From the NCBI RefSeq assembly GCF_000763375.1, contig NZ_JPSY01000001.1, forward strand, positions 1,178,001 to 1,242,000: a DNA stretch of 64,000 bases. The letters run 5' to 3'. The notes under the pieces were generated by a model, which worked only from the letters and a program-made list of their open reading frames with translations, made no database searches and was not told where the DNA came from. The translations under genes were made by a program, and so were the position numbers. Of the stretch, positions 1-64,000 are shown piece by piece. Each line of letters opens with the position of its first letter. Within the stretch, counting starts at the first letter, position 1. The DNA comes from Microbacterium profundi. GTDB taxonomy: Bacteria > Actinomycetota > Actinomycetes > Actinomycetales > Microbacteriaceae.

Positions 1-2
1 TG

Positions 3-542
3 GAGCAGGACGAACACGGTTGGCTACCGGTCGAACTCGCTCGGGAAGCAGAACAGGCGCTGGAATGGGTGCCGGCACCCGGTGCTCCACCATCGCCCGG
101 GCATGCGCTGCTCAGCACCGCGCGCTCGTTACGGTTCATCCGCCGCTTCAAGGGCCGCGTCATACCCGTCGCGCACACCAGAGAGCTGTCGGCCAACCCG
201 CTCCGCGCTGTTCGCGAACTCGGCAGTGGAGCGCAGAGGAGGTCCCAGGGATACTCGTGGTCTGGCCAACCGGACCATGCGGAGACACTGGCGCTGCTCG
301 CGGTCGCCGACGGAACGGCGACCGCATCCGTGGATCTGAACGAGCGCGTCATGAACGGGCTGGCGGCGCTGGATGAGAACCAGGAGTATCCGTACCGGCA
401 GACGACCGATGCCGAACGTGAATCATCGGCGAAACAGGCCGTGACCTCACTCATGGAGGTGTTGGCTCCGCTCGGCGGCCACGGTGGTTACGGGCTCTTC
501 ACTCCGGCCGTGCGCGCATTCGCGCACTCGCTGCTGCGCTGA
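3..542 (+). CDS. Unrecognised protein, C-terminal part only
   Basis: This reading frame is open from the left edge of the window to a TGA at 540-542, so the gene starts upstream and only about 179 C-terminal residues are visible. I do not recognise the family. The visible part is rich in Ala, Arg and Leu, has no obvious membrane segment, and ends in FAHSLLR. A 35-base gap with a strong ribosome site separates it from the antitoxin gene that follows. It could be a small regulatory or metabolic enzyme; nothing in the fragment decides this. Confidence 0.6.
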   Translation, partial: EQDEHGWLPVELAREAEQALEWVPAPGAPPSPGHALLSTARSLRFIRRFKGRVIPVAHTRELSANPLRAVRELGSGAQRRSQGYSWSGQPDHAETLALLAVADGTATASVDLNERVMNGLAALDENQEYPYRQTTDAERESSAKQAVTSLMEVLAPLGGHGGYGLFTPAVRAFAHSLLR

Positions 543-577
543 ACTCTTCAGAATCCATCCCACGGAAGGAGGTTTGC

Positions 578-823
578 TTGCATACTGTAAGCATGCCCAA
601 CGTTCTGATCCGTGATCTTCCGCCCGAGGTGCACGCCGTGCTGGCGCAACGCGCTGAGCACAACGGCCAGTCATTGCAGCAGTATCTGACGCAAGAGCTG
701 ACTCGGCTGGCGCGCAAAAGGGACAATGCAGAGTTGACTGCCGCAATCAGCGCGCGCGGCGATCGCATTTCTCTCAGCGCAGAAGAGATTATGGAAGCCA
801 TCCGACGTGGACGATCGGAATGA
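578..823 (+). CDS. VapB/FitA-type ribbon-helix-helix antitoxin
   Basis: An 81-residue protein with an N-terminal ribbon-helix-helix signature (PNVLIRDLPPEVHAVLAQRA) typical of FitA/VapB antitoxins. These bind DNA through the first 40 residues and hold the toxin with the C-terminal tail. The start chosen is TTG at 578 because an AAGGAGG ribosome site ends at 572, six bases upstream; the ATG at 593 lies too far from it. The stop overlaps the toxin start by four bases (ATGA), the usual coupling in vapBC operons. It probably represses its own promoter together with the toxin. Confidence 0.85.
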   Translation: MHTVSMPNVLIRDLPPEVHAVLAQRAEHNGQSLQQYLTQELTRLARKRDNAELTAAISARGDRISLSAEEIMEAIRRGRSE

Positions 824-1206
824 TGATCGTCGTCGACGCGTCCATTGTTCTGGACCATTTACTCGGCGACCTTGATGCCGCCGTGTCCACACGCATCGAC
901 GGCGCCGACCTGGCTGCTCCCGATCTGCTCGACGTCGAGGTCGCATCAGCGCTGCGAGGACTATGGCTGGGGCACAAAGTCACCGAAGAGCGTGTGCATA
1001 CGACGATCGACGACCTCGCGCGGTTCGAAGCCGATCGGTTCGCCTCGAGCATGCTGATCCCGCGAGCTATGCAACTTCGCGAGAACCTGACGGTGTACGA
1101 CGCGACGTATGTCGCTCTCGCCGAGGTGCTCGAGTGTGCGCTCCTCACCCGCGACCGCCGCATTGCTGCAGCACCAGGTATCCGTTGCCCCGTGCAAGTG
1201 ATCTGA
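820..1206 (+). CDS. VapC-type PIN-domain ribonuclease toxin
   Basis: A 128-residue PIN-domain protein. The four acidic residues that bind metal in VapC nucleases are visible: D6 (VVDASIVLD), E40 (LDVEVASALR), D94 (TVYDATYVALAE) and D112 (LLTRDRRI). VapC toxins cut tRNA or rRNA when released from their antitoxin. Length and spacing fit the family and all catalytic residues are intact, so it should be active. It is coupled to the preceding antitoxin gene by a four-base overlap. Confidence 0.9.
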   Translation: MMIVVDASIVLDHLLGDLDAAVSTRIDGADLAAPDLLDVEVASALRGLWLGHKVTEERVHTTIDDLARFEADRFASSMLIPRAMQLRENLTVYDATYVALAEVLECALLTRDRRIAAAPGIRCPVQVI

Positions 1207-1225
1207 CCGAGATTACGCTGGTCCC

Positions 1226-1897
1226 ATGTCCGACACGATCACCGTCCCCGACGTCCTCACACAGCTCGCCGCTCTCGAGGATCCGAAGATGCGCGCCGCG
1301 AATGAGAAGCGCGGCGACGATCACGGCATCAACCTCTCAAAGCTGCGTGCGCTCGCCAAGAAGGTCAAGACGAACCACGCTCTGGCGAAAGAGCTCTGGG
1401 AGACCGGCGAGACCGCACCGCGTCTGCTCGCCCTGCTGATCTGCAAACCGAAGGAGTTCACGGCCGACGAGCTCGATGCAATGCTTCGTGAGACGCGGGC
1501 ACCGAAGGTCAACGACTGGTTCGTGAACTACATCGCCAAGAAGTCGCCGCTCGCCGAAGAGATGCGACAGCGGTGGTTCGACGACGCCGATCCGACGGTC
1601 GCTGCGGCGGCATGGTCACTGACCAGCGAGCGCGTGGCGAAGAACCCGGAGGGGCTCGATCTCGAGGATCTGCTGGACCGCATCGAACGCGACATGAAGG
1701 ATGCGCCGGCACGGCCGCAGTGGTCGATGAACGAGACGCTCGCGCAGATCGGCATCTACCACCCGCACCTGCGCGCCCGCGCTCTGGAGATCGGCGAACG
1801 GCTGCAGGTGCTGGCCGACTACCCCACCGCCCCGGGCTGCACTTCTCCCTTCGCTCCCATCTGGATCGGTGAGATCGTCCAGCGCCGCGAGGGCTGA
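1226..1897 (+). CDS. DNA alkylation repair protein (AlkD-like HEAT-repeat family)
   Basis: A 223-residue, helix-rich protein resembling the DNA_alkylation (AlkC/AlkD) family. Members are built of HEAT-like repeats and excise or bind alkylated bases. The start motif (KMRAANEKRGDDHGINLSKL) and the WSLTSERVAKNP segment around residue 130 match members annotated as DNA alkylation repair enzymes in actinobacteria. Some members act only as DNA-binding scaffolds, so glycosylase activity is an inference. It is followed by deoD after 15 bases and may be co-transcribed. Confidence 0.7.
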   Translation: MSDTITVPDVLTQLAALEDPKMRAANEKRGDDHGINLSKLRALAKKVKTNHALAKELWETGETAPRLLALLICKPKEFTADELDAMLRETRAPKVNDWFVNYIAKKSPLAEEMRQRWFDDADPTVAAAAWSLTSERVAKNPEGLDLEDLLDRIERDMKDAPARPQWSMNETLAQIGIYHPHLRARALEIGERLQVLADYPTAPGCTSPFAPIWIGEIVQRREG

Positions 1898-1912
1898 CCC
1901 TAGGCTGAGTTC

Positions 1913-2623
1913 ATGAGCACGCACATCGCCGCCGAGCCCGGTCAGATCGCCCCCATCGTCCTGTTCCCGGGTGACCCGTTGCGGGCGAAGTGGATAGCCG
2001 AGAACTTCCTCGATGACGCAACGCTGTATTCGGAGACGCGCGGGATGCTGGGATTCACCGGCACCTGGGAGGGGCACCGTGTCTCCGTGCAGGGCTCGGG
2101 CATGGGGCAGCCGTCGATGGCGATCTACGCCACCGAATTGTTCACGGAGTACGACGTGCAGACGATCGTGCGGGTCGGATCATGCGGAGCACTGGCCGAG
2201 CATCTCTCGGTGCGAGACATCATCATCGCGAACGGCGCGTGCACCGATTCCGGCATCAATCGCGTGCGCTTCAGTGGACTCGACTACGCACCCGTCGCCG
2301 ATTTCGCACTCCTGCGCGCGGCGGTCGAGGCGAGTGAGACCATGTCGCTGGATGCCGCCGTGCACGTCGGGCTGCTGTTCTCGAGCGACCAGTTCTACAG
2401 CACGCGGCCGGAGCTGACCGAGCCGTTCGTCGCCCACGGCGCCCTGGGCGTCGAGATGGAGACGAGCGGGCTCTACACCTTGGCTGCCTCCTACGGCCGT
2501 CGCGCCTTGAGCATCTGCACCGTCTCCGACCACATCGTCACCGGCGAGGAGACCACGGCCCAGGAGCGCGAGCAGACCTTCGGAGACATGATCGAGATCG
2601 CTCTGCGCGCGGCGACTGCCTGA
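1913..2623 (+). CDS. deoD: Purine-nucleoside phosphorylase, DeoD type
   Basis: A 236-residue protein of the hexameric PNP family. It cleaves purine (deoxy)nucleosides with phosphate to free base and (deoxy)ribose-1-phosphate in the cytosolic purine salvage pathway. Visible signatures are the phosphate loop GDPLRAKWIAENFL near residue 25, GSGMGQPSMAIYATEL near 62, RVGSCGAL, the nucleoside-binding EMETSGLYTLAA near 180, and the base-binding SDHIVTGEE near 205. The length is normal (E. coli DeoD has 239 residues). The start ATG at 1913 follows the upstream stop by 15 bases. Confidence 0.93.
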   Translation: MSTHIAAEPGQIAPIVLFPGDPLRAKWIAENFLDDATLYSETRGMLGFTGTWEGHRVSVQGSGMGQPSMAIYATELFTEYDVQTIVRVGSCGALAEHLSVRDIIIANGACTDSGINRVRFSGLDYAPVADFALLRAAVEASETMSLDAAVHVGLLFSSDQFYSTRPELTEPFVAHGALGVEMETSGLYTLAASYGRRALSICTVSDHIVTGEETTAQEREQTFGDMIEIALRAATA

Positions 2624-2640
2624 TGAGGGGAGCGGATGCG

Positions 2641-2722
2641 GCATAACTCCGGACGAACCTCGCGGACCGGCGACTTTTCGGCGTCGCCGGGGTCGAAACC
2701 GGCCGATTCTCCGGAGTTATGC
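2641..2722. repeat. 82-bp palindromic element with ACAACTCC/ATAACTCC-type arms
   Basis: The sequence begins GCATAACTCCGGA (2641-2653) and ends with its exact reverse complement (2710-2722), enclosing about 56 GC-rich bases. Two related elements with CACAACTCC arms lie at 61137-61220 and 61233-61313, with almost the same length. Its position between deoD and a helicase gene suggests a REP-like mobile palindrome; it could also act as a terminator for deoD. Confidence 0.8.
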
Positions 2723-2769
2723 GGTGCCCGACGTTCGTCCAGGTCGCGGTGAGGGATGATCGAAGGACC

Positions 2770-5343
2770 ATGACTTCCTCCGCGCGCCTCGATCCGACCT
2801 CCCTGCGCGACGCCTCGGGGGCAGTCGACCCGGATGCCGTCTACACGGCGTTCGTGGAATGGGCAGAGGCCACCGGCATCCGCCTGTACCCGGCGCAGGA
2901 CGAGGCGGTCATCGAGATCGTCTCGGGTCAGAACCTGATCCTGTCGACGCCGACCGGCACCGGGAAGTCGCTCGTCGCCGTCGGTGCGCACTTCGCCGCG
3001 CTCGTCGAGGGCCGCCGAAGCTATTACACCGCGCCGATCAAGGCCCTCGTGAGCGAGAAGTTCTTCGCGCTCGTCGACACCTTCGGGCCCGAGAACGTCG
3101 GCATGATCACGGGTGATTCGTCGGTGAACGCGGATGCTCCGATCATCTGCTGCACGGCCGAGATCCTCGCCAACCTCGCTCTGCGCCAGGGACCTTCGGC
3201 TGACGTCGGGCAGGTCGTGATGGATGAGTTCCACTTCTACGCCGACCCGGATCGCGGGTGGGCGTGGCAGGTTCCGCTGCTCACGTTGCCGCAGGCGCAG
3301 TTCGTCCTGATGTCGGCGACCCTGGGCGATGTGACCGCGCTGGCGGCAGACCTGAGTCGGCGCACCGGCCGCGAGACAGCGACCGTGACGGGCGTCGAAC
3401 GTCCGGTGCCGCTGCACTTCTACTACGAGCTCACCCCGATCCATGAGACGGTCGACGACCTGCTGACGACTGGCCAGGCGCCGATCTACGTCGTGCACTT
3501 CTCGCAGGCCGCAGCCATGGAGCGCGCGCAGGCGTTGTCGAGCATGAAGATCGCGACCCGCGAGCAGCGCGATCAGATCGCCGAGCTCATCGGAGAGTTC
3601 CGCTTCACGACGGCGTTCGGCAAGACGCTCTCGAAGTTCCTGCGCGCGGGCATCGGAGTGCATCACGCCGGCATGCTGCCCAAATATCGGCGGCTCGTCG
3701 AACAGCTCGCTCAGCGCGGGATGCTGCGCGTGATCTGCGGAACCGACACGCTCGGCGTCGGCATCAACGTGCCGATCCGCACCGTGCTGCTCACGGCACT
3801 GACGAAGTTCGACGGCACGCGCATGCGGCAGCTGAACGCCCGTGAGTTCCATCAGATCGCCGGACGTGCGGGCCGCGCCGGCTTCGACACGGCCGGCACC
3901 GTGGTCGCACAGGCGCCGGAGCATGAGACCGAGAACGCCGCGCTGATCCGCAAGGCCGGCGATGACCCGAAGAAGAAGCGCAAGATCATCCGCAAGAAGG
4001 CGCCGGACGGCTTCGTGTCGTGGGGTGAGCCCTCGTTCCGCAAGCTGATCGACGCCGAGCCGGAGACGCTGACCTCGCACATGCAGATCACGAGCGCGAT
4101 GATACTCAACGTCATCGGTCGCGGCGGAGACGTGTTCGCGAATATGCGCGCGCTGGTATATGACAATCACGAGCCGCGGGCAAGGCAACGGATGCTGGCG
4201 CTGCGGGCGCTGGGAATCTATCGGACGCTGCGGGAATCGGGGATCGTCGAGCAGTCGGAGCCTCGCTCCCTGAGCCTGTCGAAGGGGCGAGAGCCAGAGA
4301 TCAGCCTCACCGTCGATCTGCAGCCGAACTTCGCGTTGAACCAGCCGCTGTCGCCTTTCGCTCTCGCCGCGTTCGAGCTGCTGGATCCGGATGCCGCGAC
4401 CTTCGCGCTCGACATGATCTCGATCGTCGAGGCGACGCTCGACGATCCGCGCGCGGTGCTGAGCCAGCAGGAGTTCCTCGCCCGCGGCGACGCGGTCGCC
4501 GAGATGAAACGCGAGGGCATCGAGTACGACGAACGCATGGAGCTGCTCGAGCAGATCACGTATCCGAAGCCGCTCGAAGAGCTGCTGGGCGCGACGTTCG
4601 AGACGTACAGCGCGGCGCAGCCGTGGATCCGCGACTTCGAGCTGCGGCCGAAGGCCGTCGTTCGCGACATGTACGAGCGAGCCATGTCGTTCGGGGAATA
4701 TGTCGCGTATTACAAGATCGCACGGTCAGAGGGAGTGGTGCTGCGGTACTTGTCGGACGCGTATCGCGCGGCGTCGCAGACCATCCCGGAGGATCTGAAG
4801 AACGAGGATCTGCGTGACCTCATCGAGTGGCTCGGAGAGCTCGTCCGCCAGGTCGACTCCTCGCTCTTGGATGAGTGGGAGGAGCTGCGGGCCGGCACCG
4901 ACAACGGCGTCGTCGATCTGGATGCTCTCAAGGCCGCCGAGCACGTCCAGGAGCCGATCGTGCCGCCCGCGCCGAAGCGTCTCACGAGCAATGTGCGCGC
5001 GTTCCGCATCCTGGTGCGCAACGAACTGTTCCGCCGGGTGCAGCTCGCCGCCCGCGAAGACGTCGACGCCCTGGCGGCGCTCGATCCCACGTTCGGCTCC
5101 GACGGGTGGAACGACGCCCTCGACGCCTACTTCGCCGAGCACGATGACATCCTCACCGGCCCGGACGCCCGCAGTTCGAAACTCCTGCTGCTGACCGAGG
5201 GTTCCGCGACCTGGACCGTGCGGCAGATCATCGATGACCCCGCCGGTGACCACGACTGGGGCATCGCCGCGACGATCGACCTCGCAGCATCGGACGAGGC
5301 GGGTGAAGCCGTCGTGACGGTGACCGGGGTGGACCGGCTCTGA
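2770..5343 (+). CDS. DEAD/DEAH-box helicase with DUF3516-type C-terminus
   Basis: An SF2 helicase of 857 residues. Motif I is STPTGTGKS (about residue 62), motif II DEFH, motif III SAT, and motif VI QIAGRAGRAG, followed by a long C-terminal region typical of the actinobacterial DUF3516 helicases related to Ski2/HelY. It probably unwinds RNA or DNA; the exact substrate is not known. I use ATG 2770 (MTSSARLDP) after GAAGGA rather than the upstream in-frame ATG at 2719, which lies in the palindromic element. Around residue 505 the reading frame includes one copy of the 19-bp dispersed repeat (4268-4286), read as LSLSKG, an apparent in-frame insertion into a variable loop. Confidence 0.88.
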   Translation: MTSSARLDPTSLRDASGAVDPDAVYTAFVEWAEATGIRLYPAQDEAVIEIVSGQNLILSTPTGTGKSLVAVGAHFAALVEGRRSYYTAPIKALVSEKFFALVDTFGPENVGMITGDSSVNADAPIICCTAEILANLALRQGPSADVGQVVMDEFHFYADPDRGWAWQVPLLTLPQAQFVLMSATLGDVTALAADLSRRTGRETATVTGVERPVPLHFYYELTPIHETVDDLLTTGQAPIYVVHFSQAAAMERAQALSSMKIATREQRDQIAELIGEFRFTTAFGKTLSKFLRAGIGVHHAGMLPKYRRLVEQLAQRGMLRVICGTDTLGVGINVPIRTVLLTALTKFDGTRMRQLNAREFHQIAGRAGRAGFDTAGTVVAQAPEHETENAALIRKAGDDPKKKRKIIRKKAPDGFVSWGEPSFRKLIDAEPETLTSHMQITSAMILNVIGRGGDVFANMRALVYDNHEPRARQRMLALRALGIYRTLRESGIVEQSEPRSLSLSKGREPEISLTVDLQPNFALNQPLSPFALAAFELLDPDAATFALDMISIVEATLDDPRAVLSQQEFLARGDAVAEMKREGIEYDERMELLEQITYPKPLEELLGATFETYSAAQPWIRDFELRPKAVVRDMYERAMSFGEYVAYYKIARSEGVVLRYLSDAYRAASQTIPEDLKNEDLRDLIEWLGELVRQVDSSLLDEWEELRAGTDNGVVDLDALKAAEHVQEPIVPPAPKRLTSNVRAFRILVRNELFRRVQLAAREDVDALAALDPTFGSDGWNDALDAYFAEHDDILTGPDARSSKLLLLTEGSATWTVRQIIDDPAGDHDWGIAATIDLAASDEAGEAVVTVTGVDRL
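4268..4286. repeat. Dispersed 19-bp repeat CCCTGAGCCTGTCGAAGGG inside the helicase gene
   Basis: An exact CCCTGAGCCTGTCGAAGGG, flanked by CTCGC and GGCGAG that add an outer stem. The same or one-base-variant sequence occurs three times in the RNase H gene (53460-53594) and once inverted just after it (53767-53785). Here it is translated without breaking the frame. Confidence 0.9.
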
Positions 5344-5416
5344 GTCGCATCAACTGTGTCGGATCCCCTCTTTGTCAAGCTGGTTGTGAGTCGTTCATGA
5401 TCAGTAGGGAGTCAGG

Positions 5417-5824
5417 GTGATGACTGTCAGTCCAGGGTTCACGGCCACGGAGATCCGTGAGATCGTGCACGAGTATCAGGTGCAGCCGCACGGTCAGAAG
5501 CGGCCGTGGCTCGCCGCGCGGGGCGTGTCGTATGCCCGGCTGCGGCGGTGGCGCGACGCGGTGTTCGAGGGTGACCTCGACCGGGGGCTGGTCCCGCGAG
5601 AAGGTAGTGGTATGACGATCCCACCGAGCAAGCGCACCGCGCTGGAGAAGCAGCGTGCGAGAGAACGCGCCGCGCATGAGAACGAGGTGACGCGGTTGAC
5701 CGCGCGGGTGCGGGAGCTGGAGGACACCAACGATGCGCTGGGAAAAGCTATCGGGCTCTTGCACGCGATGAGCGAGCCAGAGCCCGCCGAGATCCCGACG
5801 ACGACCGATCCGTCGAGTTCCTGA
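5417..5824 (+). CDS. IS3-family OrfA, DNA-binding subunit
   Basis: A 135-residue protein. The N-terminal half (FTATEIREIVHEYQVQPHG ... YARLRRWRDAV) resembles a helix-turn-helix. The second half is a Leu/Glu-rich coiled coil (RARERAAHENEVTRLTARVR) like the leucine zipper that mediates OrfA multimerisation in IS3 elements. It stops two bases before OrfB begins, so the pair may rely on coupling or low-level frameshifting. Start ATG or GTG alternatives near 5417 cannot be separated. Confidence 0.8.
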   Translation: MMTVSPGFTATEIREIVHEYQVQPHGQKRPWLAARGVSYARLRRWRDAVFEGDLDRGLVPREGSGMTIPPSKRTALEKQRARERAAHENEVTRLTARVRELEDTNDALGKAIGLLHAMSEPEPAEIPTTTDPSSS

Positions 5825-5826
5825 GC

Positions 5827-6852
5827 ATGGAGAACGACCTCGTGGCGGAGTTGGCCTGGATCACCGGATCCCAGCGGCAGGCGCTGGAGCTGACGGGGGT
5901 GTCCCGGTCGACGTGGCACTACCGGCAGCACCCGCGGGACCGGGTCGCCGATCCGATCCCGCAGACCGAGCGGGCGTACCAGTCGCGGATCAGCGAGCCG
6001 GACCGGGAGAAGATCACCGAGCACATCCTGTCCGGGTGGGCGGGACAGAACTCCGTCGATCACGCGTTCGCCTCGGCATGGGACCAAGGGATCATGCTCG
6101 GCTCCCGCCGCACCTGGTGGCGGATCGCAGCGGAGATCGAGGACCAGATGCTGCGCCCGAAGGTCCCGGCTCGTAAGGAGCGCACGGCGCCGCGGAACAA
6201 ACCCGTGCTGAAGGCGACCGGCCCCGGGCAGGTTTGGACGTGGGATATCAGTGACCTGTACTCGCCGTGGCGTGGGGTGGTGTTCAAGGCGTACAAGATC
6301 ACCGACATCTTCTCCCGTGAGATCGTCGGATGGCGGGTCGAGGACCGTGAGGCCGACCACCTCGCCGTCGAGATGTTCGCGCAGGCGATCGCCATGCACG
6401 GCACGCCGTGCATCGTGCACGCCGACAACGGCGCCGCGATGAAATCGAACCTGCTGCGAGACTTCCTGAAAGAGCAGCACGGCACTGAACTGTCACACAG
6501 CCGGCCGTACGTGTCCGATGACAACCCCTTCAGCGAGGCGGGATTCCGGACCATGAAGTACCGGCCGGGCTACCCGAAAGTCTTCGCCGACCTCGACTCC
6601 GCCAGGGCATATCTCGGCGAGTACGTGCCCTGGTACAACCAGGAGCACAAGCACTCCGGTATCGCGTTGTTCTCCCCGTCCCAGGTCCACGATGGATCCT
6701 GGCGCGAGGCCTGGCAGACACGCGAACACGCCCTGCAACGCTACTTCGAGGCGCACCCGGAACGCTTCCGCGCCCGCCCGAGCACACCCACACCCGCTGG
6801 CACGGTCGGGATCAACCTGCCCAACGAGAAACCACAAAACAAGGCCGCGTGA
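5827..6852 (+). CDS. IS3-family OrfB, DDE transposase
   Basis: A 341-residue rve-type integrase core. Acidic residues are seen in WTWDISDLYS (first Asp), VHADNGAAM (second Asp) and NPFSEAGFRTMKY (Glu), the DDE arrangement of IS3 enzymes. The N-terminal helix-turn-helix (RQALELTGVSRSTWHYRQ) is intact, and the C-terminus has the usual YNQEHKHSGI motif. It looks functional. It is a different subgroup from the second IS3 element at 41.1-42.6 kb: the catalytic motifs match but the rest diverges. Confidence 0.88.
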   Translation: MENDLVAELAWITGSQRQALELTGVSRSTWHYRQHPRDRVADPIPQTERAYQSRISEPDREKITEHILSGWAGQNSVDHAFASAWDQGIMLGSRRTWWRIAAEIEDQMLRPKVPARKERTAPRNKPVLKATGPGQVWTWDISDLYSPWRGVVFKAYKITDIFSREIVGWRVEDREADHLAVEMFAQAIAMHGTPCIVHADNGAAMKSNLLRDFLKEQHGTELSHSRPYVSDDNPFSEAGFRTMKYRPGYPKVFADLDSARAYLGEYVPWYNQEHKHSGIALFSPSQVHDGSWREAWQTREHALQRYFEAHPERFRARPSTPTPAGTVGINLPNEKPQNKAA

Positions 6853-6881
6853 CTCCACACAGCTTGACATCGCTCGATCAA

Positions 6882-6947
6882 GTCAATTCTGGCGGTGATT
6901 CCAGGCTGATCCGGCCGCCAGAGTTGCACCTGGCCGCCAGACTTGAC
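6882..6947. repeat. 66-bp mini-element with 14-bp inverted ends, perhaps an IS21 terminus
   Basis: GTCAATTCTGGCGG (6882-6895) and CCGCCAGACTTGAC (6934-6947) are inverted copies matching at 13 of 14 positions. A third related unit, CCGCCAGAGTTGCA, lies between them at 6915-6928. Multiple short terminal repeats of this kind are typical of IS21-family ends, and a decayed IS21 lies at 21.4-22.7 kb. It immediately follows the IS3 right end. Confidence 0.65.
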
Positions 6948-6959
6948 GGCCACCACGGC

Positions 6960-8477
6960 TCACCACGGGTTCGGCTTGTAGTCCTTCAGGAACACTCCGT
7001 GCACGTCGACCCCCGCCTCGCCCTGCACGATCGGGTCGTACACGCGTGCGGCGCCGTCGACGAGGTCGAGCGGGGCGTGGAAGCCCTCCTCGGCCAGGCG
7101 CACCTTTGTGTGGTGCGGGCGCTCATCCGTGATCCAGCCGGTATCGACAGCGGTCATCAGGATGCCGTCGGTCTCGAGCATCTCGCCCGCGCTGGTGCGC
7201 GTGAGCATGTTCAGCGCGGCCTTGGCCATGTTGGTGTGCGGATGCCCCGGACCCTTGTAGCGGCGGGAGAACTGGCCTTCCATCGCCGAGACGTTCACGA
7301 CGTATTTGCGGTGCGCGTCCGACGCGGCCATCGACGCCCGCAGCCGGCTGATGAGCAGGAACGGTGCTGTGGTGTTCGCGAGCTGCACCTCGAGCATCTC
7401 GAGCGGATCGACCTGCTCGACCGACTGCACCCAGCTGTTGACGCGGTTGATGTCGGGGACGAGGCCCCCGGCATCGATCGCGCTTCCGTCGGCGTGCTTC
7501 TCCAGTGACGACGACCCCGGCGCCATCGCGAGCCTGGCGAGGTCTTCGGCCGTCAGCGCCTGGCCGCCCTGCTCCGCCACAGTGCCGCCGAGGGCAGCCA
7601 CGGACAGCAGCGGGTTGGAGTCGACGGATGCCTGCAGCGCCTGCGGGTGCGGATCGACCGTGTGCCCGAACGTCTCCATCTCGGGCAGCGGTCCGTCCGG
7701 CAGCGGCTGCATCTCAGCATCCGCCAGCAGAGAGTACGCACCCGGCGAGCGCCTGACGGTCTGCGCGGCATTGTTGATGAGGATGTCGAGCGGCCCCTGG
7801 GCCGCGACCGAATCGGCGAGCGCGATCACCTGAGCCGGATCGCGCAGGTCGATGCCGACCACGCGCAGCCGGTGCAGCCAGTCGGCCGAGTCCGGCAGGG
7901 ACGAGAACCGCCGAACGGCGTCGCGCGGGAAGCGCGTGGTGATGGTCGTGTGGGCGCCGTCGCGCAGCAGGCGCAGGGCGATGTGCATGCCGATCTTCGC
8001 GCGGCCGCCGGTGAGCAGCGCGCGCTTGCCGTTCAGGTCGGTGCGGGCATTGCGCTTGCCGTGGCTGAAGCGCGCGCAGTCGGGGCAGAGCTGGTGGTAG
8101 AAAGCGTCGACGAGCGTGTACGGCTGCTTGCAGATGTAGCAGTTGCGCGGCTTGAGCAGCTCGCCCGCGATCGGGGCGTCCACGGTCGTCTTCAGGTCGT
8201 TGCCGCGCGTCTCGTCGTCGATGCGGTCTGGTGCGCCAGTCGCCGTGTTGGCGACGACGGCCTTGTCGGCTTGGGCGATCGCGTCACGGATCTCTTTGCG
8301 GCGCACGCGTTTGACGGCCTTGAACATCGCGGCGGTCGCGCGACGGACGGCGACGTAATCGGGATGCTGCTCATCGAGCTGATCCATGGATGCGAGCACG
8401 CGCAGCACGGTCTCGAGATCAGCCGGGTCGAGGCCGTCGCCGAAGTCGGAGGTGTCGGCAGCTGGCGCATCGGTCAT
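6960..8477 (-). CDS. Short-chain dehydrogenase with N-terminal zinc ribbon
   Basis: A 505-residue NAD(P)-dependent oxidoreductase. The cofactor motif is LTGGRAKIGMHIA (about residues 155-167, a variant of TGxxxGxG), and NNAAQT follows near 236. The usual YxxxK is not obvious, although NMAKAALNM sits in the matching region. Before the Rossmann fold is a two-CxxC site (CYICKQPY and CPDC, residues 113-135), a likely zinc ribbon, preceded by a helical segment. This is about twice the length of an ordinary SDR. The substrate is unknown. It lies directly left of the IS30 5' half and is probably part of the ancestral chromosome. Confidence 0.75.
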   Translation of the reverse strand: MTDAPAADTSDFGDGLDPADLETVLRVLASMDQLDEQHPDYVAVRRATAAMFKAVKRVRRKEIRDAIAQADKAVVANTATGAPDRIDDETRGNDLKTTVDAPIAGELLKPRNCYICKQPYTLVDAFYHQLCPDCARFSHGKRNARTDLNGKRALLTGGRAKIGMHIALRLLRDGAHTTITTRFPRDAVRRFSSLPDSADWLHRLRVVGIDLRDPAQVIALADSVAAQGPLDILINNAAQTVRRSPGAYSLLADAEMQPLPDGPLPEMETFGHTVDPHPQALQASVDSNPLLSVAALGGTVAEQGGQALTAEDLARLAMAPGSSSLEKHADGSAIDAGGLVPDINRVNSWVQSVEQVDPLEMLEVQLANTTAPFLLISRLRASMAASDAHRKYVVNVSAMEGQFSRRYKGPGHPHTNMAKAALNMLTRTSAGEMLETDGILMTAVDTGWITDERPHHTKVRLAEEGFHAPLDLVDGAARVYDPIVQGEAGVDVHGVFLKDYKPNPW

Positions 8478-8522
8478 TGGGCTGATTTTACGCGAGCGGG
8501 CTGAGAGAGTGCCTCCTCCCGA

Positions 8523-9021
8523 GTTCTGAACGGAAGCGCAACACCTCGTAGGTTGTGGTTATTCACACTCACGACCTGAAGGGTTGCGCTTCCTTGACCG
8601 CACATTACCGTCATCTGACTCTTGAAGACCGGATCGAGATCGAGCGGCTGCTCGAGAAGGGCACCAGCCTGGCGGAGATCGCCCGCCAGATCGGCGTGCA
8701 CCGCTCCACCATCAGCCGGGAACGCCGCCGCGGATCGTGGCAGCCCGAACATGATCACGCGAACCTGCGCCCGTACCTGCGCAACCGACTCGATACCCGT
8801 GGCCCGCACGAGCGGCTATATCTGGGCGGGCAGGCGCAGCTGCACGCCGATACCCGCACGGCGCGTTCGCACCAGCCGTACCGGATGCTCCACGACCAGC
8901 TCGTGGATTGGGTGATCTCCGCACTTCGGCGCGGGTGGACCCCGGCGGAGATCTCCGGGCGGCTGCCGCTCGAGTTCCCCGACGATGCACGGATGCGCGT
9001 CGGAGTCGAGACGCTCCACGC
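8523..9021 (+). mobile_element. 5' half of a split IS30-family element
   Basis: The left end GTTCTGAACGGAAGCGCAAC (8523-8542) matches the inverted right end at 47711-47730 at 13 of 20 positions, including the outer GTTCT and the inner GCAAC. It carries the N-terminal half of an IS30 transposase and stops being IS30-like near 9003-9021, where IS481 sequence takes over. The missing half lies at 47067-47730 in the same orientation and phase. Confidence 0.75.
8594..9021 (+). pseudogene. IS30 transposase, N-terminal half
   Basis: From TTG 8594 the frame reads TAHYRHLTLEDRIEIERLLEKG and then GTSLAEIARQIGVHRSTISRE, the paired helix-turn-helix of IS30 transposases. It continues through RRGWTPAEISGRLPLEFPDD to RMRVGVETLHA (9021). 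In intact IS30 enzymes this point is MRVSHETIYxW, the position at which the fragment at 47.07 kb begins. None of the catalytic acidic residues is in this half, so it is inactive alone. Confidence 0.8.
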
Positions 9022-9645
9022 CGGTCCGGTACGAGATGGCCGCACCCGGGCAGCTGGTGCACGTGGACATCAAGAAGCTCGGCCGGATCCCCGATTGCGG
9101 CGGGCACCGGACGTTGGGCCGGCAGGCCGGGAAGCGGAACAACGACGAGCATGGTCGCGGGGGCCGCGGTTGTGCGTTCCTGCATCACGCGGTCGATGAT
9201 CACTCGAGGGTGGCGTACTCGGAGATCCTCGGCGATGAGCGCAAGGAGACCGTGGCGGCGTTCTGGGAACGCGGACGCGTACTTCGCCGGCATCGGAGTC
9301 ACCGTGACGGCGGTGATGTCCGATAACGGGTCTTGCTACCGCTCACTCGCGTTCGCCGCCGCACTCGGCGACGGCGTCAAGCACCGCCGCACCCGCGCCT
9401 ACCGGCCCCACAAAAACGGGAAGGTCGAGCGGTGCAACTGCACGCTCGCCGCGGAATGGGCCTACGCCGACACCTACTCCAGCGACGAAGCCCGAGCCGC
9501 GACCTACCAAGACTGGGTCCATCACTACAATCACCACCTAGCCCACACCGGGATCGGCGGCGCCACCCCCTCAGACCGCGTTCACAACCTCACGGGGCGA
9601 TACACCTGGGCGTCGGCCATGACGTTGTTGACGATGACGCCGTAG
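9005..9645 (+). pseudogene. IS481-family transposase fragment with an internal frameshift
   Basis: Starting around STPVRYEMAAPG, the sequence encodes the catalytic part of an IS481 transposase: QLVHVDIKKLGRI (first Asp), FLHHAVDDHSRVAYSEIL, then MSDNGSCYRS (second Asp) and HKNGKVERCN (Glu), ending YNHHLAHTGIG...RVHNLTGRYTWA. The first part (to WER, about 9270) is in one frame and the rest in another, showing loss of about two bases (WERGRVL versus ADAYFAGI). The N-terminal domain is missing and the preceding sequence belongs to IS30, so this is a chimera of two broken transposase genes. Confidence 0.85.
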
Positions 9646-9692
9646 CCGTGCGGCGTGGTCAACAATCCGACGCATGAAATCGGGCCGCCAGC

Positions 9693-10919
9693 TCACGACA
9701 AGCGTTCAATCACCATGGCCATCCCCATACCGCCCGCAACGCACATTGACTCGACGCCAAATTGCTTGTCGTGCCACTGAAGTGAGTTGATCAAGGTTGT
9801 AGTGATCCTCGCCCCAGTCATACCGAACGGGTGCCCGACGGCGATCGCGCCGCCATTGACGTTTAACGAATCAAGAGGAATACCGAGACGCTGGGCTGAG
9901 CCGAGAGCCTGCACCGCGAATGCCTCGTTGATCTCGAAAAGGTCGATGTCCTCGAGTTTCATCCCGGCATTGGCTAACGCCGCTGGGATCGCCGTAACCG
10001 GAGCCAGACCCATGACCTCTGGTGACATTGCGGTCACCGACGTGGACACTATCCGCGCCAGTGGTACCAGACCTAGGTCCTTTGCCTTCAGGTCGCTCAT
10101 CACGACGAGGGCCGCTGCGCCATCGTTGAGGGCGCACGCGTTTCCCGCCGTCACCGTACCGTCCGGGCGGAATACCGGCTGAAGTTGGCTGACCGCTTCA
10201 AGAGTGACACCAGGTCGAGGGCCGTCGTCATGGGAGACTATCGAGCCATCGGGGAGAGTCACGGGAGTAATTTCTCGAGCCCAGAATCCTGAGGCTATCT
10301 GCGCTTCGGCAAGATTCTGACTGCGCACCGCGAAAAGGTCCTGCTCTTCCCGCGACATCCCAATCACCTGCTGTACATTCTCGGCTGTCTGCCCCATGGC
10401 AATATAAATGTCGGGCACCTCAGAGTCCTCCCGGGGGTCCCGCCACATTAGCGCGCCAGCCTCGGACCGCTCCGAGGTGCGGGACTGGGCACCGCGAAAG
10501 AACGGGTTGCTCAGATCCTGGCCGGGGATGAAATCGGAGGTTCCTTTAGAGAAGCGGCTGACCGTTTCTACTCCTGCAGAAATGAATACGTCGCCCTCTC
10601 CGGAGCGGATCGCGTGGAAAGCCATTCGAGTCGTCTGCAGCGACGATGCGCAATACCGGGTCACTGTTACACCCGGGAGGTGGTCATAACCGAGCATCAC
10701 CGCCACGGTTCGCCCGAGGTTAGATCCTTGTTCACCTCCAGGAAGCCCGCATCCGAGCATTAGATCCTTGACGTCCTTCGGGTTCAGCTCCGGAACCTTG
10801 CCCAGGGCCGCGCCCACGATATGGGCGGCGAGGTCGTCGGGGCGCATGTCCTTAAGAGACCCCTTGCCGGCCCGCCCAATGGGGGACCGGGCTGTTGCAA
10901 CAATGACTGCTTCCGGCAT
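9693..10919 (-). CDS. Acetyl-CoA acyltransferase (thiolase)
   Basis: A 408-residue degradative thiolase, which cleaves 3-ketoacyl-CoA with CoA as the last beta-oxidation step. The acylated cysteine is in TRYCASSLQTT (near residue 90). INEAFAVQ, the GHPFGMTGARI histidine loop and the C-terminal CVAGGMGMA cysteine are all present, so it should be catalytically complete. I use ATG 10919 (MPEAVIVATARSPIGR), the conserved family start, instead of an upstream extension to 11081 that has no homology features. It is the last gene of the minus-strand block, separated from the LLM gene by 220 bases that may hold its own promoter. Confidence 0.92.
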   Translation of the reverse strand: MPEAVIVATARSPIGRAGKGSLKDMRPDDLAAHIVGAALGKVPELNPKDVKDLMLGCGLPGGEQGSNLGRTVAVMLGYDHLPGVTVTRYCASSLQTTRMAFHAIRSGEGDVFISAGVETVSRFSKGTSDFIPGQDLSNPFFRGAQSRTSERSEAGALMWRDPREDSEVPDIYIAMGQTAENVQQVIGMSREEQDLFAVRSQNLAEAQIASGFWAREITPVTLPDGSIVSHDDGPRPGVTLEAVSQLQPVFRPDGTVTAGNACALNDGAAALVVMSDLKAKDLGLVPLARIVSTSVTAMSPEVMGLAPVTAIPAALANAGMKLEDIDLFEINEAFAVQALGSAQRLGIPLDSLNVNGGAIAVGHPFGMTGARITTTLINSLQWHDKQFGVESMCVAGGMGMAMVIERLS

Positions 10920-11139
10920 AGCACACCTGAACTTCCTTGTTGTCGTGAACCTCATAGTCACGCCCTCAGAGTACGAAACGGTACCGAGGGGTACAACCAT
11001 TCCGCTGAGAAACCGGCCGATCGCGGTCTGCGGAATCGCAACTGATCGAGCGGATCGTGCAAGCGCCGCTCCACGGTGCAAAGGCTACTCGCTTTGAGCG
11101 ATACAGTTCGTTCTAAACGACGGCGTCACAAGTTGGCCA
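10920..11139 (-). promoter_or_regulatory. 220-bp gap upstream of the thiolase gene with a GTACC/GGTAC palindrome
   Basis: No gene is seen here. The perfect 14-bp palindromic unit GTACCGAGGGGTAC (5-bp arms) lies at 10981-10994, about 62 bases upstream of the thiolase start, followed by ACAAC. It shares GTAC-containing halves with the direct repeats at 21309-21355 and may be an operator. An internal promoter for the thiolase is plausible but no clear -10/-35 pair is evident. Confidence 0.35.
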
Positions 11140-12117
11140 TCACTCAGCAAGCGCGGTCAACGTCAATAACAACGACGATGCCGAATCCCTGCCGATCGTT
11201 ACCGGAGCGAGGACGGGTTCATCTATCCCGGCGGCCCGCAGTCCTCGAATCCTCGCTCTTATCTCGTCCGCGTCGCCTATCATAGCGACCGCTTGGATCA
11301 GCCTCTCGCTCACCGCCGCCGTTGCATCGCGACCGTAGCGACGCGCTTCACGCACAGCCTTGACGTCGTCCGCGTATCCATCGTCGGCCAGCGGATCGCC
11401 ATAGGCAGACAATTGCAAGTACGACGACAGCTGGCTCGCGACCTTCCGGTATGCATGATCACGATCCTTTGGTCTGTCGACGACGCACACCGGAATATAC
11501 GCCGCTGTGGTGAACATCCGTCCTCGCGCCACCTCGCCAGCGAGAGCACACAATCGCGCCGCTCTAGCCTCGGTCACCCAATTGAGGAGCATCCCATCCG
11601 CGATTCCCGCAGCGATCTTCACCATGCGCGGCCGGAGCGCGCCAACGAACAGCTGCGGAGGCACCTCAATATGCTGCCCTCGCAGTTTGAGTACGCACGA
11701 CTCGCCCCCGGCGCCATAGTGATGTAGCGTGGAAGTCTCGAGAGCTGCGCGGATCGCAAAGACCGCTTCGCCCACCTTATCAGGAGAAGCCGGTCCGCGC
11801 CACCCGAACTGGGGAGCCGCCGTCTCGCGGTGGCCCGCCCCCAGCCCCACGGCCACCCTGCCTGGGGCGCTTTCGGCGAGCGTTGCAACCGCCATCTCCA
11901 GAGCAGGCAAAGGCCGGGAGGGAAGAGGGATGACGCCAAGGCCAACACCGATTGTCTGCGTCTGAGTCGCCAGGATCGCGGCGGTCACAAAAGCATCTCG
12001 ACCGCTGATCTCGGGGAGCCATATACGGTCGTATCCAAGACCTTCAACGAACTTAGCCTGTTCGACAAGTTGCGGAAGGGGGGCTCGTGAGGAGAGCGCA
12101 GTCGCCAGTCGCGACAT
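11140..12117 (-). CDS. LLM-class flavin-dependent oxidoreductase (F420- or FMN-type)
   Basis: A 325-residue luciferase-like TIM-barrel protein: FVEGLGYDRIWLPE near residue 25, then TQTIGVGLGVIPLPSRPLP, and GRVAVGLGAGH near 90, all typical of actinobacterial F420-dependent reductases and dehydrogenases. Such enzymes transfer hydride from F420H2 or act as FMN monooxygenases. Ring hydroxylation, ketone oxygenation or enone reduction are all possible here. The start ATG 12117 lies 14 bases after the 47-residue desulforedoxin-like gene, so the two are probably co-transcribed and may act together. Confidence 0.82.
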   Translation of the reverse strand: MSRLATALSSRAPLPQLVEQAKFVEGLGYDRIWLPEISGRDAFVTAAILATQTQTIGVGLGVIPLPSRPLPALEMAVATLAESAPGRVAVGLGAGHRETAAPQFGWRGPASPDKVGEAVFAIRAALETSTLHHYGAGGESCVLKLRGQHIEVPPQLFVGALRPRMVKIAAGIADGMLLNWVTEARAARLCALAGEVARGRMFTTAAYIPVCVVDRPKDRDHAYRKVASQLSSYLQLSAYGDPLADDGYADDVKAVREARRYGRDATAAVSERLIQAVAMIGDADEIRARIRGLRAAGIDEPVLAPVTIGRDSASSLLLTLTALAE

Positions 12118-12131
12118 ATGCGATGCGCGGA

Positions 12132-12275
12132 TTAATCCGACGATGCAAGCTGTTTAGGCTCCTCCATTGTGAGCGGCTCCCCGTGGCACTTCGGTTCCGA
12201 CTGGCCTCCCGGTTTCGTAATGAGCACCTGCGTTCCGCACGTCTCACAGGTGTATCGCTTCCCGACTTTCAGCAT
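12132..12275 (-). CDS. Desulforedoxin-like miniprotein, 47 residues
   Basis: The frame reads MLKVGKRYTCETCGTQVLIT and continues KPGGQSEPKCHGEPLTM, ending ASSD. It matches desulforedoxin (about 36 residues) in GxxYxCExCG, the Gly turn and the third metal-site cysteine. The fourth ligand, the second Cys of the CC pair in desulforedoxin, is His here (KCHG). An AAAGGA site precedes the ATG at normal spacing. It probably binds iron or zinc in the cytosol as a small electron carrier or metal site, but the ligand change means redox activity cannot be assumed. It sits directly upstream of the LLM oxidoreductase gene. Confidence 0.75.
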   Translation of the reverse strand: MLKVGKRYTCETCGTQVLITKPGGQSEPKCHGEPLTMEEPKQLASSD

Positions 12276-12294
12276 GGCAATCCTTTCGTTCGTG

Positions 12295-12309
12295 TCACAC
12301 TATGTGTGA
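12295..12309. promoter_or_regulatory. Perfect palindrome TCACAC-TAT-GTGTGA between the two miniprotein genes
   Basis: Six-base arms with a three-base spacer lie 20 bases upstream of the 47-residue gene and just past the 37-residue gene's stop. Symmetry and position suit a transcription-factor site or a small hairpin tuning the two genes. No poly-T tract follows on the minus strand, so a terminator is unlikely. Confidence 0.4.
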
Positions 12310-12318
12310 TGCGGAGGC

Positions 12319-12432
12319 TTATTTTGCGACCATGTCGACGTCGTCACACTGCAGAGTTCCGTCGCCACCTTTGGTCACGACCAATTCCGCACCGCACACT
12401 TCGCACTTCATTCGCTTGCCTGCTTGATTCAT
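12319..12432 (-). CDS. Desulforedoxin-like miniprotein, 37 residues
   Basis: The frame reads MNQAGKRMKCEVCGAELVVT, then KGGDGTLQCDDVDMVAK. This aligns end to end with desulforedoxin (GDVYKCELCG ... GGGTLVCCGEDMVKQ), including the GGxGTLxC turn and the final DMV. The adjacent-cysteine pair is changed from CC to CD, leaving three Cys and an Asp. The preferred ATG is 12432; AAAGGA lies about 12 bases upstream. A paralogue follows 43 bases downstream. Desulforedoxins are classically from anaerobes, where the domain also caps desulfoferrodoxin; a tandem pair in an aerobic actinobacterial catabolic cluster is unusual. Confidence 0.75.
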   Translation of the reverse strand: MNQAGKRMKCEVCGAELVVTKGGDGTLQCDDVDMVAK

Positions 12433-12498
12433 GATCGATTCATTCCTTTCGGGATGTTCATCTCTGCGTTATCATTCTCGCACAGCCCACTTCTCAGG

Positions 12499-13932
12499 TC
12501 ACTTTTCTCGCCTCCACATCATGCAGCCTCCGACGAACGTCGCCATCACCTGGGTCTGTTCGAGCATCCGCCGCGGGTCGTCGCCGAGAACGACGGTGTC
12601 AGCGGTCCGACTCCAAGGTGAGTGCGATGCACGCCGATGGTTCCAACCCTCACGCGACGGTCCGTCCACCTCGTCCTTATCGGTGATGAGGCCGAGAGCG
12701 TCGTCCGGTGTGATGCGTTCTCGGACGCCCAACGGTTCGGTTCCACTGCCCCGCCGACGACGATAGACGGCCGCCGACATCGTGTCCAGCGGAGTGGCCA
12801 CTGTAACCGGACGGTCGCTCGCGCCGGCCATGGGGATTCCGTGCGAGATTACGCTAGCGACCGGATAGAGCCACTCCTGCTCGACGGGGCTGAGAAGTTC
12901 CCGGTACTTGGGCGCGCGCTCTGTCAAGAACGCCGGGTTCGTTGTCACGGCGGTCCCCGTTGCTTTGATTCGCTCGAGTTGACCCGGCAGGGGAAGGCCG
13001 AGGTGCTCAATACGATCGCGTCCCCACGCCGGCGGACCGGATGCTTCGATAGCGACCAGCGCCGCCTCCAACTCATCAGGCTCAGTTGCGTGAACTGCGA
13101 CTGGCCATCCGAATCCACGTGCGTGTCGCACGCACTCGGCGATGCCGTCGGACGGTGCAGCGACCTTCGCGCCGAGCACACGCACCCCTCCCCGGCTCGG
13201 AGTGCGCTCCCTGTTCCGTGCCACCGCGGAAACTTGATCGACGGCGAGAAGCGCGTTGACCCGTTGCCGAATGACGCCACGATTCACCCAGGTTTCGTAC
13301 TGCGCGATGTCGTCCCAGGTATTAGTGGCGCTAGCCTCTGTGACGCTCGTGAGTCCCATGGCTGCAAGCTCACGGGACAGAGCGTTCAGACTTGATTCGA
13401 GTGATTGCTCGCGCTGTCGCGGCATCCTCAAGAGTGAGGGGTCGTCAGCTCGCACAAGCTCACCGGTAGGAGCCGTTTCATCGCCGGCGCCGGCCAGGAT
13501 ACGCCTGGCCGTCGAGTTCAGAAGAACCACCTTCCCTGTCCGATGATGAAGAGCGCACGGGTGGCCATTTGTGATCGCATCAATCTCAGCGACGGTCGGT
13601 GCCCGCCTCTCCCTGAGAGCGCTCTCGTCCCATCCCCAACCGCGAATCCATCTCCCGTTGAATTCGGCGACGCTCGTCTGCAATATGGCGAGCAACGCCG
13701 GTATGGAACCCGCAACACTCAAATCGACAGAGAGCCTCGCGGCTGCCGCCGCACGCAGATGCACATGAGAGTCATGAAACCCGGGCAGCATTACCCACTT
13801 GTCGGTATTTCGCCCGGTCATCAACGGACGAATCTGCTCGATCCGTGCGCCCGAGACTCGCACTTCGATGCGAGCTCGCCGAACCCAGCGCCCATTCCGA
13901 TGGTGCAACGGCGTCGCCTCAAACCGCCACAT
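12499..13932 (-). CDS. Amidohydrolase family 3 (YtcJ-like metal-dependent hydrolase)
   Basis: A 477-residue enzyme of the amidohydrolase superfamily. It shows LPGFHDSHVHL (HxH metal pair, near residue 50), VAVHATEPDELE, DRIEHLG (third His) and AGASDRPV (catalytic Asp), with the order and length of the YtcJ/Amidohydro_3 group. Members hydrolyse amides, formamides, lactams or imides. I start at ATG 13932 (MWRFEATPL), which overlaps the acyl-CoA ligase stop by 14 bases; the longer frame up to 14199 is antisense-like sequence within the ligase gene. Its presence suggests the island's substrate or an intermediate carries a hydrolysable amide or cyclic ester. Confidence 0.8.
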   Translation of the reverse strand: MWRFEATPLHHRNGRWVRRARIEVRVSGARIEQIRPLMTGRNTDKWVMLPGFHDSHVHLRAAAAARLSVDLSVAGSIPALLAILQTSVAEFNGRWIRGWGWDESALRERRAPTVAEIDAITNGHPCALHHRTGKVVLLNSTARRILAGAGDETAPTGELVRADDPSLLRMPRQREQSLESSLNALSRELAAMGLTSVTEASATNTWDDIAQYETWVNRGVIRQRVNALLAVDQVSAVARNRERTPSRGGVRVLGAKVAAPSDGIAECVRHARGFGWPVAVHATEPDELEAALVAIEASGPPAWGRDRIEHLGLPLPGQLERIKATGTAVTTNPAFLTERAPKYRELLSPVEQEWLYPVASVISHGIPMAGASDRPVTVATPLDTMSAAVYRRRRGSGTEPLGVRERITPDDALGLITDKDEVDGPSREGWNHRRASHSPWSRTADTVVLGDDPRRMLEQTQVMATFVGGCMMWRREK

Positions 13933-15466
13933 CCGCGACCTGCGGCGTCCCGAATTGCTTGCTGAGCCCACGACGGAGAACCTTTCCAGTCGAGGTACGG
14001 GGGAAATCGTCAACAATGTGGATTCGGTCGGGCCTTTTCGCCCCGGAGAGGGATGCCTTGCATTCTTCCAGGAGGGCGTCGACGGTCCCGATCGCTCCCG
14101 GCACAAGGCGTACCGCGGCTTCCACGCGCTCGCCCCAGTGGTCATCGGCGACAGGGAAAGCCACCGCCTCCTCGACTTCTTCGTTTCGCTCGAGGACATC
14201 TTCGATTTCGCTGGGCGAGATGTTCTCGCCCCCTCGAATAATCAGGTCACTCGCTCGGCCCGTCAGAAATAGGTAGCCGCCCTCGTCGACGTGTCCAATG
14301 TCTCCAGTGTGAACCCATCGTTCAGAGTCCAGCGTGACGCGGGTGCCTCCAGCCCTGCCCCAGTAGCCCGCCATCGCTCGACCAGTTCGGATGAACACCT
14401 CCCCCGTGACGTTGGCGGGGGCGATGTTCCCCTCGTCGTCGGTCACGCGGATCTCAACGTCCGGGAGCGGCTTGCCCACGGAACTGAGGCGGCGCCGCTT
14501 GAGCTCGATCTCGTCCGGCGTGCCTTCAAGACGGTGATCGTCCGGGCCGAGGAGCGAAACGGTGGAGTTCGTTTCCGTCTGCCCGTAAGCGCACGAGAAC
14601 GACACGCTCGCCGGGAACCGCTCGAGCATGGCATGCCGAACAGCAGGCGGCATCGGAGCGGCACCGTACGTCATCATCTGAAGACTCGTTAAGTCAAACC
14701 GATCGAAATCGGGGTGTCGCAGGAGGAGCGACACCATGGACGGCACGAGGAAGGCGTGAGTGATCTTCCGGCTTTGGACGGTTTCGAGCCATCTTCCCGC
14801 CTCGAAATCGAGCAGATAGGTTTCGCGTCCCGAGAACAGGGAGACGGCAATCGTTGACAGCCCCGCGACGTGGTAGAGCGGCGCGGCCACAGCAACCCTG
14901 CCATGGAATTCTCCGTCTGCCGCCTCCCCCTGGCTCATGACGTACTGCGTGAATCCCCCATGCGTGAGCAGGACGCCCTTGGGAAGCGATGTCGTGCCGC
15001 TGGTGTACAGCATGACCGCGACATCAGAATCGTCGACGTCTGCAGGCTCGTCCTTCGGCTCGAGTCCAGCGGATCGGGAGTGCGCCTCTTCGAGAGTCAG
15101 CACCCTGTCGCGAGTCATCCCCGCTGCCAAAATGCCATCAATGTATCTTTCCTCCGCGATGACCAGCGACGCTCCGGAATCGCTCACCAAGTGGGCCAGC
15201 TCGCTTCCGCGGGCACGGTAATTCATCGGTACGACTGTCGCGCCAGCCATGAGAATGCCGAAGAACGAACTGAGCGCCCCGGCCCTGTTGGTCGAGAGGA
15301 GCCCCACCCGGTCGCCGCGAGAAACACCCAGCGATTCCATCAACGCCGCCTGTCGCGCGGCCTCGTCCCTCAGCACTTGGTACGTTTTCTCGTGTCCATC
15401 TCCGAATACCGCCACATCATCGGGCACGATCATGGCGGGGATGTCGACAACGACTGCCAGGTTCAT
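13919..15466 (-). CDS. Acyl-CoA synthetase (class I adenylate-forming enzyme)
   Basis: A 515-residue ANL-family ligase. The ATP loop is YTSGTTSLPKG (near 155), the aromatic-Glu motif YGQTETNS (near 290), TGDIGHVD (near 375), and the catalytic lysine is in RTSTGKVLRR near the C-terminus. It activates a carboxylic acid to its CoA thioester through an acyl-adenylate; the acid is unknown. It is followed by the amidohydrolase with overlapping frames, and 31 bases downstream of the first CaiB-type CoA-transferase gene, so three activating genes stand together. Confidence 0.9.
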   Translation of the reverse strand: MNLAVVVDIPAMIVPDDVAVFGDGHEKTYQVLRDEAARQAALMESLGVSRGDRVGLLSTNRAGALSSFFGILMAGATVVPMNYRARGSELAHLVSDSGASLVIAEERYIDGILAAGMTRDRVLTLEEAHSRSAGLEPKDEPADVDDSDVAVMLYTSGTTSLPKGVLLTHGGFTQYVMSQGEAADGEFHGRVAVAAPLYHVAGLSTIAVSLFSGRETYLLDFEAGRWLETVQSRKITHAFLVPSMVSLLLRHPDFDRFDLTSLQMMTYGAAPMPPAVRHAMLERFPASVSFSCAYGQTETNSTVSLLGPDDHRLEGTPDEIELKRRRLSSVGKPLPDVEIRVTDDEGNIAPANVTGEVFIRTGRAMAGYWGRAGGTRVTLDSERWVHTGDIGHVDEGGYLFLTGRASDLIIRGGENISPSEIEDVLERNEEVEEAVAFPVADDHWGERVEAAVRLVPGAIGTVDALLEECKASLSGAKRPDRIHIVDDFPRTSTGKVLRRGLSKQFGTPQVADVAV

Positions 15467-15497
15467 AAATCCTCCATCTTGCTCGCTACGAAATCCA

Positions 15498-16802
15498 CTA
15501 GATTGGGTTGCCAGCGGCGTCTAGATAAGACACGGCAATGTGACCTTCTCGGTCAGCATCGGCGTATTGTTCGTCGCTGAACCCGAGAACCTCCTTGTAG
15601 ACGTACTCGTTGTCTGCGCCTAGTCCACCGATCGGGGACCACTTCATCGGTGGCCCGCTCCATTTCCACTGATGTCCAGGATAGAGATGCGTACCGGTTG
15701 CGGAGCCCGTATTCTTGCGCAAGAATCCTCGCGCTTTGACGTGCGGATCAGAGAAAACATCATCTTCGAGCATGATTGGTCCCGCGGGCACGTGAGCGTT
15801 TTGTAACAAGGTGAACACCTCGTTGCGCGTGCGCGTGCGTGTCCAGTTGGTGATCTCGGCGTCGATATCGTCTTGCGAGGCGAGGCGCCCCGCCTGAGTG
15901 AGGAAGCGGTCGTCCGCTGCCCAATCAGGGTTCCCCATCACTTCAGTCGCACGATGCCACTCGTCATCGTCTCTGATGGTGATGGACACGAACCGATCGT
16001 CCTCATTCGTGGGGTAGACGCCCTGGACGAAGTTGAGGTCCCGGTTCGTCATGGGCTGGCTGTCATGACCGTTTGCGGCAGCGTCTATAAACATCTCACC
16101 GATATGGTTCATCTCGTTCTCCACCTGCGGGAGGACGATCAGATCGCCCTGCCCAGTGGTCTGCCTGCGACGCAACGCGGCCATCACCGCGAAGGCGCCG
16201 ACGGAGCCTGACGCAGGGTCCATTTGGAACACGCTCGTGGTCGTCGCGGGCGCGCTGTCCGCATAACCGCGGACAGCGGTAATCCCAGAGAACGCTTCGA
16301 AATGGGCGCCGAATCCCAAGTACGTTGAGTACTTCCCGCCAATACCGGCCGGCGGCATCCGCAGCAGGATCAGGGCGGGATTGGTCTCGTGCAGAACCGG
16401 CCAGTCGATGCCGAGATGTTCTAGCACGGAAACATTGTTGTTCTCGACGAACACGTCCGCCGACTTGATCATTTCAAGGAAGATCTCGCGCCCTGATTTC
16501 TTACGCAGATCAAGCGTCATGAGCTTCTTGCCCCGCGCGTGCCAATTGAACATGGCGTGACGATCCTGCGGGCGATCGCCAGTCTGCCCGTCCGGATATG
16601 CCCGGCCCATCGTCCCCATCATCTTCATCTGTGCTTCGGTGGGACGAGCCACCAATCCGCGCGTGCTACTGGGGAAGAGCCATGGATTATCGACGCGGAT
16701 CACTTCGGCACCGAGGTCAGATAGCAGCATCGTGACGGTCGGGCCGGACCAGACAACGGTCATGTCAATAACGCGAAGTCCCTCGAGAGGAAGGTGAGAC
16801 AT
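15498..16802 (-). CDS. CaiB/BaiF family CoA-transferase with catalytic Asp retained
   Basis: About 434 residues of the class III CoA-transferase fold. The start MSHLPLEGLRVIDM at 16802 (a second ATG at 16805 is possible) follows AAAGGAG. Family features include LRVIDMTVVWSGP, GAEVIRVDNPW, DLRKKSGRE and NWTRTRTRNEV. The catalytic Asp of the DxxxG motif is visible in QMDPASG. Class III enzymes swap CoA between acids through enzyme-bound aspartyl-CoA. The next gene upstream encodes a partner lacking that Asp, so a heterodimer like BbsEF is plausible. Confidence 0.87.
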   Translation of the reverse strand: MSHLPLEGLRVIDMTVVWSGPTVTMLLSDLGAEVIRVDNPWLFPSSTRGLVARPTEAQMKMMGTMGRAYPDGQTGDRPQDRHAMFNWHARGKKLMTLDLRKKSGREIFLEMIKSADVFVENNNVSVLEHLGIDWPVLHETNPALILLRMPPAGIGGKYSTYLGFGAHFEAFSGITAVRGYADSAPATTTSVFQMDPASGSVGAFAVMAALRRRQTTGQGDLIVLPQVENEMNHIGEMFIDAAANGHDSQPMTNRDLNFVQGVYPTNEDDRFVSITIRDDDEWHRATEVMGNPDWAADDRFLTQAGRLASQDDIDAEITNWTRTRTRNEVFTLLQNAHVPAGPIMLEDDVFSDPHVKARGFLRKNTGSATGTHLYPGHQWKWSGPPMKWSPIGGLGADNEYVYKEVLGFSDEQYADADREGHIAVSYLDAAGNPI

Positions 16803-16839
16803 CATACTCCTTTGTACAATCTCGGTCGCTAGCTGCGAC

Positions 16840-17997
16840 TCAACTGGTGAATTCGGCCAGTACGGCGACGGTATGCTCGCCGAGCCGAGGCGCTGCGCTG
16901 GGGTTCCAGCCATCCTCAATATTGAACGGACTGCCCGGGTGCACGACCGTACCGATCGGATGGGTCACTTCGGTGAAGAATCCACGCATCTTGTAATGCG
17001 GATCTTCGAGCACCTCTGTGGGTGTCTTGATGGCTGTCAGCGGCCACTTGTGTCGCTGGGCCTCCTCCATGGCTTCCTGCCGCGTCCGCTGTAGCAGCCA
17101 CGGGTAAAGGGCCGCGTCGATGGCCTCCTTTGTCTCCATCGTCGCGAACATCGACGGATCCTGCGCTACCTTGGCGAAATACGCCGTCAGGTCGTCGTCC
17201 GCGATGGTCTCGAGCATTCGAGGCAACCACGCCTGAGTCACAACCGTCTGGACATAGCCGTCATCCGTGGGAAACGCGCCATTGGGCAGGATCCCTCCCA
17301 GCACATTACCGCGCCCGGTCAACTCGCCGTTGTAGGCGTAGTTGAGCAGAAACGTTGTGCGCCGATCCGAGGAACTAAGGCCGGTTTCGAAGCCCGAGAC
17401 GTCGACGTGCACGGGCTCATTCTGGCCCTCCGCGACAAGCAGTGCCGCCAGGGTGGCGGTAGCTGCCGAGTTGCCGGTCTGATAGATGGACATGTACCCG
17501 CCCAATTTGACCGGGATATCATCTTCAACGCCGTTGCCCCCCAGCGGCCCACCCATACCGTAGTAAATGAGTTCCGAGCCCTCATACTGCGCGTATGGCC
17601 CGTCCTGTCCGAACGGCGTGATGCTCGTCATCACGAGTGTGGGCTGCACCTTGACCAGATCATCGAAGCCAAGCCCCATCGCCGCGAGCGCGTCGGGCTT
17701 CAGTCCCTCGACGACAATGTCCGCGGTCGCTACCAGCTTCAGGAGGGAGTCTCGCGCATCGCTTTGCTCGAGATCGAGCACCACGGACTTCTTGCTCGTA
17801 TTGGTATGCAGAAACACCGCCGACCCATTGTCATCTGGCTCATTTCCAACAAACGGAGCCATCCTCCGAACCAGGTCGCCCGTTGGCGGTTCGATCTTGA
17901 TCACCTCGGCGCCGCAATCACCGAACAGCTTGGTCGCGTAATTAACAGCGATTCCGCCGCCAATTTCGATGACCCGGATTCCTTCAAAAAGCCTCAT
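16840..17997 (-). CDS. CaiB/BaiF family CoA-transferase-like subunit without catalytic Asp
   Basis: A 385-residue class III CoA-transferase homologue (LFEGIRVIEIGGG, GAEVIKIEPP, VVLDLEQSDAR, GLKPDALAAMGLGFDDL, MRGFFTEVTHPIG). The region that should hold the catalytic Asp reads KLGGYMSIYQTGN. Aligned to LGDSNTG of formyl-CoA transferase, the Asp position is Ile171. It may therefore be a non-catalytic partner of the next gene's product (37 bases downstream), as in heteromeric benzylsuccinyl-CoA transferase. The start is preceded by AGAAGGAG. The alignment was made by eye. Confidence 0.8.
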   Translation of the reverse strand: MRLFEGIRVIEIGGGIAVNYATKLFGDCGAEVIKIEPPTGDLVRRMAPFVGNEPDDNGSAVFLHTNTSKKSVVLDLEQSDARDSLLKLVATADIVVEGLKPDALAAMGLGFDDLVKVQPTLVMTSITPFGQDGPYAQYEGSELIYYGMGGPLGGNGVEDDIPVKLGGYMSIYQTGNSAATATLAALLVAEGQNEPVHVDVSGFETGLSSSDRRTTFLLNYAYNGELTGRGNVLGGILPNGAFPTDDGYVQTVVTQAWLPRMLETIADDDLTAYFAKVAQDPSMFATMETKEAIDAALYPWLLQRTRQEAMEEAQRHKWPLTAIKTPTEVLEDPHYKMRGFFTEVTHPIGTVVHPGSPFNIEDGWNPSAAPRLGEHTVAVLAEFTS

Positions 17998-18105
17998 TGC
18001 TTTTCTCCTTCTCGTACCGGATGTGACTTTCCCACTCAGCTAATGTCTAATTAGTCGAGCCCGACGCCGAGTCCCGCGAAATCAGCGCCGCGGAATCGCT
18101 CCTCG

Positions 18106-19359
18106 TCAAGTGTTGATGAGCTCTCGGAACGCACCTGCGTCCACCTTCGGCTCCTTCGGGAGACCGAGCAACTGTTCGCCGATGATGTTGCGCTGAACCT
18201 GCGAGGTCCCCGCGTAGATCGTTGCGGCTCGTGCCGACAGAGCCGTTTCCACCCATGCCCGAGAAGTATTGGGCGTCCCCACATCTGCCGTCTGAAGCGC
18301 GCCGCCAGCACCGGCACCAGACGGGGCAACGGCATCCATTCCCAGAATCTCCAGTGCGAGTTCGGTGTAACGCTGGAAGTACTCGCTCCAGACCAACTTC
18401 GCAATCGCCGCATCCGCCCCCGGGTTCTCCCCCTTGAGGAACTTCGTGAGCGTCTGATAGCCCCGAGCCCGCATGATGGCGACGCGGCTGTAGCACCAGG
18501 CGAGCAGCTCTCGGACCTTCGGATCCTTGTTCTTTCCCGTCGTCTTCGCAATCTCAAATAACCTGTCGAGGTCGTTCTGAAAACGGATGGCGTCGGTGGT
18601 CGCACCGGAGCCTCGCTCAAAGCCCAGCAGAGTCATCGCGACCTTCCACCCTTGATTCACCGGTCCGACGATACTTTCCTCGGCCGCGCGGGCATCGGTG
18701 AAGAAGACCTGGTTGAAGATGTGGTCACCGGCCATGTTGATGATCGGCTGGACCTCCACCCCCGACTGGTCCATCGGAATCAAAAGCAGGCTGATTCCGC
18801 GGTGCTTCTCAGCCTCGGGATCGGTGCGCACAAGGGTGAAGATGTGGTCGGCAGAGTGGCCGGCTGAGGTCCAGATCTTCGAACCATTCACCACCCATTC
18901 GCCGTTCTCCAGCACCGCGCTGGTTCGCAACCCTGCCAGGTCGGAGCCCGCTCCAGGTTCGGAGTATCCCTGGCACCACCGGTCCTCCCCAGAGAGAATC
19001 CGCGGAAGGTAGTGTGCCTTCTGCGCGTCGGTACCCCACACAGTGAGCGTGTTGCCCAGGAGGCTGATTCCGAACATGTCGTTCTCATCGCCAGCGGGTA
19101 CACCGTAGCGGGCAAACTCCTCGGCGATCACCACTTGCTCGATCGCGCTAAGCCCGGGTCCCCCATAGTCCTTCGGCCACGACGCAGCGAGCAGTTGCTC
19201 GTCAGCAAGCACCTTCCGCCAGTGCTGCATGAATGCCTTGCGCTCGGCCTCATCGGAGATGGCGCCGATACCCTCCCATCCAGATGGCACGGCACCCTCA
19301 ATGATCCCGCGGACGCGGGTACGGTACTCCTCGGCCTCAGGCGGATAGGTCAGATCCAT
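18106..19359 (-). CDS. Acyl-CoA dehydrogenase, large-type subunit (FadE26/ChsE4-like)
   Basis: A 417-residue acyl-CoA dehydrogenase with the FAD-binding [12 protein letters not shown] (133-144) and [10 protein letters not shown]. The usual base motif YEGT reads [18 protein letters not shown], so E376 of medium-chain enzymes is Ala. Glu248 in LLGFERG is at the position of the base in alpha2beta2 actinobacterial enzymes such as ChsE4. These use two different subunits on bulky ring-linked acyl-CoAs. The second subunit is probably encoded at 26282-27394. The start ATG 19359 follows AAAGGAAG. Confidence 0.87.
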
Positions 19360-19371
19360 TTTTGCTTCCTT

Positions 19372-20037
19372 TCATGGTGTGTATTGCTTTCGCGCAGATC
19401 CGAACTGTGTCGGCTTCCGGCTTCGGAACCGTTTGCTGTGGGCGTATAAATGGCCCTGGATAGTGGCATCGCCGAGCGACCGGATGAATCCGTCTCGATC
19501 GGAGAAATCATCGAGTTCCATGAATACTGCGCCGATTCCCTCGGGATCGTGCGCGTCGGAGCCAGCGCCCCCCGGCACGTCGAACTCGGCAGCAGCCGAT
19601 GCGGCCAATTGGTTCGAGACCTCGGCCGTCATCTTCGCGTTGTAGACCTCGATCACATCGAGCAAACCAGAGTCCGCGAGTTGATCGATTCCACGACGTC
19701 CCAATCCAGATCGATTCGGATCGAACGGGTGGGGGACATATACGGCCCCACCCTGGTCGTGAACGCGCGCGGCAGCCTCTGCGAGCGGCAGAACGTAGGG
19801 TACGCGCTCTTGAAGAAACAAGCCGATGATTTCCCCGAGGGGCGTCCGTATCTCCTCACCGACCACCACCCGAACCCCATATTCGATCGCAGAATCCTGC
19901 ATCCGCTTCGCCGCATCCACCGCGTGGTGATCGGTCACGGCAATGACATCTAGCTTCGCCGAGCGAGCGCAACGCAACATTTGCTCCGGTGTGGTCGCTG
20001 CATCTCCGGAACGCACCGTGTGAAGGTGACAATCCAT
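19372..20037 (-). CDS. PHP-domain phosphoesterase-like protein
   Basis: A 221-residue protein with the PHP metal motifs: MDCHLHTVRSGDA (HxH at the N-terminus), TDHHAVDAA, GEEIRTPLGEIIGL, VPHPFDPNR and GSDAHDPEGIG. PHP proteins are metal-dependent phosphoesterases (TrpH/histidinol-phosphatase type). ATG 20037 has a GGGAGG site five bases upstream; frames further up are not homologous. It lies 12 bases before the acyl-CoA dehydrogenase gene and is co-oriented with it. A phosphoesterase has no standard place in beta-oxidation; release of a nucleotide or phosphate by-product, or signalling, are guesses. Confidence 0.8.
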   Translation of the reverse strand: MDCHLHTVRSGDAATTPEQMLRCARSAKLDVIAVTDHHAVDAAKRMQDSAIEYGVRVVVGEEIRTPLGEIIGLFLQERVPYVLPLAEAAARVHDQGGAVYVPHPFDPNRSGLGRRGIDQLADSGLLDVIEVYNAKMTAEVSNQLAASAAAEFDVPGGAGSDAHDPEGIGAVFMELDDFSDRDGFIRSLGDATIQGHLYAHSKRFRSRKPTQFGSARKQYTP

Positions 20038-20124
20038 TCGAATCCTCCCTGCGGTGGGCTTACCCGCGGTGTGAGGGTGTCGCGCGAGGACACCTGTGCG
20101 GGTGAAATCGGACTCTTCCAATGT

Positions 20125-20277
20125 TCAGCCCAAGGGTTCGAACTCGGGCAGCGAAACCGCGCCCTGGTCGTTCCAAGCGACTCTGACCCTGGCCCCGATG
20201 GACAGTGTTTCGAGGTCGACATTGGTCAGTCTCGTCAGCATTCGGAATCCCTCGTCGAGATCACTTCTTTCAGTCAC
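20125..20277 (-). pseudogene. Remnant of a DUF35-type OB-fold protein C-terminus
   Basis: From GTG 20277 the frame reads VTERSDLDEGFRMLTRLTNV, then DLETLSIGARVRVAWNDQGA, and ends SLPEFEPLG before TGA at 20125-20127. It matches the C-terminal half of OB-fold DUF35 proteins (compare IGDRVEVVF ... LPRFRPV in the intact gene at 36064). The zinc-ribbon half is missing. It lies in the same frame as, and immediately after, the stop of the SDR gene, 40 bases away. It may be a relic of a rearrangement, or a short translated OB-fold. Confidence 0.6.
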
Positions 20278-20316
20278 GGTCTTGATCCGCCTTCCTGAAA
20301 CCAGTAAGGGGAAGCG

Positions 20317-21207
20317 TCACGCTAGGCCAGCAAGGCCCTGCTTCTCCGGGTGGAAGGCGCGAGGGAACGACTCGAAGATTCCATCGATGGTCCATGCGTC
20401 TTGAGAAACCAACGTTGATTCGGGGCGATAGTTTTCGTAGAGGGTGACACGACCGCCCTGTGCACCGACGACGCGACCATTCAGCCACCCGGACTCCTCG
20501 CTTGCGAGGTAGGCGACTGGATACGCTATCGCGGACGGAGCGAGGTCAGCGAGATTGATCCCCATCTCGGCAGCACGTTCCGGTGGGATAGTGCCCGTCA
20601 TTCGCGTCGCTGCCGCCGGCGCGATCGCGTTGGAAGTGACGCCATACCGGTCGAGCGCGTGAGCGCAGGACAACGTGAAACCGACGATCCCAAGCTTCGC
20701 GGCCGCGTAATTAGGTTGACCCGGCGAGCCAAAAAGTCCTGCCCCTGAGGTGAAGTTGATGAGTCGATACTGACCTTCTCCGCGATGCTCCCGCCAGTAA
20801 ACGGCTGCATGCTTGCTGGTATTGAAGGTGCCGGTGAGATGCACGTCTAGCACGGCCTGCCAATCCTCCGGGCCGAGATTGACCAGCATCCTGTCGCGAA
20901 GAATTCCGGCGACGTTCACGAGGATGTCGAGCTTGCCAAACTCGTCGATGGCAGTCTGTACAATTTCTCCCGCAGAATCGTAGTTGCTGACGTCGCCGCC
21001 GTTGACGACCGCCTCACCGCCGTTCGCGACGATTTCATTCACGACCGACTGTGCGGGCCCGACGTCGACTCCCGAGCCATCGACCTGGGCCCCGAGATCG
21101 TTAACCACCACCTTCGCGCCCTCACTGGCGAACAATTTTGCGATCTCGGCGCCGATTCCGCCACCGGCTCCGGTAACAACAGCAACTCGGTTTTCCAGAC
21201 GTCCCAC
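20317..21207 (-). CDS. SDR 3-hydroxyacyl-CoA dehydrogenase (Hsd4B/MFE-2-like)
   Basis: A 296-residue classical SDR: VVTGAGGGIGAEIAK (cofactor loop), NDLGAQVDG, ILVNVAGILRDRML, the Ser in FTSGAGLFG, and YAAAK. The NVAGILRDRML segment and HLTGTFNTSKHAA are typical of hydroxyacyl-CoA dehydrogenase domains of peroxisomal MFE-2 and of actinobacterial Hsd4B, so oxidation of a 3-hydroxyacyl-CoA is likely. It is the first gene of the 9.7-21.2 kb minus block. The direct repeats at 21309-21355 lie about 100 bases upstream of its start and are the best operator candidate for this block. Confidence 0.87.
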   Translation of the reverse strand: MGRLENRVAVVTGAGGGIGAEIAKLFASEGAKVVVNDLGAQVDGSGVDVGPAQSVVNEIVANGGEAVVNGGDVSNYDSAGEIVQTAIDEFGKLDILVNVAGILRDRMLVNLGPEDWQAVLDVHLTGTFNTSKHAAVYWREHRGEGQYRLINFTSGAGLFGSPGQPNYAAAKLGIVGFTLSCAHALDRYGVTSNAIAPAAATRMTGTIPPERAAEMGINLADLAPSAIAYPVAYLASEESGWLNGRVVGAQGGRVTLYENYRPESTLVSQDAWTIDGIFESFPRAFHPEKQGLAGLA

Positions 21208-21308
21208 GAGCTATCCTCCATTGGATTGTGTCAAGACCGGGCGCTCGGCGAGCGCAACAGCACGTTTTCGGCTGGCATTGCCATATCGCCGGGCGCATCT
21301 TCGCTAGT

Positions 21309-21355
21309 AATCTACCACGCGAGTACAATTTGAATCTACCTCATGAGTACAATTT
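21309..21355. promoter_or_regulatory. Two 23-bp direct repeats upstream of the SDR operon
   Basis: AATCTACC....GAGTACAATTT occurs at 21309-21331 and again at 21333-21355, one base apart, matching at 20 of 23 positions. The second copy contains the palindrome CTCATGAG. Spacing of 24 bases and location upstream of the minus-strand SDR gene suit a regulator binding twice on one DNA face. The TetR protein encoded at 22928 is the nearest candidate. Confidence 0.5.
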
Positions 21356-21465
21356 CCACAACGCCCCGTATCGTGGGAAGACGATGAACAACGCGGTCCG
21401 ATCGGATGCGCTGCACAGTATGAAGGACTCCGACGGAGTCCTCGTTAGTCGCCTTCGAACCGCGG

Positions 21466-22300
21466 GTGCGAGGTTTGCTCGCGGAGACGCCGGATATGCC
21501 GGCGACGTTGCTCGCCGAGCGGGCTCGGCTGGGACTGGCCGAAAACCTGGTTCCCGGCCGGTTTAAATGCCTGCGGCCGGAGTTCCGCCCGATCAACCCG
21601 GCGGACCAGCTGACGTGGCGTCCGGCAGATGCGCTGCGGTGTGATCGCTGGTTCCCTCCGAAGAGATCCCGCTCGAAGACGGGCACGGCGAAGCTGCTTG
21701 CGCGTGTTGGTGATCACGGCCCCGCATTTGGGTGTTGCTGACGCCGCGGGATCCGGAGTCCAAGGGTCTCGTCGCGCGGCGCAACGGTTGGCGCGAGGCC
21801 TCCTTCATGCCGGGCCGGCCCTTCACCTCCCCGGCGGACTTCAACACGCAGTTCCAGGACCCAATGAACAAAGAGCGAACTCCCGCATGGTCCGCAGTAT
21901 CCACGTCTTCCCGTGGACCGGCTCGACGCGGACCGGGCCGCGATGCTGCCGTTGCCACCGATCCCAATTCATTTGGGCTGGCGCAACAGCATCCGTTGGG
22001 TCGGAACTACTACGTTCCCCTCGACACCAACTACCAGTCCTTGGACCCTTCCGTGATCGGGAGACGGTCGACGTCACTGCCGACCTGGAGCGGGTGAAAG
22101 TCAGCACCGACGGGTGGATCGTCGCTGACCACGCGAGGGATTCAGCGTGTGGGGCGGCGGTCACCGACTACCCGGCCCACGTGGAGACCGCCGCCCGTCT
22201 CCGCAACCCCTCTGCCGTCGCGGTCGACAACGACCTGACCCGGGACCTGGCCGACCGCGACCGGGACTTCGGGCTGGTTATCGACGACCGGAACAACTGA
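21466..22300 (+). pseudogene. IS21 transposase IstA remnant
   Basis: Successive frames read RGLLAETPDMPATLLAERAR, then FKCLRPEFRPINPADQ and RPADALRCDRWFPP (21466-21670), then PESKGLVARRNGWREASFMP and GRPFTSPADFNTQF (21750-21850), then VTADLERVKVSTDGWIVADH and PAHVETAARLRNPSAVA (22070-22290). These follow the order of the central and C-terminal regions of IstA. At least two frameshifts and a lost catalytic segment make it non-functional. Confidence 0.75.
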
Positions 22301-22325
22301 TGGCGTCGGCCAGACCACGGAAGCC

Positions 22326-22722
22326 GTGAGGCAGATCATTGATCTCGCCAGGGCGCTCAAACCTCGCTGGATCACCGAGGCCGCCGCTCGTATGGCCGAC
22401 CATGCACGGGACGCGGGTTCGTCGTTCGAGGACTACCTCGCTGCCGTTCTCGAACGTCAAGTGAGTGCGCGGAACGCTTCCAGCACGGAGTGCGGATCAA
22501 GGCGGCCGGGTTCTCGGCCCGGAAGACTCTCGAGTACTTCGATTGGGACGCCCAACCGACCGATCGGCAGCAGATTGCCGGCCTCGCATCCGGAGAGCTC
22601 CCGCTCGAGGCGCAGAACGTCGTGCTGCTCGGCGCCAGGAACCGCGATGACGCATCTCACGACCGCGGCGAAACCCTCGCTAGGCTGCCCCGCAACTGTT
22701 CACTCTTCACACGCCGAAACTG
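22326..22722 (+). pseudogene. IS21 helper ATPase IstB remnant, N-terminal part
   Basis: The first frame reads RQIIDLARALKPRWITEAAA and FEDYLAAVLERQVSARNAS (22326-22480). The continuation is in another frame: VRIKAAGFSARKTLEYFDWD and QQIAGLASGELPLEAQNVVL (22485-22640). This is the N-terminal region of IstB up to the Walker A loop, which is degenerate (LLGARNRDDASH in place of GPPGTGKTH). No later ATPase motif survives. Confidence 0.75.
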
Positions 22723-22873
22723 ACCAGTTCTCCAGCGTCGCCGACGTAGCGAGCTGGTCGCAAGTAGGACTCACCACGGGCGTCGCACAACTGGCTGGTG
22801 AGGTCATGGCATGATCGAAGTATCCGTCACGGCCCTCACTCGCTCCTCGGGCGGGCGGCAATGCCTGGTGGGG

Positions 22874-22879
22874 TTGACA
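22874..22879 (+). promoter_or_regulatory. Possible -35 TTGACA for the tetR-MBL pair
   Basis: A consensus TTGACA lies 54 bases before the tetR start, within GGGGTTGACAGTGAATGAGC. No good -10 box is seen at 16-18 bases, so the assignment rests on the hexamer and location only. Confidence 0.25.
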
Positions 22880-22927
22880 GTGAATGAGCCGTTGAACCGA
22901 TGCTCTTCGGCAAATCGAGGATGGTGA

Positions 22928-23605
22928 ATGATGTCAGACGCACAAGCGAGTGCGGAAACCTTTTTCGACGTTGCTCCGGGCTCAGCGGTTACCACGCGGC
23001 GGGCGAACACCCCGGATCTCGAGACCATCGTGAGGGTTGCGGCCGAACTATTCCATTCGCACGGGTATCAGAACACGACGATGCAGATGCTCGCTAGTGA
23101 GCTGGGCATCGCGAAGCCAACCTTGTATGTGCACGCGCAGAGCAAAGGATTTCTTCTTGGCAAGGTCTTCGAGCGTGTCCTCCGCCGCGCGGACGTTGTC
23201 GTTGCCGAAGCTCTTTCCAAGCCCGACCCACTCGAGGGTCTCACATGCCTCATCGAAGGCGAGATCCGGTTGTCAATGATCTATCGGGACTACTACGGCG
23301 TCATCTACGGCGACCAGCGCGAGCTCCCCGAGGACCTCGATGCCTCGTACCAAACCTGGATGAAAACCTTCGTGACGAACGTTAGTGGCCTCATCGAGCG
23401 GGGGCAGGAGAATGGTTCGGTACGCAAAGACATCACCCCGCTCGTGGCTGCTCAATCTGTTATCGGCCTCACAGGATGGTCGGCGCGCTGGTTACGGCCC
23501 AACTCGAGCCTCACCCTAGACTCGGCGAGTCGCCAGATCACCACGCTATTGCTCGGCGGCCTCGGCACCCAAGGCTCAGCTCAGGAGCTCGGAGAGATTC
23601 GTTGA
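22928..23605 (+). CDS. TetR-family transcriptional regulator
   Basis: A 225-residue regulator. The N-terminal helix-turn-helix reads ETIVRVAAELFHSHGYQNTT, MQMLASELGIAKPTLYVHAQ (residues 31-72), followed by a helical ligand domain with IYRDYYGVIYGDQRELPEDL. In size and style it resembles the KstR2/acyl-CoA-responsive regulators near CoA-ester catabolism genes. It likely represses the island operons and releases DNA when an acyl-CoA intermediate binds; the direct repeats at 21309-21355 are the best site. Start ATG 22928 (or 22931) follows GAGGATG. The stop overlaps the next gene's TTG. Confidence 0.9.
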   Translation: MMSDAQASAETFFDVAPGSAVTTRRANTPDLETIVRVAAELFHSHGYQNTTMQMLASELGIAKPTLYVHAQSKGFLLGKVFERVLRRADVVVAEALSKPDPLEGLTCLIEGEIRLSMIYRDYYGVIYGDQRELPEDLDASYQTWMKTFVTNVSGLIERGQENGSVRKDITPLVAAQSVIGLTGWSARWLRPNSSLTLDSASRQITTLLLGGLGTQGSAQELGEIR

Positions 23606-24621
23606 GTCTCCGGCCGAATCACAGCCAGTTCGAAGCGTGGACCGGTCACCATCTCCCCGATACCTTGCAGGTCCAGCCGGGCGTTTGGGCGGTGCCGCTA
23701 CCCCTTAAGGGCGACCAGTACGTTCGACACACCTACACCTACCTCGTCACCGACGCCCATGGAGCAGTGCATGTCATCGATCCAGGCTGGGATACCGCTG
23801 ACAATCGGGCAAGGCTGGCGTCGTCCTTCGGGCAAATCGGGAAACATCTCGCGGATGTGAAAACCATTGTTTCCACCCACCTCCATCCCGATCACACCGG
23901 CCTCGCCCCGTGGCTCAAGGAGCAGAGTGGTGCGCCGGTAGTAATGCACCGCGCCGAGGCGGAAGCAGCGGGGAGTGGTGCCTCGTTGTCCATCGCCGTT
24001 GACTTCTTCCGAAGACTTCGTTCCTGGGGCGCACCGTTGGCCGAGCGCACGAAACTCTACACCGAGCTGTGGCGACAGAGGCACCTGGGAGACGGGATCA
24101 GCGTGAACGCCGACGTGCTAGTTGATCACGGCGACGTCCTCGACATTCCTGGTCGACGACTGCGGGTAATTCACACTCCAGGACACACTGAGGGCAGCAT
24201 TTGCCTGCATGACGAGGAATCTCTCTCCCTGTTCAGCGGCGATACCTTGTTGCCGATGGCGCATCCTGGCATTGGTCTCGGCGTCGGTGGCGGGCGGTCA
24301 CAACGGGATCCTCTTGCACGCTACTTCGACTCATTGGAAGCGCTCACTCGCCTGGACGTAGATATGGTGCACCCCGGACATGGGTACTCCTTCAAAGGAC
24401 TTCGCGACCGTGTCGAAGAGACGACTGGACATCATCGCCGTCGCTCGGACGAAGTGCAGTCCATTATGTCGTCCGAAATGAAGAGGCCCAGTGTCTGGCG
24501 AGTCGCCGAACAGGTGCATTGGACGGCGGGCTGGGAGCACCTCCACGGATACATGCGCCTCTCGGCTGTCGCACAGACAGCGATGCATATCGACTATCTC
24601 CGAGGCGTGGCCACCGAGTAG
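23602..24621 (+). CDS. Metallo-beta-lactamase-fold hydrolase
   Basis: A 339-residue MBL-fold protein with the metal ligands of the glyoxalase II-like group: STHLHPDHTG (HxHxDH), IHTPGHTEGS, FSGDTL and HPGHG. Members often hydrolyse thioesters or lactones. I choose TTG 23602, which overlaps the TetR stop (TTGA) and follows GGAGAG; a longer frame to 23476 lies inside tetR. As partner of a TetR gene in a CoA-ester cluster it may be a CoA-thioesterase that removes dead-end intermediates; this is inference. It converges with the FabG-like gene with 19 bases between them. Confidence 0.82.
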   Translation: MSLRPNHSQFEAWTGHHLPDTLQVQPGVWAVPLPLKGDQYVRHTYTYLVTDAHGAVHVIDPGWDTADNRARLASSFGQIGKHLADVKTIVSTHLHPDHTGLAPWLKEQSGAPVVMHRAEAEAAGSGASLSIAVDFFRRLRSWGAPLAERTKLYTELWRQRHLGDGISVNADVLVDHGDVLDIPGRRLRVIHTPGHTEGSICLHDEESLSLFSGDTLLPMAHPGIGLGVGGGRSQRDPLARYFDSLEALTRLDVDMVHPGHGYSFKGLRDRVEETTGHHRRRSDEVQSIMSSEMKRPSVWRVAEQVHWTAGWEHLHGYMRLSAVAQTAMHIDYLRGVATE

Positions 24622-24640
24622 TCTCCTCGACGTGGCCACG

Positions 24641-25387
24641 TCAGAGAGACAGGCCGCCATCGACCGGGATCACCGCACCCGTGACAAAGCGCGCGGCACT
24701 CGAGACCAGCCAAGCCACCACGGATGCGATGTCCTCAGGTTCGCCCGGACGCGCCAGAGGAGTCGCCGCGATGTTCGCCTCGATGATCTCCGCAGGCAGC
24801 GTCAGCGTCATGTCGGTGAGCACGAAACCTGGCGCGACAGCATTCACCGTGACGCCTTGGGGTGCGAACTCACGAGCGAGTGATCTCGTCATCGCCAGCA
24901 GTCCACCCTTAGCAGCGGCATAGTTCGCCTGCCCCACGTTACCGTTCATCCCCACAATCGACGACACGTTGACAATGGTGCCTCGCGGAGACTCGGCAAG
25001 GGCGCTGGCACCTGCACGTGAGCAACTGAACGCCCCGCCCAGATCCACCGCAAGAACATCCGCCCAGTCCGCGTCCGTCATACGGCGGATACGTCGGTCG
25101 CGAGCAATGCCTGCGTTGTTGATCAGTGCGTCCAGACGACCAAAACGCCCGAGCGCCGCGTCGACATAAACCTTGCCTGAGCTTAGGTCGCGAAGGTCGG
25201 CTCCGACTGAAACCGCTGAGCTGCCGGATGCTACTCGACCGGCGGTTTCTTCAGCGCCTTGTCTATCGCTGTGATAACCGAGTACTAAGTCGAAGCCGGC
25301 CGCCGCAAGATCAATCGCGATCGCCCTGCCAATACCGCGGGACGCTCCAGTGACGAGAGCGACCGGCCTACTGTCCACATCGCTCAT
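24641..25387 (-). CDS. SDR oxidoreductase, FabG-like
   Basis: A 248-residue classical SDR: VTGASRGIGRAIA, NNAGIARDR, NVSSIVGMNGNVGQ (Ser), YAAAK and VNAVAPGFVLTDM. This pattern matches beta-ketoacyl-ACP/CoA reductases and hydroxyacyl-CoA dehydrogenases. Its start overlaps the thioesterase stop by four bases (ATGA), so it ends the minus-strand block starting at 31.3 kb or earlier. In this setting it probably oxidises a second 3-hydroxyacyl-CoA or a ring alcohol. Confidence 0.87.
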   Translation of the reverse strand: MSDVDSRPVALVTGASRGIGRAIAIDLAAAGFDLVLGYHSDRQGAEETAGRVASGSSAVSVGADLRDLSSGKVYVDAALGRFGRLDALINNAGIARDRRIRRMTDADWADVLAVDLGGAFSCSRAGASALAESPRGTIVNVSSIVGMNGNVGQANYAAAKGGLLAMTRSLAREFAPQGVTVNAVAPGFVLTDMTLTLPAEIIEANIAATPLARPGEPEDIASVVAWLVSSAARFVTGAVIPVDGGLSL

Positions 25388-26220
25388 CGAACCTCATTCT
25401 TGAACCGAAACAATCCCTCCTGAGCAGTGCTCGCGACGCGCCCACGATCGATTGCACTAATTCCGCCTATCGCAAAGCCTCGGCCTCGGGATGCGACCGG
25501 TGAGTACTGATCGTAGAGCAGCCACTCGTCAACTGAGAATGAACGATGAAACCACACAGCATGGTCTAGCGAGGTCGCCCGAACTCCTGGAGACCACATA
25601 AACGCACCATCAGGTAATATAACGGGCGTAAGAAACGAAAGATCCGAGACATAGGCCAGAACGGCTGCGTGGAGAACCGCATCATCGTCCGGAAGTTCCT
25701 TGCTGAACCGGAACCAGAAGCTATTCCGTGGTGACATACCCGCGGGGGCCCTACCCGCAGGTGGCCAAGGTCCACCCCACCGGATGTCGAGGTCATTCCA
25801 CTCGCTACCGGTACCCACCGTGGATCTCATCCCGTCCATGAAGGACGGAAGTTCTTCCGGTGCGAGACTAGGGGGCTGCTCCTCAGCCCGCTCGATGCCC
25901 GCCTCGCCGGTGTGAAACGACAGATCCGCCGTCCATATCTTGTGATCGTCCTGATACCCCACCACCCGACGGGAACTGAACGAACGGCCATCCCGTGTTC
26001 TCTGCACCTCATACTGAACGGGGCGCCTACCATCGCCGGCATGCAAGAAATAACCGTGCAGCGAATTGATCTCGCGCCCCTCCACAGTGCGGGCTGCAGC
26101 AACCACCGATTGTCCGAGAAGTTGCCCGCCGAACAGATGTTGGATCATCCCCGAGGAGGACCCCAGAAACATGTCATGTCCCTGCGGTTCGACGGAGAGA
26201 ATATCCAACAATGAGGTCAC
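25384..26220 (-). CDS. Acyl-CoA thioesterase II (TesB-like)
   Basis: A 278-residue double hot-dog thioesterase, close to the 286 of E. coli TesB. It shows FGGQLLGQSVVAAART, SLHGYFLHAGD, SRRVVGYQD, the catalytic Asp in YVSDLSFL, DHAVWFHR and the Gln in AQEGLFR. The start is GTG 26220 (VTSLLDILSVEPQG) with AGGAG nine bases upstream; a longer frame overlaps the neighbouring dehydrogenase and lacks homology. It hydrolyses acyl-CoA to free acid and CoA, perhaps to free CoA from blocked intermediates. Confidence 0.9.
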   Translation of the reverse strand: MTSLLDILSVEPQGHDMFLGSSSGMIQHLFGGQLLGQSVVAAARTVEGREINSLHGYFLHAGDGRRPVQYEVQRTRDGRSFSSRRVVGYQDDHKIWTADLSFHTGEAGIERAEEQPPSLAPEELPSFMDGMRSTVGTGSEWNDLDIRWGGPWPPAGRAPAGMSPRNSFWFRFSKELPDDDAVLHAAVLAYVSDLSFLTPVILPDGAFMWSPGVRATSLDHAVWFHRSFSVDEWLLYDQYSPVASRGRGFAIGGISAIDRGRVASTAQEGLFRFKNEVR

Positions 26221-26281
26221 GAAGTACAACTCCTGTCTCTGATCGGGCGAAACTCGGCAGCAAGTGTGGACGTAATTCCGA

Positions 26282-27394
26282 TCAGACTCCAAGCCGGTCG
26301 GCCAACTGTAGCCAGGTATCAGCGGTCGAACCCAGGAGCAACTCGGTGGACTTGGCCTTGCGGTAGTAGAGCTGGGCGTCATGATCCCATGTAAAGCCGA
26401 TACCACCGTGGACCTGAACTACCCAGGACGCGGTGAACGCAAAGCCGGCTGCCGCTGTTGCCTTCGCCACGAGCGCCGCAGTCGGAAAGTCTTCAAGTTC
26501 TTCGGCGCCCGCATGGGCCGCGTACCATGTCGCAGCCCGAGACGTGTCGACTTCCAATGCCATCTCAGACAGGCGGTGTTTTATGCCCTGAAACGAGCCG
26601 ATCGCGCGACTGAACTGATTGCGAACCTTCGCGTATTCGACTGCCATGGTCATCGCTGCTTCCATCGCACCGACCATCTCGGCGGCAAGGAGCGTCGCCG
26701 CGACGTCGATCATGTGCGAGATGCGGTCCCAGCTTCCGGGCTCGCCGAGAGCGGTAGCGGCGACATTGTCGAACTCCAGCGTCGCCATTGGGCGCGTGAG
26801 ATCGAGAGTCGTCTGCTTCGTACGAGAGAGCCCTGGGGCATCGCCATCGACGACATACAAACCATACTGGTCGCCCGATCGTGCGACCACGAGAATCTTG
26901 TTGGCCGTGTGACCATCGATGACGAACGACTTCGTCCCGGTCAAGGTGACGGAATCATCGCTACCGTCCGCAGCCATCTCCACACCATCAGGGCTCCAAT
27001 TGCCGGACGGCTCGGTGATCGCAGTGGTGGCCGTGATTTCCCCAGCGACGATGCCTGGGAGCAAGTCCTGCTTCTGGGATTCGGAGCCGAAAGTGAGGAT
27101 CGGAACCACTCCGAACGCGGTGGTGGCGAAGAAGGGGGATGGAACGAGGCCGCGGCCGAGCTCTTCCATCACGATCATGGCCTCCACGAGAGACGCGCCC
27201 GCACCGTCGTATTCTTCGGGCACCAGCAATGCGGGCAATCCGGCCTGCTCGGCAAATTGCCGCCACAGACCCTCGTCCCAGCCCGGCTCGGTCTCAATCA
27301 CCTCCCGGACGATCTTCATCGGCGAGCGATCGGAGATCATCCGCCGCAGGCTCTTCTGAAAGTCCAGTTGATCTTCGCTAAGTTCGAACTGCAT
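26282..27394 (-). CDS. Acyl-CoA dehydrogenase, second subunit type (FadE27/ChsE5-like)
   Basis: A 370-residue acyl-CoA dehydrogenase. LPALLVPEEYDGAGAS, ITEPSGNWSPDG, VRNQFSRAIGSFQGIKHRLS and QVHGGIGFTWDHDAQLYYRK are visible. The FAD-binding SEPxxGSD is degenerate (TEPSGNWS) and no YEGT base is present. This fits the partner subunit of heterotetrameric actinobacterial dehydrogenases, whose base comes from the other subunit (here 18106-19359). The two genes are about 7 kb apart, which is atypical because such pairs are usually adjacent. Sixty-one bases separate it from the thioesterase. Confidence 0.87.
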   Translation of the reverse strand: MQFELSEDQLDFQKSLRRMISDRSPMKIVREVIETEPGWDEGLWRQFAEQAGLPALLVPEEYDGAGASLVEAMIVMEELGRGLVPSPFFATTAFGVVPILTFGSESQKQDLLPGIVAGEITATTAITEPSGNWSPDGVEMAADGSDDSVTLTGTKSFVIDGHTANKILVVARSGDQYGLYVVDGDAPGLSRTKQTTLDLTRPMATLEFDNVAATALGEPGSWDRISHMIDVAATLLAAEMVGAMEAAMTMAVEYAKVRNQFSRAIGSFQGIKHRLSEMALEVDTSRAATWYAAHAGAEELEDFPTAALVAKATAAAGFAFTASWVVQVHGGIGFTWDHDAQLYYRKAKSTELLLGSTADTWLQLADRLGV

Positions 27395-27444
27395 CGATAA
27401 CTCTCTCTACTCGAAACGTCGTGGCACGGAACGGCCACTTCTTC

Positions 27445-27885
27445 CTAACGCGGAAGGACTCCAGTCGCCAACGCCTGAACCTTAACGTCGGTCCCGTCTT
27501 CATTGGTCACGGTAATCGCGGCCTTTACAGCAGTGCCGTCTGGCCCGGCGACAACCTCAATAATCTCCCCGCGGATCTTCAGCACTTCGCCCGGCCATAC
27601 CTGGCTGCGAAAACGTGTTCCGAAGCTCGTCAGGTTCTTCAGTCCAATCCAGTCTGACGCCAGCCGTGATGACAGCCCACCCTGGAACAGGCCCATGGAG
27701 AATACGGACGGGAGCCCGATGGATACGGCCCAGACCTCGTCGTGGTGAATGGGGTTGAAGTCACCACCGGCACCGGCGTACTTGACGATGTCCGTACGTC
27801 CGATCGGCCCAACAGTGTAAACGGGAGAAGTCAGTCCGACCTCCGCCTCGTTCGCGCTCAGCGGCTTGGCTGCATCGGTGTTCAT
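27445..27885 (-). CDS. MaoC-like enoyl-CoA hydratase, catalytic subunit
   Basis: A 146-residue hot-dog protein with the (R)-hydratase motif AGAGGDFNPIHHDEVWA, with the catalytic Asp and His, then SMGLFQGG. It resembles ChsH1, the catalytic half of a heterodimeric hydratase acting on side-chain enoyl-CoA of cholesterol. The start ATG 27885 overlaps the previous stop by four bases, supporting 1:1 synthesis with its partner. A longer frame to 28092 lies inside the partner gene. Confidence 0.87.
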   Translation of the reverse strand: MNTDAAKPLSANEAEVGLTSPVYTVGPIGRTDIVKYAGAGGDFNPIHHDEVWAVSIGLPSVFSMGLFQGGLSSRLASDWIGLKNLTSFGTRFRSQVWPGEVLKIRGEIIEVVAGPDGTAVKAAITVTNEDGTDVKVQALATGVLPR

Positions 27886-28355
27886 TTCTCCCCACCTCCG
27901 ACAACGGCAGCAGTCTCGATGACTGTCGACTCCTCGGTGAGAACAGGCTCCCCATTCTGGTCCCGATACTCGGTTCCGAGCTTGACTAAAGTCATCACCC
28001 CGCCGCGACTGCCGGGCTTCTTCTCGACACTCACGACTCGGGTCTGTCCGGTGAGAACGTCGCCCACGACGGGCGTCCTGTGGTAAGTCCAAGTTTGCTC
28101 GCCATGAAGGACCCGAGCCAGGTCGAGACCCAACGACGAGAACGCGCTATCACCTTCATTGAAGTGCGCTGCAACCACCGAATAGGTCGGAGGGGCTGGA
28201 ATCGCCGAGAAACCGGCCCGCTGGGCTTCTTCGGTCTCCCGGAATACAGGGTTGGGATCGTGAAGGCTCTTCGCGAACTCGCGAACCTTTCCCGCTTCGA
28301 CGGGGAACGTCACAGTTCCAAGAATTTTTCCGACCAGATCGTCGCCATGCTCCAT
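27882..28355 (-). CDS. MaoC-like dehydratase, non-catalytic partner (N-terminal FAS1-type)
   Basis: A 157-residue hot-dog protein: VEAGKVREFAKSLHDPNPVF, EAQRAGFSAIPAPPTYSV, HGEQTWTYHRTPVVGDVLTG. The Asp-His dyad is not in its usual place, as in the MaoC domain of ChsH2, where it only shapes the acyl pocket. It overlaps its partner by four bases, and the pair likely form one active heterodimer. In the cholesterol system ChsH2 also carries a DUF35 domain; here DUF35 is a separate gene at 36064. Confidence 0.85.
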   Translation of the reverse strand: MEHGDDLVGKILGTVTFPVEAGKVREFAKSLHDPNPVFRETEEAQRAGFSAIPAPPTYSVVAAHFNEGDSAFSSLGLDLARVLHGEQTWTYHRTPVVGDVLTGQTRVVSVEKKPGSRGGVMTLVKLGTEYRDQNGEPVLTEESTVIETAAVVGGGEK

Positions 28356-28390
28356 TTGAGCGCACCTCCACGTTGAGTGACAACTTCACG

Positions 28391-29128
28391 CTAGTCGTAG
28401 TTGAACTGGCCAGTCAAGTAAGCAAGCCTGCGTTCTGCAACCAGACCTTCGCGGAGAGGGAGTTCATGTGCGGCTTTCGATGCGCTGAGCGCAGCACGCA
28501 CCGCAGCCCTGGGGAGGGCCGCCAGACGTCGTGCGTATGCCATGGCCGCGTCATCCACGTCGACCCCCTCTGGCAATACCTCATCAATGAGGCCGAGATC
28601 GCGGGCGGCCGCCGCATCGATGGCTTCGCCCGCCATGATGAACGGGATCGCCTTTGATGGAGGCACCCACGCAGTTATAGAACGCGTACCCCCCGCGGCT
28701 GGCAGCATACCGAGCTTTGTCTCCGGTAGTCCGACCTTCGTACCGTAGGCGGCGATCCGCAGATCACAGAGCAGTGCCATCTCTAAGCCGGAGCCGAGCG
28801 CATAACCGTGTAGAGCGACGACCTTCGGTATCGGCAGACTCCACAGGAGGTACCACGGGTCGCGATCCCACCGAATACGGCGCGCCTCAAAGACGGACTC
28901 CGCATTGCCAAACTCGCTGATATCCGCCCCGGCGGAGAAATGAGCCCCTTCCGCGCGTAATACGAGCGCACCGAGATCTGGGAAGTCCCGCACCGCGGCG
29001 AACGCCTCGATCAGCGCGTCACGCATGCGCAGGTTCACCACGTTGAGCTTCGTTGGCCGAGTTAGCACGACCTCGGCCACCCCGTCCACGCCGAATTGAA
29101 CCCGGACCACGTCGTCTATGTTATTCAT
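28391..29128 (-). CDS. Enoyl-CoA hydratase/isomerase family protein (1)
   Basis: A 245-residue crotonase. The oxyanion loop is AHFSAGADISEF (about residue 64), with GSGLEMALLCD (first catalytic Glu) and GLPETKLGMLPAAGGT (second Glu), so both glutamates of hydratases are present. Substrates could be a ring or side-chain enoyl-CoA, or a 1,3-diketone for retro-Claisen ring cleavage. It follows the CaiB-like gene by 24 bases and precedes the MaoC pair by 35. Confidence 0.87.
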   Translation of the reverse strand: MNNIDDVVRVQFGVDGVAEVVLTRPTKLNVVNLRMRDALIEAFAAVRDFPDLGALVLRAEGAHFSAGADISEFGNAESVFEARRIRWDRDPWYLLWSLPIPKVVALHGYALGSGLEMALLCDLRIAAYGTKVGLPETKLGMLPAAGGTRSITAWVPPSKAIPFIMAGEAIDAAAARDLGLIDEVLPEGVDVDDAAMAYARRLAALPRAAVRAALSASKAAHELPLREGLVAERRLAYLTGQFNYD

Positions 29129-29152
29129 GTGGGGAGCATAGCGACAATCGCG

Positions 29153-30565
29153 TCACGCCCAGATGAAGGGGGAAGCGGGATGGCGCACGCGACGACCGGC
29201 CACGGTCACTTCCGCTGCGCGGGCCGCGTGCGACTCCACTAGCTCGCTCACCCGAGGCATCGGGTCGCCCCGGAGCAAAGTACCGCGGTCACTATCGGCC
29301 GATAAGGTCTCGACTGCATCCATGAGGCTTGCTGTCAGCCTGGGCGGCTCGTGCTGCTGCGTGGCCGCATACAGCGCTGCGACGGATGCCAGGGCTCCGG
29401 CAATACCTCCGAGCGCATCGACATAGGCCGTAGCCGCGGGGATCGGCTCGTCGGTTCCACGAGGCCATGCCAACCCGCTCATGGCGTGAATCTGCGTGCC
29501 GTACGACACCCAATCACGCGTGGGGCCGTACGAGTACGCCGGCAGGTGAACGATGGCCGGTCCTCTTCGGCTCTGGCCCCAATAGTCGATCCCGAGGTTA
29601 TCGCGAGCACGCCGGGAGAGGCTATCCACACGCAAGTCCACTTCTGCACAGGCATCGTCAAACGCTTTGCGGTCATCCCGGACACGAAGGTCGAGGTTCA
29701 CGCGCTGTTTGCCCTCAGCCAGGGCCAAAAACATCGCCGACCGATCGTTCGTGCCCGGTATCAGCAGACCGCCAGGGTAGATACCTCCCCCGTTCGGCGC
29801 TCGCATCCCGTCCGGCCGGGCATCGGATTCGATCGAGAGCACTGACGCCCCCATCTGCGCGAGCAGCCATGTGCAGAGAGGACCCGCCCACATCGCCGTG
29901 ACTTCCATCACCTTGACGCCGGCCAGCGGAGGCGCGGCAATCGAAGACACCTCTGGCGGAAGTCGATCACCAGGGCTCAACAGTTCGTGGTGATCGAGTC
30001 GAGCCCGGCTCAGATGACGACTGGTGAGCTCCCTGCGATACGGAACAACCGGTAATCGCCATTCCTGCGCGGCCGTGCTGAGTTCTTCAGGATCGTCAAA
30101 TAGGGTCGTCCGGCGGAGGAGTGCGAACAGATCATCGTCTCCGGGAGCCCCGAGCTCTGTCGCCACCCACCCTGCACCGATACGCAATGGAGTCACCCGT
30201 ACCGGCGTCGGTGCCGAGTACCAGTGCGCCAGCACGAGTGGCTGCAGCAGAAGAATGGCGGCTGAGTCAGCATCGACCACGACCTCTCCACCAACACGGG
30301 CTGCCGCGAGCGCACCCACCGCCAGAAGGCCCGCGGCGGCGCGAGTGGGCGCCGCCGCGGGCAGCCCCTGGCAGGGCGCCACGGGTCCACTCATCCGCGC
30401 ACGCCCCGGACTGCAGCCGCGGCCGAATACTGTCACGCTTGCACACCGAGAAAACTCGCCGGAGGCACGAACTGAGGCGCCGTACCGCGAGAGCAGATCG
30501 CCCGCCTCAGAGGCGACACCTCGGTCCCCGTCGATGCAGACCTCCACTCCCGTGAGTGGTCCCAT
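29153..30565 (-). CDS. CaiB/BaiF CoA-transferase with an extra degenerate N-terminal half
   Basis: A 470-residue protein. Residues from about 210 onwards are a class III CoA-transferase domain: APPLAGVKVMEVTAMWAGPL, GASVLSIESDARPDG, NLDLRVRDDRK, and the catalytic Asp in AYVDALGGIAG. Residues 1-200 look like a worn second copy (AAGLLAVGALAAARVGGEVV resembles the central helix region) with its own LTGVEVCIDG start. The family is usually one domain of about 400 residues. The start overlaps the previous gene's stop (TGATG). It probably acts alone or with 15498/16840. Confidence 0.78.
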   Translation of the reverse strand: MGPLTGVEVCIDGDRGVASEAGDLLSRYGASVRASGEFSRCASVTVFGRGCSPGRARMSGPVAPCQGLPAAAPTRAAAGLLAVGALAAARVGGEVVVDADSAAILLLQPLVLAHWYSAPTPVRVTPLRIGAGWVATELGAPGDDDLFALLRRTTLFDDPEELSTAAQEWRLPVVPYRRELTSRHLSRARLDHHELLSPGDRLPPEVSSIAAPPLAGVKVMEVTAMWAGPLCTWLLAQMGASVLSIESDARPDGMRAPNGGGIYPGGLLIPGTNDRSAMFLALAEGKQRVNLDLRVRDDRKAFDDACAEVDLRVDSLSRRARDNLGIDYWGQSRRGPAIVHLPAYSYGPTRDWVSYGTQIHAMSGLAWPRGTDEPIPAATAYVDALGGIAGALASVAALYAATQQHEPPRLTASLMDAVETLSADSDRGTLLRGDPMPRVSELVESHAARAAEVTVAGRRVRHPASPFIWA

Positions 30566-31302
30566 CAGGCGTTCCGGAAGTTCGCCGTCCGCTTAGCAAG
30601 AAAGGCGGCGATGCCTTCCGCGCGATCTCGCGACGTCTGCAACAGTGTATTCAGGTCGGCTTCGAGAGCAAGGCCCTCTCTCAAACGGAGCTCCCCGCCA
30701 TCCCGAACCGCTTCCTTGGCGTACTCCAAAGCGAGTGGAGCGCGAGCCTTCCACATAGATGTGTACTCAGCGGCCCGTTCGAGTGGGGCGGCAACGACCT
30801 CATGCACAAGACCTTGATGGAGAGCCTCCATCGCCTCCATTCGCTCGCCGAACAAGATCATGCGAAGGGCGGCCGCTTGACCAATCACACGAGGCAGCCG
30901 TTGGGTGCCACCCCACGACGGCAACCTCCCCTCAGAGACTTCAGAGAGACGAAAGAATGCATCGGATGCCGATAGCCTGACATCAGCCGCCAGCGCCAAC
31001 TCCAGACCTACGGACTCGACACGGCCGGTCAGGACAGCAACGACCGGCACACGGATCGCCGCAAGTGCATCCGCCGGCGTGGGACCGTAGATCCGCTTCA
31101 CGATTCGCACGTCGTCGACGCCGACGCAGAAGTCCTCAGACTCGGACCGGAGTAGCACAGCGCGCACATCTCTATCCTCGGCGTGCTCTGACAGCACATC
31201 GGTCAACTCAGCGCTCTGTCCTGAGCTCATGATTGCATCGAGAAGTGCAATGTCGAGCACACCGTCGCGCAAACTAGTCCGTACTCGCTCCCTGCGCATC
31301 AC
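30565..31302 (-). CDS. Enoyl-CoA hydratase/isomerase family protein (2)
   Basis: A 245-residue crotonase. VESVGLELALAADVRL holds the first catalytic Glu position and FRLSEVSEGRLPSWGGTQRL the second. The oxyanion loop is EDFCVGVDDV, where the usual SAGAD is replaced by CVGVDD. It may therefore differ in specificity from the 28391 enzyme. It heads the ECH-CaiB-ECH-MaoC series and follows the cytochrome b gene after 110 bases. Confidence 0.83.
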   Translation of the reverse strand: MMRRERVRTSLRDGVLDIALLDAIMSSGQSAELTDVLSEHAEDRDVRAVLLRSESEDFCVGVDDVRIVKRIYGPTPADALAAIRVPVVAVLTGRVESVGLELALAADVRLSASDAFFRLSEVSEGRLPSWGGTQRLPRVIGQAAALRMILFGERMEAMEALHQGLVHEVVAAPLERAAEYTSMWKARAPLALEYAKEAVRDGGELRLREGLALEADLNTLLQTSRDRAEGIAAFLAKRTANFRNA

Positions 31303-31412
31303 ACTTCCTCTTCCGTTCCCGGTTAGCTTCGCACGATATCAGTAGTCCTTTCAGGCCCGGCGATCGAACCAGCTCCGCGAGAACAGTGATCGTCGTGAGG
31401 TCTAATGGCACC

Positions 31413-32732
31413 TCAGCGGGAACTCACCGAGCCGAACAGCCGAGCGATCGGCGCCAGAAGCAGCGGTCGAGCGGCGACCCAGGCCGCAACGATGAGTAAC
31501 AGCGACGCACTGAATATCCAGAACCCCGTCCAATTTTCTGCGAGTGCCAAAGGATCGGTTGAGCCTTGTGCCGCGTACATGTGATTGAGGTTTCGGAGCG
31601 CTCCAGTGGCGATAACCAGAGTCACGTGAACCGCGATGAACAGTACGAAGAAGACCATCGTCGGAAAATGCACGGCCCGCGCCCACTCGATCGGGTAGAG
31701 CACATTGAGCCGCTGAGCATTCGTGGGCCAGATTCCCGACATCCGCACGCCTGTCGCAGCCGCGAGCGGAGAGGCCACGAATACCACCAGGAAATACGTT
31801 AGCTGCTGGATCGAGTTGTAGTTGACCCAGCCGTTCTCGATCGGCCAGTCCAGTGACAAGTACTGGAGTACCGCGGAGAGCGCGTTCGGAAACACCTCCC
31901 AGCTCGTCGGAACGATCCGCATCCATTGCCCGGACACAAAGAGAAGGAAGACGAAGATCACACCGTTGACGAGCCAGAGAACGTCAATCGACTGGTGGAA
32001 CCATACTGCAAGACTAATCTTGCGTTCCTTGTTCCACCGCGGCGTCCAGAACGCGTTCGGACGCTTCTGAAACCTCACCTCCAAGCCCGACCGGATGATT
32101 AGGACCAGGAGGAACACGTTCAAGAAATGTTGCCAGTTTAGCCATGCGGGGAATCCGATCGGGGCGCCCTCTGGTAGCTCATATTCGCCCGGATACGTCG
32201 CGAGAAAATCCCGCATGAACGGGACCGAGACCAGCCAGCGGGTAAAGAGCACGACCATGGTTGCCAATACGAGCAACGCGACGCCCGCGAGAACGCCAGC
32301 ACCGACCCATTGCCGCATTGTGAACGGGCCGTAACGCTTCGGTTCGGGCTTCGGTTGGTGTATTGGGTTGAGGCGGCCATCTTCGGCAGGCGGAGGGACA
32401 AGAGGTCCCTGCTCGTCGGAAGAAGCCGATTCCCGTGCGTAGGAATGAGGCGGGTCCTCGAGATCGGTTGCGGTCTCGTCGCTCCCAGCTCTCAAGGCGG
32501 GTGTGAAATCCGCGGGCGGCCACGCTTCCCCCCCGGCCCTCCGAGGCAACCCCCGACGCGCCGTGGTCGTGCGTTCATCGAGGACGGAGCCCTGAGGTTC
32601 TTTGGGCTCGAGCGCCGCGGCCGAAGGCGAAGGCCAAACGTGGATGTCGGGTCCGAGGCCAGCCGGAGGCCACGGCTGACCACCGTGTTCTCTAGGTAGA
32701 CCGCGTCGCCAGATTGAGGTGGGTGTCGACAC
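31413..32732 (-). CDS. Membrane cytochrome b (di-haem type) with repeated cytosolic tail motif
   Basis: A 439-residue membrane protein. The first 135 residues are hydrophilic and Pro-rich, with two copies of RRGLPRxxGGxxWPPA at about 9-24 and 59-74. Then come hydrophobic segments near 143-170, 205-215, 245-268, 311-327, 353-377 and 405-420. Histidines in or next to them (H202, H246, H355, H369) could bind two b haems, as in cytochrome b561/NarI-like proteins. It follows etfA by four bases on the same strand, so it is the likely quinone-linked electron outlet for EtfAB or an unknown oxidase. No Fe-S domain is present. Confidence 0.75.
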   Translation of the reverse strand: MSTPTSIWRRGLPREHGGQPWPPAGLGPDIHVWPSPSAAALEPKEPQGSVLDERTTTARRGLPRRAGGEAWPPADFTPALRAGSDETATDLEDPPHSYARESASSDEQGPLVPPPAEDGRLNPIHQPKPEPKRYGPFTMRQWVGAGVLAGVALLVLATMVVLFTRWLVSVPFMRDFLATYPGEYELPEGAPIGFPAWLNWQHFLNVFLLVLIIRSGLEVRFQKRPNAFWTPRWNKERKISLAVWFHQSIDVLWLVNGVIFVFLLFVSGQWMRIVPTSWEVFPNALSAVLQYLSLDWPIENGWVNYNSIQQLTYFLVVFVASPLAAATGVRMSGIWPTNAQRLNVLYPIEWARAVHFPTMVFFVLFIAVHVTLVIATGALRNLNHMYAAQGSTDPLALAENWTGFWIFSASLLLIVAAWVAARPLLLAPIARLFGSVSSR

Positions 32733-32736
32733 CGCG

Positions 32737-33717
32737 CTAGCCCTTCTTCGCCCGGATCGCCTCGATCAGCTGGGGAACCACAGTGAACACATCACCGACG
32801 ACTCCGAAGTCCGCGATGTCGAAGATGGGCGCATCTGCGTCTTTGTTGATCGCGACGATCGTCTTCGCGGTCTGCATTCCCGCGCGGTGCTGGATCGCGC
32901 CGGATATTCCCAACGCGACGTAAAGTTGCGGCGAGACCGAGACACCGGTCTGGCCCACCTGAGACGTCTGCGGTACGTATCCGGCGTCGACGGCGGCACG
33001 CGACGCTCCGATTGCGGCACCCAGCGCATCGGCGAGCTCCTCGACAAGTGCAAACTTCTCGGCGGAGCCGAGGCCTCGGCCGCCAGCCACGACCTTCGGG
33101 GCACCTCGCAGCTCCGGCCTGGCGGAGCGGGAGACAACTGCCTCCTGTGCATCGATCTTCGCAACGACCTTGCCGGAAGACCGTACGTCCAGCCGCACAC
33201 GCTCGAGAGGCCTTGACTCGGCGCGTGCCTCTATCGAACCCTGGCGGATGGTGATGACTGGAGCACCGAAGGTAGCGGCACTCGTTACGTTATAGGAGCC
33301 ACCGTAGACCGAGTGGCTGGCGACAATGCCCTCGGGATCCCTGCTCACCTCGACGGCATCGATGCAGAGCGCGGAACGTGTGCGAGCCGCGAAGGCGCCA
33401 GCGACGGCGCGCCCGTCGATGGAATGAGAGATGAGGACCGCCTGCGGGTGCACGAGTTCGGCTGCCGCCGCCAGCGCGTCCACGACGGGCGCCGACAACT
33501 CAGGATCTCTGGTGGCGGCAAGCAGTACCGCGGCAGCGCCCGCGTCGGCGGCGGCCTTAGCGAGAGTTGGCGCAGCATGTTCGGCTGCAACGACGAGCGC
33601 GACAGGTGTCCCCAAGGCGGAGGCAGCGCCGAGAAGCCCGGCCGAGGACTTCGCCAACTCCCCCGACGGTGTGATATCCAGCAGAACCAGAATCGAATCG
33701 GAATTGAATCGCGACAT
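32737..33717 (-). CDS. etfA: Electron transfer flavoprotein alpha subunit
   Basis: A 326-residue EtfA. The FAD-binding C-terminal region [52 protein letters not shown] is canonical. The N-terminal half ([20 protein letters not shown]) is the ETF-alpha fold. It accepts electrons from acyl-CoA dehydrogenases together with EtfB. It is nine bases from etfB and four from the cytochrome b gene; this private ETF set suggests the island provides its own electron outlet. Confidence 0.93.
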
Positions 33718-33726
33718 GCCCGCTCC

Positions 33727-34503
33727 TTAGGCCAGACGCTTCTGTATCAGGAAATCAGCGAGCCGCGATCCCGCGTCGCCTTCATCTATAATCTTCACTC
33801 CGGCCGACCTCGGCGGAGCTGCGGCGACCGCGATCATGATCGACCGCGCAGCGTTCGCATCCAACGGATCTACCTCCAGATCCGCGAGCGACAGAGTTTC
33901 AAGCGGCTTCTTCTTGGCTGCCGATATCCCCTTGAAATTCGGGAAACGCGCGTCAGGCAATTGCTCAGTGATTGAGATCACCGCAGGAAGTGACGCTGAA
34001 GCGGCCATGGTGCCCCCCTCCAAAGTGCGATCACCGGCTACGGAATCGGAGGTAATCCGAACAGTGTTGAGCGACGTAATGACTGCCATGTCGAGCAGCT
34101 CGCCTAGCATGGCGGGAACTACTCCGCCCACCCCGTCGGTAGACTGATTGCCTGCGACGATCAGATCAAAATCTGAACGTCTGAGCACAGCGGCGAGAAC
34201 CTCAGCGGTGAGGCTCAGATCGGCCCCGACGAGCGCGTCGTCGACCACTTGCACAGCGGATGTCGCCCCCATAGCCAAACCCTTGCGGAGCGTTGACGTG
34301 GCCTGGTCAGGAACCATCGAAATCAACGTGACCTCCGTATCAGGCTGAGCGTCCGCGATCTTCAGCGCGACCTCGATTGCGCGTTCGCACACTTCATCGA
34401 GCACTTTCTCCGAAGCAGCTCGATCGGCGAGACCTGTCTCCAGATCGAGTAGTCGATCTCCGTATGTGTCTGGCACCACCTTTACCAGCACCGCAATCTT
34501 CAT
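33727..34503 (-). CDS. etfB: Electron transfer flavoprotein beta subunit
   Basis: A 258-residue EtfB: MKIAVLVKVVPDT, DEVCERAIEVALKIAD, GNQSTDGVGGVVPAMLGELL and the AMP-binding and recognition-loop segments. It pairs with EtfA to pass electrons from dehydrogenase FAD to the quinone pool. It is the first gene of a probable minus-strand operon and divergent from the thiolase gene at 34904, with a 400-base intergenic region between. Confidence 0.93.
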   Translation of the reverse strand: MKIAVLVKVVPDTYGDRLLDLETGLADRAASEKVLDEVCERAIEVALKIADAQPDTEVTLISMVPDQATSTLRKGLAMGATSAVQVVDDALVGADLSLTAEVLAAVLRRSDFDLIVAGNQSTDGVGGVVPAMLGELLDMAVITSLNTVRITSDSVAGDRTLEGGTMAASASLPAVISITEQLPDARFPNFKGISAAKKKPLETLSLADLEVDPLDANAARSIMIAVAAAPPRSAGVKIIDEGDAGSRLADFLIQKRLA

Positions 34504-34903
34504 GGGGGCTCCTGATCTGTGTCGAAGTCATCGGTGCCCAGGGGTGGCAACCGTTATCGCTTTGCAGGGAGGGCAACTCTGAAGATGACCTTACCGGGTA
34601 GTTCAGCGTAGTGGTCCACACTCGACCAAAATAATCAGGTCCAGAGGGGGGTCCCTTCCACATCGCGCCAGGCAAGTCTCGCCGACCCCGACGTGCGCGA
34701 GTCGACCTGCTACGGCGAGGTGATCGACCAAGATATGAACAACGAGCGGCTTCCCATGGAGGGAAGTGTGGCATACAGTTGAACCGCCGGGTTCAACCCG
34801 AATCGGTCGGGCTCCCTGTTGTGCGGTCGCCGGCGTCCCGCTAGATGGGATGTGTTCCGACAGAGCGTGCACGCAAGTCCCGAAGAACCATGAAAGGTAA
34901 GCA
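34504..34903. promoter_or_regulatory. Divergent intergenic region between etfB and the Ltp2-like thiolase gene
   Basis: About 400 bases with no gene that I can support. It must hold promoters for both directions. AAAGG lies just upstream of the thiolase ATG 34904. No clear operator palindrome or -10/-35 pair stands out, and the GTAC repeat type seen at 21309-21355 is absent. Confidence 0.4.
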
Positions 34904-36067
34904 ATGAGTATTCGCGGAGCCGCGTTCATCGCAGGTGCGTACGAGCATCCACAACGCGTCATACCTGACAAGTCTCTCGGCCAGGTGCACGCGGAGGTCG
35001 CCGCAGGCGCCCTCCGGGACGCGGGACTGAGCTTCTCCGACGTCGACGCATACTTCTGCGCGGGGGACGCGCCTGGTCTCGGCGGAATTTCTATGGCGGA
35101 CTACATGGGTTTGAAGCTGCGCTACACCGACTCGACCGAGACCGGCGGCTCGTCCTATATTGCCCACATCGGCCATGCGGCCGCAGCGATTAAGGCAGGC
35201 AAGGCCTCGATCGCGCTCATCTCGCTGGCAGGCTTGCCCCGGCAGATGATGGGCAATCTCGTGATGGATGGTTTCGGAGCCTCGGAGGATGCCTTCGAAG
35301 CGCCTTTCGGACCGACGGTTCACGGCCTGTACGCGCTTGCCGCCCGGCGACACATGTATGAGTTTGGCACCACGAGCGAGCAACTCGCCGAGATCAAGGT
35401 GGCCGCGTCGATTCACGCGCAACACAACCCGAACGCGTTGCTGTCCACGCCTGTGACCGTCGAAGAGGTGGTCAACTCGCCAATGGTCAGCGATCCGCTG
35501 CATCGCCTCGACTGCTGCGTCGTCACCGACGGCGGGGGGGCGCTCATCGTCGTCTCTCCCGAGGTGGCCCGCGATCTCGAACGCTCAGTGGTCAAGGTTC
35601 TCGGGCACGGCGAGGCTCCCAAGCACACCAACGGCGGCAAGGTGAATGTCACGTTCACTGGTGCGCGCTGGTCCGGCCCGACCGCGTTCGCGGAGGCGGG
35701 AGTCACGCCGCAGGACATCGACTACGCGTCGATCTATGACTCCTTCACCATCACGGTGCTCGAGACCATCGAGGACCTCGGCTTCTGCGAGAAGGGCAAA
35801 GGCGGCGAGTTCGTGCTCGACGGCACCCTTCAGGCGCCATTTGGCAAGCTTCCGTTCAATACCGACGGTGGGGGTCTGGCGAACAACCATCCGGCGAACC
35901 GTGGAGGGATGACTAAGGTACTGGAGGCGGTGCGTCAACTCCGCGACGAGGCCCATCCCGCGGTTCAGGTACCTAACGCCCAGCTGGCAATCGCGCACGG
36001 CACCGGTGGCAGCCTACCGACCCGGATGGGTGCGGCGACCGTCATTCTTGGAAGGGAAGACTCATGA
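34904..36067 (+). CDS. Thiolase-superfamily protein of the lipid-transfer (Ltp2/SCP2-thiolase) type
   Basis: A 387-residue thiolase-fold protein. The N-terminal region where true thiolases carry the acyl-accepting Cys reads DSTETGGSSYIAHIGHAA, with no Cys. The C-terminal AHGTGGSLPTRMG is the second loop and NNHPANRGGM is near 330. This pattern is that of Ltp2-like proteins, which work as retro-aldolases with a DUF35 partner in steroid side-chain loss. Its stop overlaps the start of exactly such a DUF35 gene by four bases. I therefore favour retro-aldol cleavage or C-C cleavage over thiolysis. Confidence 0.83.
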   Translation: MSIRGAAFIAGAYEHPQRVIPDKSLGQVHAEVAAGALRDAGLSFSDVDAYFCAGDAPGLGGISMADYMGLKLRYTDSTETGGSSYIAHIGHAAAAIKAGKASIALISLAGLPRQMMGNLVMDGFGASEDAFEAPFGPTVHGLYALAARRHMYEFGTTSEQLAEIKVAASIHAQHNPNALLSTPVTVEEVVNSPMVSDPLHRLDCCVVTDGGGALIVVSPEVARDLERSVVKVLGHGEAPKHTNGGKVNVTFTGARWSGPTAFAEAGVTPQDIDYASIYDSFTITVLETIEDLGFCEKGKGGEFVLDGTLQAPFGKLPFNTDGGGLANNHPANRGGMTKVLEAVRQLRDEAHPAVQVPNAQLAIAHGTGGSLPTRMGAATVILGREDS

Positions 36068-36483
36068 CCGAGACAACAGTGCTGCCCAGCCCGGCGCCCA
36101 CGATCGACCCGGAGACCAAGCCGTACTGGGATGCCACCCTCCGGGGCAAGCTGCTGATCCGGCGCTGCAATGCGTGCGGCGAGGCACATTGGTACCCGCG
36201 TACACTATGCCCGTTCTGCGGATCGTTCGATACCGAGTGGCTTGAGACGGCAGGTCAGGGCGAGATTTACACATTCGCGATCACCCGCAAGGGCCTCGGC
36301 CACTATAGCGGCGTCGGCCCATACGTGCTCGCTTTTGTCACTCTTGACGAGGGTCCCTCGATGCTCACCAACATCATCGAATGCGACGTAGATGATGTGC
36401 AGATAGGGGACCGAGTGGAGGTTGTGTTCCACAAGACCAACGCCGAGGCGGCACTTCCTCGGTTCCGCCCCGTCGCGCGATAA
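36064..36483 (+). CDS. DUF35 OB-fold/zinc-ribbon protein
   Basis: A 139-residue protein. The rubredoxin-like zinc ribbon has C35-x2-C38 and C49-x2-C52 (RRCNACGEAHW ... TLCPFCGS), followed by an OB fold (GQGEIYTFAITRKG ... VLAFVTLDEGP ... IGDRVEVVF ... LPRFRPV). Such proteins form complexes with thiolase-like enzymes and shape their acyl-CoA tunnel, as ChsH2 does with Ltp2. Coupling by a four-base overlap supports a 1:1 complex. A truncated relative lies at 20125-20277. Confidence 0.9.
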   Translation: MTETTVLPSPAPTIDPETKPYWDATLRGKLLIRRCNACGEAHWYPRTLCPFCGSFDTEWLETAGQGEIYTFAITRKGLGHYSGVGPYVLAFVTLDEGPSMLTNIIECDVDDVQIGDRVEVVFHKTNAEAALPRFRPVAR

Positions 36484-36595
36484 CGTCAAGTTCTCGCGTC
36501 GTCGCGCGACCCTGCGCGGCGACGGGAGACCGGTCGACGCGCAGACGCGAGCCACGGGTCGCCCGCCAGCGCGGCGTCCACCTAGGAGACCAAAC

Positions 36596-37477
36596 ATGAT
36601 CCGCACTGCGTCCTTCGTCTCTGTCGCCGATGTGCACGAGCGTCTGGCCTCGGTAGGCTACCTACCTTCCCAGGCGGTCGCGACTACCGTGTTCCTTGCG
36701 AGCGAGTTGGGCAAGCCCCTGCTGGTCGAGGGCCCCGCAGGAGTTGGCAAGACGGCGCTCGCGCAAGCGGTTTCTGACGCGACCGGATCGCCACTCGTCC
36801 GGCTGCAATGCTACGAAGGGGTGGATGAGGCGCGAGCACTTTACGAATGGAACCACGCGAAGCAGTTGTTGCGCATCACAGCTTCGAAGGATGAGAGCTG
36901 GGACGAGACCAGTGCCGATATCTTCAGCGAGGAGTTCCTGCTGGCCCGGCCCCTGTTGACCGCCATCCGCAACGAAGTGCCGACGGTACTGCTGATCGAT
37001 GAGACTGATAAGGCCGACATCGAGATTGAGGGCCTTCTGCTGGAAGTCCTGGGAGAATTCCAGATCACGATTCCCGAGATGGGGACGGTGCGGGCACGCC
37101 AACGGCCTTTCGTGGTGCTGACGTCCAACGCCAGTCGCGAGTTGTCGGAGGCGCTGCGCAGGCGGTGCGTCTTCCTGCACATTGACTATCCGGACAGCGA
37201 CCTTGAGGAACGCATCATCCGGGCGAAGGTTCCCGATCTCGAGGACTCGCTCACGACGTCGATCGTGCGGGTCGTCAATGCCCTGCGCGGGTTGCCGCTG
37301 CGCAAAGCTCCTTCCGTCTCGGAAACGATCGACTGGGCCCACACCCTGCTCGCGTTGGGCGCCGTCGCGCTCGACGAACACATGATGCGAAACTCACTTG
37401 GGGTGATTCTCAAGCACCGCTCGGACCACGAGAAGGCACAGAGACTAGTGGGTATGGAAAGCGTTCTCGCGCCATGA
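36596..37477 (+). CDS. MoxR-family AAA+ ATPase
   Basis: A 293-residue AAA+ ATPase of the MoxR group: Walker A GPAGVGKTALA (about 46-56), Walker B VLLIDETDKADIE, sensor VVLTSNASRELSE and arginine-finger region RRRCVFLHID. MoxR proteins act as chaperone-like remodelers that insert metal cofactors or activate enzymes, with a VWA partner. ATG 36596 follows AGGAGACCAAAC. Its last bases overlap the CoxE-like start (ATGA), so the two are an obligatory pair. The target enzyme is not evident. Confidence 0.9.
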   Translation: MIRTASFVSVADVHERLASVGYLPSQAVATTVFLASELGKPLLVEGPAGVGKTALAQAVSDATGSPLVRLQCYEGVDEARALYEWNHAKQLLRITASKDESWDETSADIFSEEFLLARPLLTAIRNEVPTVLLIDETDKADIEIEGLLLEVLGEFQITIPEMGTVRARQRPFVVLTSNASRELSEALRRRCVFLHIDYPDSDLEERIIRAKVPDLEDSLTTSIVRVVNALRGLPLRKAPSVSETIDWAHTLLALGAVALDEHMMRNSLGVILKHRSDHEKAQRLVGMESVLAP

Positions 37478-38871
37478 CAGAGGGCGGACACGCCGTCACG
37501 GACGACGCTTATGGCCTGCAGCAACGACTCGTCGACTTCGTCAATGCACTGCGGACCAAGGGGATAATGGCTGGTACGGGCGATACGATCGATGCGGCGT
37601 ATGCGATCACCCGGGTGGGCGTCACCGATCGAAGCATCCTGCGCGAAGGGCTCGCGGGCACTCTGACGCGAAAGCACAGCGAGCGACAGACCTTCGACGA
37701 AGTCTTCGACATCTACTTCCCGCGACGCGTCGGTCGGTCCCGTTCCACCGAGCAGGTCCCCGCTGACTTAGGCGTCGGCACATTGCGTGACATGCTGGTC
37801 GAAGCACTCGCGGCCGCGGATCTCTACGCACTGGACGAACTCGCCGAGATAGCCGTCGATCGATTCGGGCTGATCGCCGGTGATCGTCCTGGGTGGTCCT
37901 CGAAGCAGACGCTCGACAAGGTGCAACCCCAGAACCTCCTCGCGCGCATCATGGACATGCGCGGCGACGACGACGCCGTCATCGAATTGGGCGGTGCCTC
38001 ACCCCGCGACCACGTGCGATACCTCATAGAACGCTTCCGGCAGCACGTAGATGGGGAGTCCAGGCGACGCACTACCGAGACGCGCGGGCGTGAGCGCATG
38101 GTTCTTTCCGCGGTGCAGGCGCAGATCGAACGGATCGACTTTCTGAGCGCCAGCGCCGAGCAGGTCGACGAGATGCGCCGCAGCGTGCGACCGCTTGCTC
38201 GCCGGCTGGCGACTCGGCTCGCGGCGAAGCGGCGACACAGGTATCGAAACACGATCGACATCCGGCAGACGATGCGCAAGTCCATGTCAACCGGCGGGAC
38301 TCCCATCGACCTTGTCTACTCGAAGCCGCACCCGCGTCGACCGGACCTGGTTCTGCTGTGCGACGTCTCCAGCTCCGTGTCGGGCTTCTCCGGCTTCACG
38401 ATGCTCCTTGTACAGGCGATGAAGAACCAATTCAAGAAGATAAAGGTATACGCCTTCATCAATGCGATGGCGGACGTAACCGACCTCATCTCCGTCGACG
38501 GCGACGAGGACGGTGAGCAACTGCACGCGCGAATTGTTGGGAGTGCGCGCGTGCAGAGCGCAGCCTCGAGCAGCGACTATGGTGCCGCCTTTGCTGAGTT
38601 CGTAGCTCGCGACCTGGAGTCGGTTGGTACGCGTAGTTCGGTGCTCATCCTCGGCGATGCACGCACTAACCACCGCGATCCAGGCCTCGGCCCGCTCAGC
38701 GAGATCCGGGCGCGGTCGAATCGAACGTTCTGGCTCAATCCCGAACGAGAGAAGATGTGGGGAACGGGTGACTCCGCGGCATTCGACTACGCCAACGTAG
38801 TCGAAATGCACGAGTGTAGTTCGATCGCACAACTTGGCGAGTTCGTCAGCGCGATGCTTCCGTCGACGTAG
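37474..38871 (+). CDS. CoxE-like VWA-domain protein
   Basis: A 465-residue protein. Residues 300 onward form a von Willebrand A domain with the MIDAS loop LLCDVSSSVSGFS (DxSxS) and later ILGDARTN. The N-terminal 280 residues are the CoxE-specific helical region (DFVNALRTKGIMAGTGDTID). CoxE/CoxD-type pairs activate carbon monoxide dehydrogenase and other metalloenzymes. Here no molybdenum hydroxylase gene is in the window; possible clients are the cytochrome b, the desulforedoxin-like proteins or an enzyme encoded elsewhere. Confidence 0.9.
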   Translation: MTEGGHAVTDDAYGLQQRLVDFVNALRTKGIMAGTGDTIDAAYAITRVGVTDRSILREGLAGTLTRKHSERQTFDEVFDIYFPRRVGRSRSTEQVPADLGVGTLRDMLVEALAAADLYALDELAEIAVDRFGLIAGDRPGWSSKQTLDKVQPQNLLARIMDMRGDDDAVIELGGASPRDHVRYLIERFRQHVDGESRRRTTETRGRERMVLSAVQAQIERIDFLSASAEQVDEMRRSVRPLARRLATRLAAKRRHRYRNTIDIRQTMRKSMSTGGTPIDLVYSKPHPRRPDLVLLCDVSSSVSGFSGFTMLLVQAMKNQFKKIKVYAFINAMADVTDLISVDGDEDGEQLHARIVGSARVQSAASSSDYGAAFAEFVARDLESVGTRSSVLILGDARTNHRDPGLGPLSEIRARSNRTFWLNPEREKMWGTGDSAAFDYANVVEMHECSSIAQLGEFVSAMLPST

Positions 38872-38937
38872 TCAACCTCAAACGCGGCGGCCGATGGCGA
38901 CTGGTTCGGGGAATCAAGTCATGAGAAGGAGATAACC

Positions 38938-40905
38938 ATGACGGCATATCGAGATGTGTGGCGGAGAAGCCTGGAGGATCCCGAGGGGTTTTGGCTCGAG
39001 GCAGCGGGAGCGATCAATTGGACCACCGCTCCGCGTCACGCCCTGGTGCCGCGCGGAGACGAGTGGTCCTGGTTTCCCGATGGCACGCTGAACATGAGCT
39101 TCAACTGCCTCGACCGTCATGTGGAGTCTGGTCATGGAGACCACATCGCCCTGAGGTACCACTCAGCTATGAATGGAACCAAGGAGGACTACACCTACGC
39201 AGAACTTCGCGAGCGCGTTGCCCATTTCGCTGGCGCGCTGCGGTCGTCTGGCGTGACGACAGGAGACCGTGTTCTGCTCTACTTGCCGATGACACCCGAG
39301 GCCGTCATAGCGATGCTCGCATGCGCCCGCCTGGGCGCAATTCACTCCGTCGTGTTCGGTGGGTTTGCAGCAACAGAGCTTGCCGTCAGGATTACAGATG
39401 CCCGACCCAGTGTCGTCGTCACAGCATCAGGCGGTATGGAGCCGGGACGCGTAGTCGAATACCTTCCGCTAGTACGGAAGGCGCTAGAAGCGGCGGAAGG
39501 CATCGTCTCAACAGTCGTCGTCTGCGACCGCGAAGGCATTCCCGGCTCGGCGGACGAGATGGCAGGGACTGTGCCAGGCGTCGCCTGGTTGGACTGGGAC
39601 AGACTCGTCGCGACGGCCGAACCAGCCCCACCAGTTCCGGTTGCCTCCTCCGCCCCCCTTTACATTCTGTACACCTCGGGAACGACCGGTAGCCCGAAGG
39701 GTGTCGTCCGCGATACGGGCGGATATGCCGTCGCGTTATCGTGGGCGATGCGTAACGTTTACGACATCGGTGCCGGCGACACGATGTTCACCGCATCGGA
39801 CGTGGGTTGGGTCGTGGGGCACTCATTCATCGTCTACGGGCCGCTTCTGGCTGGCGCCACGACCGTGCTCTTCGAGGGCAAACCGGTTGGAACCCCAGAC
39901 GCCGGTGAGTTCTGGCGTGTGGTGCACGACTACCGCGTCAAGGCAATGTTCGCAGCACCGACAGCGTTGCGCGCCATACGGCGCGTCGACCCGGAACTCA
40001 GGCAGCTGTCGAAAGGAGCTGTCGCATCGCTGGAGACCTTGTTCCTCGCAGGCGAGCGGTTGGACCCCGAAACATGGCGGTGGGCAAACGACGGCCTACG
40101 CGTCCGCATCGTGGATCACTGGTGGCAGACAGAGACTGGGTGGCCGATCTGCGCGATCCCCGTCGGAGTGGAGGCGCTCCAACCGAAACCAGGATCAACC
40201 GCGGTGCCGATGCCGGGCTATGACATTCGAATCCTCGGCACCGGGGGAGACGACCTAACCGGCACCGGTCCGCGCGGCTCCAGCCCCGAGGGCAACATTG
40301 TGCTACGAACCCCACTACCGCCCGGCGCTCTAACTGGGGTGTGGGGAAGCGCGGAGAGGTACCGCCACTCTTACCTGACTGCCTTCCCCGGCTACTACTC
40401 GACGGGAGACGCCGGATATATCGATGAAGACGGATACGTCTTCGTTATGGGCCGAACGGACGACGTCATCAACGTCGCCGGACACCGCCTCTCAACCGGC
40501 TCTCTCGAAGAAGTCCTCACGATGCATCCAGCAGTGGCCGAGTGCGCGGTCATCGGGATTTATGACGAAATTAAGGGGCAGAGAGCCGCCGGCTTCGTAA
40601 CTCTCAAAGCCCACGTCGCGATCTCGCAAGAGCGACTTCAGCGCGAACTGGTATCTCTAGTTCGAGAGCACGTCGGGCCGATCGCCGCGTTCCGCGACGT
40701 GACCATCCTCGACCGGCTCCCAAAAACCCGCACTGGCAAGATTTTGCGCAAGACAATGCGCCAGATTGCCGATGGCGAGACATACAAAGTTCCGGCGACG
40801 ATCGAGGACCCTACTGTCCTGGACGGGCTGATAGTCGCTTTGAAGGCGTCGCCGCGGCGCGCATCCGAACCGAGTGCCATGCTTAGTGGGCCGAGTGCTG
40901 GCTGA
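38938..40905 (+). CDS. Acetyl-/propionyl-CoA synthetase-like acyl-CoA ligase
   Basis: A 655-residue ANL ligase with the acetyl-CoA-synthetase N-terminus (WRRSLEDPEGFWLEAAGAIN), the ATP loop YTSGTTGSPKGVV, DVGWVVGHSF, TETGWPICAI, YYSTGDAGYIDEDGYVF and the catalytic Lys in TRTGKILRKTM. Length and motifs match propionate/acetate-CoA ligases. It would activate a short acid, perhaps a C2-C4 fragment made by the pathway. Start ATG 38938 follows GAAGGAGATAACC. It is the last gene of the plus-strand operon that starts at 34904. Confidence 0.9.
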   Translation: MTAYRDVWRRSLEDPEGFWLEAAGAINWTTAPRHALVPRGDEWSWFPDGTLNMSFNCLDRHVESGHGDHIALRYHSAMNGTKEDYTYAELRERVAHFAGALRSSGVTTGDRVLLYLPMTPEAVIAMLACARLGAIHSVVFGGFAATELAVRITDARPSVVVTASGGMEPGRVVEYLPLVRKALEAAEGIVSTVVVCDREGIPGSADEMAGTVPGVAWLDWDRLVATAEPAPPVPVASSAPLYILYTSGTTGSPKGVVRDTGGYAVALSWAMRNVYDIGAGDTMFTASDVGWVVGHSFIVYGPLLAGATTVLFEGKPVGTPDAGEFWRVVHDYRVKAMFAAPTALRAIRRVDPELRQLSKGAVASLETLFLAGERLDPETWRWANDGLRVRIVDHWWQTETGWPICAIPVGVEALQPKPGSTAVPMPGYDIRILGTGGDDLTGTGPRGSSPEGNIVLRTPLPPGALTGVWGSAERYRHSYLTAFPGYYSTGDAGYIDEDGYVFVMGRTDDVINVAGHRLSTGSLEEVLTMHPAVAECAVIGIYDEIKGQRAAGFVTLKAHVAISQERLQRELVSLVREHVGPIAAFRDVTILDRLPKTRTGKILRKTMRQIADGETYKVPATIEDPTVLDGLIVALKASPRRASEPSAMLSGPSAG

Positions 40906-41094
40906 GCGACGAAGACTGAACATTCATGTAGCGCTGAGTCGCGTGCCGGGCAGGAGCAGAGGTGCTCGCCGCAGTGCTGGCTGCCCGAGCCAGGTGCATC
41001 CGGCGTGTCTAAATTCCTCGAACCTGCCGACGTCCCCTCGTTTGTGGGCGCCGTCGATGCCGGAATTTGTCAAGGCGAGTGAGGCCGGTGGGTG

Positions 41095-42108
41095 TTAGGC
41101 GGCGAGTTGGATCTCGTCGGTTGGTGGCTGGTTGATCCACGCGGCCGGGTCTCGGTCGAGGATCTTCGGTCGCGTCTGTCGCGTCGTGAACCGTTCGGGG
41201 TGGGCGCGGCGGGCGGCCTCGAGTGTGGCGTCTCGGTCGCGGTCGATGGCGTCGGCGTGCCCGTAGTGCACGTCGGCGGGCGTGTGCATGCCGATGCCGG
41301 TGTGCCGGTGGTGGTGGTTGTAGGCGTGCACGAATTCGTCCAGGAACTGCCGTGCGTGGGCGAGGGAGACGAACCGGTCGGGGAAGACGGGCAGGTACTT
41401 CATCGTCTTGAACAGCGCTTCGGAGTAGGGGTTGTCATTGGACACGTGCGGTCGGGAGCGGGACGCGGTCACGCCGAGATCGGCGAGCAGGGTGCGGACG
41501 GTCTTCGACGTCATCGAGGGGCCGCCGTCGGAGTGCACGACCTCGGGGGTGCCGTGGATCCCGAACGCGTCGGTCATCATCTCCTTGGCGAGTAGGCCGT
41601 CCTCGCAGGCGTGCACGATGGCGCCGACGATGTAGCGGGAGAAGATGTCGATCATCACGTACGCGTCGTAGTACGTGCCTTTGACAGGGCCGGCGAGTTT
41701 CGTGATGTCCCAGGTATAGACCTGCCCGACGGCGGTCGCGATCAGCTCCGGCACCTTCCGCGGCGGATGGGTCGCGAGCCGGCGCCGCTCCCGTACCTGC
41801 GTGTGCTCGCGCAGCACCCGATACATGGTCGAGACCGAGCCCACGTATTCGCCGCGCTCGAGCAGGATGGGATAGATCTGCAACGGCGGCTTGTCGACGA
41901 ACTCGTCACTGTTGAGCGTGGACAGCACCAGCGACCGCTCGACGCTCGAGAGCTTGTTCGCTGGGGCAGGACGAGCCGACGGCGGCTCGGGGTCCGGTCG
42001 GCGTGCGCGGGAGGCGGCGCGGGTCGCGGTCGCACGCGCCACGCCGGTCAGGGCTGCCGCCTGCCGGGTCGGCACGTCCGCGGCGGCCAGTTCGACGTAG
42101 GTGTTCAT
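41095..42108 (-). CDS. IS3-family OrfB, DDE transposase
   Basis: A 337-residue transposase from ATG 42108 (MNTYVELAAADVPTRQAA). The DDE residues are visible in VYTWDITKLAG, VVHSDGGPSM and DNPYSEALFKTMKY. The longer frame reaching 42339 is inside orfA and reflects a possible -1 frameshift fusion rather than a start. It is clearly related to, but diverged from, the 5827 enzyme. Confidence 0.88.
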   Translation of the reverse strand: MNTYVELAAADVPTRQAAALTGVARATATRAASRARRPDPEPPSARPAPANKLSSVERSLVLSTLNSDEFVDKPPLQIYPILLERGEYVGSVSTMYRVLREHTQVRERRRLATHPPRKVPELIATAVGQVYTWDITKLAGPVKGTYYDAYVMIDIFSRYIVGAIVHACEDGLLAKEMMTDAFGIHGTPEVVHSDGGPSMTSKTVRTLLADLGVTASRSRPHVSNDNPYSEALFKTMKYLPVFPDRFVSLAHARQFLDEFVHAYNHHHRHTGIGMHTPADVHYGHADAIDRDRDATLEAARRAHPERFTTRQTRPKILDRDPAAWINQPPTDEIQLAA

Positions 42109-42545
42109 GAGCGCTTCCCGCGCCGCGGGTCGGTGTCCGCGCTCTTGGAGATCTGCCCCAAGAGCGCGTGCGCTTTTCCCATGATCTCCAACGCCGTCCG
42201 CGTCATCGACAACTCCACCTCGGCCTTCCGCAGTTGCGCCTTCAACCGGGCGTTCTCGGCCTGCGCGGCGCTGGGACGACCGACCGCTTCGCCGGGGTTC
42301 TTGCCCTCCAGCAGACCCGCGTCGCGCTGCTTGCGCCACTCCGAGATCAGCGACGAGTACAGGCCATGTCGGCGCAGGTATCCCGCGCCCTCACCCGTCT
42401 CGCACGCGACCTCGTACTCGGACAGGTACTGCAACTTCTGGCCCGGCGAGAACGAACGCCGACGCGTCGGCCCGTCCGGGATCGAGGGTGCGCTCACGAC
42501 TCCATCATCGGCCGCGACGACCGCGACCGGGGAACTCAAACTCAT
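42105..42545 (-). CDS. IS3-family OrfA, DNA-binding protein
   Basis: A 146-residue protein. A helix-turn-helix in the middle (QLQYLSEYEVACETGEGAGY, RRHGLYSSLISEWR) is followed by a Leu-rich coiled coil (AQAENARLKAQLRKAEVE). It ends four bases into orfB (ATGA). OrfA binds the element's ends and may be fused to OrfB by frameshifting. Confidence 0.85.
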   Translation of the reverse strand: MSLSSPVAVVAADDGVVSAPSIPDGPTRRRSFSPGQKLQYLSEYEVACETGEGAGYLRRHGLYSSLISEWRKQRDAGLLEGKNPGEAVGRPSAAQAENARLKAQLRKAEVELSMTRTALEIMGKAHALLGQISKSADTDPRRGKRS

Positions 42546-42715
42546 CAGATTGGTGATCCTTCAACTCGCCCCACGAGGCGGACTTGCTATAAACCGGTGG
42601 ACTCACTCAACCCTGACACGTAGGGTGCCGGGGATGTAGCAGAACCGGTCGAAGCAGTAGTGGGAGCGGAACAGCGCCCGCCGGTCGTTCTCTCTGCAAC
42701 CTCGCCGTTTACCGA

Positions 42716-43707
42716 TCAGGACACGTTTGACGGCGGGAGGGTCGCGATTAGTTCGTCTACCCATGTTCCGAGTCGCTCGGTGTGTTCGTCTCGGAGGGGC
42801 AAGATGCCCGCGTCGATCAGGAGCGACCTGAGGTGATGTCTGGCCTGCCCCGGTGGGCAAGCATCGAGGCTGGCATGGGTGATCGAGGTCTCCGCGCCGA
42901 TGGTCTGCAGGAGGGCTTTCGGGATGGGCTTGAGCAGCCACCGCATGGTCGAGTCGGGCCGGCCCCGCTGTGCAAGCGCGGCGGGAGTTCTGTGAGCGGG
43001 ACGGGGATGGTGCCTGTTGCCGAGGAGAGTAGCTGTCGGACGCTCAGGGTGACGGAGCAGCGTATGCACGTCCGCTCGAAGTGTTGATCGCCGGCCGCAC
43101 CGCAGGTAGCACACACGTAGTCTCGTGTTGCTCCGGCGCATGGCCCGCAGATCCGCTCCCCCGTCTCGGAAAACCCGATGAGGGCTTTGACCTGGTCGCA
43201 GGTGGGGCATGTGTTCGGGGTGCGGAGCACGCGCCGGTAGCAGCCGGTGCAGACAGGGCCGATCGGCCACGTCGTCGTGTGAACGGGCCGCGCGAGATGG
43301 CAAACAACGCACTCAGCATCGGTGGTCTGATAGCAGGACTTGCAGAGATCGGTACTGCCGTTTTGGCTGCGTGCGGCGATTGGGCGTTCTTGTCCGCAGT
43401 GCCCGCACGCCCGGACGGGCGCCTTGTGGCAGCGTTTGCAGTAGTCGTCGCCGTCGACGACCGCGGTGACGTGGTCGACGCGACCGCAGCCTGCGCAGTC
43501 TCGCTTGGGTCGGGCGCAGTGACCGCACAGAGCGGCGCCGTCGCTTGTTCGGGCGCTGGGTGTTCGTGATCGGTGGCAGTTGGAGCATTCCTCGCGCCTG
43601 CTGGCGTTGTAGCACGGGCGGCATAGCCCACCTCCCTCAGGGAGCCTTTTCGAGCGCGGTGCGGTCGTGCCGCATTCGGAGCATGGATGCTCCGGGAGTG
43701 CTTTCAC
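42716..43707 (-). pseudogene. Multi-zinc-ribbon recombinase-associated protein, frameshifted
   Basis: The N-terminal 215 residues carry about ten CxxC-type knuckles (HPCSECG, GLCRPCY, CSNCHR, CAGCGR, YCKRCH, CGHCGQ, CVVCH, CTGCYR, CPTCDQ, CATCGA), spaced about 20 residues apart. At about 42985 the frame is lost. A shift by one base restores LPAALAQRGRPDSTMRWLLK and continues to RDEHTERLGTWVDELIATLP. In related actinobacterial proteins this helical domain continues further, so the gene is also truncated at 42716. Its start overlaps the XRE gene's stop by four bases. The family travels with integrases on genomic islands; function unknown. Confidence 0.7.
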
Positions 43708-44033
43708 GGCGTAGTTCCGGGGCGGTTGATCGTCGTGCGCCGCGCCGTCACCCGACTCTTCGGCGACAGGGTCTCCCCCGCCACCTTCTGGTTCGAGGCC
43801 TCCACGATGCGAGGCTCGATGAGGTCATTGGGCGTGCATCCCAGGATGTCGCACAGTGCGATGAGTATCGACATGCTCAGCCGTTGAGGATGTCCGGTGA
43901 CGAGTCGGTAGGTCTGCTCCCGGGAGAGCGAGACACCGCGCTCAGCGAGGCGTGGCTGCAGATCCGTCGTAGCAAACATGCCCTGCTCGGCCATCTTGGC
44001 GCGCAGGTGCCAGACGTAGTCCATTTCCTTCAT
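43704..44033 (-). CDS. XRE-family (Cro/C1-type) helix-turn-helix protein
   Basis: A 109-residue protein: FATTDLQPRLAERGVSLSRE, QTYRLVTG, then ISILIALCDILGCTPNDLIE (printed here as MSILIALCDILGCTPNDLIE), an HTH_26/XRE fold. It probably represses its own small operon or the recombinase genes. It starts in a four-base overlap with the truncated integrase (ATGA) and ends in a four-base overlap with the zinc-ribbon gene, so the three were one cassette. Confidence 0.85.
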   Translation of the reverse strand: MKEMDYVWHLRAKMAEQGMFATTDLQPRLAERGVSLSREQTYRLVTGHPQRLSMSILIALCDILGCTPNDLIEPRIVEASNQKVAGETLSPKSRVTARRTTINRPGTTP

Positions 44034-44148
44034 CGCGGTTCCTCCTGAAGGTCGAGGCCGTACCGCGTGTGGATGGCCTGGGTGAGTAGACGATTCCGAT
44101 ACTCATTGGAAACGCCCACATAGATCGCGGTTGTCGATGAGAGGGCTT
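44030..44148 (-). pseudogene. C-terminal tail of a tyrosine recombinase, cut by IS256
   Basis: Reading down from the IS256 left end, the frame gives LSSTTAIYVGVSNEYRNRLL, then TQAIHTRYGLDLQEEPR and a stop at 44030. STTxIYxxVS is the end of XerC/D-like integrases, with the catalytic Tyr in AIYVGVS. About 40 residues remain; the rest is lost beyond the IS256 insertion. It overlaps the XRE start by four bases. Confidence 0.7.
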
Positions 44149-45593
44149 GTCAAGTTTTCTGTGTAAGCGGTTCGGAATTGGTGGTCAGAGGTAGGGGTTG
44201 ATTCGCTCGGGGTAAGCCAGGGCGAGTTGCTCAAGGGCTTGTTTCCAGTTCGTCGTGACGTTGCCCTCGATGAGTCGGCCGCTGGCTTTGCGCTTGCTCG
44301 CGGGCAGGCCGCGTTCCTTCTCTCGTTCGCGGGCTCGTTTGTCCTCGATGTCGCAGATCGCGAGCCAGAGCAGCTTGACCGCAGCAGCGTCGTTGGGGAA
44401 ATGGCCACGGTTCTTGGTGATCTTCCGCAGCTGGTAGTTCAGCGATTCAATCGCGTTCGTCGTGTAGATCACCCGCCGCAGCTCGGGCGGGAACGCGAGG
44501 AACGGGGTGAACTTGTCCCAGGCGTCCTGGAACGATTTCACCGCCGACGGGTATCGCTTCCCGAGCTCGGACGCGCTGAACTCCTCGAGCGCCTCGAGGG
44601 CGGTGTCCTCGTTCGCAGCCTGGTAGATCGGTTTCAGCGCGGCGGCGACGGCCTTGCGGTCCTTGTAGTTCACGAACCGCATCGCAGCCCGGATGAGATG
44701 CACGACGCAGGTCTGCACGGTCGCTTCCGGCCACGTCGCCGCGATCGCCTCGGGGAACCCGGTCAGCCCGTCGCAGCAGACGATCAGCACGTCGCGGACG
44801 CCGCGGTTGGCGAGTTCGGCGCACACCGACGCCCAGAACTTCGCACCCTCGGTGGCCTGCACCCAGATCCCCAGGACGTGCTTGATCCCGTCCATGTCGA
44901 CCCCGACAGCGATATGAGCGGCCTTGTTGCGGACATGCCCGCCATCGCGGATCTTCACGATGATCGCGTCCAGATAGATCACCGGATACAGCGACTCGAG
45001 CGGCCTCGTCTGCCAGGCGAGGACCTCGTCGGCGACCTGGTCGGTGATCTTCGAGATCGTCTCATGGCTGAGCTCGGTGCCGATCGTGTTCGCGAGATGG
45101 TGCTGAATGTCGCGGATCGTCATCCCGCCCGCGTAAAGCGAGATGATCATCCCATCCAGCCCGTCCAGCCGCCGCTGCCCCTTCGGGACCAGCATCGGCG
45201 TGAACGACCCGTTCCGGTCGCGCGGGACCGCAAGCTCGATATCACCGATCTCGGTCGACACCGTCTTCGGCGTCGACCCATTGCGGGAGTTCGGATACAG
45301 CGACGCCTCGGCATCGCCGCGGTCGTAGCCGACATGCTCCGTCAGCTCCGCATCCAGCCCCCGCTCCAGCGCCGCCTTCAACATCCCGCCCAGCATCCCG
45401 TGCTCGCCCGTCAAGGGCTCGCCCGCGTCGATCTTCGCGAAGATCTCATCCATCGCTCCCGACGCCTTCAACTGATCAGCAAGCTCCTTCTGCCTCCGAC
45501 GACGCTCCTCGCGCTCCGGGCTGATCGCATCCATAGTCACAGTGTTTCTCCTTCAGGGGGGTGAACCTCACCCCCTTACACAGACCATTTGAC
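44149..45593 (-). mobile_element. IS256-family insertion sequence
   Basis: Inverted ends GTCAAGTTTTCTGTGTAAGC (from 44149) and, reversed at 45593, GTCAAATGGTCTGTGTAAGG, match at 16 of 20 positions. The element encodes one transposase. No 8-9-bp target duplication is visible, so one side may have been rearranged; on the left it cuts an integrase gene. Confidence 0.82.
44185..45540 (-). CDS. IS256-family transposase
   Basis: A 451-residue mutator-type transposase. The DDE residues lie in VIYLDAIIVKIRDGG (first Asp), VLIVCCDGLTGFPEA (second Asp) and YTTNAIESLNYQLRK (Glu), with WP EATVQTCVVHLIR between. The protein is full length and should be active. Numerous long antisense frames across it are shadows. 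Confidence 0.93.
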   Translation of the reverse strand: MTMDAISPEREERRRRQKELADQLKASGAMDEIFAKIDAGEPLTGEHGMLGGMLKAALERGLDAELTEHVGYDRGDAEASLYPNSRNGSTPKTVSTEIGDIELAVPRDRNGSFTPMLVPKGQRRLDGLDGMIISLYAGGMTIRDIQHHLANTIGTELSHETISKITDQVADEVLAWQTRPLESLYPVIYLDAIIVKIRDGGHVRNKAAHIAVGVDMDGIKHVLGIWVQATEGAKFWASVCAELANRGVRDVLIVCCDGLTGFPEAIAATWPEATVQTCVVHLIRAAMRFVNYKDRKAVAAALKPIYQAANEDTALEALEEFSASELGKRYPSAVKSFQDAWDKFTPFLAFPPELRRVIYTTNAIESLNYQLRKITKNRGHFPNDAAAVKLLWLAICDIEDKRAREREKERGLPASKRKASGRLIEGNVTTNWKQALEQLALAYPERINPYL

Positions 45594-45695
45594 GTTGATA
45601 CTGGGAACAGCTGGCGCGGGGCATGACCCACCATTTGACTGGCGGCTCCCTGGGGTCTGCCTTTAGCGTGATCTGTCTGCCGCGCGCCAGTTGAA

Positions 45696-45780
45696 GTGTC
45701 GGTCGGCCGGGCATGACCTCATAGGAGCGTGACCTCGGACCGGTCTCATCAACGTCTTGTCTGCCCTGCCCGGCCGACAC
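45696..45780 (+). ncRNA. Candidate bridge-RNA hairpin of the IS110 element
   Basis: GTGTCGGTCGGCCGGGCA (45696-45713) can pair with TGCCCGGCCGACAC (45767-45780), giving a 14-bp stem with a four-base bulge and a loop of about 53 bases. IS110 elements encode a bridge RNA in this position. The loop contains ATAGGAGC, also found at the element's right end, as expected if a loop pairs with donor DNA. Transcription is not shown by sequence. Confidence 0.5.
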
Positions 45781-45816
45781 TTCCCATTGTGAAACACATT
45801 CGAAGGGAAGTACACG

Positions 45817-47043
45817 ATGCATGCTGGATCGCACGTCGTCGCGGGGGTGGACACGCACAAGGACACCCACTTCGCGGCGGTGATCACCGTCACAGGTCAG
45901 CAAGTGGGGGCTGCCGAGTTCCCCGCCACCGAGTCAGGCTACCGGGCGTTGACCGAGTTCATCACCTGCCACGGGCCGCTGCTGCGCGCGGGGGTCGAGG
46001 GCACCAACGCCTACGGCGCTGGCCTCTCGCGTCACCTTCGCGAGGTCGGCGTGCCGGTCGTGGAGGTGCTGCGTCCGGCTCGGCAGCTGCGGCGGATGCG
46101 CGGCAAGTCTGATCAGATCGACGCCTACGCGGCCGCGCAGATTGCGCTGGCCGACGTGGACACCGTAACCGCGAAGACCAGCGCCGGGACCGTCGAAGCG
46201 ATCCGGGTGACTTTCGCCGCCCGTCGCAGCGCGATTAAGGCCCACTCTGAGGTGATCACTCAGATCAAGTCGTTACTGGTGACCGCTCCGGAGCCTGTCC
46301 GCGCCGAATACCGACACCTGGCCACCGGGCGGCTGATCAGCATGCTGGCGAACTCACGCCCCCGCGTCGGTGACGACGAAGTCGCCGCACGCACCCGCGT
46401 CGCGCTCAAACGGCTCGCGACCCGGTGCCGGCAACTGGACGCCGAGATCGACAGTCACGACACCGATCTCCACGACCTCGTCTCGCAGGTCAACCCTGGC
46501 ATCCTCCAGGTCCACGGCATCGCTGCCACCACGGCTGCGCAACTACTGATCACCGCCGGAGACAACCCCGACCGGATCGGCTCGGAAGCCGCCTTCGCGA
46601 TGCTCTGCGGCGCCGCGCCGATCCCGGCATCATCGGGCAAGACTAGTCGGCACCGCCTCAATCGCGGCGGCGACCGGCACGCCAACTCCGCGCTGCACCA
46701 GATCGCGAAAGTCCGGCTGGGCACCGATCCTGACACGCGCGCCTACGCGGCCAGGCTCACCGCAGCAGGCAAGAGTAAGAAGGACATCCTGCGCTGTCTC
46801 AAACGCGCCATCGCCCGACAGGTGTTCCACCTCATCACCAACCCACCGGTGATCGAACACAGCGACGATCTGCGACCGGCCCGTCAGGCACTCGGGCTCA
46901 CACTCGCGAACGTTGCCGACGCCCTCGGCTGCAGCATCATGAAGATCTCTCAACTCGAACGCGGCACCATCCGCGACGTCCGATTCCTCCGGCACTATCG
47001 TGCCTGGCTCACGGCCACACCCGAGCTCCAACTCGCGGCTTGA
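45817..47043 (+). CDS. IS110-family recombinase with C-terminal helix-turn-helix
   Basis: A 408-residue recombinase. The RuvC-like DEDD residues are in AGVDTHKDTH (Asp), GVEGTNAYG (Glu) and KSDQIDAYA (Asp). The transposase_20 part shows HGIAATTAAQ, CGAAPIPASSGKTSRHRLNR and the Ser used for strand joining. Residues after about 350 (ARQALGLTLANVADALGCSI, MKISQLERG) form an additional XRE-like helix-turn-helix not typical of IS110. It should be active. Confidence 0.9.
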   Translation: MHAGSHVVAGVDTHKDTHFAAVITVTGQQVGAAEFPATESGYRALTEFITCHGPLLRAGVEGTNAYGAGLSRHLREVGVPVVEVLRPARQLRRMRGKSDQIDAYAAAQIALADVDTVTAKTSAGTVEAIRVTFAARRSAIKAHSEVITQIKSLLVTAPEPVRAEYRHLATGRLISMLANSRPRVGDDEVAARTRVALKRLATRCRQLDAEIDSHDTDLHDLVSQVNPGILQVHGIAATTAAQLLITAGDNPDRIGSEAAFAMLCGAAPIPASSGKTSRHRLNRGGDRHANSALHQIAKVRLGTDPDTRAYAARLTAAGKSKKDILRCLKRAIARQVFHLITNPPVIEHSDDLRPARQALGLTLANVADALGCSIMKISQLERGTIRDVRFLRHYRAWLTATPELQLAA

Positions 47044-47066
47044 CAAACAATAGGAGCATCAGGCTC

Positions 47067-47730
47067 GACGCTCTACGCATGGATCTACGCCCCCGAGCAG
47101 AAGCACCGACAGCTCTGGCAGTACCTGCCTCGCGGGCAGCGCAAGCGCCGCCGCCGACAGGGCCGGCGGGTGCATTCCGAGCGGATCAAGTGGCGCACCT
47201 CGATCCACGAGCGCCCCGCCCTGGTCGAGGACCGTATCGAGTTCGGGCACTGGGAATCCGACAGCGTCCTCGGTCTGCGCGGCACCGGTGGGCTGCACAC
47301 CACCGTGGAACGCCGCGCCCGGTACCTGCAGGCCGTGAAGATCCCCGCCATCGCCGCCGCGCCCACCATCGACGCACAGCTGAGCGTGTACTCGCCGCTA
47401 CCCGCCCACGCCGTCCGCTCCGTGACGGCGGACAATGGGTCCGAGTTCGCGTTCCACTACCAACTCGCCGACGCCCTCGCCATCCCGACCTACTTCGCCG
47501 ACCCGTACTCGGCATGGCAGCGGGGCACGAACGAGCACTTCAACGGCCGCATCCGCAAATACCTCCCGAAAGGCACCAGCTTCGAAGACCTCACCCAAAC
47601 AGACCTCGACGAGATCGTCACCGAGATCAACAACCGACCCCGCCGAGTCCTCGGCTGGGCAACCCCCGCCGAGATCTTCAACGAACTATGCTCAAGCCAA
47701 GCCACACCACGTTGCACCTCGAACTAGAAC
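47067..47730 (+). mobile_element. 3' half of the split IS30-family element
   Basis: IS30 sequence begins at GACGCTCTACGC (47067), just after the IS110 right end, and runs to the right end AGAAC at 47730, whose inverted form GTTCTAGTTCGAGGTGCAAC matches the left end at 8523. Length plus the 5' half is about 1.15 kb, a normal IS30 size. Confidence 0.75.
47068..47727 (+). pseudogene. IS30 transposase, C-terminal half
   Basis: The frame reads TLYAWIYAPEQKHRQLWQYL, then RVHSERIKWRTSIHERPALV, with the DDE residues in FGHWESDSVLG, VTADNGSEFAF and WQRGTNEHFNGRIRKYLPKG. It ends FNELCSSQ ATPRCTSN at 47727. The N-terminal helix-turn-helix half is absent here and lies at 8594. Joined, the two give about 360 residues, normal for IS30. 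A start at 47170 exists but would lack DNA binding. Confidence 0.85.
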
Positions 47731-47775
47731 CCGGGCCTCGTGACAGTGTCTCAACCCCGGCGTATCGTCGCCGGT

Positions 47776-48828
47776 ATGAACGACAGCGCATACGGCATCA
47801 TCCCGTCATACCTTCTCGCCCGCCTTGCCGAGTCTGGGCGCTTTCCCCGGGCGGCGGATGCTGCGCGCCAGACCCTGCTCGCCGGGCGTCCGACTTTCCG
47901 CGCCCGCATCGACCTGTCCATCGACGAACAGGGCGATCTCGTCGCCGAACTGTCGGATGCGCCGAACCGCACGATCAGCGACGCGCAGAACACCGAGACG
48001 CTGCCGGGTGTCATCGTGCGCGCCGAAGATGATCCGGCCGTCGACGACGTCAGCGTGAACCAGGCGTTCGACGGACTCGGGGCGACCTTCGAGATGCTGC
48101 TCAGCGCGTTCCGGCGCAACTCCCTCGACGGCAACGGAGCTCCACTGGATGCGTCCGTGCACTACGGCACCGACTACGACAACGCCTTCTGGGACGGCGA
48201 GCGCATGGTCTTCGGCGACGGTGACGGCGAGGTGTTCCGCGGCTTCACCGGTTCGATCACCGTCATCGGCCACGAACTCGCGCACGGCGTCATCCAGCAC
48301 ACGGCGAACCTCGAGTACCAGGGCCAGCCCGGCGCGCTGAACGAGTCGATCGCCGACGTGTTCGGCGCTCTCACCGAGCAGTACGGCGAAGGACAGACCG
48401 CAGACCAGGCGACCTGGCTGATCGGCGCAGGCATCTTCACCGACGAGGTTCAAGGCAAAGCTCTGCGGTCGATGCTCGAACCCGGCACCGCATACGACGA
48501 CGACGAGCTCGGCAAGGATCCGCAGTCGGCGCACATGAGCGACTTCGTGCAGACGACGGAGGACAACGGCGGCGTGCACATCAACTCCGGCATCCCGAAC
48601 CGCGCGTTCGCGCTCACTGCGACGGCTCTCGGCGGCAACGCATGGGAGCGTGCCGGCCTCACCTGGTACAACGCCCTGACCGGCACGCTGGCGAGCACGG
48701 CGAGCTTCCGGGATTTCGCCGATGCCACGATCGCCGCCGCCGTCGACGACGAAGTCGCAACAGCCACTCGCGCAGCATGGACCACCGTGGGAGTCTTGGA
48801 TGATGCGCGACGCAGCCCCTCCGAGTGA
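47776..48828 (+). CDS. Protealysin-like M4 metalloprotease
   Basis: A 350-residue thermolysin-family protease. HELAHGVIQHTANLEYQ (HExxH) near 170 and the third zinc ligand in ALNESIADVFGAL (about 195) are intact, with HINSGIPNRAF later. The N-terminus (MNDSAYGIIPSYLLARLAES) has the short protealysin-type propeptide motif and no signal peptide, so it is probably kept in the cytosol or exported by other means. The start ATG 47776 is preferred to a longer frame. The next gene overlaps it and encodes its inhibitor. Confidence 0.88.
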   Translation: MNDSAYGIIPSYLLARLAESGRFPRAADAARQTLLAGRPTFRARIDLSIDEQGDLVAELSDAPNRTISDAQNTETLPGVIVRAEDDPAVDDVSVNQAFDGLGATFEMLLSAFRRNSLDGNGAPLDASVHYGTDYDNAFWDGERMVFGDGDGEVFRGFTGSITVIGHELAHGVIQHTANLEYQGQPGALNESIADVFGALTEQYGEGQTADQATWLIGAGIFTDEVQGKALRSMLEPGTAYDDDELGKDPQSAHMSDFVQTTEDNGGVHINSGIPNRAFALTATALGGNAWERAGLTWYNALTGTLASTASFRDFADATIAAAVDDEVATATRAAWTTVGVLDDARRSPSE

Positions 48829-49141
48829 CGCAGCCCCTCCGAGTGATCCGGACGCGGAGCCCGGCTTCCGCATCGTCGTGATCCGCACAGGTGGTGTCGC
48901 CGGCATCCGTCGGCGCTGGCATGTAGAACCGCCACGCGACGAGGAGTCGCGCTGGATCGAATTGATCGATCGCTGTCCGTGGGAGGCCCCGGCCCCCACG
49001 CCGCCCGGTGCGGACCGGTATGTCTGGAGCATCCGGGCCCGCACCCCCGAGATGCGACGCGAACGCGATCTGCCGGAGTCGGCGCTCGACGGACCATGGC
49101 GCCAGCTCGTCGATGCCGTGCGCGCCGCTGCGGCAGACTGA
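48800..49141 (+). CDS. Protealysin inhibitor emfourin
   Basis: About 113 residues from ATG 48800 (48803 is equally possible). After a linker of PPSDAAPPSDP, the fold reads FRIVVIRTGGVAGIRRRW near residue 24 and ends GPWRQLVDAVRAA. This matches emfourins, small inhibitors encoded next to protealysin-type M4 proteases. The start lies inside the end of the protease gene, a 26-29-base overlap, implying tight coupling of protease and inhibitor synthesis. Confidence 0.8.
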   Translation: MMRDAAPPSDAAPPSDPDAEPGFRIVVIRTGGVAGIRRRWHVEPPRDEESRWIELIDRCPWEAPAPTPPGADRYVWSIRARTPEMRRERDLPESALDGPWRQLVDAVRAAAAD

Positions 49142-49150
49142 CACGGCCGC

Positions 49151-50236
49151 TCAAGGTGCGGGGCGCGGCTCCAGCATCACTCGGGTGACGGGCAGAGACT
49201 CCGGATGCTCCTGCTGCAGCCACGTCATGATCTTCTCCCGCACGAGGCAGCGCAGATCCCACTGGTCGTCAGAGTTCGCGGCCGAGATCTTGAAGCGCAG
49301 CGTGACATGGCCGCCTTCGGATCCGGTCACGAGCACGTTCGCCGAGCGCCGGTCCCAGGCGTCTGAGGCCTCGATGATCTCCATGAACTTCTCGCGCACA
49401 GCATCCACAGGCACCCGCCAGTCGAGGTCCATGTAGACGGTGCCGAGGATCTTGTCGGATCTGCGCGTCCAGCTCTCAACCGGCTTCGACGTGAAGTACG
49501 TGCAGGGCAGGATGAGTCGCCGCTCGTCCCAGATGTAGACGACCACGTACGACAGGTTGATCTCGCCGATGCGCCCCCACTCCCCCTCGATCACGACGAC
49601 GTCTCCGACACGGATCGCGTCGGTGAAGGCGATCTGCACACCGGCGATGAGGTTGCCGAGCGTCGACTGCGCCGCGAGGCCGGCGATGATGCTGACGACG
49701 CCGGCAGAGGCGAGGATGCTGGTGCCCACAGCCCTGACTTCGGGGAACGAGAACAGCACCGCTCCGATCGCGATGATCGAGATCAGGACGACCACGAGAC
49801 GGTTCAGCACAGTCAACTGGGTCTGGCGCCGTCGCGCCTCAGGGCTGGTCGCGTCGCGCCTGCTGTCGTACTGCATGAGTCGTTCCATGCCGAATGTGAC
49901 GACCGTCGACAGCAGCCATGCGCCGACGAGCACGACGGCGATCAGCAGGACGCGCTGCAGTACCGGCCACCACGACAGCGCAGACGGAGCGGTGACGGCG
50001 CACGTGATCCACACCGCGATCAGGAACGCCAGGATCATCCCCGGCGTGCGGATGCGGCGTTCGAGTTCGCCGATCCAGGCCGAGCGCCCGCGGGCGCGCG
50101 CCGCCACGAACCGTACTCCGATGACGACCACCGCCACGATCGCGACAGCGATGAGCAGGGCGACGATCGTCTCCACCCACGCGGCCCAGTCCAGGTTCGA
50201 ACTGACGGACGCAGTAACGCCGAAGAAAGAAGGCAT
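49151..50236 (-). CDS. MscS-family mechanosensitive ion channel
   Basis: A 361-residue membrane protein. Hydrophobic segments lie near residues 19-48, 72-92, 105-135 and 145-170. The pore helix ILASAGVVSIIAGLAAQSTL runs straight into the MscS beta domain (VGDVVVIEGEWGRIGEINLSY). It releases solutes on osmotic downshock. Its stop lies nine bases from the emfourin stop, convergent. Confidence 0.9.
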   Translation of the reverse strand: MPSFFGVTASVSSNLDWAAWVETIVALLIAVAIVAVVVIGVRFVAARARGRSAWIGELERRIRTPGMILAFLIAVWITCAVTAPSALSWWPVLQRVLLIAVVLVGAWLLSTVVTFGMERLMQYDSRRDATSPEARRRQTQLTVLNRLVVVLISIIAIGAVLFSFPEVRAVGTSILASAGVVSIIAGLAAQSTLGNLIAGVQIAFTDAIRVGDVVVIEGEWGRIGEINLSYVVVYIWDERRLILPCTYFTSKPVESWTRRSDKILGTVYMDLDWRVPVDAVREKFMEIIEASDAWDRRSANVLVTGSEGGHVTLRFKISAANSDDQWDLRCLVREKIMTWLQQEHPESLPVTRVMLEPRPAP

Positions 50237-50310
50237 CGTCCCACCCTAGACAAGGTCGTCGGGCAGTGAGAACCCCCTTGCTTCCGCGGCACCTGCGGCG
50301 CACTCTTTAT

Positions 50311-50360
50311 TCGATGAGGGTGCTGGATTCGATGAGGGTGCTGGATTCGATGAGGGCGCG
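50311..50360. repeat. 18-bp tandem repeat, about 2.7 copies
   Basis: TCGATGAGGGTGCTGGAT occurs at 50311-50328 and 50329-50346, and a partial third copy starts at 50347 (TCGATGAGGGCGCG). It lies 40-90 bases upstream of the VOC gene. It could be a promoter-proximal slip-strand repeat or a regulatory spacer. Confidence 0.85.
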
Positions 50361-50401
50361 CCGCATCAGACAGGTGAACCGTCCGCAGCAAAGGAGCTGT
50401 C

Positions 50402-51304
50402 ATGTCGCAGAAGATCATCCCGAACCTCTGGTTCAACCAGAACGCCGACGAAGCCGGCGCGTTCTACACCGACGTGTTCCCCGGTGCCACGGCGATCATC
50501 GGCGCACGGTACCCCGATGACGTGCCCGACTGGCAGGCGGACTTCAGCGGCAAGACCCTGACGGTCGACCTCGTCATCGACGAATACCTGCTCACGTTGA
50601 TCAATGCCGGAGACGAGTTCCGCCCGAACGCGTCGGTGTCGTTCATGCTGAACTTCGATCCGCTGCGCTTCGACGGCGACCGCAATGCCGCGCGCGCCAG
50701 CCTCGATGAGACCTGGGCGAAGCTGTCCGACGGCGGTGCCGTGCGGATGGAACTCGGCGAGTACCCGTTCAGCCCGCGCTACGGCTGGGTCGAGGATCGC
50801 TATGGCGTGAACTGGCAACTGCTGCTGGCGAACCCCGAGGGAGAGCCGCGACCGTTCCTGATCCCGCAGCTGATGTTCTGCGGCCCGGTGCAGAACAAGG
50901 CGCGCGAGGCGGCGGAGTTCTACACCTCATTGTTCCCGGACGGCGAGGTCGGCTTCATCGCCGAGTACCCGACGCAGACCGGTCCGGCGGATGCCGGCAG
51001 CGTGATGTTCGGCGAGTTCCTGCTTGCCGGGCAGTGGTTCTCGATGATGGATTCGGCCGTCGAGCAGGACGTCACATTCGACTGCGGGGTCTCGCTCGAG
51101 GTGCGCGTCGTCGATCAGACGGAGCTGGACCGCTACTGGGACGCGCTGACCACCGCGCCCGAGGCGGAGGTCTGCGGCTGGCTCGCCGACAAGTACGGCC
51201 TCAGCTGGCAGATCGTTCCGGAGAACATGGGCGAACTCATGCAACGCCCTGGTGCGTACGAGAAGATGATGCAGATGAAGAAGCTCATCATCGCCGACTT
51301 CTGA
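50402..51304 (+). CDS. Double VOC-fold (PhnB-like) protein
   Basis: A 300-residue protein made of two copies of a PhnB/glyoxalase-fold unit, about residues 1-148 and 152-300. Each begins with a segment like IIPNLWFNQNADEAGAFYTD and LIPQLMFCGPVQ..AAEFYTSLF, and ends with WQLLLAN or WQIVPENM. Such proteins are often annotated as 3-demethylubiquinone-9 3-methyltransferase-like or VOC proteins of unknown function. Start ATG 50402 follows AAAGGAGCTGTC. Confidence 0.85.
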   Translation: MSQKIIPNLWFNQNADEAGAFYTDVFPGATAIIGARYPDDVPDWQADFSGKTLTVDLVIDEYLLTLINAGDEFRPNASVSFMLNFDPLRFDGDRNAARASLDETWAKLSDGGAVRMELGEYPFSPRYGWVEDRYGVNWQLLLANPEGEPRPFLIPQLMFCGPVQNKAREAAEFYTSLFPDGEVGFIAEYPTQTGPADAGSVMFGEFLLAGQWFSMMDSAVEQDVTFDCGVSLEVRVVDQTELDRYWDALTTAPEAEVCGWLADKYGLSWQIVPENMGELMQRPGAYEKMMQMKKLIIADF

Positions 51305-51311
51305 GGACCAC

Positions 51312-51527
51312 ATGGGACTTTTCACGCAGAAACCCGACGATCCGGGCCCCTGGGCATCGCTGCCGGGAGAACCGCTGGATCAGGATGCCGTCGACAGGCT
51401 CGACGGCGCGGCCACCGTCGATCCGCTCGAGATCGGATTGGGCGCGCAGACCACGTCGATCGTCTTCCCCGTCGCTCCGGTTCTGGAAGAGGGCGCCGAG
51501 CCGACCGACGCCGAGCCGGCGGACTGA
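51312..51527 (+). CDS. Short acidic protein of unknown function
   Basis: A 71-residue protein, Asp/Glu/Pro-rich (KPDDPGPWASLPGEPLDQDA), with a mostly disordered look and an acidic tail (EEGAEPTDAEPAD). It starts seven bases after the VOC stop, with GAGGA just before ATG, so it may be co-transcribed. No family recognised; possibly a small conserved Microbacteriaceae protein. Confidence 0.6.
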   Translation: MGLFTQKPDDPGPWASLPGEPLDQDAVDRLDGAATVDPLEIGLGAQTTSIVFPVAPVLEEGAEPTDAEPAD

Positions 51528-51541
51528 CCGTCCCCGCGGGA

Positions 51542-51616
51542 CGTTGAGCGAGCACACCCCGCGGGACGTTGAGCGAGCGCCAGCGAGACGAAACGCGTTG
51601 AGCGAGCGGAGCGAGT
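51542..51616. repeat. Three GTTGAGCGAGC-type repeats between genes
   Basis: CGTTGAGCGAGC occurs at 51542-51553, 51567-51578 and 51596-51607; the last continues GGAGCGAGTCGAAACG. This is a dispersed intergenic repeat type that I associate with actinobacterial genomes. It fills the space between the small acidic gene and the convergent FAD-monooxygenase gene, where a terminator function is possible. Confidence 0.75.
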
Positions 51617-51627
51617 CGAAACGATGC

Positions 51628-52812
51628 TCAGTCGATCGACTCCGGCCGCGCTCCCAGCCCGACGAACCTTCCGGTGAGGTACGTGAGTCGCGGGTGATCA
51701 CGCAGCATCCGCAGCGGGAACGGCAACGATGCACCCGGTGCACGCGACGCGATCAGCGGGCCCTGCAGCCGTCGCTGCACGAACTGGGTGAGCCGCACCG
51801 GCCAGGTGCGGCGGCGCTGCACGCGGCGCAGGTCCTTCGCCCGTGGCGGGCGCGCGCGCAGCACCGGGCCGAGGATGCGAGCAGCGGCGACAGCATCCTG
51901 AATCGCGAGATTGATGCCGACGCCTCCCGCCGGCGACATCGCGTGCGCGGAGTCGCCGATGCACAGCATCCCCTCGGCGTACCAGCGGCACAGCCGCTCG
52001 AGCCGCACCCGCAGCAGGTGCACGTCGTCGGCCGTGACGGTGGCGACAGCATCCGCCATGCGAGGCGAGATGCGTGCGATGCGTTCGCGCATCTTGACCA
52101 CGTCGCCGTCGGATCCGGTCCAGGTGCCGGCGGGGATCACGTGCGCGATCTGGAAGAAGTCGCCTCGGTCTATCGTGATGATCATGCCGTCGCCCGCCTG
52201 GATGAACGGGTAGACCTCGCCGTCGCGCCTGGTCAGCCGGAACCACAGCACGTCCATGGCGGCGGCGCTGCCGGTCGGAGTCAGACCCGCGGCCGCGCGG
52301 ATGTCGGAGTCGCGGCCGGATGCGTCGACGACGAGGCGTGCGCGGATGGTGACGTCGCCGTCTGGGCCGGATCCGGTGACGCCCGTGATGCGGGTGCTTT
52401 CACGGATGAGCCCGTCGATCCGCGTCGAGCGGAGCAGGCGGAATCCCGGATGCTGCGCCGCTGTGTCTGCGAGCAGGTCGAGGAAGTCCCACTGCGGCAT
52501 GAACGTCATGACCTTGCGGCGAGTGGGCAGTCGGGTGAAGTCGGCGAGGGTGAGCTCGGTGCCTTGCCAGCTCAGGCGCACGCGGGGCATGTCGTCGTGC
52601 GGTCGGGCGAGGAACTCGTCGAGCAGGCCGAGTTCTGCGAGCAGGTCCTGGGTGGAGGGGTGGATGGTGTCGCCGCGGAAGTCACGGAGGAAGTCGGCGT
52701 GCTTCTCGGCGACGGTGACCTCGAGACCCTGGCGCAGTAGCAGGAGCGCCATCATGAGCCCGGCGGGGCCACCGCCGACGATCACGCAGTCTGTGTCGAT
52801 GTGGGTGGTCAT
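51628..52812 (-). CDS. FAD-dependent oxidoreductase (PHBH-like monooxygenase)
   Basis: A 394-residue flavoprotein with the FAD Rossmann motif CVIVGGGPAGLMMALLLLRQ, RLVVDASGRDSDIR (DG-like motif) and CIGDSAHAMSPAGGVGINLA (GD motif). It is of the p-hydroxybenzoate hydroxylase fold, also used by tetracycline-modifying enzymes. The substrate is unknown. ATG 52812 is preceded by no strong ribosome site. It converges with the gene at 51312. Confidence 0.85.
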   Translation of the reverse strand: MTTHIDTDCVIVGGGPAGLMMALLLLRQGLEVTVAEKHADFLRDFRGDTIHPSTQDLLAELGLLDEFLARPHDDMPRVRLSWQGTELTLADFTRLPTRRKVMTFMPQWDFLDLLADTAAQHPGFRLLRSTRIDGLIRESTRITGVTGSGPDGDVTIRARLVVDASGRDSDIRAAAGLTPTGSAAAMDVLWFRLTRRDGEVYPFIQAGDGMIITIDRGDFFQIAHVIPAGTWTGSDGDVVKMRERIARISPRMADAVATVTADDVHLLRVRLERLCRWYAEGMLCIGDSAHAMSPAGGVGINLAIQDAVAAARILGPVLRARPPRAKDLRRVQRRRTWPVRLTQFVQRRLQGPLIASRAPGASLPFPLRMLRDHPRLTYLTGRFVGLGARPESID

Positions 52813-52935
52813 GGGTCAACGATCCCTGGTGCGTGCCAGCTGGTCAATCACCACTTCGCACCTGTTTTCGTGTCGTGAATCACGGTGCGGTGGTGGCGAT
52901 CGAATGGCAGTAGTCATCGCCGTTACGGTTGAAGG

Positions 52936-53766
52936 ATGACGATCATCGCCGCCGCAGACGGCTCCGCCCTGGGCAACCCAGGACCGAATGGCTGGGCCTG
53001 GTACATCGACGACGCGAACTGGGCGGCCGGCGGTTCGCCGCACGGCACCAACAACCAGGGCGAGCTGCAGGCCGTGCTCGAGCTGCTTCGGGCGACGGCC
53101 GGCACCGACGAGCCGCTGCTGATCATGTGCGACAGCAAGTACGTCATCGACTCGATCACCAAGTGGATGCCGGGATGGAAGCGCCGCGGATGGCGCAAGG
53201 CCGACGGCGCCCCTGTGCTCAACCGCGAGCTGATGGAGTCGCTGGATGACGCGATGCACGGCCGCGACGTGAGGTTCGAATGGGTCAAGGGCCACGCAGG
53301 CCACGACCTCAACGAGGCCGCCGACGAGCGCGCGAACGGCGCGGCGAGGGCGTATCAGGCGAAGCAGGAGCCGCGACGCGGGCCCGGGTTCACGATGGCG
53401 ACGGATGCCGGAGCCGCCGTCGCCGCGTCCGCCGCCGTGGCTGCAGGGGCACACCAGCCGGTCCCTGAGCCCGTCGAAGGGCCCGGCACCCCGACCGCAC
53501 ACCCGTCGGTCCCTGAGCCCGTCGAAGGGCCCGGCACCCCGACCGCACACCCGTCGGTCCCTGAGCCCGTCGAAGGGCCCGGCACCCCGATGACGCTGCC
53601 GTTGTGGGCCGAGGCATCCGATCTGCTCGATGGTCTCGACGACGCGGCCGATGTCGCTCCGGTCGAGTTGCACGTCACGCTGTCATCCGCCGAGCTGTCG
53701 CGCCTCCGCTCCCGAGCCGAGGCACAGGGCATCTCGCTGGAAGACGCCCTGCGGCGCCTGATCTGA
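52936..53766 (+). CDS. RNase HI-like protein with repeat-containing C-terminal extension
   Basis: A 276-residue protein. Residues 1-150 are a type I RNase H: D8 (AADGSALGN), E43 (NNQGELQAV), D66 (IMCDSKYVI), H120 (VKGHAGHD) and D130 (EAADERANG) match E. coli D10/E48/D70/H124/D134. It degrades RNA in RNA:DNA hybrids. The next 45 residues hold three near-perfect repeats PSVPEPVEGPGTPTAH, encoded by the dispersed 48-bp unit, then a segment with a ribbon-helix-helix-like end (ELHVTLSSAELSRLRSRAEA). The insert is in frame. Confidence 0.9.
   Translation: MTIIAAADGSALGNPGPNGWAWYIDDANWAAGGSPHGTNNQGELQAVLELLRATAGTDEPLLIMCDSKYVIDSITKWMPGWKRRGWRKADGAPVLNRELMESLDDAMHGRDVRFEWVKGHAGHDLNEAADERANGAARAYQAKQEPRRGPGFTMATDAGAAVAASAAVAAGAHQPVPEPVEGPGTPTAHPSVPEPVEGPGTPTAHPSVPEPVEGPGTPMTLPLWAEASDLLDGLDDAADVAPVELHVTLSSAELSRLRSRAEAQGISLEDALRRLI
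53460..53594. repeat. 48-bp tandem repeat (2.8 copies) inside the RNase H gene
   Basis: Each unit begins GGTCCCTGAGCCCGTCGAAG; copies start at 53460, 53508 and 53556, the last cut after about 38 bases. The core CCCTGAGCCCGTCGAAGGG is a one-base variant of the helicase-gene repeat. In this frame it reads PEPVEGPGTP, so the repeat makes sense in at least two frames (LSLSKG in the helicase). Not CRISPR: units are directly adjacent with no spacers. Confidence 0.92.
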
Positions 53767-53785
53767 CCCTTCGACAGGCTCAGGG
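53767..53785. repeat. Inverted single copy of the CCCTGAGCCTGTCGAAGGG repeat
   Basis: CCCTTCGACAGGCTCAGGG begins immediately after the RNase H stop (53764-53766) in the opposite orientation to the tandem copies inside the gene. It lies between the convergent RNase H and TetR genes and could pair with the upstream copies in mRNA. Confidence 0.9.
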
Positions 53786-53791
53786 ATCGGA

Positions 53792-54457
53792 TCAGATCTC
53801 AGCCGTCAGCCACGCGACCACGACGTCGCCGATCATCGATCGAAAGTGCCCGCGTCGATCCTCTGCGAGCAGGTCGCGATCGAAGAGGTACCCGAAGGTG
53901 TGCTGGTTGGCGACCTGGAAGAAGCAGTACGAGCTGATCAGCAGGTGCACGTCGAGCGCGTCGACGTCTGCCCGCACGCTCCCCTCAGCCCGACCTCTCT
54001 CGAGCACGGTCTCGAGCACGGCGACCGCCGGCTGATTCACTGTGCGCAGGCCATCGAGTCGCTTGATGAACTCGCCGTGGTGGATGTTCTCGATCGACAC
54101 CAGACGGATGAAGTCGGAGTGGTTGCGGTGGTGGTCGTAGGTGAGCTCGGCGATCTGCCGAAGCGCCTCCACCGGTGCGAGGTCGCCCGCGTGGATCGAC
54201 TGCTCCTTCTCGCGGATGCCTCGGTAGGCGTTCTCGAGCACCGCGAGGTAGAGCTGCTCCTTGCCGCCGAAGTAGTAATAGATCATCCGCTTCGTCGTCT
54301 TGGTGCGCTCGGCGATCTCGTCGACGCGCGTACCGGCGTAGCCGGATTCGGCGAAGGCCCCGGTGGCGACTTCGAGCAACTCGGCGCGGGTCCGCTCTGC
54401 ATCGCGCTTTCGCACGACCGGTTCGCTCACTCTGTCCACCCACACATCATGCCCCAC
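53792..54457 (-). CDS. TetR-family regulator of the quinate/shikimate operon (probable)
   Basis: A 221-residue regulator. The N-terminal helix-turn-helix reads ELLEVATGAFAESGYAGTRV, DEIAERTKTTKRMIYYYFGG (about residues 26-65). The C-terminal half is a helical ligand domain (YDHHRNHSDFIRLVSIENIH). GTG 54457 overlaps the phosphotriesterase-like stop by 11 bases; a later GTG is possible. As the last gene of the operon it is the best candidate to bind the two palindromes at 59271-59290 and 59316-59335. Confidence 0.88.
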   Translation of the reverse strand: MGHDVWVDRVSEPVVRKRDAERTRAELLEVATGAFAESGYAGTRVDEIAERTKTTKRMIYYYFGGKEQLYLAVLENAYRGIREKEQSIHAGDLAPVEALRQIAELTYDHHRNHSDFIRLVSIENIHHGEFIKRLDGLRTVNQPAVAVLETVLERGRAEGSVRADVDALDVHLLISSYCFFQVANQHTFGYLFDRDLLAEDRRGHFRSMIGDVVVAWLTAEI

Positions 54458-55421
54458 CCGCCAGCACTCGCCGCGGATTCACCACCATCAGCTGATGCGC
54501 AGTGGCATCGTCCAGGCCGGCTGCGCGCAGCTGCGGCAGCACGCTGTCGAACAGGTGGCCCATGTGCCAGTTCGGCACGTGAGCGGCTCGCCACGAGGGC
54601 GGCGTGACCCGGCTGAACACAGCAGCGTCATGCGACAGCACGAGGCGATCCACGTAGCCGGCGTCGAGCAGGGCGAGCAGCATCCGGATGCGATCGGCAT
54701 CACGGCCGACGTGGTCCATGCCGAAACGATCGAAGCCCAGGTAGGAACCTCGGTCCGCGAGCCCGCGGAGATACGACAGGTCGAGCGAGTCACCGCTGTG
54801 CCCGATCACGACGCGATCGAGCGGCACGCCCAGCCGCTCGAGTTCGTCCTGCTGGGCGATGCCGCCGCGGGCCGCGGCATCCGAATGCGTCGTGATCGGC
54901 ACATCCGTGCGCAGGTGCGCCGTGGCGGCCGCCGTGAACACGCGCTCGACATCGGGGGTCAGCCCCGAGCCGTCCGAGGCGATCTTGATCATCCCCGCGC
55001 GCACCTGTGTGCCGGCGATCCCGCGCTCGATGTCTCCGATGAAGAGGTCGACGAGCGGGTCGGGGCCGTCGACGACGAGCCCCGGCCCGTTGAGCCGGAA
55101 GTACGGCGGCAGCACGGATGCCGCGTAGCATCCGGTCGCCGCGACGATCTGCACCGGCACCCGGGCCGCCACCTCGGCGACCCGTCGCACGTCCCGGCCG
55201 AGGCCGATCACTGTGAGGTCGACCACGGTACGAACACCGCGCTCGTGCAGCGAAGAGAGGGTCTGCACGGCGCGTTCGATGCACGCCTGCTCATCCCATT
55301 CCGGATGAGGCATATTGACGTCGAGCTCAGGGTCGGTGACGAAGACGTGCTCGTGGATCAGGGTGATCCCGAGCTCGTCGCCGTCGACCGGACCCGAGAA
55401 CGTCGGAACCGAACGCGCCAT
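54447..55421 (-). CDS. Phosphotriesterase-family (PHP/lactonase-like) hydrolase
   Basis: A 324-residue amidohydrolase-superfamily enzyme of the PTE group: TLIHEHVFV (HxH), the carbamylated Lys position in GMIKIASDGSG, THSDAAARGG, VIGHSGDS and LSHDAAVFS (Asp). Members are lactonases or phosphotriesterases; in a quinate/shikimate operon a lactonase for quinate lactone or a related ester is plausible but unproven. It lies nine bases after dctP and overlaps the TetR gene. Confidence 0.82.
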   Translation of the reverse strand: MARSVPTFSGPVDGDELGITLIHEHVFVTDPELDVNMPHPEWDEQACIERAVQTLSSLHERGVRTVVDLTVIGLGRDVRRVAEVAARVPVQIVAATGCYAASVLPPYFRLNGPGLVVDGPDPLVDLFIGDIERGIAGTQVRAGMIKIASDGSGLTPDVERVFTAAATAHLRTDVPITTHSDAAARGGIAQQDELERLGVPLDRVVIGHSGDSLDLSYLRGLADRGSYLGFDRFGMDHVGRDADRIRMLLALLDAGYVDRLVLSHDAAVFSRVTPPSWRAAHVPNWHMGHLFDSVLPQLRAAGLDDATAHQLMVVNPRRVLAGGA

Positions 55422-55430
55422 GCAGTCAGC

Positions 55431-56465
55431 TCACTTCGAGGTCGAGCGGATGGCCTCGTACACCGCGAGCGAGTCGCCCGTGAACGTGCTGGAGAGGTAC
55501 TCCTCCGCCTTCTCGCTGAAGGCGTCGCGGTCGACGTCCTCGATGACCTCCCACTCGCCGCCGCTGCGCCACTCCTCGAGCACCGCTTCCTCTTCTTCGA
55601 TGACACACGCGGTGACCTCGGTGACGGCCTCCTCCGTCGCGGCGGTCAGGGTCTCCTGCTGCTCGTCACTGAGCTCGTTCCAGATCGGGCCCATGATGAC
55701 GAGGTTGGTGTTCAGTTGGTGCGAGCTCAGGCTGACGTAGTCCTGCACCTCTTTGAGGTTCGAGGCCACGATGTTGGTGATCGGGTTCTCCTGACCGTCG
55801 ACCGTGCCCTGCTGCAGGGCGAGGTAGAGCTCCTCGTATGCGACCTCGGTCGCGGTCGCGCCGAGGGCCTTGGCGTTCATGAGGAACTGCGGGGATCCGG
55901 GGAAGCGCATGCGCAGTCCCTCGAGATCCTCCGGCGTGCGGATGGCGGTGTTCGCGGTGAACTGGCGGGCCCCGGCCGACCAGGCACCGAGGGTGTGCAC
56001 GCCGGACTCCTCTTCGAACGCCTCGGTGACCGTGTCTGAGGCATCGCTGGCCATGAAGGCTGCGAGGTGATCGGCGTCGTCGAACGCATAGGCCGCATCG
56101 AGCACGCTGATCGGCTCGTAGACGGCACCGAGCGCGGACGCGCCCTGGATGTCGATGTCGATGTCGCCCGAGGCGACGGAAGCGATGCGATCGGCGTCGC
56201 CTCCGAGCTGACTGGACGGGAAGATCTCGATCTCCAGTCCGACATCGGCGGCGGCGACCTCGTCGGCGATCACCTGCGCACCGCAGCGGTGCTGCGGCTG
56301 GTCTTCGTTGTAGCTGTGGGCGAGCGTGAGCTTCTGCGTCGCCCCGGCGTCTCCGCTGTCGCCGGTGGTGGCGTCGCCTCCGGCGCCGGAGCAGGCGACC
56401 AGCATCATCGCTGGTGCGGCGGCAAGGGCGATCCACATCGTTCGCCGCGTGCGTCGTGCGTTCAT
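55431..56465 (-). CDS. dctP: TRAP-transporter solute-binding lipoprotein (DctP family)
   Basis: A 344-residue protein. The N-terminus RRTRRTMWIALAAAPAMMLV followed by AC gives a signal peptide with a lipobox (LVAC), so it is a lipoprotein. The DctP fold features KLTLAHSYNEDQPQHRCGAQ, GEYDIDIQGASALG (printed DIDIDIQGASALG), LEGLRMRFPGSPQFLMNAKA and LQQGTVDGQENPI, with the ligand-binding Arg and the conserved Asn. It overlaps aroE by four bases. It binds an acid, probably quinate or shikimate given its neighbours, for uptake. Confidence 0.9.
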   Translation of the reverse strand: MNARRTRRTMWIALAAAPAMMLVACSGAGGDATTGDSGDAGATQKLTLAHSYNEDQPQHRCGAQVIADEVAAADVGLEIEIFPSSQLGGDADRIASVASGDIDIDIQGASALGAVYEPISVLDAAYAFDDADHLAAFMASDASDTVTEAFEEESGVHTLGAWSAGARQFTANTAIRTPEDLEGLRMRFPGSPQFLMNAKALGATATEVAYEELYLALQQGTVDGQENPITNIVASNLKEVQDYVSLSSHQLNTNLVIMGPIWNELSDEQQETLTAATEEAVTEVTACVIEEEEAVLEEWRSGGEWEVIEDVDRDAFSEKAEEYLSSTFTGDSLAVYEAIRSTSK

Positions 56466-57415
56466 CGATTCTCTCCTCTTTCTGGTGCTGTTTCGGGTGT
56501 TGCGTCTGGTGATGTCGGGTGGGGCGTCGTGGTCGCCTCCGCGGCGACAAGATCGTCGAGATCGTCGAGCATCGCTCTGCGGTCGGCGCGCTGCCCCGTG
56601 AAGATCTCGAAGGCGTCGGCGGCCTGGTGCATCGCCATGCCGAGTCCCGACATGGTGCGGATGCCGCGGGCGCGAGCCGCCTGCAGCAATGCGGTGTCCG
56701 CCGGTCGGTAGACGATGTCGGCGACGCGGATGCCGTCGGGCAGCATCGCGCTCTCGAACGGGGTGCCGGGGTGCGCGGCCATGCCCACCGGTGTCGCGTT
56801 GACGATCAGGTCGGTGTCGGCGATGAGGCCTGGCAGCTCGTCGATGTCGGCCGCGCGCACTTCCGCGGTGGTCAGCTCGCGCACCTGACCGGCGAGCAGG
56901 TCGGCGCGCTCTCGCACCTGGTCGATGAGCACGAGCTCCGCGATCGGATGCTGCGCCAGCGCCGTGGCGACGGCAGAGCCCGCGCCTCCCGTGCCGAACA
57001 GCACGACCCGTCGCAGTCGCTCGTCGCCGAAGGCGTCTTTCAGAGCGGCCGCGAAGCCTGTGACGTCGGTGTTGTGGCCGATGGCACCGGCATCCGTGAA
57101 CACGACCGTGTTCACCGCGCCCACGGCACGCGCGCTGTCACTGAGCCCGTCGAGCAGCGGGATGATCGCCTGCTTGACGGGATGTGTGATGTTCAAGCCG
57201 TTGAATCCCAGCCGACGTGCGGAGGCGAGCAGGGTGCGCAGCGAAGCGGTCGTGCCTTCTTCCGGGGCGAGATCGATCGTGCGGTACACGTAGTGCATCC
57301 CGTGCCTGGCACCCTCGAATTCGTGCATCGGCGGCGTGAGCGATGGCGTGACACCCTCGCCGATCAGGCCGATCAGCACGGCCGGCCGGCGTACGAGCGC
57401 AGTGGCGAGCGTCAC
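56462..57415 (-). CDS. Quinate/shikimate dehydrogenase (AroE-like)
   Basis: A 317-residue AroE-family dehydrogenase. Substrate residues are seen in IGEGVTPSLTPPMHE and the NITHPVK motif (catalytic Lys). The cofactor loop is VLFGTGGAGSAVATAL, then VNATPVGM. GTG 57415 overlaps the DctM stop (GTGA). Its place with a transporter and a dehydroshikimate dehydratase points to catabolic oxidation of quinate or shikimate to 3-dehydro acid rather than aromatic biosynthesis. NAD versus NADP preference is not shown. Confidence 0.88.
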   Translation of the reverse strand: MTLATALVRRPAVLIGLIGEGVTPSLTPPMHEFEGARHGMHYVYRTIDLAPEEGTTASLRTLLASARRLGFNGLNITHPVKQAIIPLLDGLSDSARAVGAVNTVVFTDAGAIGHNTDVTGFAAALKDAFGDERLRRVVLFGTGGAGSAVATALAQHPIAELVLIDQVRERADLLAGQVRELTTAEVRAADIDELPGLIADTDLIVNATPVGMAAHPGTPFESAMLPDGIRVADIVYRPADTALLQAARARGIRTMSGLGMAMHQAADAFEIFTGQRADRRAMLDDLDDLVAAEATTTPHPTSPDATPETAPERGENR

Positions 57416-58686
57416 AGTCCCAGCACCCCCGGCAGCCACATCACGGCGCTCGGGAACGCGATAATGAGCACGCAGATCACGAGCAGCGGGATGATGAACG
57501 GCAGCGAACCGCGGAACACCTCTCCGATGCGGGTCTTCGACACCGCCGCCGTCACAAACAGCACGGTTCCCACCGGTGGCGTGAGGAGGCCGATCATGAG
57601 CGAGAGGATCATGAGCACGCCGAGCACGATCGGGTCGACGCCGATCGTGTTCCCGATCGGAAGGATGATCGGCACGGTCAGCACGAGGATCGCGGTCGCG
57701 TCGATCACGGTCCCGAGGATCAGCATGAGCACGGCGACGAGGATCAGGAAGACGGTCGGGCTATCGCTGATCGCGAACACCAGCTCGGTGAGCATCTGCG
57801 GCAGACGCTCCTTGGCGAGGATGTAGCCCAGCAGCGATGCCGAGGCGACGATGATCATGATCGACGCTGTCGTCGTCACGGTCTCGGTGAGCGCCTTGAT
57901 GAAGCTCTTCATGCTCAGCGAGCGCTGCAGCAGCCCGACGAGGATGATGTAGACGACTCCGACCGCTGCGGCTTCGGTGGGAGTGAAGAATCCACCGAGG
58001 ATTCCGCCGAGGATGATGATCGGTGCGATGAGCGGCAGCAATACGCCCTTGGTCGACGCCACCAGTTCCGCGCGATCGAATCGCCCCTTCTTCACGTTGG
58101 GCATGCGCTTCACGAGCACCCACACCACGATGCACAGGCCGAGGGCCATGAGCAGGGCGGGGATGACGGATGCTGCGAACAGCGCTCCGGTGGAGACAGC
58201 GGCGAGTCCGGCATAGATCACGGCGGGAATGCTCGGCGGCATGACGGGCGCGATGAGCGCGGAGGTCGCGGAGATCCCGGTGGCGAAGCGGCGGCCGTAG
58301 CCGGCGCGGATCATGGCGGGGATCTGCACCTTGCCGAGTGCTGCGGCATCGGCGACGGCCGACCCGCTCATCCAGGCGAAACCGACGCTGGTGCCGATGG
58401 TCACGTAGCCGAGGTTGCCGCGGATGTTCGCGAGCCCGGCCTGGGCGAATCGGAACAGCCGGTCGGCGATCCCGGCGTGGTTGGCGAGCGCACCGAGGAA
58501 GATGAACAGCGGCACGGCGAGCAGCGGGAAGCTGCTGGCGGCGTTGGTCACCGTGCGCAGGGCCATGCCGAGGGACTGACCCTCCATGGCCATGTACACC
58601 AGCGACGGTCCGAGGAAGGCGAACGGCACCGGCACACGCAGTGCCAGCAGGAGGGCGATCGCAAGAGCGAGGAGTATCAGAGTCAC
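57412..58686 (-). CDS. dctM: TRAP-transporter large permease (DctM family)
   Basis: A 424-residue integral membrane protein with about twelve hydrophobic segments. GTG 58686 (VTLILLALAIALLLALRVPV) overlaps the DctQ stop in the same GTGA pattern as the other genes. A longer frame reaching 59289 lies in dctQ and the promoter and is rejected. Family signatures include the GFAWMSGSAVADAAALGKVQ and PPSIPAVIYA segments and TPPVGTVLFVTAAV. With DctQ and DctP it imports an organic acid with sodium ions. Confidence 0.92.
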   Translation of the reverse strand: MTLILLALAIALLLALRVPVPFAFLGPSLVYMAMEGQSLGMALRTVTNAASSFPLLAVPLFIFLGALANHAGIADRLFRFAQAGLANIRGNLGYVTIGTSVGFAWMSGSAVADAAALGKVQIPAMIRAGYGRRFATGISATSALIAPVMPPSIPAVIYAGLAAVSTGALFAASVIPALLMALGLCIVVWVLVKRMPNVKKGRFDRAELVASTKGVLLPLIAPIIILGGILGGFFTPTEAAAVGVVYIILVGLLQRSLSMKSFIKALTETVTTTASIMIIVASASLLGYILAKERLPQMLTELVFAISDSPTVFLILVAVLMLILGTVIDATAILVLTVPIILPIGNTIGVDPIVLGVLMILSLMIGLLTPPVGTVLFVTAAVSKTRIGEVFRGSLPFIIPLLVICVLIIAFPSAVMWLPGVLGL

Positions 58687-59231
58687 AGTCCTGCCACCTC
58701 GACCTGGTCTTCTTCGATGTCGGCGGCTCTCGGGCCGTGCAGCGCGACGTCTGCGGCGGACAGCAGAGCGCGGATCGTCGTGCTCACGGTGCCGATCAAC
58801 ACCGGGATGTAGACCCATGACATCGGCAGACGCAGCACGGGAGACTTCACGATCCCCTGCGTGGAGATGAGCGCCCAGGCTTCGAGCGACAGGCCGATGC
58901 CTGCAGCGGCGACCACCAGCAGCGCGAACACCTGGATGATGCGCACGATCATCGGGTTGCGGATCGAGTCGGCGAGCTCGAGGGCGATGTGCCCGTTGCT
59001 CGTGACGAGGATGCCCATCGCGGCGAAGGTCGCCCAGAGCAGCGCGAAGCGGGCGAGTTCGCCGGTCCACGCGAGGCTCTCGAACGGCAGGTAGCGCTGC
59101 AGCGCCTGGTAGAAGACCAGGACGAGGATCATCATCACGGCGACCGCGCCGATGGTGACCTCGATCACGGTGATGATGCGGGCCAGCCGGCGCAGGATGC
59201 CGGTGGCGGGAGGTTGCTCTTGTGGGGTCAC
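58683..59231 (-). CDS. dctQ: TRAP-transporter small permease (DctQ family)
   Basis: About 182 residues from GTG 59231 (VTPQEQPPATGILRR). Four hydrophobic segments (near RIITVIEVTIGAVAVMMILV, LLWATFAAMGILV, IIQVFALLVVAAAGIGLSLE, WVYIPVLIGTVSTTIR) are typical of DctQ. Its stop overlaps the DctM start. Longer upstream frames read into the operator region and are not used. First gene of the minus-strand operon. Confidence 0.85.
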   Translation of the reverse strand: MTPQEQPPATGILRRLARIITVIEVTIGAVAVMMILVLVFYQALQRYLPFESLAWTGELARFALLWATFAAMGILVTSNGHIALELADSIRNPMIVRIIQVFALLVVAAAGIGLSLEAWALISTQGIVKSPVLRLPMSWVYIPVLIGTVSTTIRALLSAADVALHGPRAADIEEDQVEVAGL

Positions 59232-59342
59232 GAGACGCCTTTGTGCTCGGTGGATCGGGTACTGAAGACGAATGTACTGGTTGGTACATTGATTCGGCAA
59301 CACCTCTGGGAAATTAATGTACAAACTGGTACGTTCACTGCC
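59232..59342. promoter_or_regulatory. Divergent control region with two 20-bp operators
   Basis: AATGTACTGGTTGGTACATT (59271-59290) and AATGTACAAACTGGTACGTT (59316-59335) share the pattern AATGTAC-N6-GTACRTT, 45 bases apart centre to centre. They flank the divergent starts of dctQ and the dehydratase, so one regulator could control both. The TetR gene at the operon end is the natural candidate. Confidence 0.7.
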
Positions 59343-61124
59343 ATGCACACCTCAATCGCTTCCGTCTGCCTGTCCGGAGGACTGCTCGACAAACTCCACG
59401 CCTGCGCTGAAGCAGGGTTCGACGGCGTCGAGATCATGGACGCCGATCTCATCGCCGCGCCGGAATCCCCCGAGGAGATCCGCGCCCTGTGCGAGCGGCT
59501 CGGACTGCGGATCGACATGTTCCAGCCCTTCCGCGATGCCGAAGGCGTCACGGAAGACGTGTTCGAGGACACTCTGCGCCGCGCAGAGGCGAAGTTCGAG
59601 ATCATGAACCGGCTCGGCACCGATCTGATGCTGGTGTGCAGCAACGTCGGCACCGCGACGATCGACGACGACGAGGTGGCCGCACGGCAGTTGGGTGAGC
59701 TTGCGGACAGGGCCGCGGTGCACGGCATCCGCCTCGCCTACGAGGCACTCGCCTGGGGGCGCTTCGTGGACGATTACCGTCGCACGTGGTCGATCGTGCA
59801 GCGCGCGGATCGGCCGAACCTCGGCATCTGCCTCGACAGCTTCCACATCCTCTCGCGCGGCCACGACCCAGCTGGCATCGAGGAGATCCCGGCCGAGAAG
59901 ATCTTCTTCCTGCAGCTGGCCGACGCGCCGGCGCTCGACATGGACGTGCTGTCGTGGAGCCGTCATCACCGGCTGTTCCCCGGTGAGGGATCGTTCGATC
60001 TGGTGGACTTCATGACACATGTGGTGCGCGCCGGGTACACCGGCCCCTGGTCGCTGGAGGTGTTCAACGACACGTTCCGCCAGACCGATACGGTGCGCAC
60101 GGCGGCGCACGCCCAGCGGTCACTGGTGTGGCTGGCCGACCGGACGGCCACGGCGAACGGCTGGGACGACGGGCGGCTCGGGTCTGCGCAGCCGGCGACG
60201 GCGCTCGACTTCGTCGAGGTCGCCGGCGCAGACCTCGCCGAGGTCGATGAGCTGCTCGCCCAGTTGGGGTTCGCCTTCGAGGGACGCCACCGCAGCAAGC
60301 CGGTGCGGCTGTGGAGCGCGGGCTCCGCGCGCGTGATCCTTAACGAGCAGGTGCGCCATGACGAGCCACGGCTTTCGGGGATCGGCCTGCAGGTTCCGGA
60401 TGCCGCGGCCGCCGTCGACCGCGCGATCGCACTGGGTTCGCAGAGCATATTCCGTCGCACGTATGAAGGCGAGCAGAACCTCCGTGGCGTCCCGGCGCCG
60501 GACGGGACGCAGGTCTTCTGGAGCTCGCTGCCCGCCGAGGAATCCTGGCTGCAGGAGTTCGAGGGTGGCACCGACGCCGATGACGGTCTGGTCGGCGAGG
60601 TCGATCACATCAACCTCGCGTACGCGTGGCAGGACTTCGACGAGGCCGTGCTGTTCATGTCGAGCGCGCTGTCGCTGCATGCGGAGCCACCCGCGGATGT
60701 GCCTGGCCCTCAGGGGCTGATCCGCAGTCAGGTGATGCGCACCCCTGACGGCATCGTGCGCGTGCCGATCAACCTCGCACCTCCGACGGCGGCGCCCCCG
60801 GCTCGGCACATCGCCGTGCGGACGGATGACGTGTTCGCCGTCGCGCGGCGGGCGAAGCAGCGCGGCATCGATCACCTGCGCATCCCCGCGAACTACTACG
60901 ACGATCTGTCGGCGCGGTTCGGCCTGCCCGAAGATCTGCTGGCGTCGCTGCGCGAGCTCGACCTGCTCTACGACCGCGACGCGGAGGGCGAGTTCATCCA
61001 CTTCTACACGCGCACGATCGGCGACGTATTCTTCGAAGTGGTCGAGCGGCGCGGCGGGTACGACGGCTACGGCGGCGCGAACGCGCCGATCCGCCTCGCC
61101 GCGCAGCGGGCGATGGGGCGCTGA
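59343..61124 (+). CDS. 3-Dehydroshikimate dehydratase, TIM-barrel/HPPD-fold fusion (QuiC-type)
   Basis: A 593-residue fusion. Residues 1-280 are a sugar-isomerase-like TIM barrel with metal ligands in LAYEALAWG, CLDSFHILSR, FLQLADAP and WSLEVFND. Residues 290-593 are a 4-hydroxyphenylpyruvate-dioxygenase-like fold whose metal ligands are seen in EVDHINLAYAW (His), ARHIAVRTDD (His) and VFFEVVERRGGYDGYG (Glu). This is the domain order of bacterial QuiC1, which makes protocatechuate from 3-dehydroshikimate; the HPPD-like half has no settled role. ATG 59343 sits just after operator 2. Confidence 0.88.
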   Translation: MHTSIASVCLSGGLLDKLHACAEAGFDGVEIMDADLIAAPESPEEIRALCERLGLRIDMFQPFRDAEGVTEDVFEDTLRRAEAKFEIMNRLGTDLMLVCSNVGTATIDDDEVAARQLGELADRAAVHGIRLAYEALAWGRFVDDYRRTWSIVQRADRPNLGICLDSFHILSRGHDPAGIEEIPAEKIFFLQLADAPALDMDVLSWSRHHRLFPGEGSFDLVDFMTHVVRAGYTGPWSLEVFNDTFRQTDTVRTAAHAQRSLVWLADRTATANGWDDGRLGSAQPATALDFVEVAGADLAEVDELLAQLGFAFEGRHRSKPVRLWSAGSARVILNEQVRHDEPRLSGIGLQVPDAAAAVDRAIALGSQSIFRRTYEGEQNLRGVPAPDGTQVFWSSLPAEESWLQEFEGGTDADDGLVGEVDHINLAYAWQDFDEAVLFMSSALSLHAEPPADVPGPQGLIRSQVMRTPDGIVRVPINLAPPTAAPPARHIAVRTDDVFAVARRAKQRGIDHLRIPANYYDDLSARFGLPEDLLASLRELDLLYDRDAEGEFIHFYTRTIGDVFFEVVERRGGYDGYGGANAPIRLAAQRAMGR

Positions 61125-61136
61125 GGTCGGCCCGCC

Positions 61137-61220
61137 CGCACAACTCCGGAGCTTTTCGCCGGATCCGCGGTTTCGCGGCGCCGGGATGGGCCTCAACTGC
61201 AGTTTGTCCTGAGTTGTGCG
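61137..61220. repeat. 84-bp palindromic element A (CACAACTC arms)
   Basis: CGCACAACTC (61137-61146) and its exact reverse complement GAGTTGTGCG (61211-61220) enclose 64 GC-rich bases. It is the second member of the family at 2641-2722 and follows the dehydratase stop by 12 bases, where it may act as a terminator. Confidence 0.8.
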
Positions 61221-61232
61221 GCGACCACCCGC

Positions 61233-61313
61233 GCACAACTCCTCGAGACCACAGCCGCAGGGCCCGGAACGCATCGGATCCGGGCCGTTCAGGTCTACTT
61301 CTGAGGAGTTATG
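61233..61313. repeat. 81-bp palindromic element B (CACAACTCCTC arms)
   Basis: GCACAACTCCTC (61233-61244) and GAGGAGTTATG (61303-61313) pair at 10 of 11 central positions. The right arm contains the TAA stop of the downstream SRPBCC gene (61309-61311), so the element or its arm has become part of a coding end. It adjoins element A. Confidence 0.75.
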
Positions 61314-62295
61314 AACGCGTGGGCTCCAGCACCTCGCGCTCGAGCCGTGCGAACGACTCCTCCATGCCGTCGGCCATGCCGGTGGCGAGGATCATGTCGC
61401 GCGTCTCCTTGTCGGGGTACTCGATGAGCACCGTGACGAGGGTGGCGCCGTCCTCTTCATAGAGGTTGAGGTCGTTGAGCGTCTGGGTCGGCATTCCCTG
61501 CATCCGCTCGGTGGTGACGGCACGGCGCGGAGCGTCGATGAGCAGCACCTCGCCCTCGAAGCCGAACGGCTCTCCCTCGGTGTCCCCGACCGGAGCCCAG
61601 GAGTTGCGGTACGACTGGCCGACCTCTGTGCCGACGACGGACTCCGTCATCTCCCAGCCGTCCGGTCCCAGCATCCACTTCTTCACAAGTTCGGCATCGT
61701 GGTGCGCGCGCCAGACCAGCTCGCGCGGACCGTTCACGAGGCGGGTGATTCGCACGTGCGTGTCGTCGAGCAGCTCGACCTGCGTGCCCTTGCCCTGCGC
61801 GTACTCGCGGAGGTCCTGCAGCACGGCATCCAACTGTGCCATCGCCATGCGCGTTCCTTCGACGGCACCCATCGCGACGACCTGCTCGAGAGCCTCGGCC
61901 GAATCGAAGTGGCTGGTGTTGATCATGCGGCTGCCGGCGTCCGTCGACTCGAAGCCGAACGTCATCCGCATCGCCGGCATGCCCTCGATCGGGTTGCCGT
62001 CGGCGTCCGCGAACGAGTCGATGACATCGAAGCCGTGCGGTTCGAGGATGTTCAGGAACTCCCACGAGCCGCCCGAGCGCTCGCCCTGCGGGCTGGTCAT
62101 GTAATAGAGCGCCTTGCCGCCGACCGTGAAGTCGAACTCGGTGAAGGTTGCCGGCCATCCGGGAGGGCCCCAGAACCGCTCGAGCTGCGCAGGGTCGGTG
62201 AACGCGTGCCAGAGGCGCTCGATCGGAGCGGCGAAGTCGGCGGTGACGGTCATCGTGCGGTTCTCAGCATCCGTGCTGATGTCGGTGACAGGCAT
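61309..62295 (-). CDS. Double SRPBCC (AHSA1-like) protein
   Basis: A 328-residue protein with two START/AHSA1-like ligand-binding folds, about 10-165 and 170-325. Each has the family opener (FAAPIERLWHAFTDPAQLER and GPRELVWRAHHDAELVKKWM) and the later TMTFGFES or TERMQG-type strands. The role is unknown; such genes often follow an ArsR regulator, as here (the next gene starts one base away). Confidence 0.88.
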   Translation of the reverse strand: MPVTDISTDAENRTMTVTADFAAPIERLWHAFTDPAQLERFWGPPGWPATFTEFDFTVGGKALYYMTSPQGERSGGSWEFLNILEPHGFDVIDSFADADGNPIEGMPAMRMTFGFESTDAGSRMINTSHFDSAEALEQVVAMGAVEGTRMAMAQLDAVLQDLREYAQGKGTQVELLDDTHVRITRLVNGPRELVWRAHHDAELVKKWMLGPDGWEMTESVVGTEVGQSYRNSWAPVGDTEGEPFGFEGEVLLIDAPRRAVTTERMQGMPTQTLNDLNLYEEDGATLVTVLIEYPDKETRDMILATGMADGMEESFARLEREVLEPTRS

Positions 62296-62296
62296 T

Positions 62297-62689
62297 TCAG
62301 TTCCCTCTCTTCGGTGAATTCTTCGGTGGATTGTTCGGTGATTCTCGACGCGGTGCGTCGGATGACAGGAGGTCGTCGAGGCGGGAGACGCGGGCCCGCC
62401 ACAGCTCTTCGTATCGGGCCAGCAGCGCCCGAGCGCGCGCGATCATCTCAGGATTCGCGCGGACGAGCCGCTCGCGTCCCTCGGCGCGTTTGATGATGAG
62501 GCCGGCGGCCTCGAGGACCGCGACGTGCTTCTGCACCGCGGCGAAAGACATGTCGTAGTCGCCCGCAAGGGTCGACACCGACTGCTCTTCATTGATCGTG
62601 CGGCGCAGGATGTCGCGCCTCGTCGCCGTCGCCAGTGCGTGGAACACACGGTCGGTCTCCGCTTCGCTCAGTTCTCGTTGTGCAACCAT
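62297..62689 (-). CDS. ArsR-family transcriptional regulator
   Basis: A 130-residue winged-helix protein: VFHALATATRRDILRRTINE, then VSTLAGDYDMSFAAVQKHVA, VLEAAGLIIKRAEGRERLVR. The winged helix is intact. It lacks the Cys metal sites of ArsR/SmtB, like the group that pairs with SRPBCC genes and probably responds to organic ligands. Two bases separate its stop and the SRPBCC start, so it likely controls the pair. Confidence 0.9.
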   Translation of the reverse strand: MVAQRELSEAETDRVFHALATATRRDILRRTINEEQSVSTLAGDYDMSFAAVQKHVAVLEAAGLIIKRAEGRERLVRANPEMIARARALLARYEELWRARVSRLDDLLSSDAPRRESPNNPPKNSPKRGN

Positions 62690-63298
62690 TTGGTTGTACG
62701 TTACGACAAAGCGGATGCCGTGTCAAGAGGTTCTTGTGAGTTACGTCTTTAGATCGGACTAACCGCTTTACATCGGATTACCCGCCGCTCGATCGGACGT
62801 AGTCCGGGCTAAAGCAAGTGTCGGGAGATTGACAGCGGTGTGCGGCGCTGATCCTGCGGGCAAGCCACAACGCGTGACGAACCTGACGCTCCGCCCTCGG
62901 GATGGCAATGCAGCCAGCTGAGGTCACGCAGACGAGTCAGATCTTCAGACTGGCCCATGAGCGACGACGGTTTGACGAGTGAACCTCTAGACCTCGATTA
63001 CGGGTGCTTTCTTGCTGACAGAGCCTGCGCCGAAACCCACACATCACCTGTTTCGGTGCCCTACGGTTTCGGCAGGGGGTTACGGCGGAGCGAGGCACGG
63101 CGTGTCGCGCTTCCCACCAGCACCGAGGATCCCCGGCCGCAAACGATCGTTTTCGGTGGGCTAAGGCGAGCAGGCTTGAACAGTCGGGGCGGGTATCTGG
63201 GGACCCCGCCCCGCCTGTGCATCGCGAGGCAGTGCTCGAGCGATGCGGTGGCGTGCTGTGCACGCAGGTACGTGCTCGTGGGGGCGAGCACGTACGTC
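62690..63298. other. 609-bp region without a supportable gene
   Basis: No reading frame here looks like a protein: several frames of 75-150 codons exist but have no motif and no ribosome site. ATCGGA-type short repeats occur at 62752-62806 and CGAAACC/GGTTTCGG-like inverted stretches near 63030-63070. No tRNA or rRNA is seen. The ArsR promoter must lie at its left end, around 62690-62740. Confidence 0.4.
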
Positions 63299-63664
63299 TC
63301 AGGGCTGCACGACGGGGAGGCCTGTCGTGGCGGCGGCGTCTTCCAGGGAGCCGAGGTTGAGGAGGTCGGTGAAGCCGGCCTGCTTCATCAGGTCGATGGC
63401 GACTCCTGCCCGGTTACCTGAACGGCAGTAGACGAGGTAGGTGGCTTCGGGGTCGAGGTCCGGCAGCGCAGCTTGGAGGTCGCCGCCCGTGACGTCGAGC
63501 AGGAGGGCGCCGTCGAGGTGGCCGGTCGCGTGCTCGGCGGGGGTGCGCACGTCGATGATGACCGCGTCGGGGTCGAGGTCGGCCTGTGGTGTGGGTGTGC
63601 TGGCGCAGGAGGTGAGCGTGAGTGCGGTGATGACGGCGAGGGTGGTGAGGGTGAGGCGGCGCAT
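63299..63664 (-). CDS. Rhodanese-domain lipoprotein
   Basis: A 121-residue protein. The signal peptide RRLTLTTLAVITALTLTSC ends in a lipobox (LTSC), so it is anchored outside the membrane. The rhodanese domain has VIIDVRTPAEHATGHLDGAL and the active-site loop VYCRSGNRAG with the catalytic Cys. It probably transfers sulfur or acts in redox homeostasis outside the cytoplasm. ATG 63664 follows AAAGGA. The DUF4395 gene lies 32 bases upstream, an arrangement often seen with rhodaneses. Confidence 0.88.
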   Translation of the reverse strand: MRRLTLTTLAVITALTLTSCASTPTPQADLDPDAVIIDVRTPAEHATGHLDGALLLDVTGGDLQAALPDLDPEATYLVYCRSGNRAGVAIDLMKQAGFTDLLNLGSLEDAAATTGLPVVQP

Positions 63665-63696
63665 GTGCGTCCTTTCGTTGTGAGGGAGCGAGGGTG

Positions 63697-64000
63697 TCAG
63701 CGGTCGCAGGCGCCGTTGGCGCAGTGGCGGGTGGGCTGCCTACTGAAGCGTTGGTGCAGGGCACATCCCGCGCACCACCCGAGGGTGGCTTCTAGGAGCA
63801 GGACTGTGAAGCAGGGTCCGCAGAGCCCGAGAGTCACGGGTAGCGGGACCATTCCAGCGCGCATCGTCACGCACGAGATAGCAGCGAGACCGAGGGCGAG
63901 CCACCAGGCGAAGACCTTCTGCGGCGCGCCTACCCAGTGCCGACGGCGGCGGCGTGTCAGAGCACGGCCGAGGGCGAGAGTGAGGGACAGCCGGTCGCTG
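63697..64000 (-). CDS. DUF4395 membrane protein, C-terminal part
   Basis: The frame is open from the right window edge to a stop at 63697. It reads WVGAPQKVFAWWLALGLAAI, then MVPLPVTLGLCGPCFTVLLL, EATLGWCAGCALHQRF and ends HCANGACDR. GxCxGC and the preceding hydrophobic segments match DUF4395 proteins, membrane proteins found beside rhodanese and thioredoxin genes. The start is outside the window. Confidence 0.75.
   Translation of the reverse strand, partial: SDRLSLTLALGRALTRRRRRHWVGAPQKVFAWWLALGLAAISCVTMRAGMVPLPVTLGLCGPCFTVLLLEATLGWCAGCALHQRFSRQPTRHCANGACDR

Follow-up and report, generated by a model that had tools for sequence, protein, structure and literature searches.

The 64-kb window (the whole stretch of DNA that was analyzed) contains an island with a large block of catabolic genes. 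The island lies between two parts of an IS30 element, and these are bordered in turn by genes of chromosomal appearance. The features are as follows:

6960..8477, minus strand: SDR-family gene, the chromosomal left neighbor (Pfam adh_short; adjoins the protease gene in relatives)
8515..8517, plus strand: left 3-bp IS30 target repeat, CCT (comparison with intact copies)
8518..9016, plus strand: IS30 5' part, with the left end and N-terminal transposase (1 mismatch in 499 to the intact copy L009)
9010..9017, plus strand: left 8-mer GACGCTCC, a putative IS256-type target repeat (7/8 like the right 8-mer)
9017..9650, plus strand: IS481 remnant without its 5' part, frame-shifted, the left end of the island (rve_3; homologs; right limit approximate)
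9693..40905: catabolic gene block (profile searches; GC)
41060..42625, minus strand: IS3-type element (profile search; 99.2% identical copy elsewhere in the genome)
42817..44142, minus strand: zinc-ribbon protein, XRE regulator and C-terminal end of a tyrosine recombinase cut by IS256 (own-genome paralog L240; domain names by eye)
44143..45593, minus strand: IS256-family element up to the IS110 (transposase 44185-45540; profile searches; relatives)
45594..47060, plus strand: IS110 in the IS256 right terminal repeat (transposase 45817-47043; profile searches; ends uncertain by 1-2 bases)
45608..45783, plus strand: predicted bridge RNA (target-loop stem 45608-45623/45678-45693; donor-loop stem 45693-45711/45765-45783)
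47061..47066, minus strand: IS256 right tip, AGGCTC on the plus strand (tips of relatives)
47067..47074, plus strand: right 8-mer GACGCTCT, the first bases of the IS30 3' part (alignment to IS30 copies)
47067..47735, plus strand: IS30 3' part, with the catalytic domain and right end (1 mismatch in 669 to L009)
47736..47738, plus strand: right 3-bp IS30 target repeat, CCT (comparison with intact copies)
47776..48828, plus strand: M4 metallopeptidase gene, the chromosomal right neighbor (domain search; relatives)

The M4 protease gene was searched for in 149 genomes of the genus and is present in 130, including the source genome; 30 loci were compared, 29 of them from relatives. The SDR gene lies within a 1.5-kb margin of the protease gene at 13 of the 29 relative loci (less than 400 bp away in 12) and was not seen within that margin at the other 16. 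At one locus, L116 (genome G488), the SDR and protease matches have 98 and 91% amino-acid identity, respectively, and are separated by 107 bp, and the joined flanks of the window align there over one unbroken intergenic stretch. Based on this adjacency in relatives, the DNA outside the island represents the ancestral neighborhood, into which the IS30 and the island were inserted.

Searches of the same genome with each half identified three intact 1,161-bp copies of one IS30 elsewhere. Two of these have perfect 3-bp flanking repeats (AGG and ATC) and the third an imperfect one (GCC/GGC). The full length, the inverted repeats at the outer ends (17 of the first 25 bases, by eye) and the short target repeat identify the element as an IS30. 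The sequence-only reading had placed two halves of one IS30 copy on the plus strand, had proposed that they share a codon phase, a break in the protein and a combined length of one element, and had asked whether both would match one intact copy and whether the flanking genes adjoin in relatives. All of this was borne out, with true limits a few bases wider (8518-9016 and 47067-47735). Both parts match the same intact copies nearly perfectly and belong to one subfamily, which rules out an origin of the halves from two IS30 subfamilies, and the transposase of L009 reads VGVETLYAWIYAPEQ across the break site in one 371-aa frame. Positions 8518-9016 and 47074-47735 together make exactly 1,161 bp; every IS30 base is present and 7 bp, GACGCTC, are doubled.

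The doubled bases are part of a longer match, GACGCTC[C/T]ACGC, at 9010-9021 (with C) and 47067-47078 (with T). When up to one mismatch is allowed, the intact 12-mer has just these two plus-strand matches and none on the minus strand of the 64-kb window; GACGCTC alone is found there 25 times, counting both strands. Position 9017 is C in the window and T in all three intact IS30 copies, and for this reason the unbroken IS30 identity on the left stops at 9016. From the complete split copy, its CCT repeats on both outer sides and the adjacency of the flanking genes in relatives, we conclude that the island was inserted into a single resident copy of IS30.

The catabolic block encodes thiolases, CoA ligases, CaiB-type transferases, acyl-CoA dehydrogenases, hydratases, ETF, and ChsH2- and MadB/MadC-like proteins, and by its predicted content looks like a CoA-thioester catabolic cluster. 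Many of the block proteins score under the curated equivalog cut-offs, and we therefore make no claim as to substrates. A 5.5-kb piece of the island had matches at E <= 1e-50 in 2/365 other genomes of the genus (one being G400), which on this sampling indicates that the cluster is sporadic within the genus. GC per 2-kb bin is 0.599-0.637 over positions 10001-40000, and 0.640-0.685 over 1-8000 and 48001-64000. The earlier view of chromosomal genes outside and acquired genes inside was right. The nearest relatives of the island that were found are two diverged cluster copies in the Microbacterium MAG WOFB01, with 70-83% nucleotide identity in the larger matches; WOFB01 was ruled out as the donor, as past the thiolase it has another gene and not IS481; no counterpart of the right edge was seen in it. 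Plasmid searches gave five records, every one partial, for the left part of the island and no match for the IS110.

The IS256-family element to the right of the block has a Mutator-type transposase (Transposase_mut, E 2.2e-119; transpos_IS256, E 6.4e-123) and terminal inverted repeats at 44149-44170 and 45572-45593 that are 82% complementary. We set its ends from family relatives, as six bases before GTCA on the left and six after TGAC on the right; with ends so defined, four of the eight relatives checked have exact 8-bp target repeats and the other four have none. A left tip at 44141 had been considered and was replaced, based on the relatives, by 44143. This fits the homology to the recombinase paralog L240, which stops at 44142, i.e., at the IS256 left tip. 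The tips of relatives read ACCCTC, ACCCCC, or ACGCTC, and the right tip in the window AGGCTC. The order in the window is the IS256 reaching ACCATTTGAC at 45593, then the IS110, then AGGCTC (47061-47066), then IS30. As judged from this order and the tips of relatives, the IS110 lies inside the IS256 terminal repeat, and the island ends on the right at position 47066 with the IS256 tip.

The remainder of the cut recombinase gene was not found to the right of the IS256. Since the IS256 lies inside a recombinase gene whose rest is missing on that side, its right tip is the breakpoint between donor DNA and IS30. There is no 8-bp repeat directly around the IS256 (4/8 matches for 44133-44140; 0/8, by eye, for 44135-44142), and the 8-mers around the whole island, GACGCTCC and GACGCTCT, are 7/8 identical. 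This agreement and the 8-bp repeats of IS256 relatives suggest that most of the 12-bp repeat is a target repeat of the IS256 type. No further near copies of the IS256, IS110, or IS481 were found in the genome among the 40 candidates scored per search (of 170, 113, and 111 first-look candidates, respectively), and on this basis all three probably arrived with the island. The edges do not carry the same IS, as in a composite transposon: no second IS256 was found and the left edge is IS481.

The nearest protein relative of the IS481 remnant, P0002, is 90% identical to it across 54% of the query stretch. Before PVRYE it reads RRPT and the window RRST, the first residues of which fall in bases common to IS30. 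RRST is not among the 25 commonest readings tallied for 112 aligned IS481 proteins, and GACGCTC is at the equivalent place in one of the 24 IS481 DNA relatives shown (L064). Part of GACGCTCCACG may be native IS481 sequence, or the similarity may be due to chance. There is no IS256-like terminal repeat at 9016-9018, where 5 to 11 of 30 bases match; between 9 and 91% of island positions score as high. The sequence-only reading of the two edges stands in part. The 12-mer it had noted is at both breakpoints, but one base differs and the repeat is best read as mostly an IS256-type target repeat with a short IS481 similarity. It had suggested that IS481 and IS110 sequence at the inner edges might be independent insertions. 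The IS110 is indeed a separate insertion, nested within the IS256 whose tip forms the right edge; the IS481 belongs to the island and is its broken left end.

The IS110 protein has a DEDD transposase and a Transposase_20 domain, as is typical of the family. Both IS110 ends are present, and the right one is 6 bp from IS30. The left non-coding end has a strong predicted fold (z -4.25) that includes two stem-loops like those of bridge RNAs. In the bridge RNAs described so far, one loop guides target and another donor recognition, and in the IS110 group the RNA mostly comes from the left end (PMC11208160, in the text available from that source). The predicted first loop contains ACCATTTGAC, the same ten bases that lie to the left of the IS110 insertion point; by eye, the second contains CATAGGAGC, which resembles the IS110 right end, together with the left-end complement (GACGTTGAT). 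When the flank was shuffled 5,000 times, no shuffle gave as good a run as the 10 nt shared by flank and loop. Ten of 5,000 random 13-mers from the window reached a 10-nt run, about the number explained by the inclusion of the loop region itself in the window. Among relatives of the IS110, two copies in one genome (L043 and L044) have 8-nt flank/loop runs, reached by 102 and 64 of 5,000 shuffles, respectively, and L045 has a 5-nt run, which is at chance level (1,800/5,000) although 8/9 bases match by eye when a mismatch is allowed. As for the core dinucleotide, the guide loops suggest AC and the right side reads AG. Based on the predicted fold and its loops, the IS110 is most likely a guided passenger within the IS256 end.

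The best reading of these data, in which we have about even confidence, is a one-ended insertion of ~36.6 kb via the IS256 right tip. The window has a single split IS30 copy, relatives have empty sites, the IS256 tip touches IS30, the IS110 is nested, and the right flank of the donor is absent. A single transposition event, and the way in which its left end was chosen, are what we infer beyond this. An IS30 resident between the SDR and protease genes would have been entered by a foreign ~36.6-kb segment with the catabolic genes, through its right IS256 tip, the left end of the incoming segment being a point within IS481 and not an IS256 end. Such an insertion would leave the 8-bp target on both sides, as GACGCTCC on the left and GACGCTCT on the right. 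The IS110 would have entered the IS256 terminal repeat 6 bp from the tip, guided by its bridge RNA, before or after arrival. What is seen is a true right tip, no left terminal repeat and an outer repeat of 7/8. One-ended insertion fits the facts that the 8-mers of the island match and those of the IS256 itself do not, that no further IS copies were found, and that the right tip is the breakpoint. Our confidence goes no further because three observations count against a single event, namely the T/C difference, the additional match over ACGC and the stretch that may be native IS481; the single-base difference at 9017 would need a mutation or a repeat of 7 bp. The ACGC on the left that also matches IS30, along with the possible native IS481 stretch, would instead point to joining at short homology.

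Two other histories make use of short homology. The first, the main rival, which we regard as unlikely but worth serious consideration, has two steps: an IS256 at each edge, as a composite transposon or cointegrate with GACGCTCT outside, and then the deletion of the left IS256 and the start of IS481 between GACGCTC and a similar IS481 stretch. Deletions at short repeats are common, and IS481 may natively hold a stretch like GACGCTC. This history accounts for the two 8-mers and their T/C difference as well as for the IS256 tip. However, the deletion would have had to stop within one base of the IS256 outer tip in spite of many other 7-base matches (117 positions of the IS481 remnant, as a stand-in for the lost part, share a 7-mer with the IS256), and the second IS256 copy was not found in the genome. 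The other history, which has a small probability, is plain illegitimate recombination in which a circle with the IS256/IS110 end already against IS481 crossed over at GACGCTCyACGC with no transposase. The 11/12 match at both junctions is in its favor, and crossovers of 1-3 bp between plasmid and chromosome made up 2/28 products in an experimental case (PMC3031569, in the accessible part of the paper). Nevertheless, the crossover would have to hit the exact IS256 tip by chance, and the donor sequence to the right of the IS256 should be the recombinase gene and not IS481.

Three further explanations have very little probability. The position of the IS110 at the right edge, with its end 6 bp from IS30, raises the idea that it carried the whole segment by its bridge RNA using a false left end. 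We rejected the IS110 as carrier based on the predicted target loop, which has the IS256 end as a 10-base run; with both IS110 ends present, this argues for normal insertion into the IS256. Misassembly at a multi-copy IS30 might be suspected as the genome has four near-identical copies and the assembled sequence alone was examined, but it is highly improbable given CCT on both outer sides, flanking genes that adjoin in relatives, and inner junctions that are both in single-copy sequence. Least probable is the precise excision at the 12-bp repeat that the sequence-only reading had modeled on the direct repeat GACGCTCyACGC at both breakpoints, as the repeat is imperfect and explained as a target repeat, there is no tRNA in the 64-kb window, no intact integrase lies beside an att repeat, and the only recombinase remnant seen at an edge is cut by the IS256; att-site excision was rejected from the tRNA and recombinase results, and no working recombinase for the repeat or site-specific excision system is visible.

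One-ended insertion has been described for other elements. IS911 and Tn21 reportedly provide cases. In Escherichia coli, 2/28 products of IS1 and a plasmid had a 9-bp target duplication and no second IS end and were called one-ended (PMC3031569, in the accessible part of the paper). As in the island, one boundary of these products is an IS end and the opposite one is non-IS sequence, with a target duplication outside; unlike them, the island involves an IS256-family element and ~36.6 kb, has one mismatch in the repeat, and is reconstructed from sequence only. ISCth4 of the IS256 family transposes by copy-out/paste-in, makes 8-bp target repeats and has a recipient end that is bound only loosely, as far as described in the available text of PMC7780238. 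It shares with our element an IS256-family transposase, terminal repeats and, in relatives, 8-bp target repeats, whereas in the window the left boundary of the island lacks the left terminal repeat of the IS256. Among the literature matches listed, none described one-ended insertion by an IS256-family element, and the one-ended events in the text available for PMC3189936 concern IS801, not IS256.

ISEcp1-type elements, which belong to a different IS family, mobilize neighboring genes with one true IS end and a distant alternative end. The island resembles them in that one true IS end would have moved adjacent DNA, but no end-like sequence was found at its left boundary. We tentatively raise the more general proposal, itself rather doubtful, that one end of an IS256-family element is able to move tens of kilobases of adjacent DNA elsewhere, producing a normal 8-bp target repeat without any second end, that one copy beside a gene cluster suffices for mobility, and that a bridge-RNA-guided IS110 aimed at that end then breaks it and may fix the island in place. 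Should the one-ended reading be true, searches for islands by paired IS copies or att sites would miss such cases. The window gives a layered, base-by-base entry history for a catabolic block, with the IS30, the IS256-ended segment and the IS110 nested in the IS256.

Other IS110/IS1111 elements are likewise said to be aimed at the ends of other elements, with IS4321/IS5075 inserting into Tn21 repeats and IS1383 into IS1384 repeats. Like these, the IS110 in the window would be a guide-bearing element nested in a terminal repeat; the difference is that its target is an IS256-family end. No published case of an IS110 nested in an IS256-family end appeared among the titles and abstract openings listed. 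With its predicted guide carrying the end in which it lies, the IS110 would be a compact natural example of RNA-guided insertion into the end of another element. When genomes of the family were searched by pattern for this IS110 within an IS256 end, 1/398 had a match, that of the window itself.

The chromosomal spot holding the split IS30 copy has a further transposase gene close by:

5827-6852, transposase gene with an rve domain

This gene ends approximately 110 bp from the SDR gene, the left chromosomal neighbor of the split IS30, and the spot has therefore been struck more than once. At the right edge of the island, the left end of the IS110 element (45594-45816) has the appearance of a bridge RNA, and the predicted guide of this candidate contains an IS256-family end sequence. 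The presumed target in two IS110 relatives from a single genome (L043 and L044) is CCACCGAC, which differs from that of the window IS110.

A paralogue of the island's recombinase-XRE-zinc-ribbon gene group is present elsewhere in the same genome (L240, 781-3312; C1, ~1380.4-1382.9 kb), where it is interrupted by an IS3 copy with 99.2% identity to the island IS3. Within the catabolic block, the ORF at 21629-22300 has a weak match, below the curated cut-off, to the Mu-transposase C-terminal domain and is possibly the remnant of an old insertion. The same catabolic cluster occurs twice, as diverged copies, in the Microbacterium MAG WOFB01 (L145 and L146).
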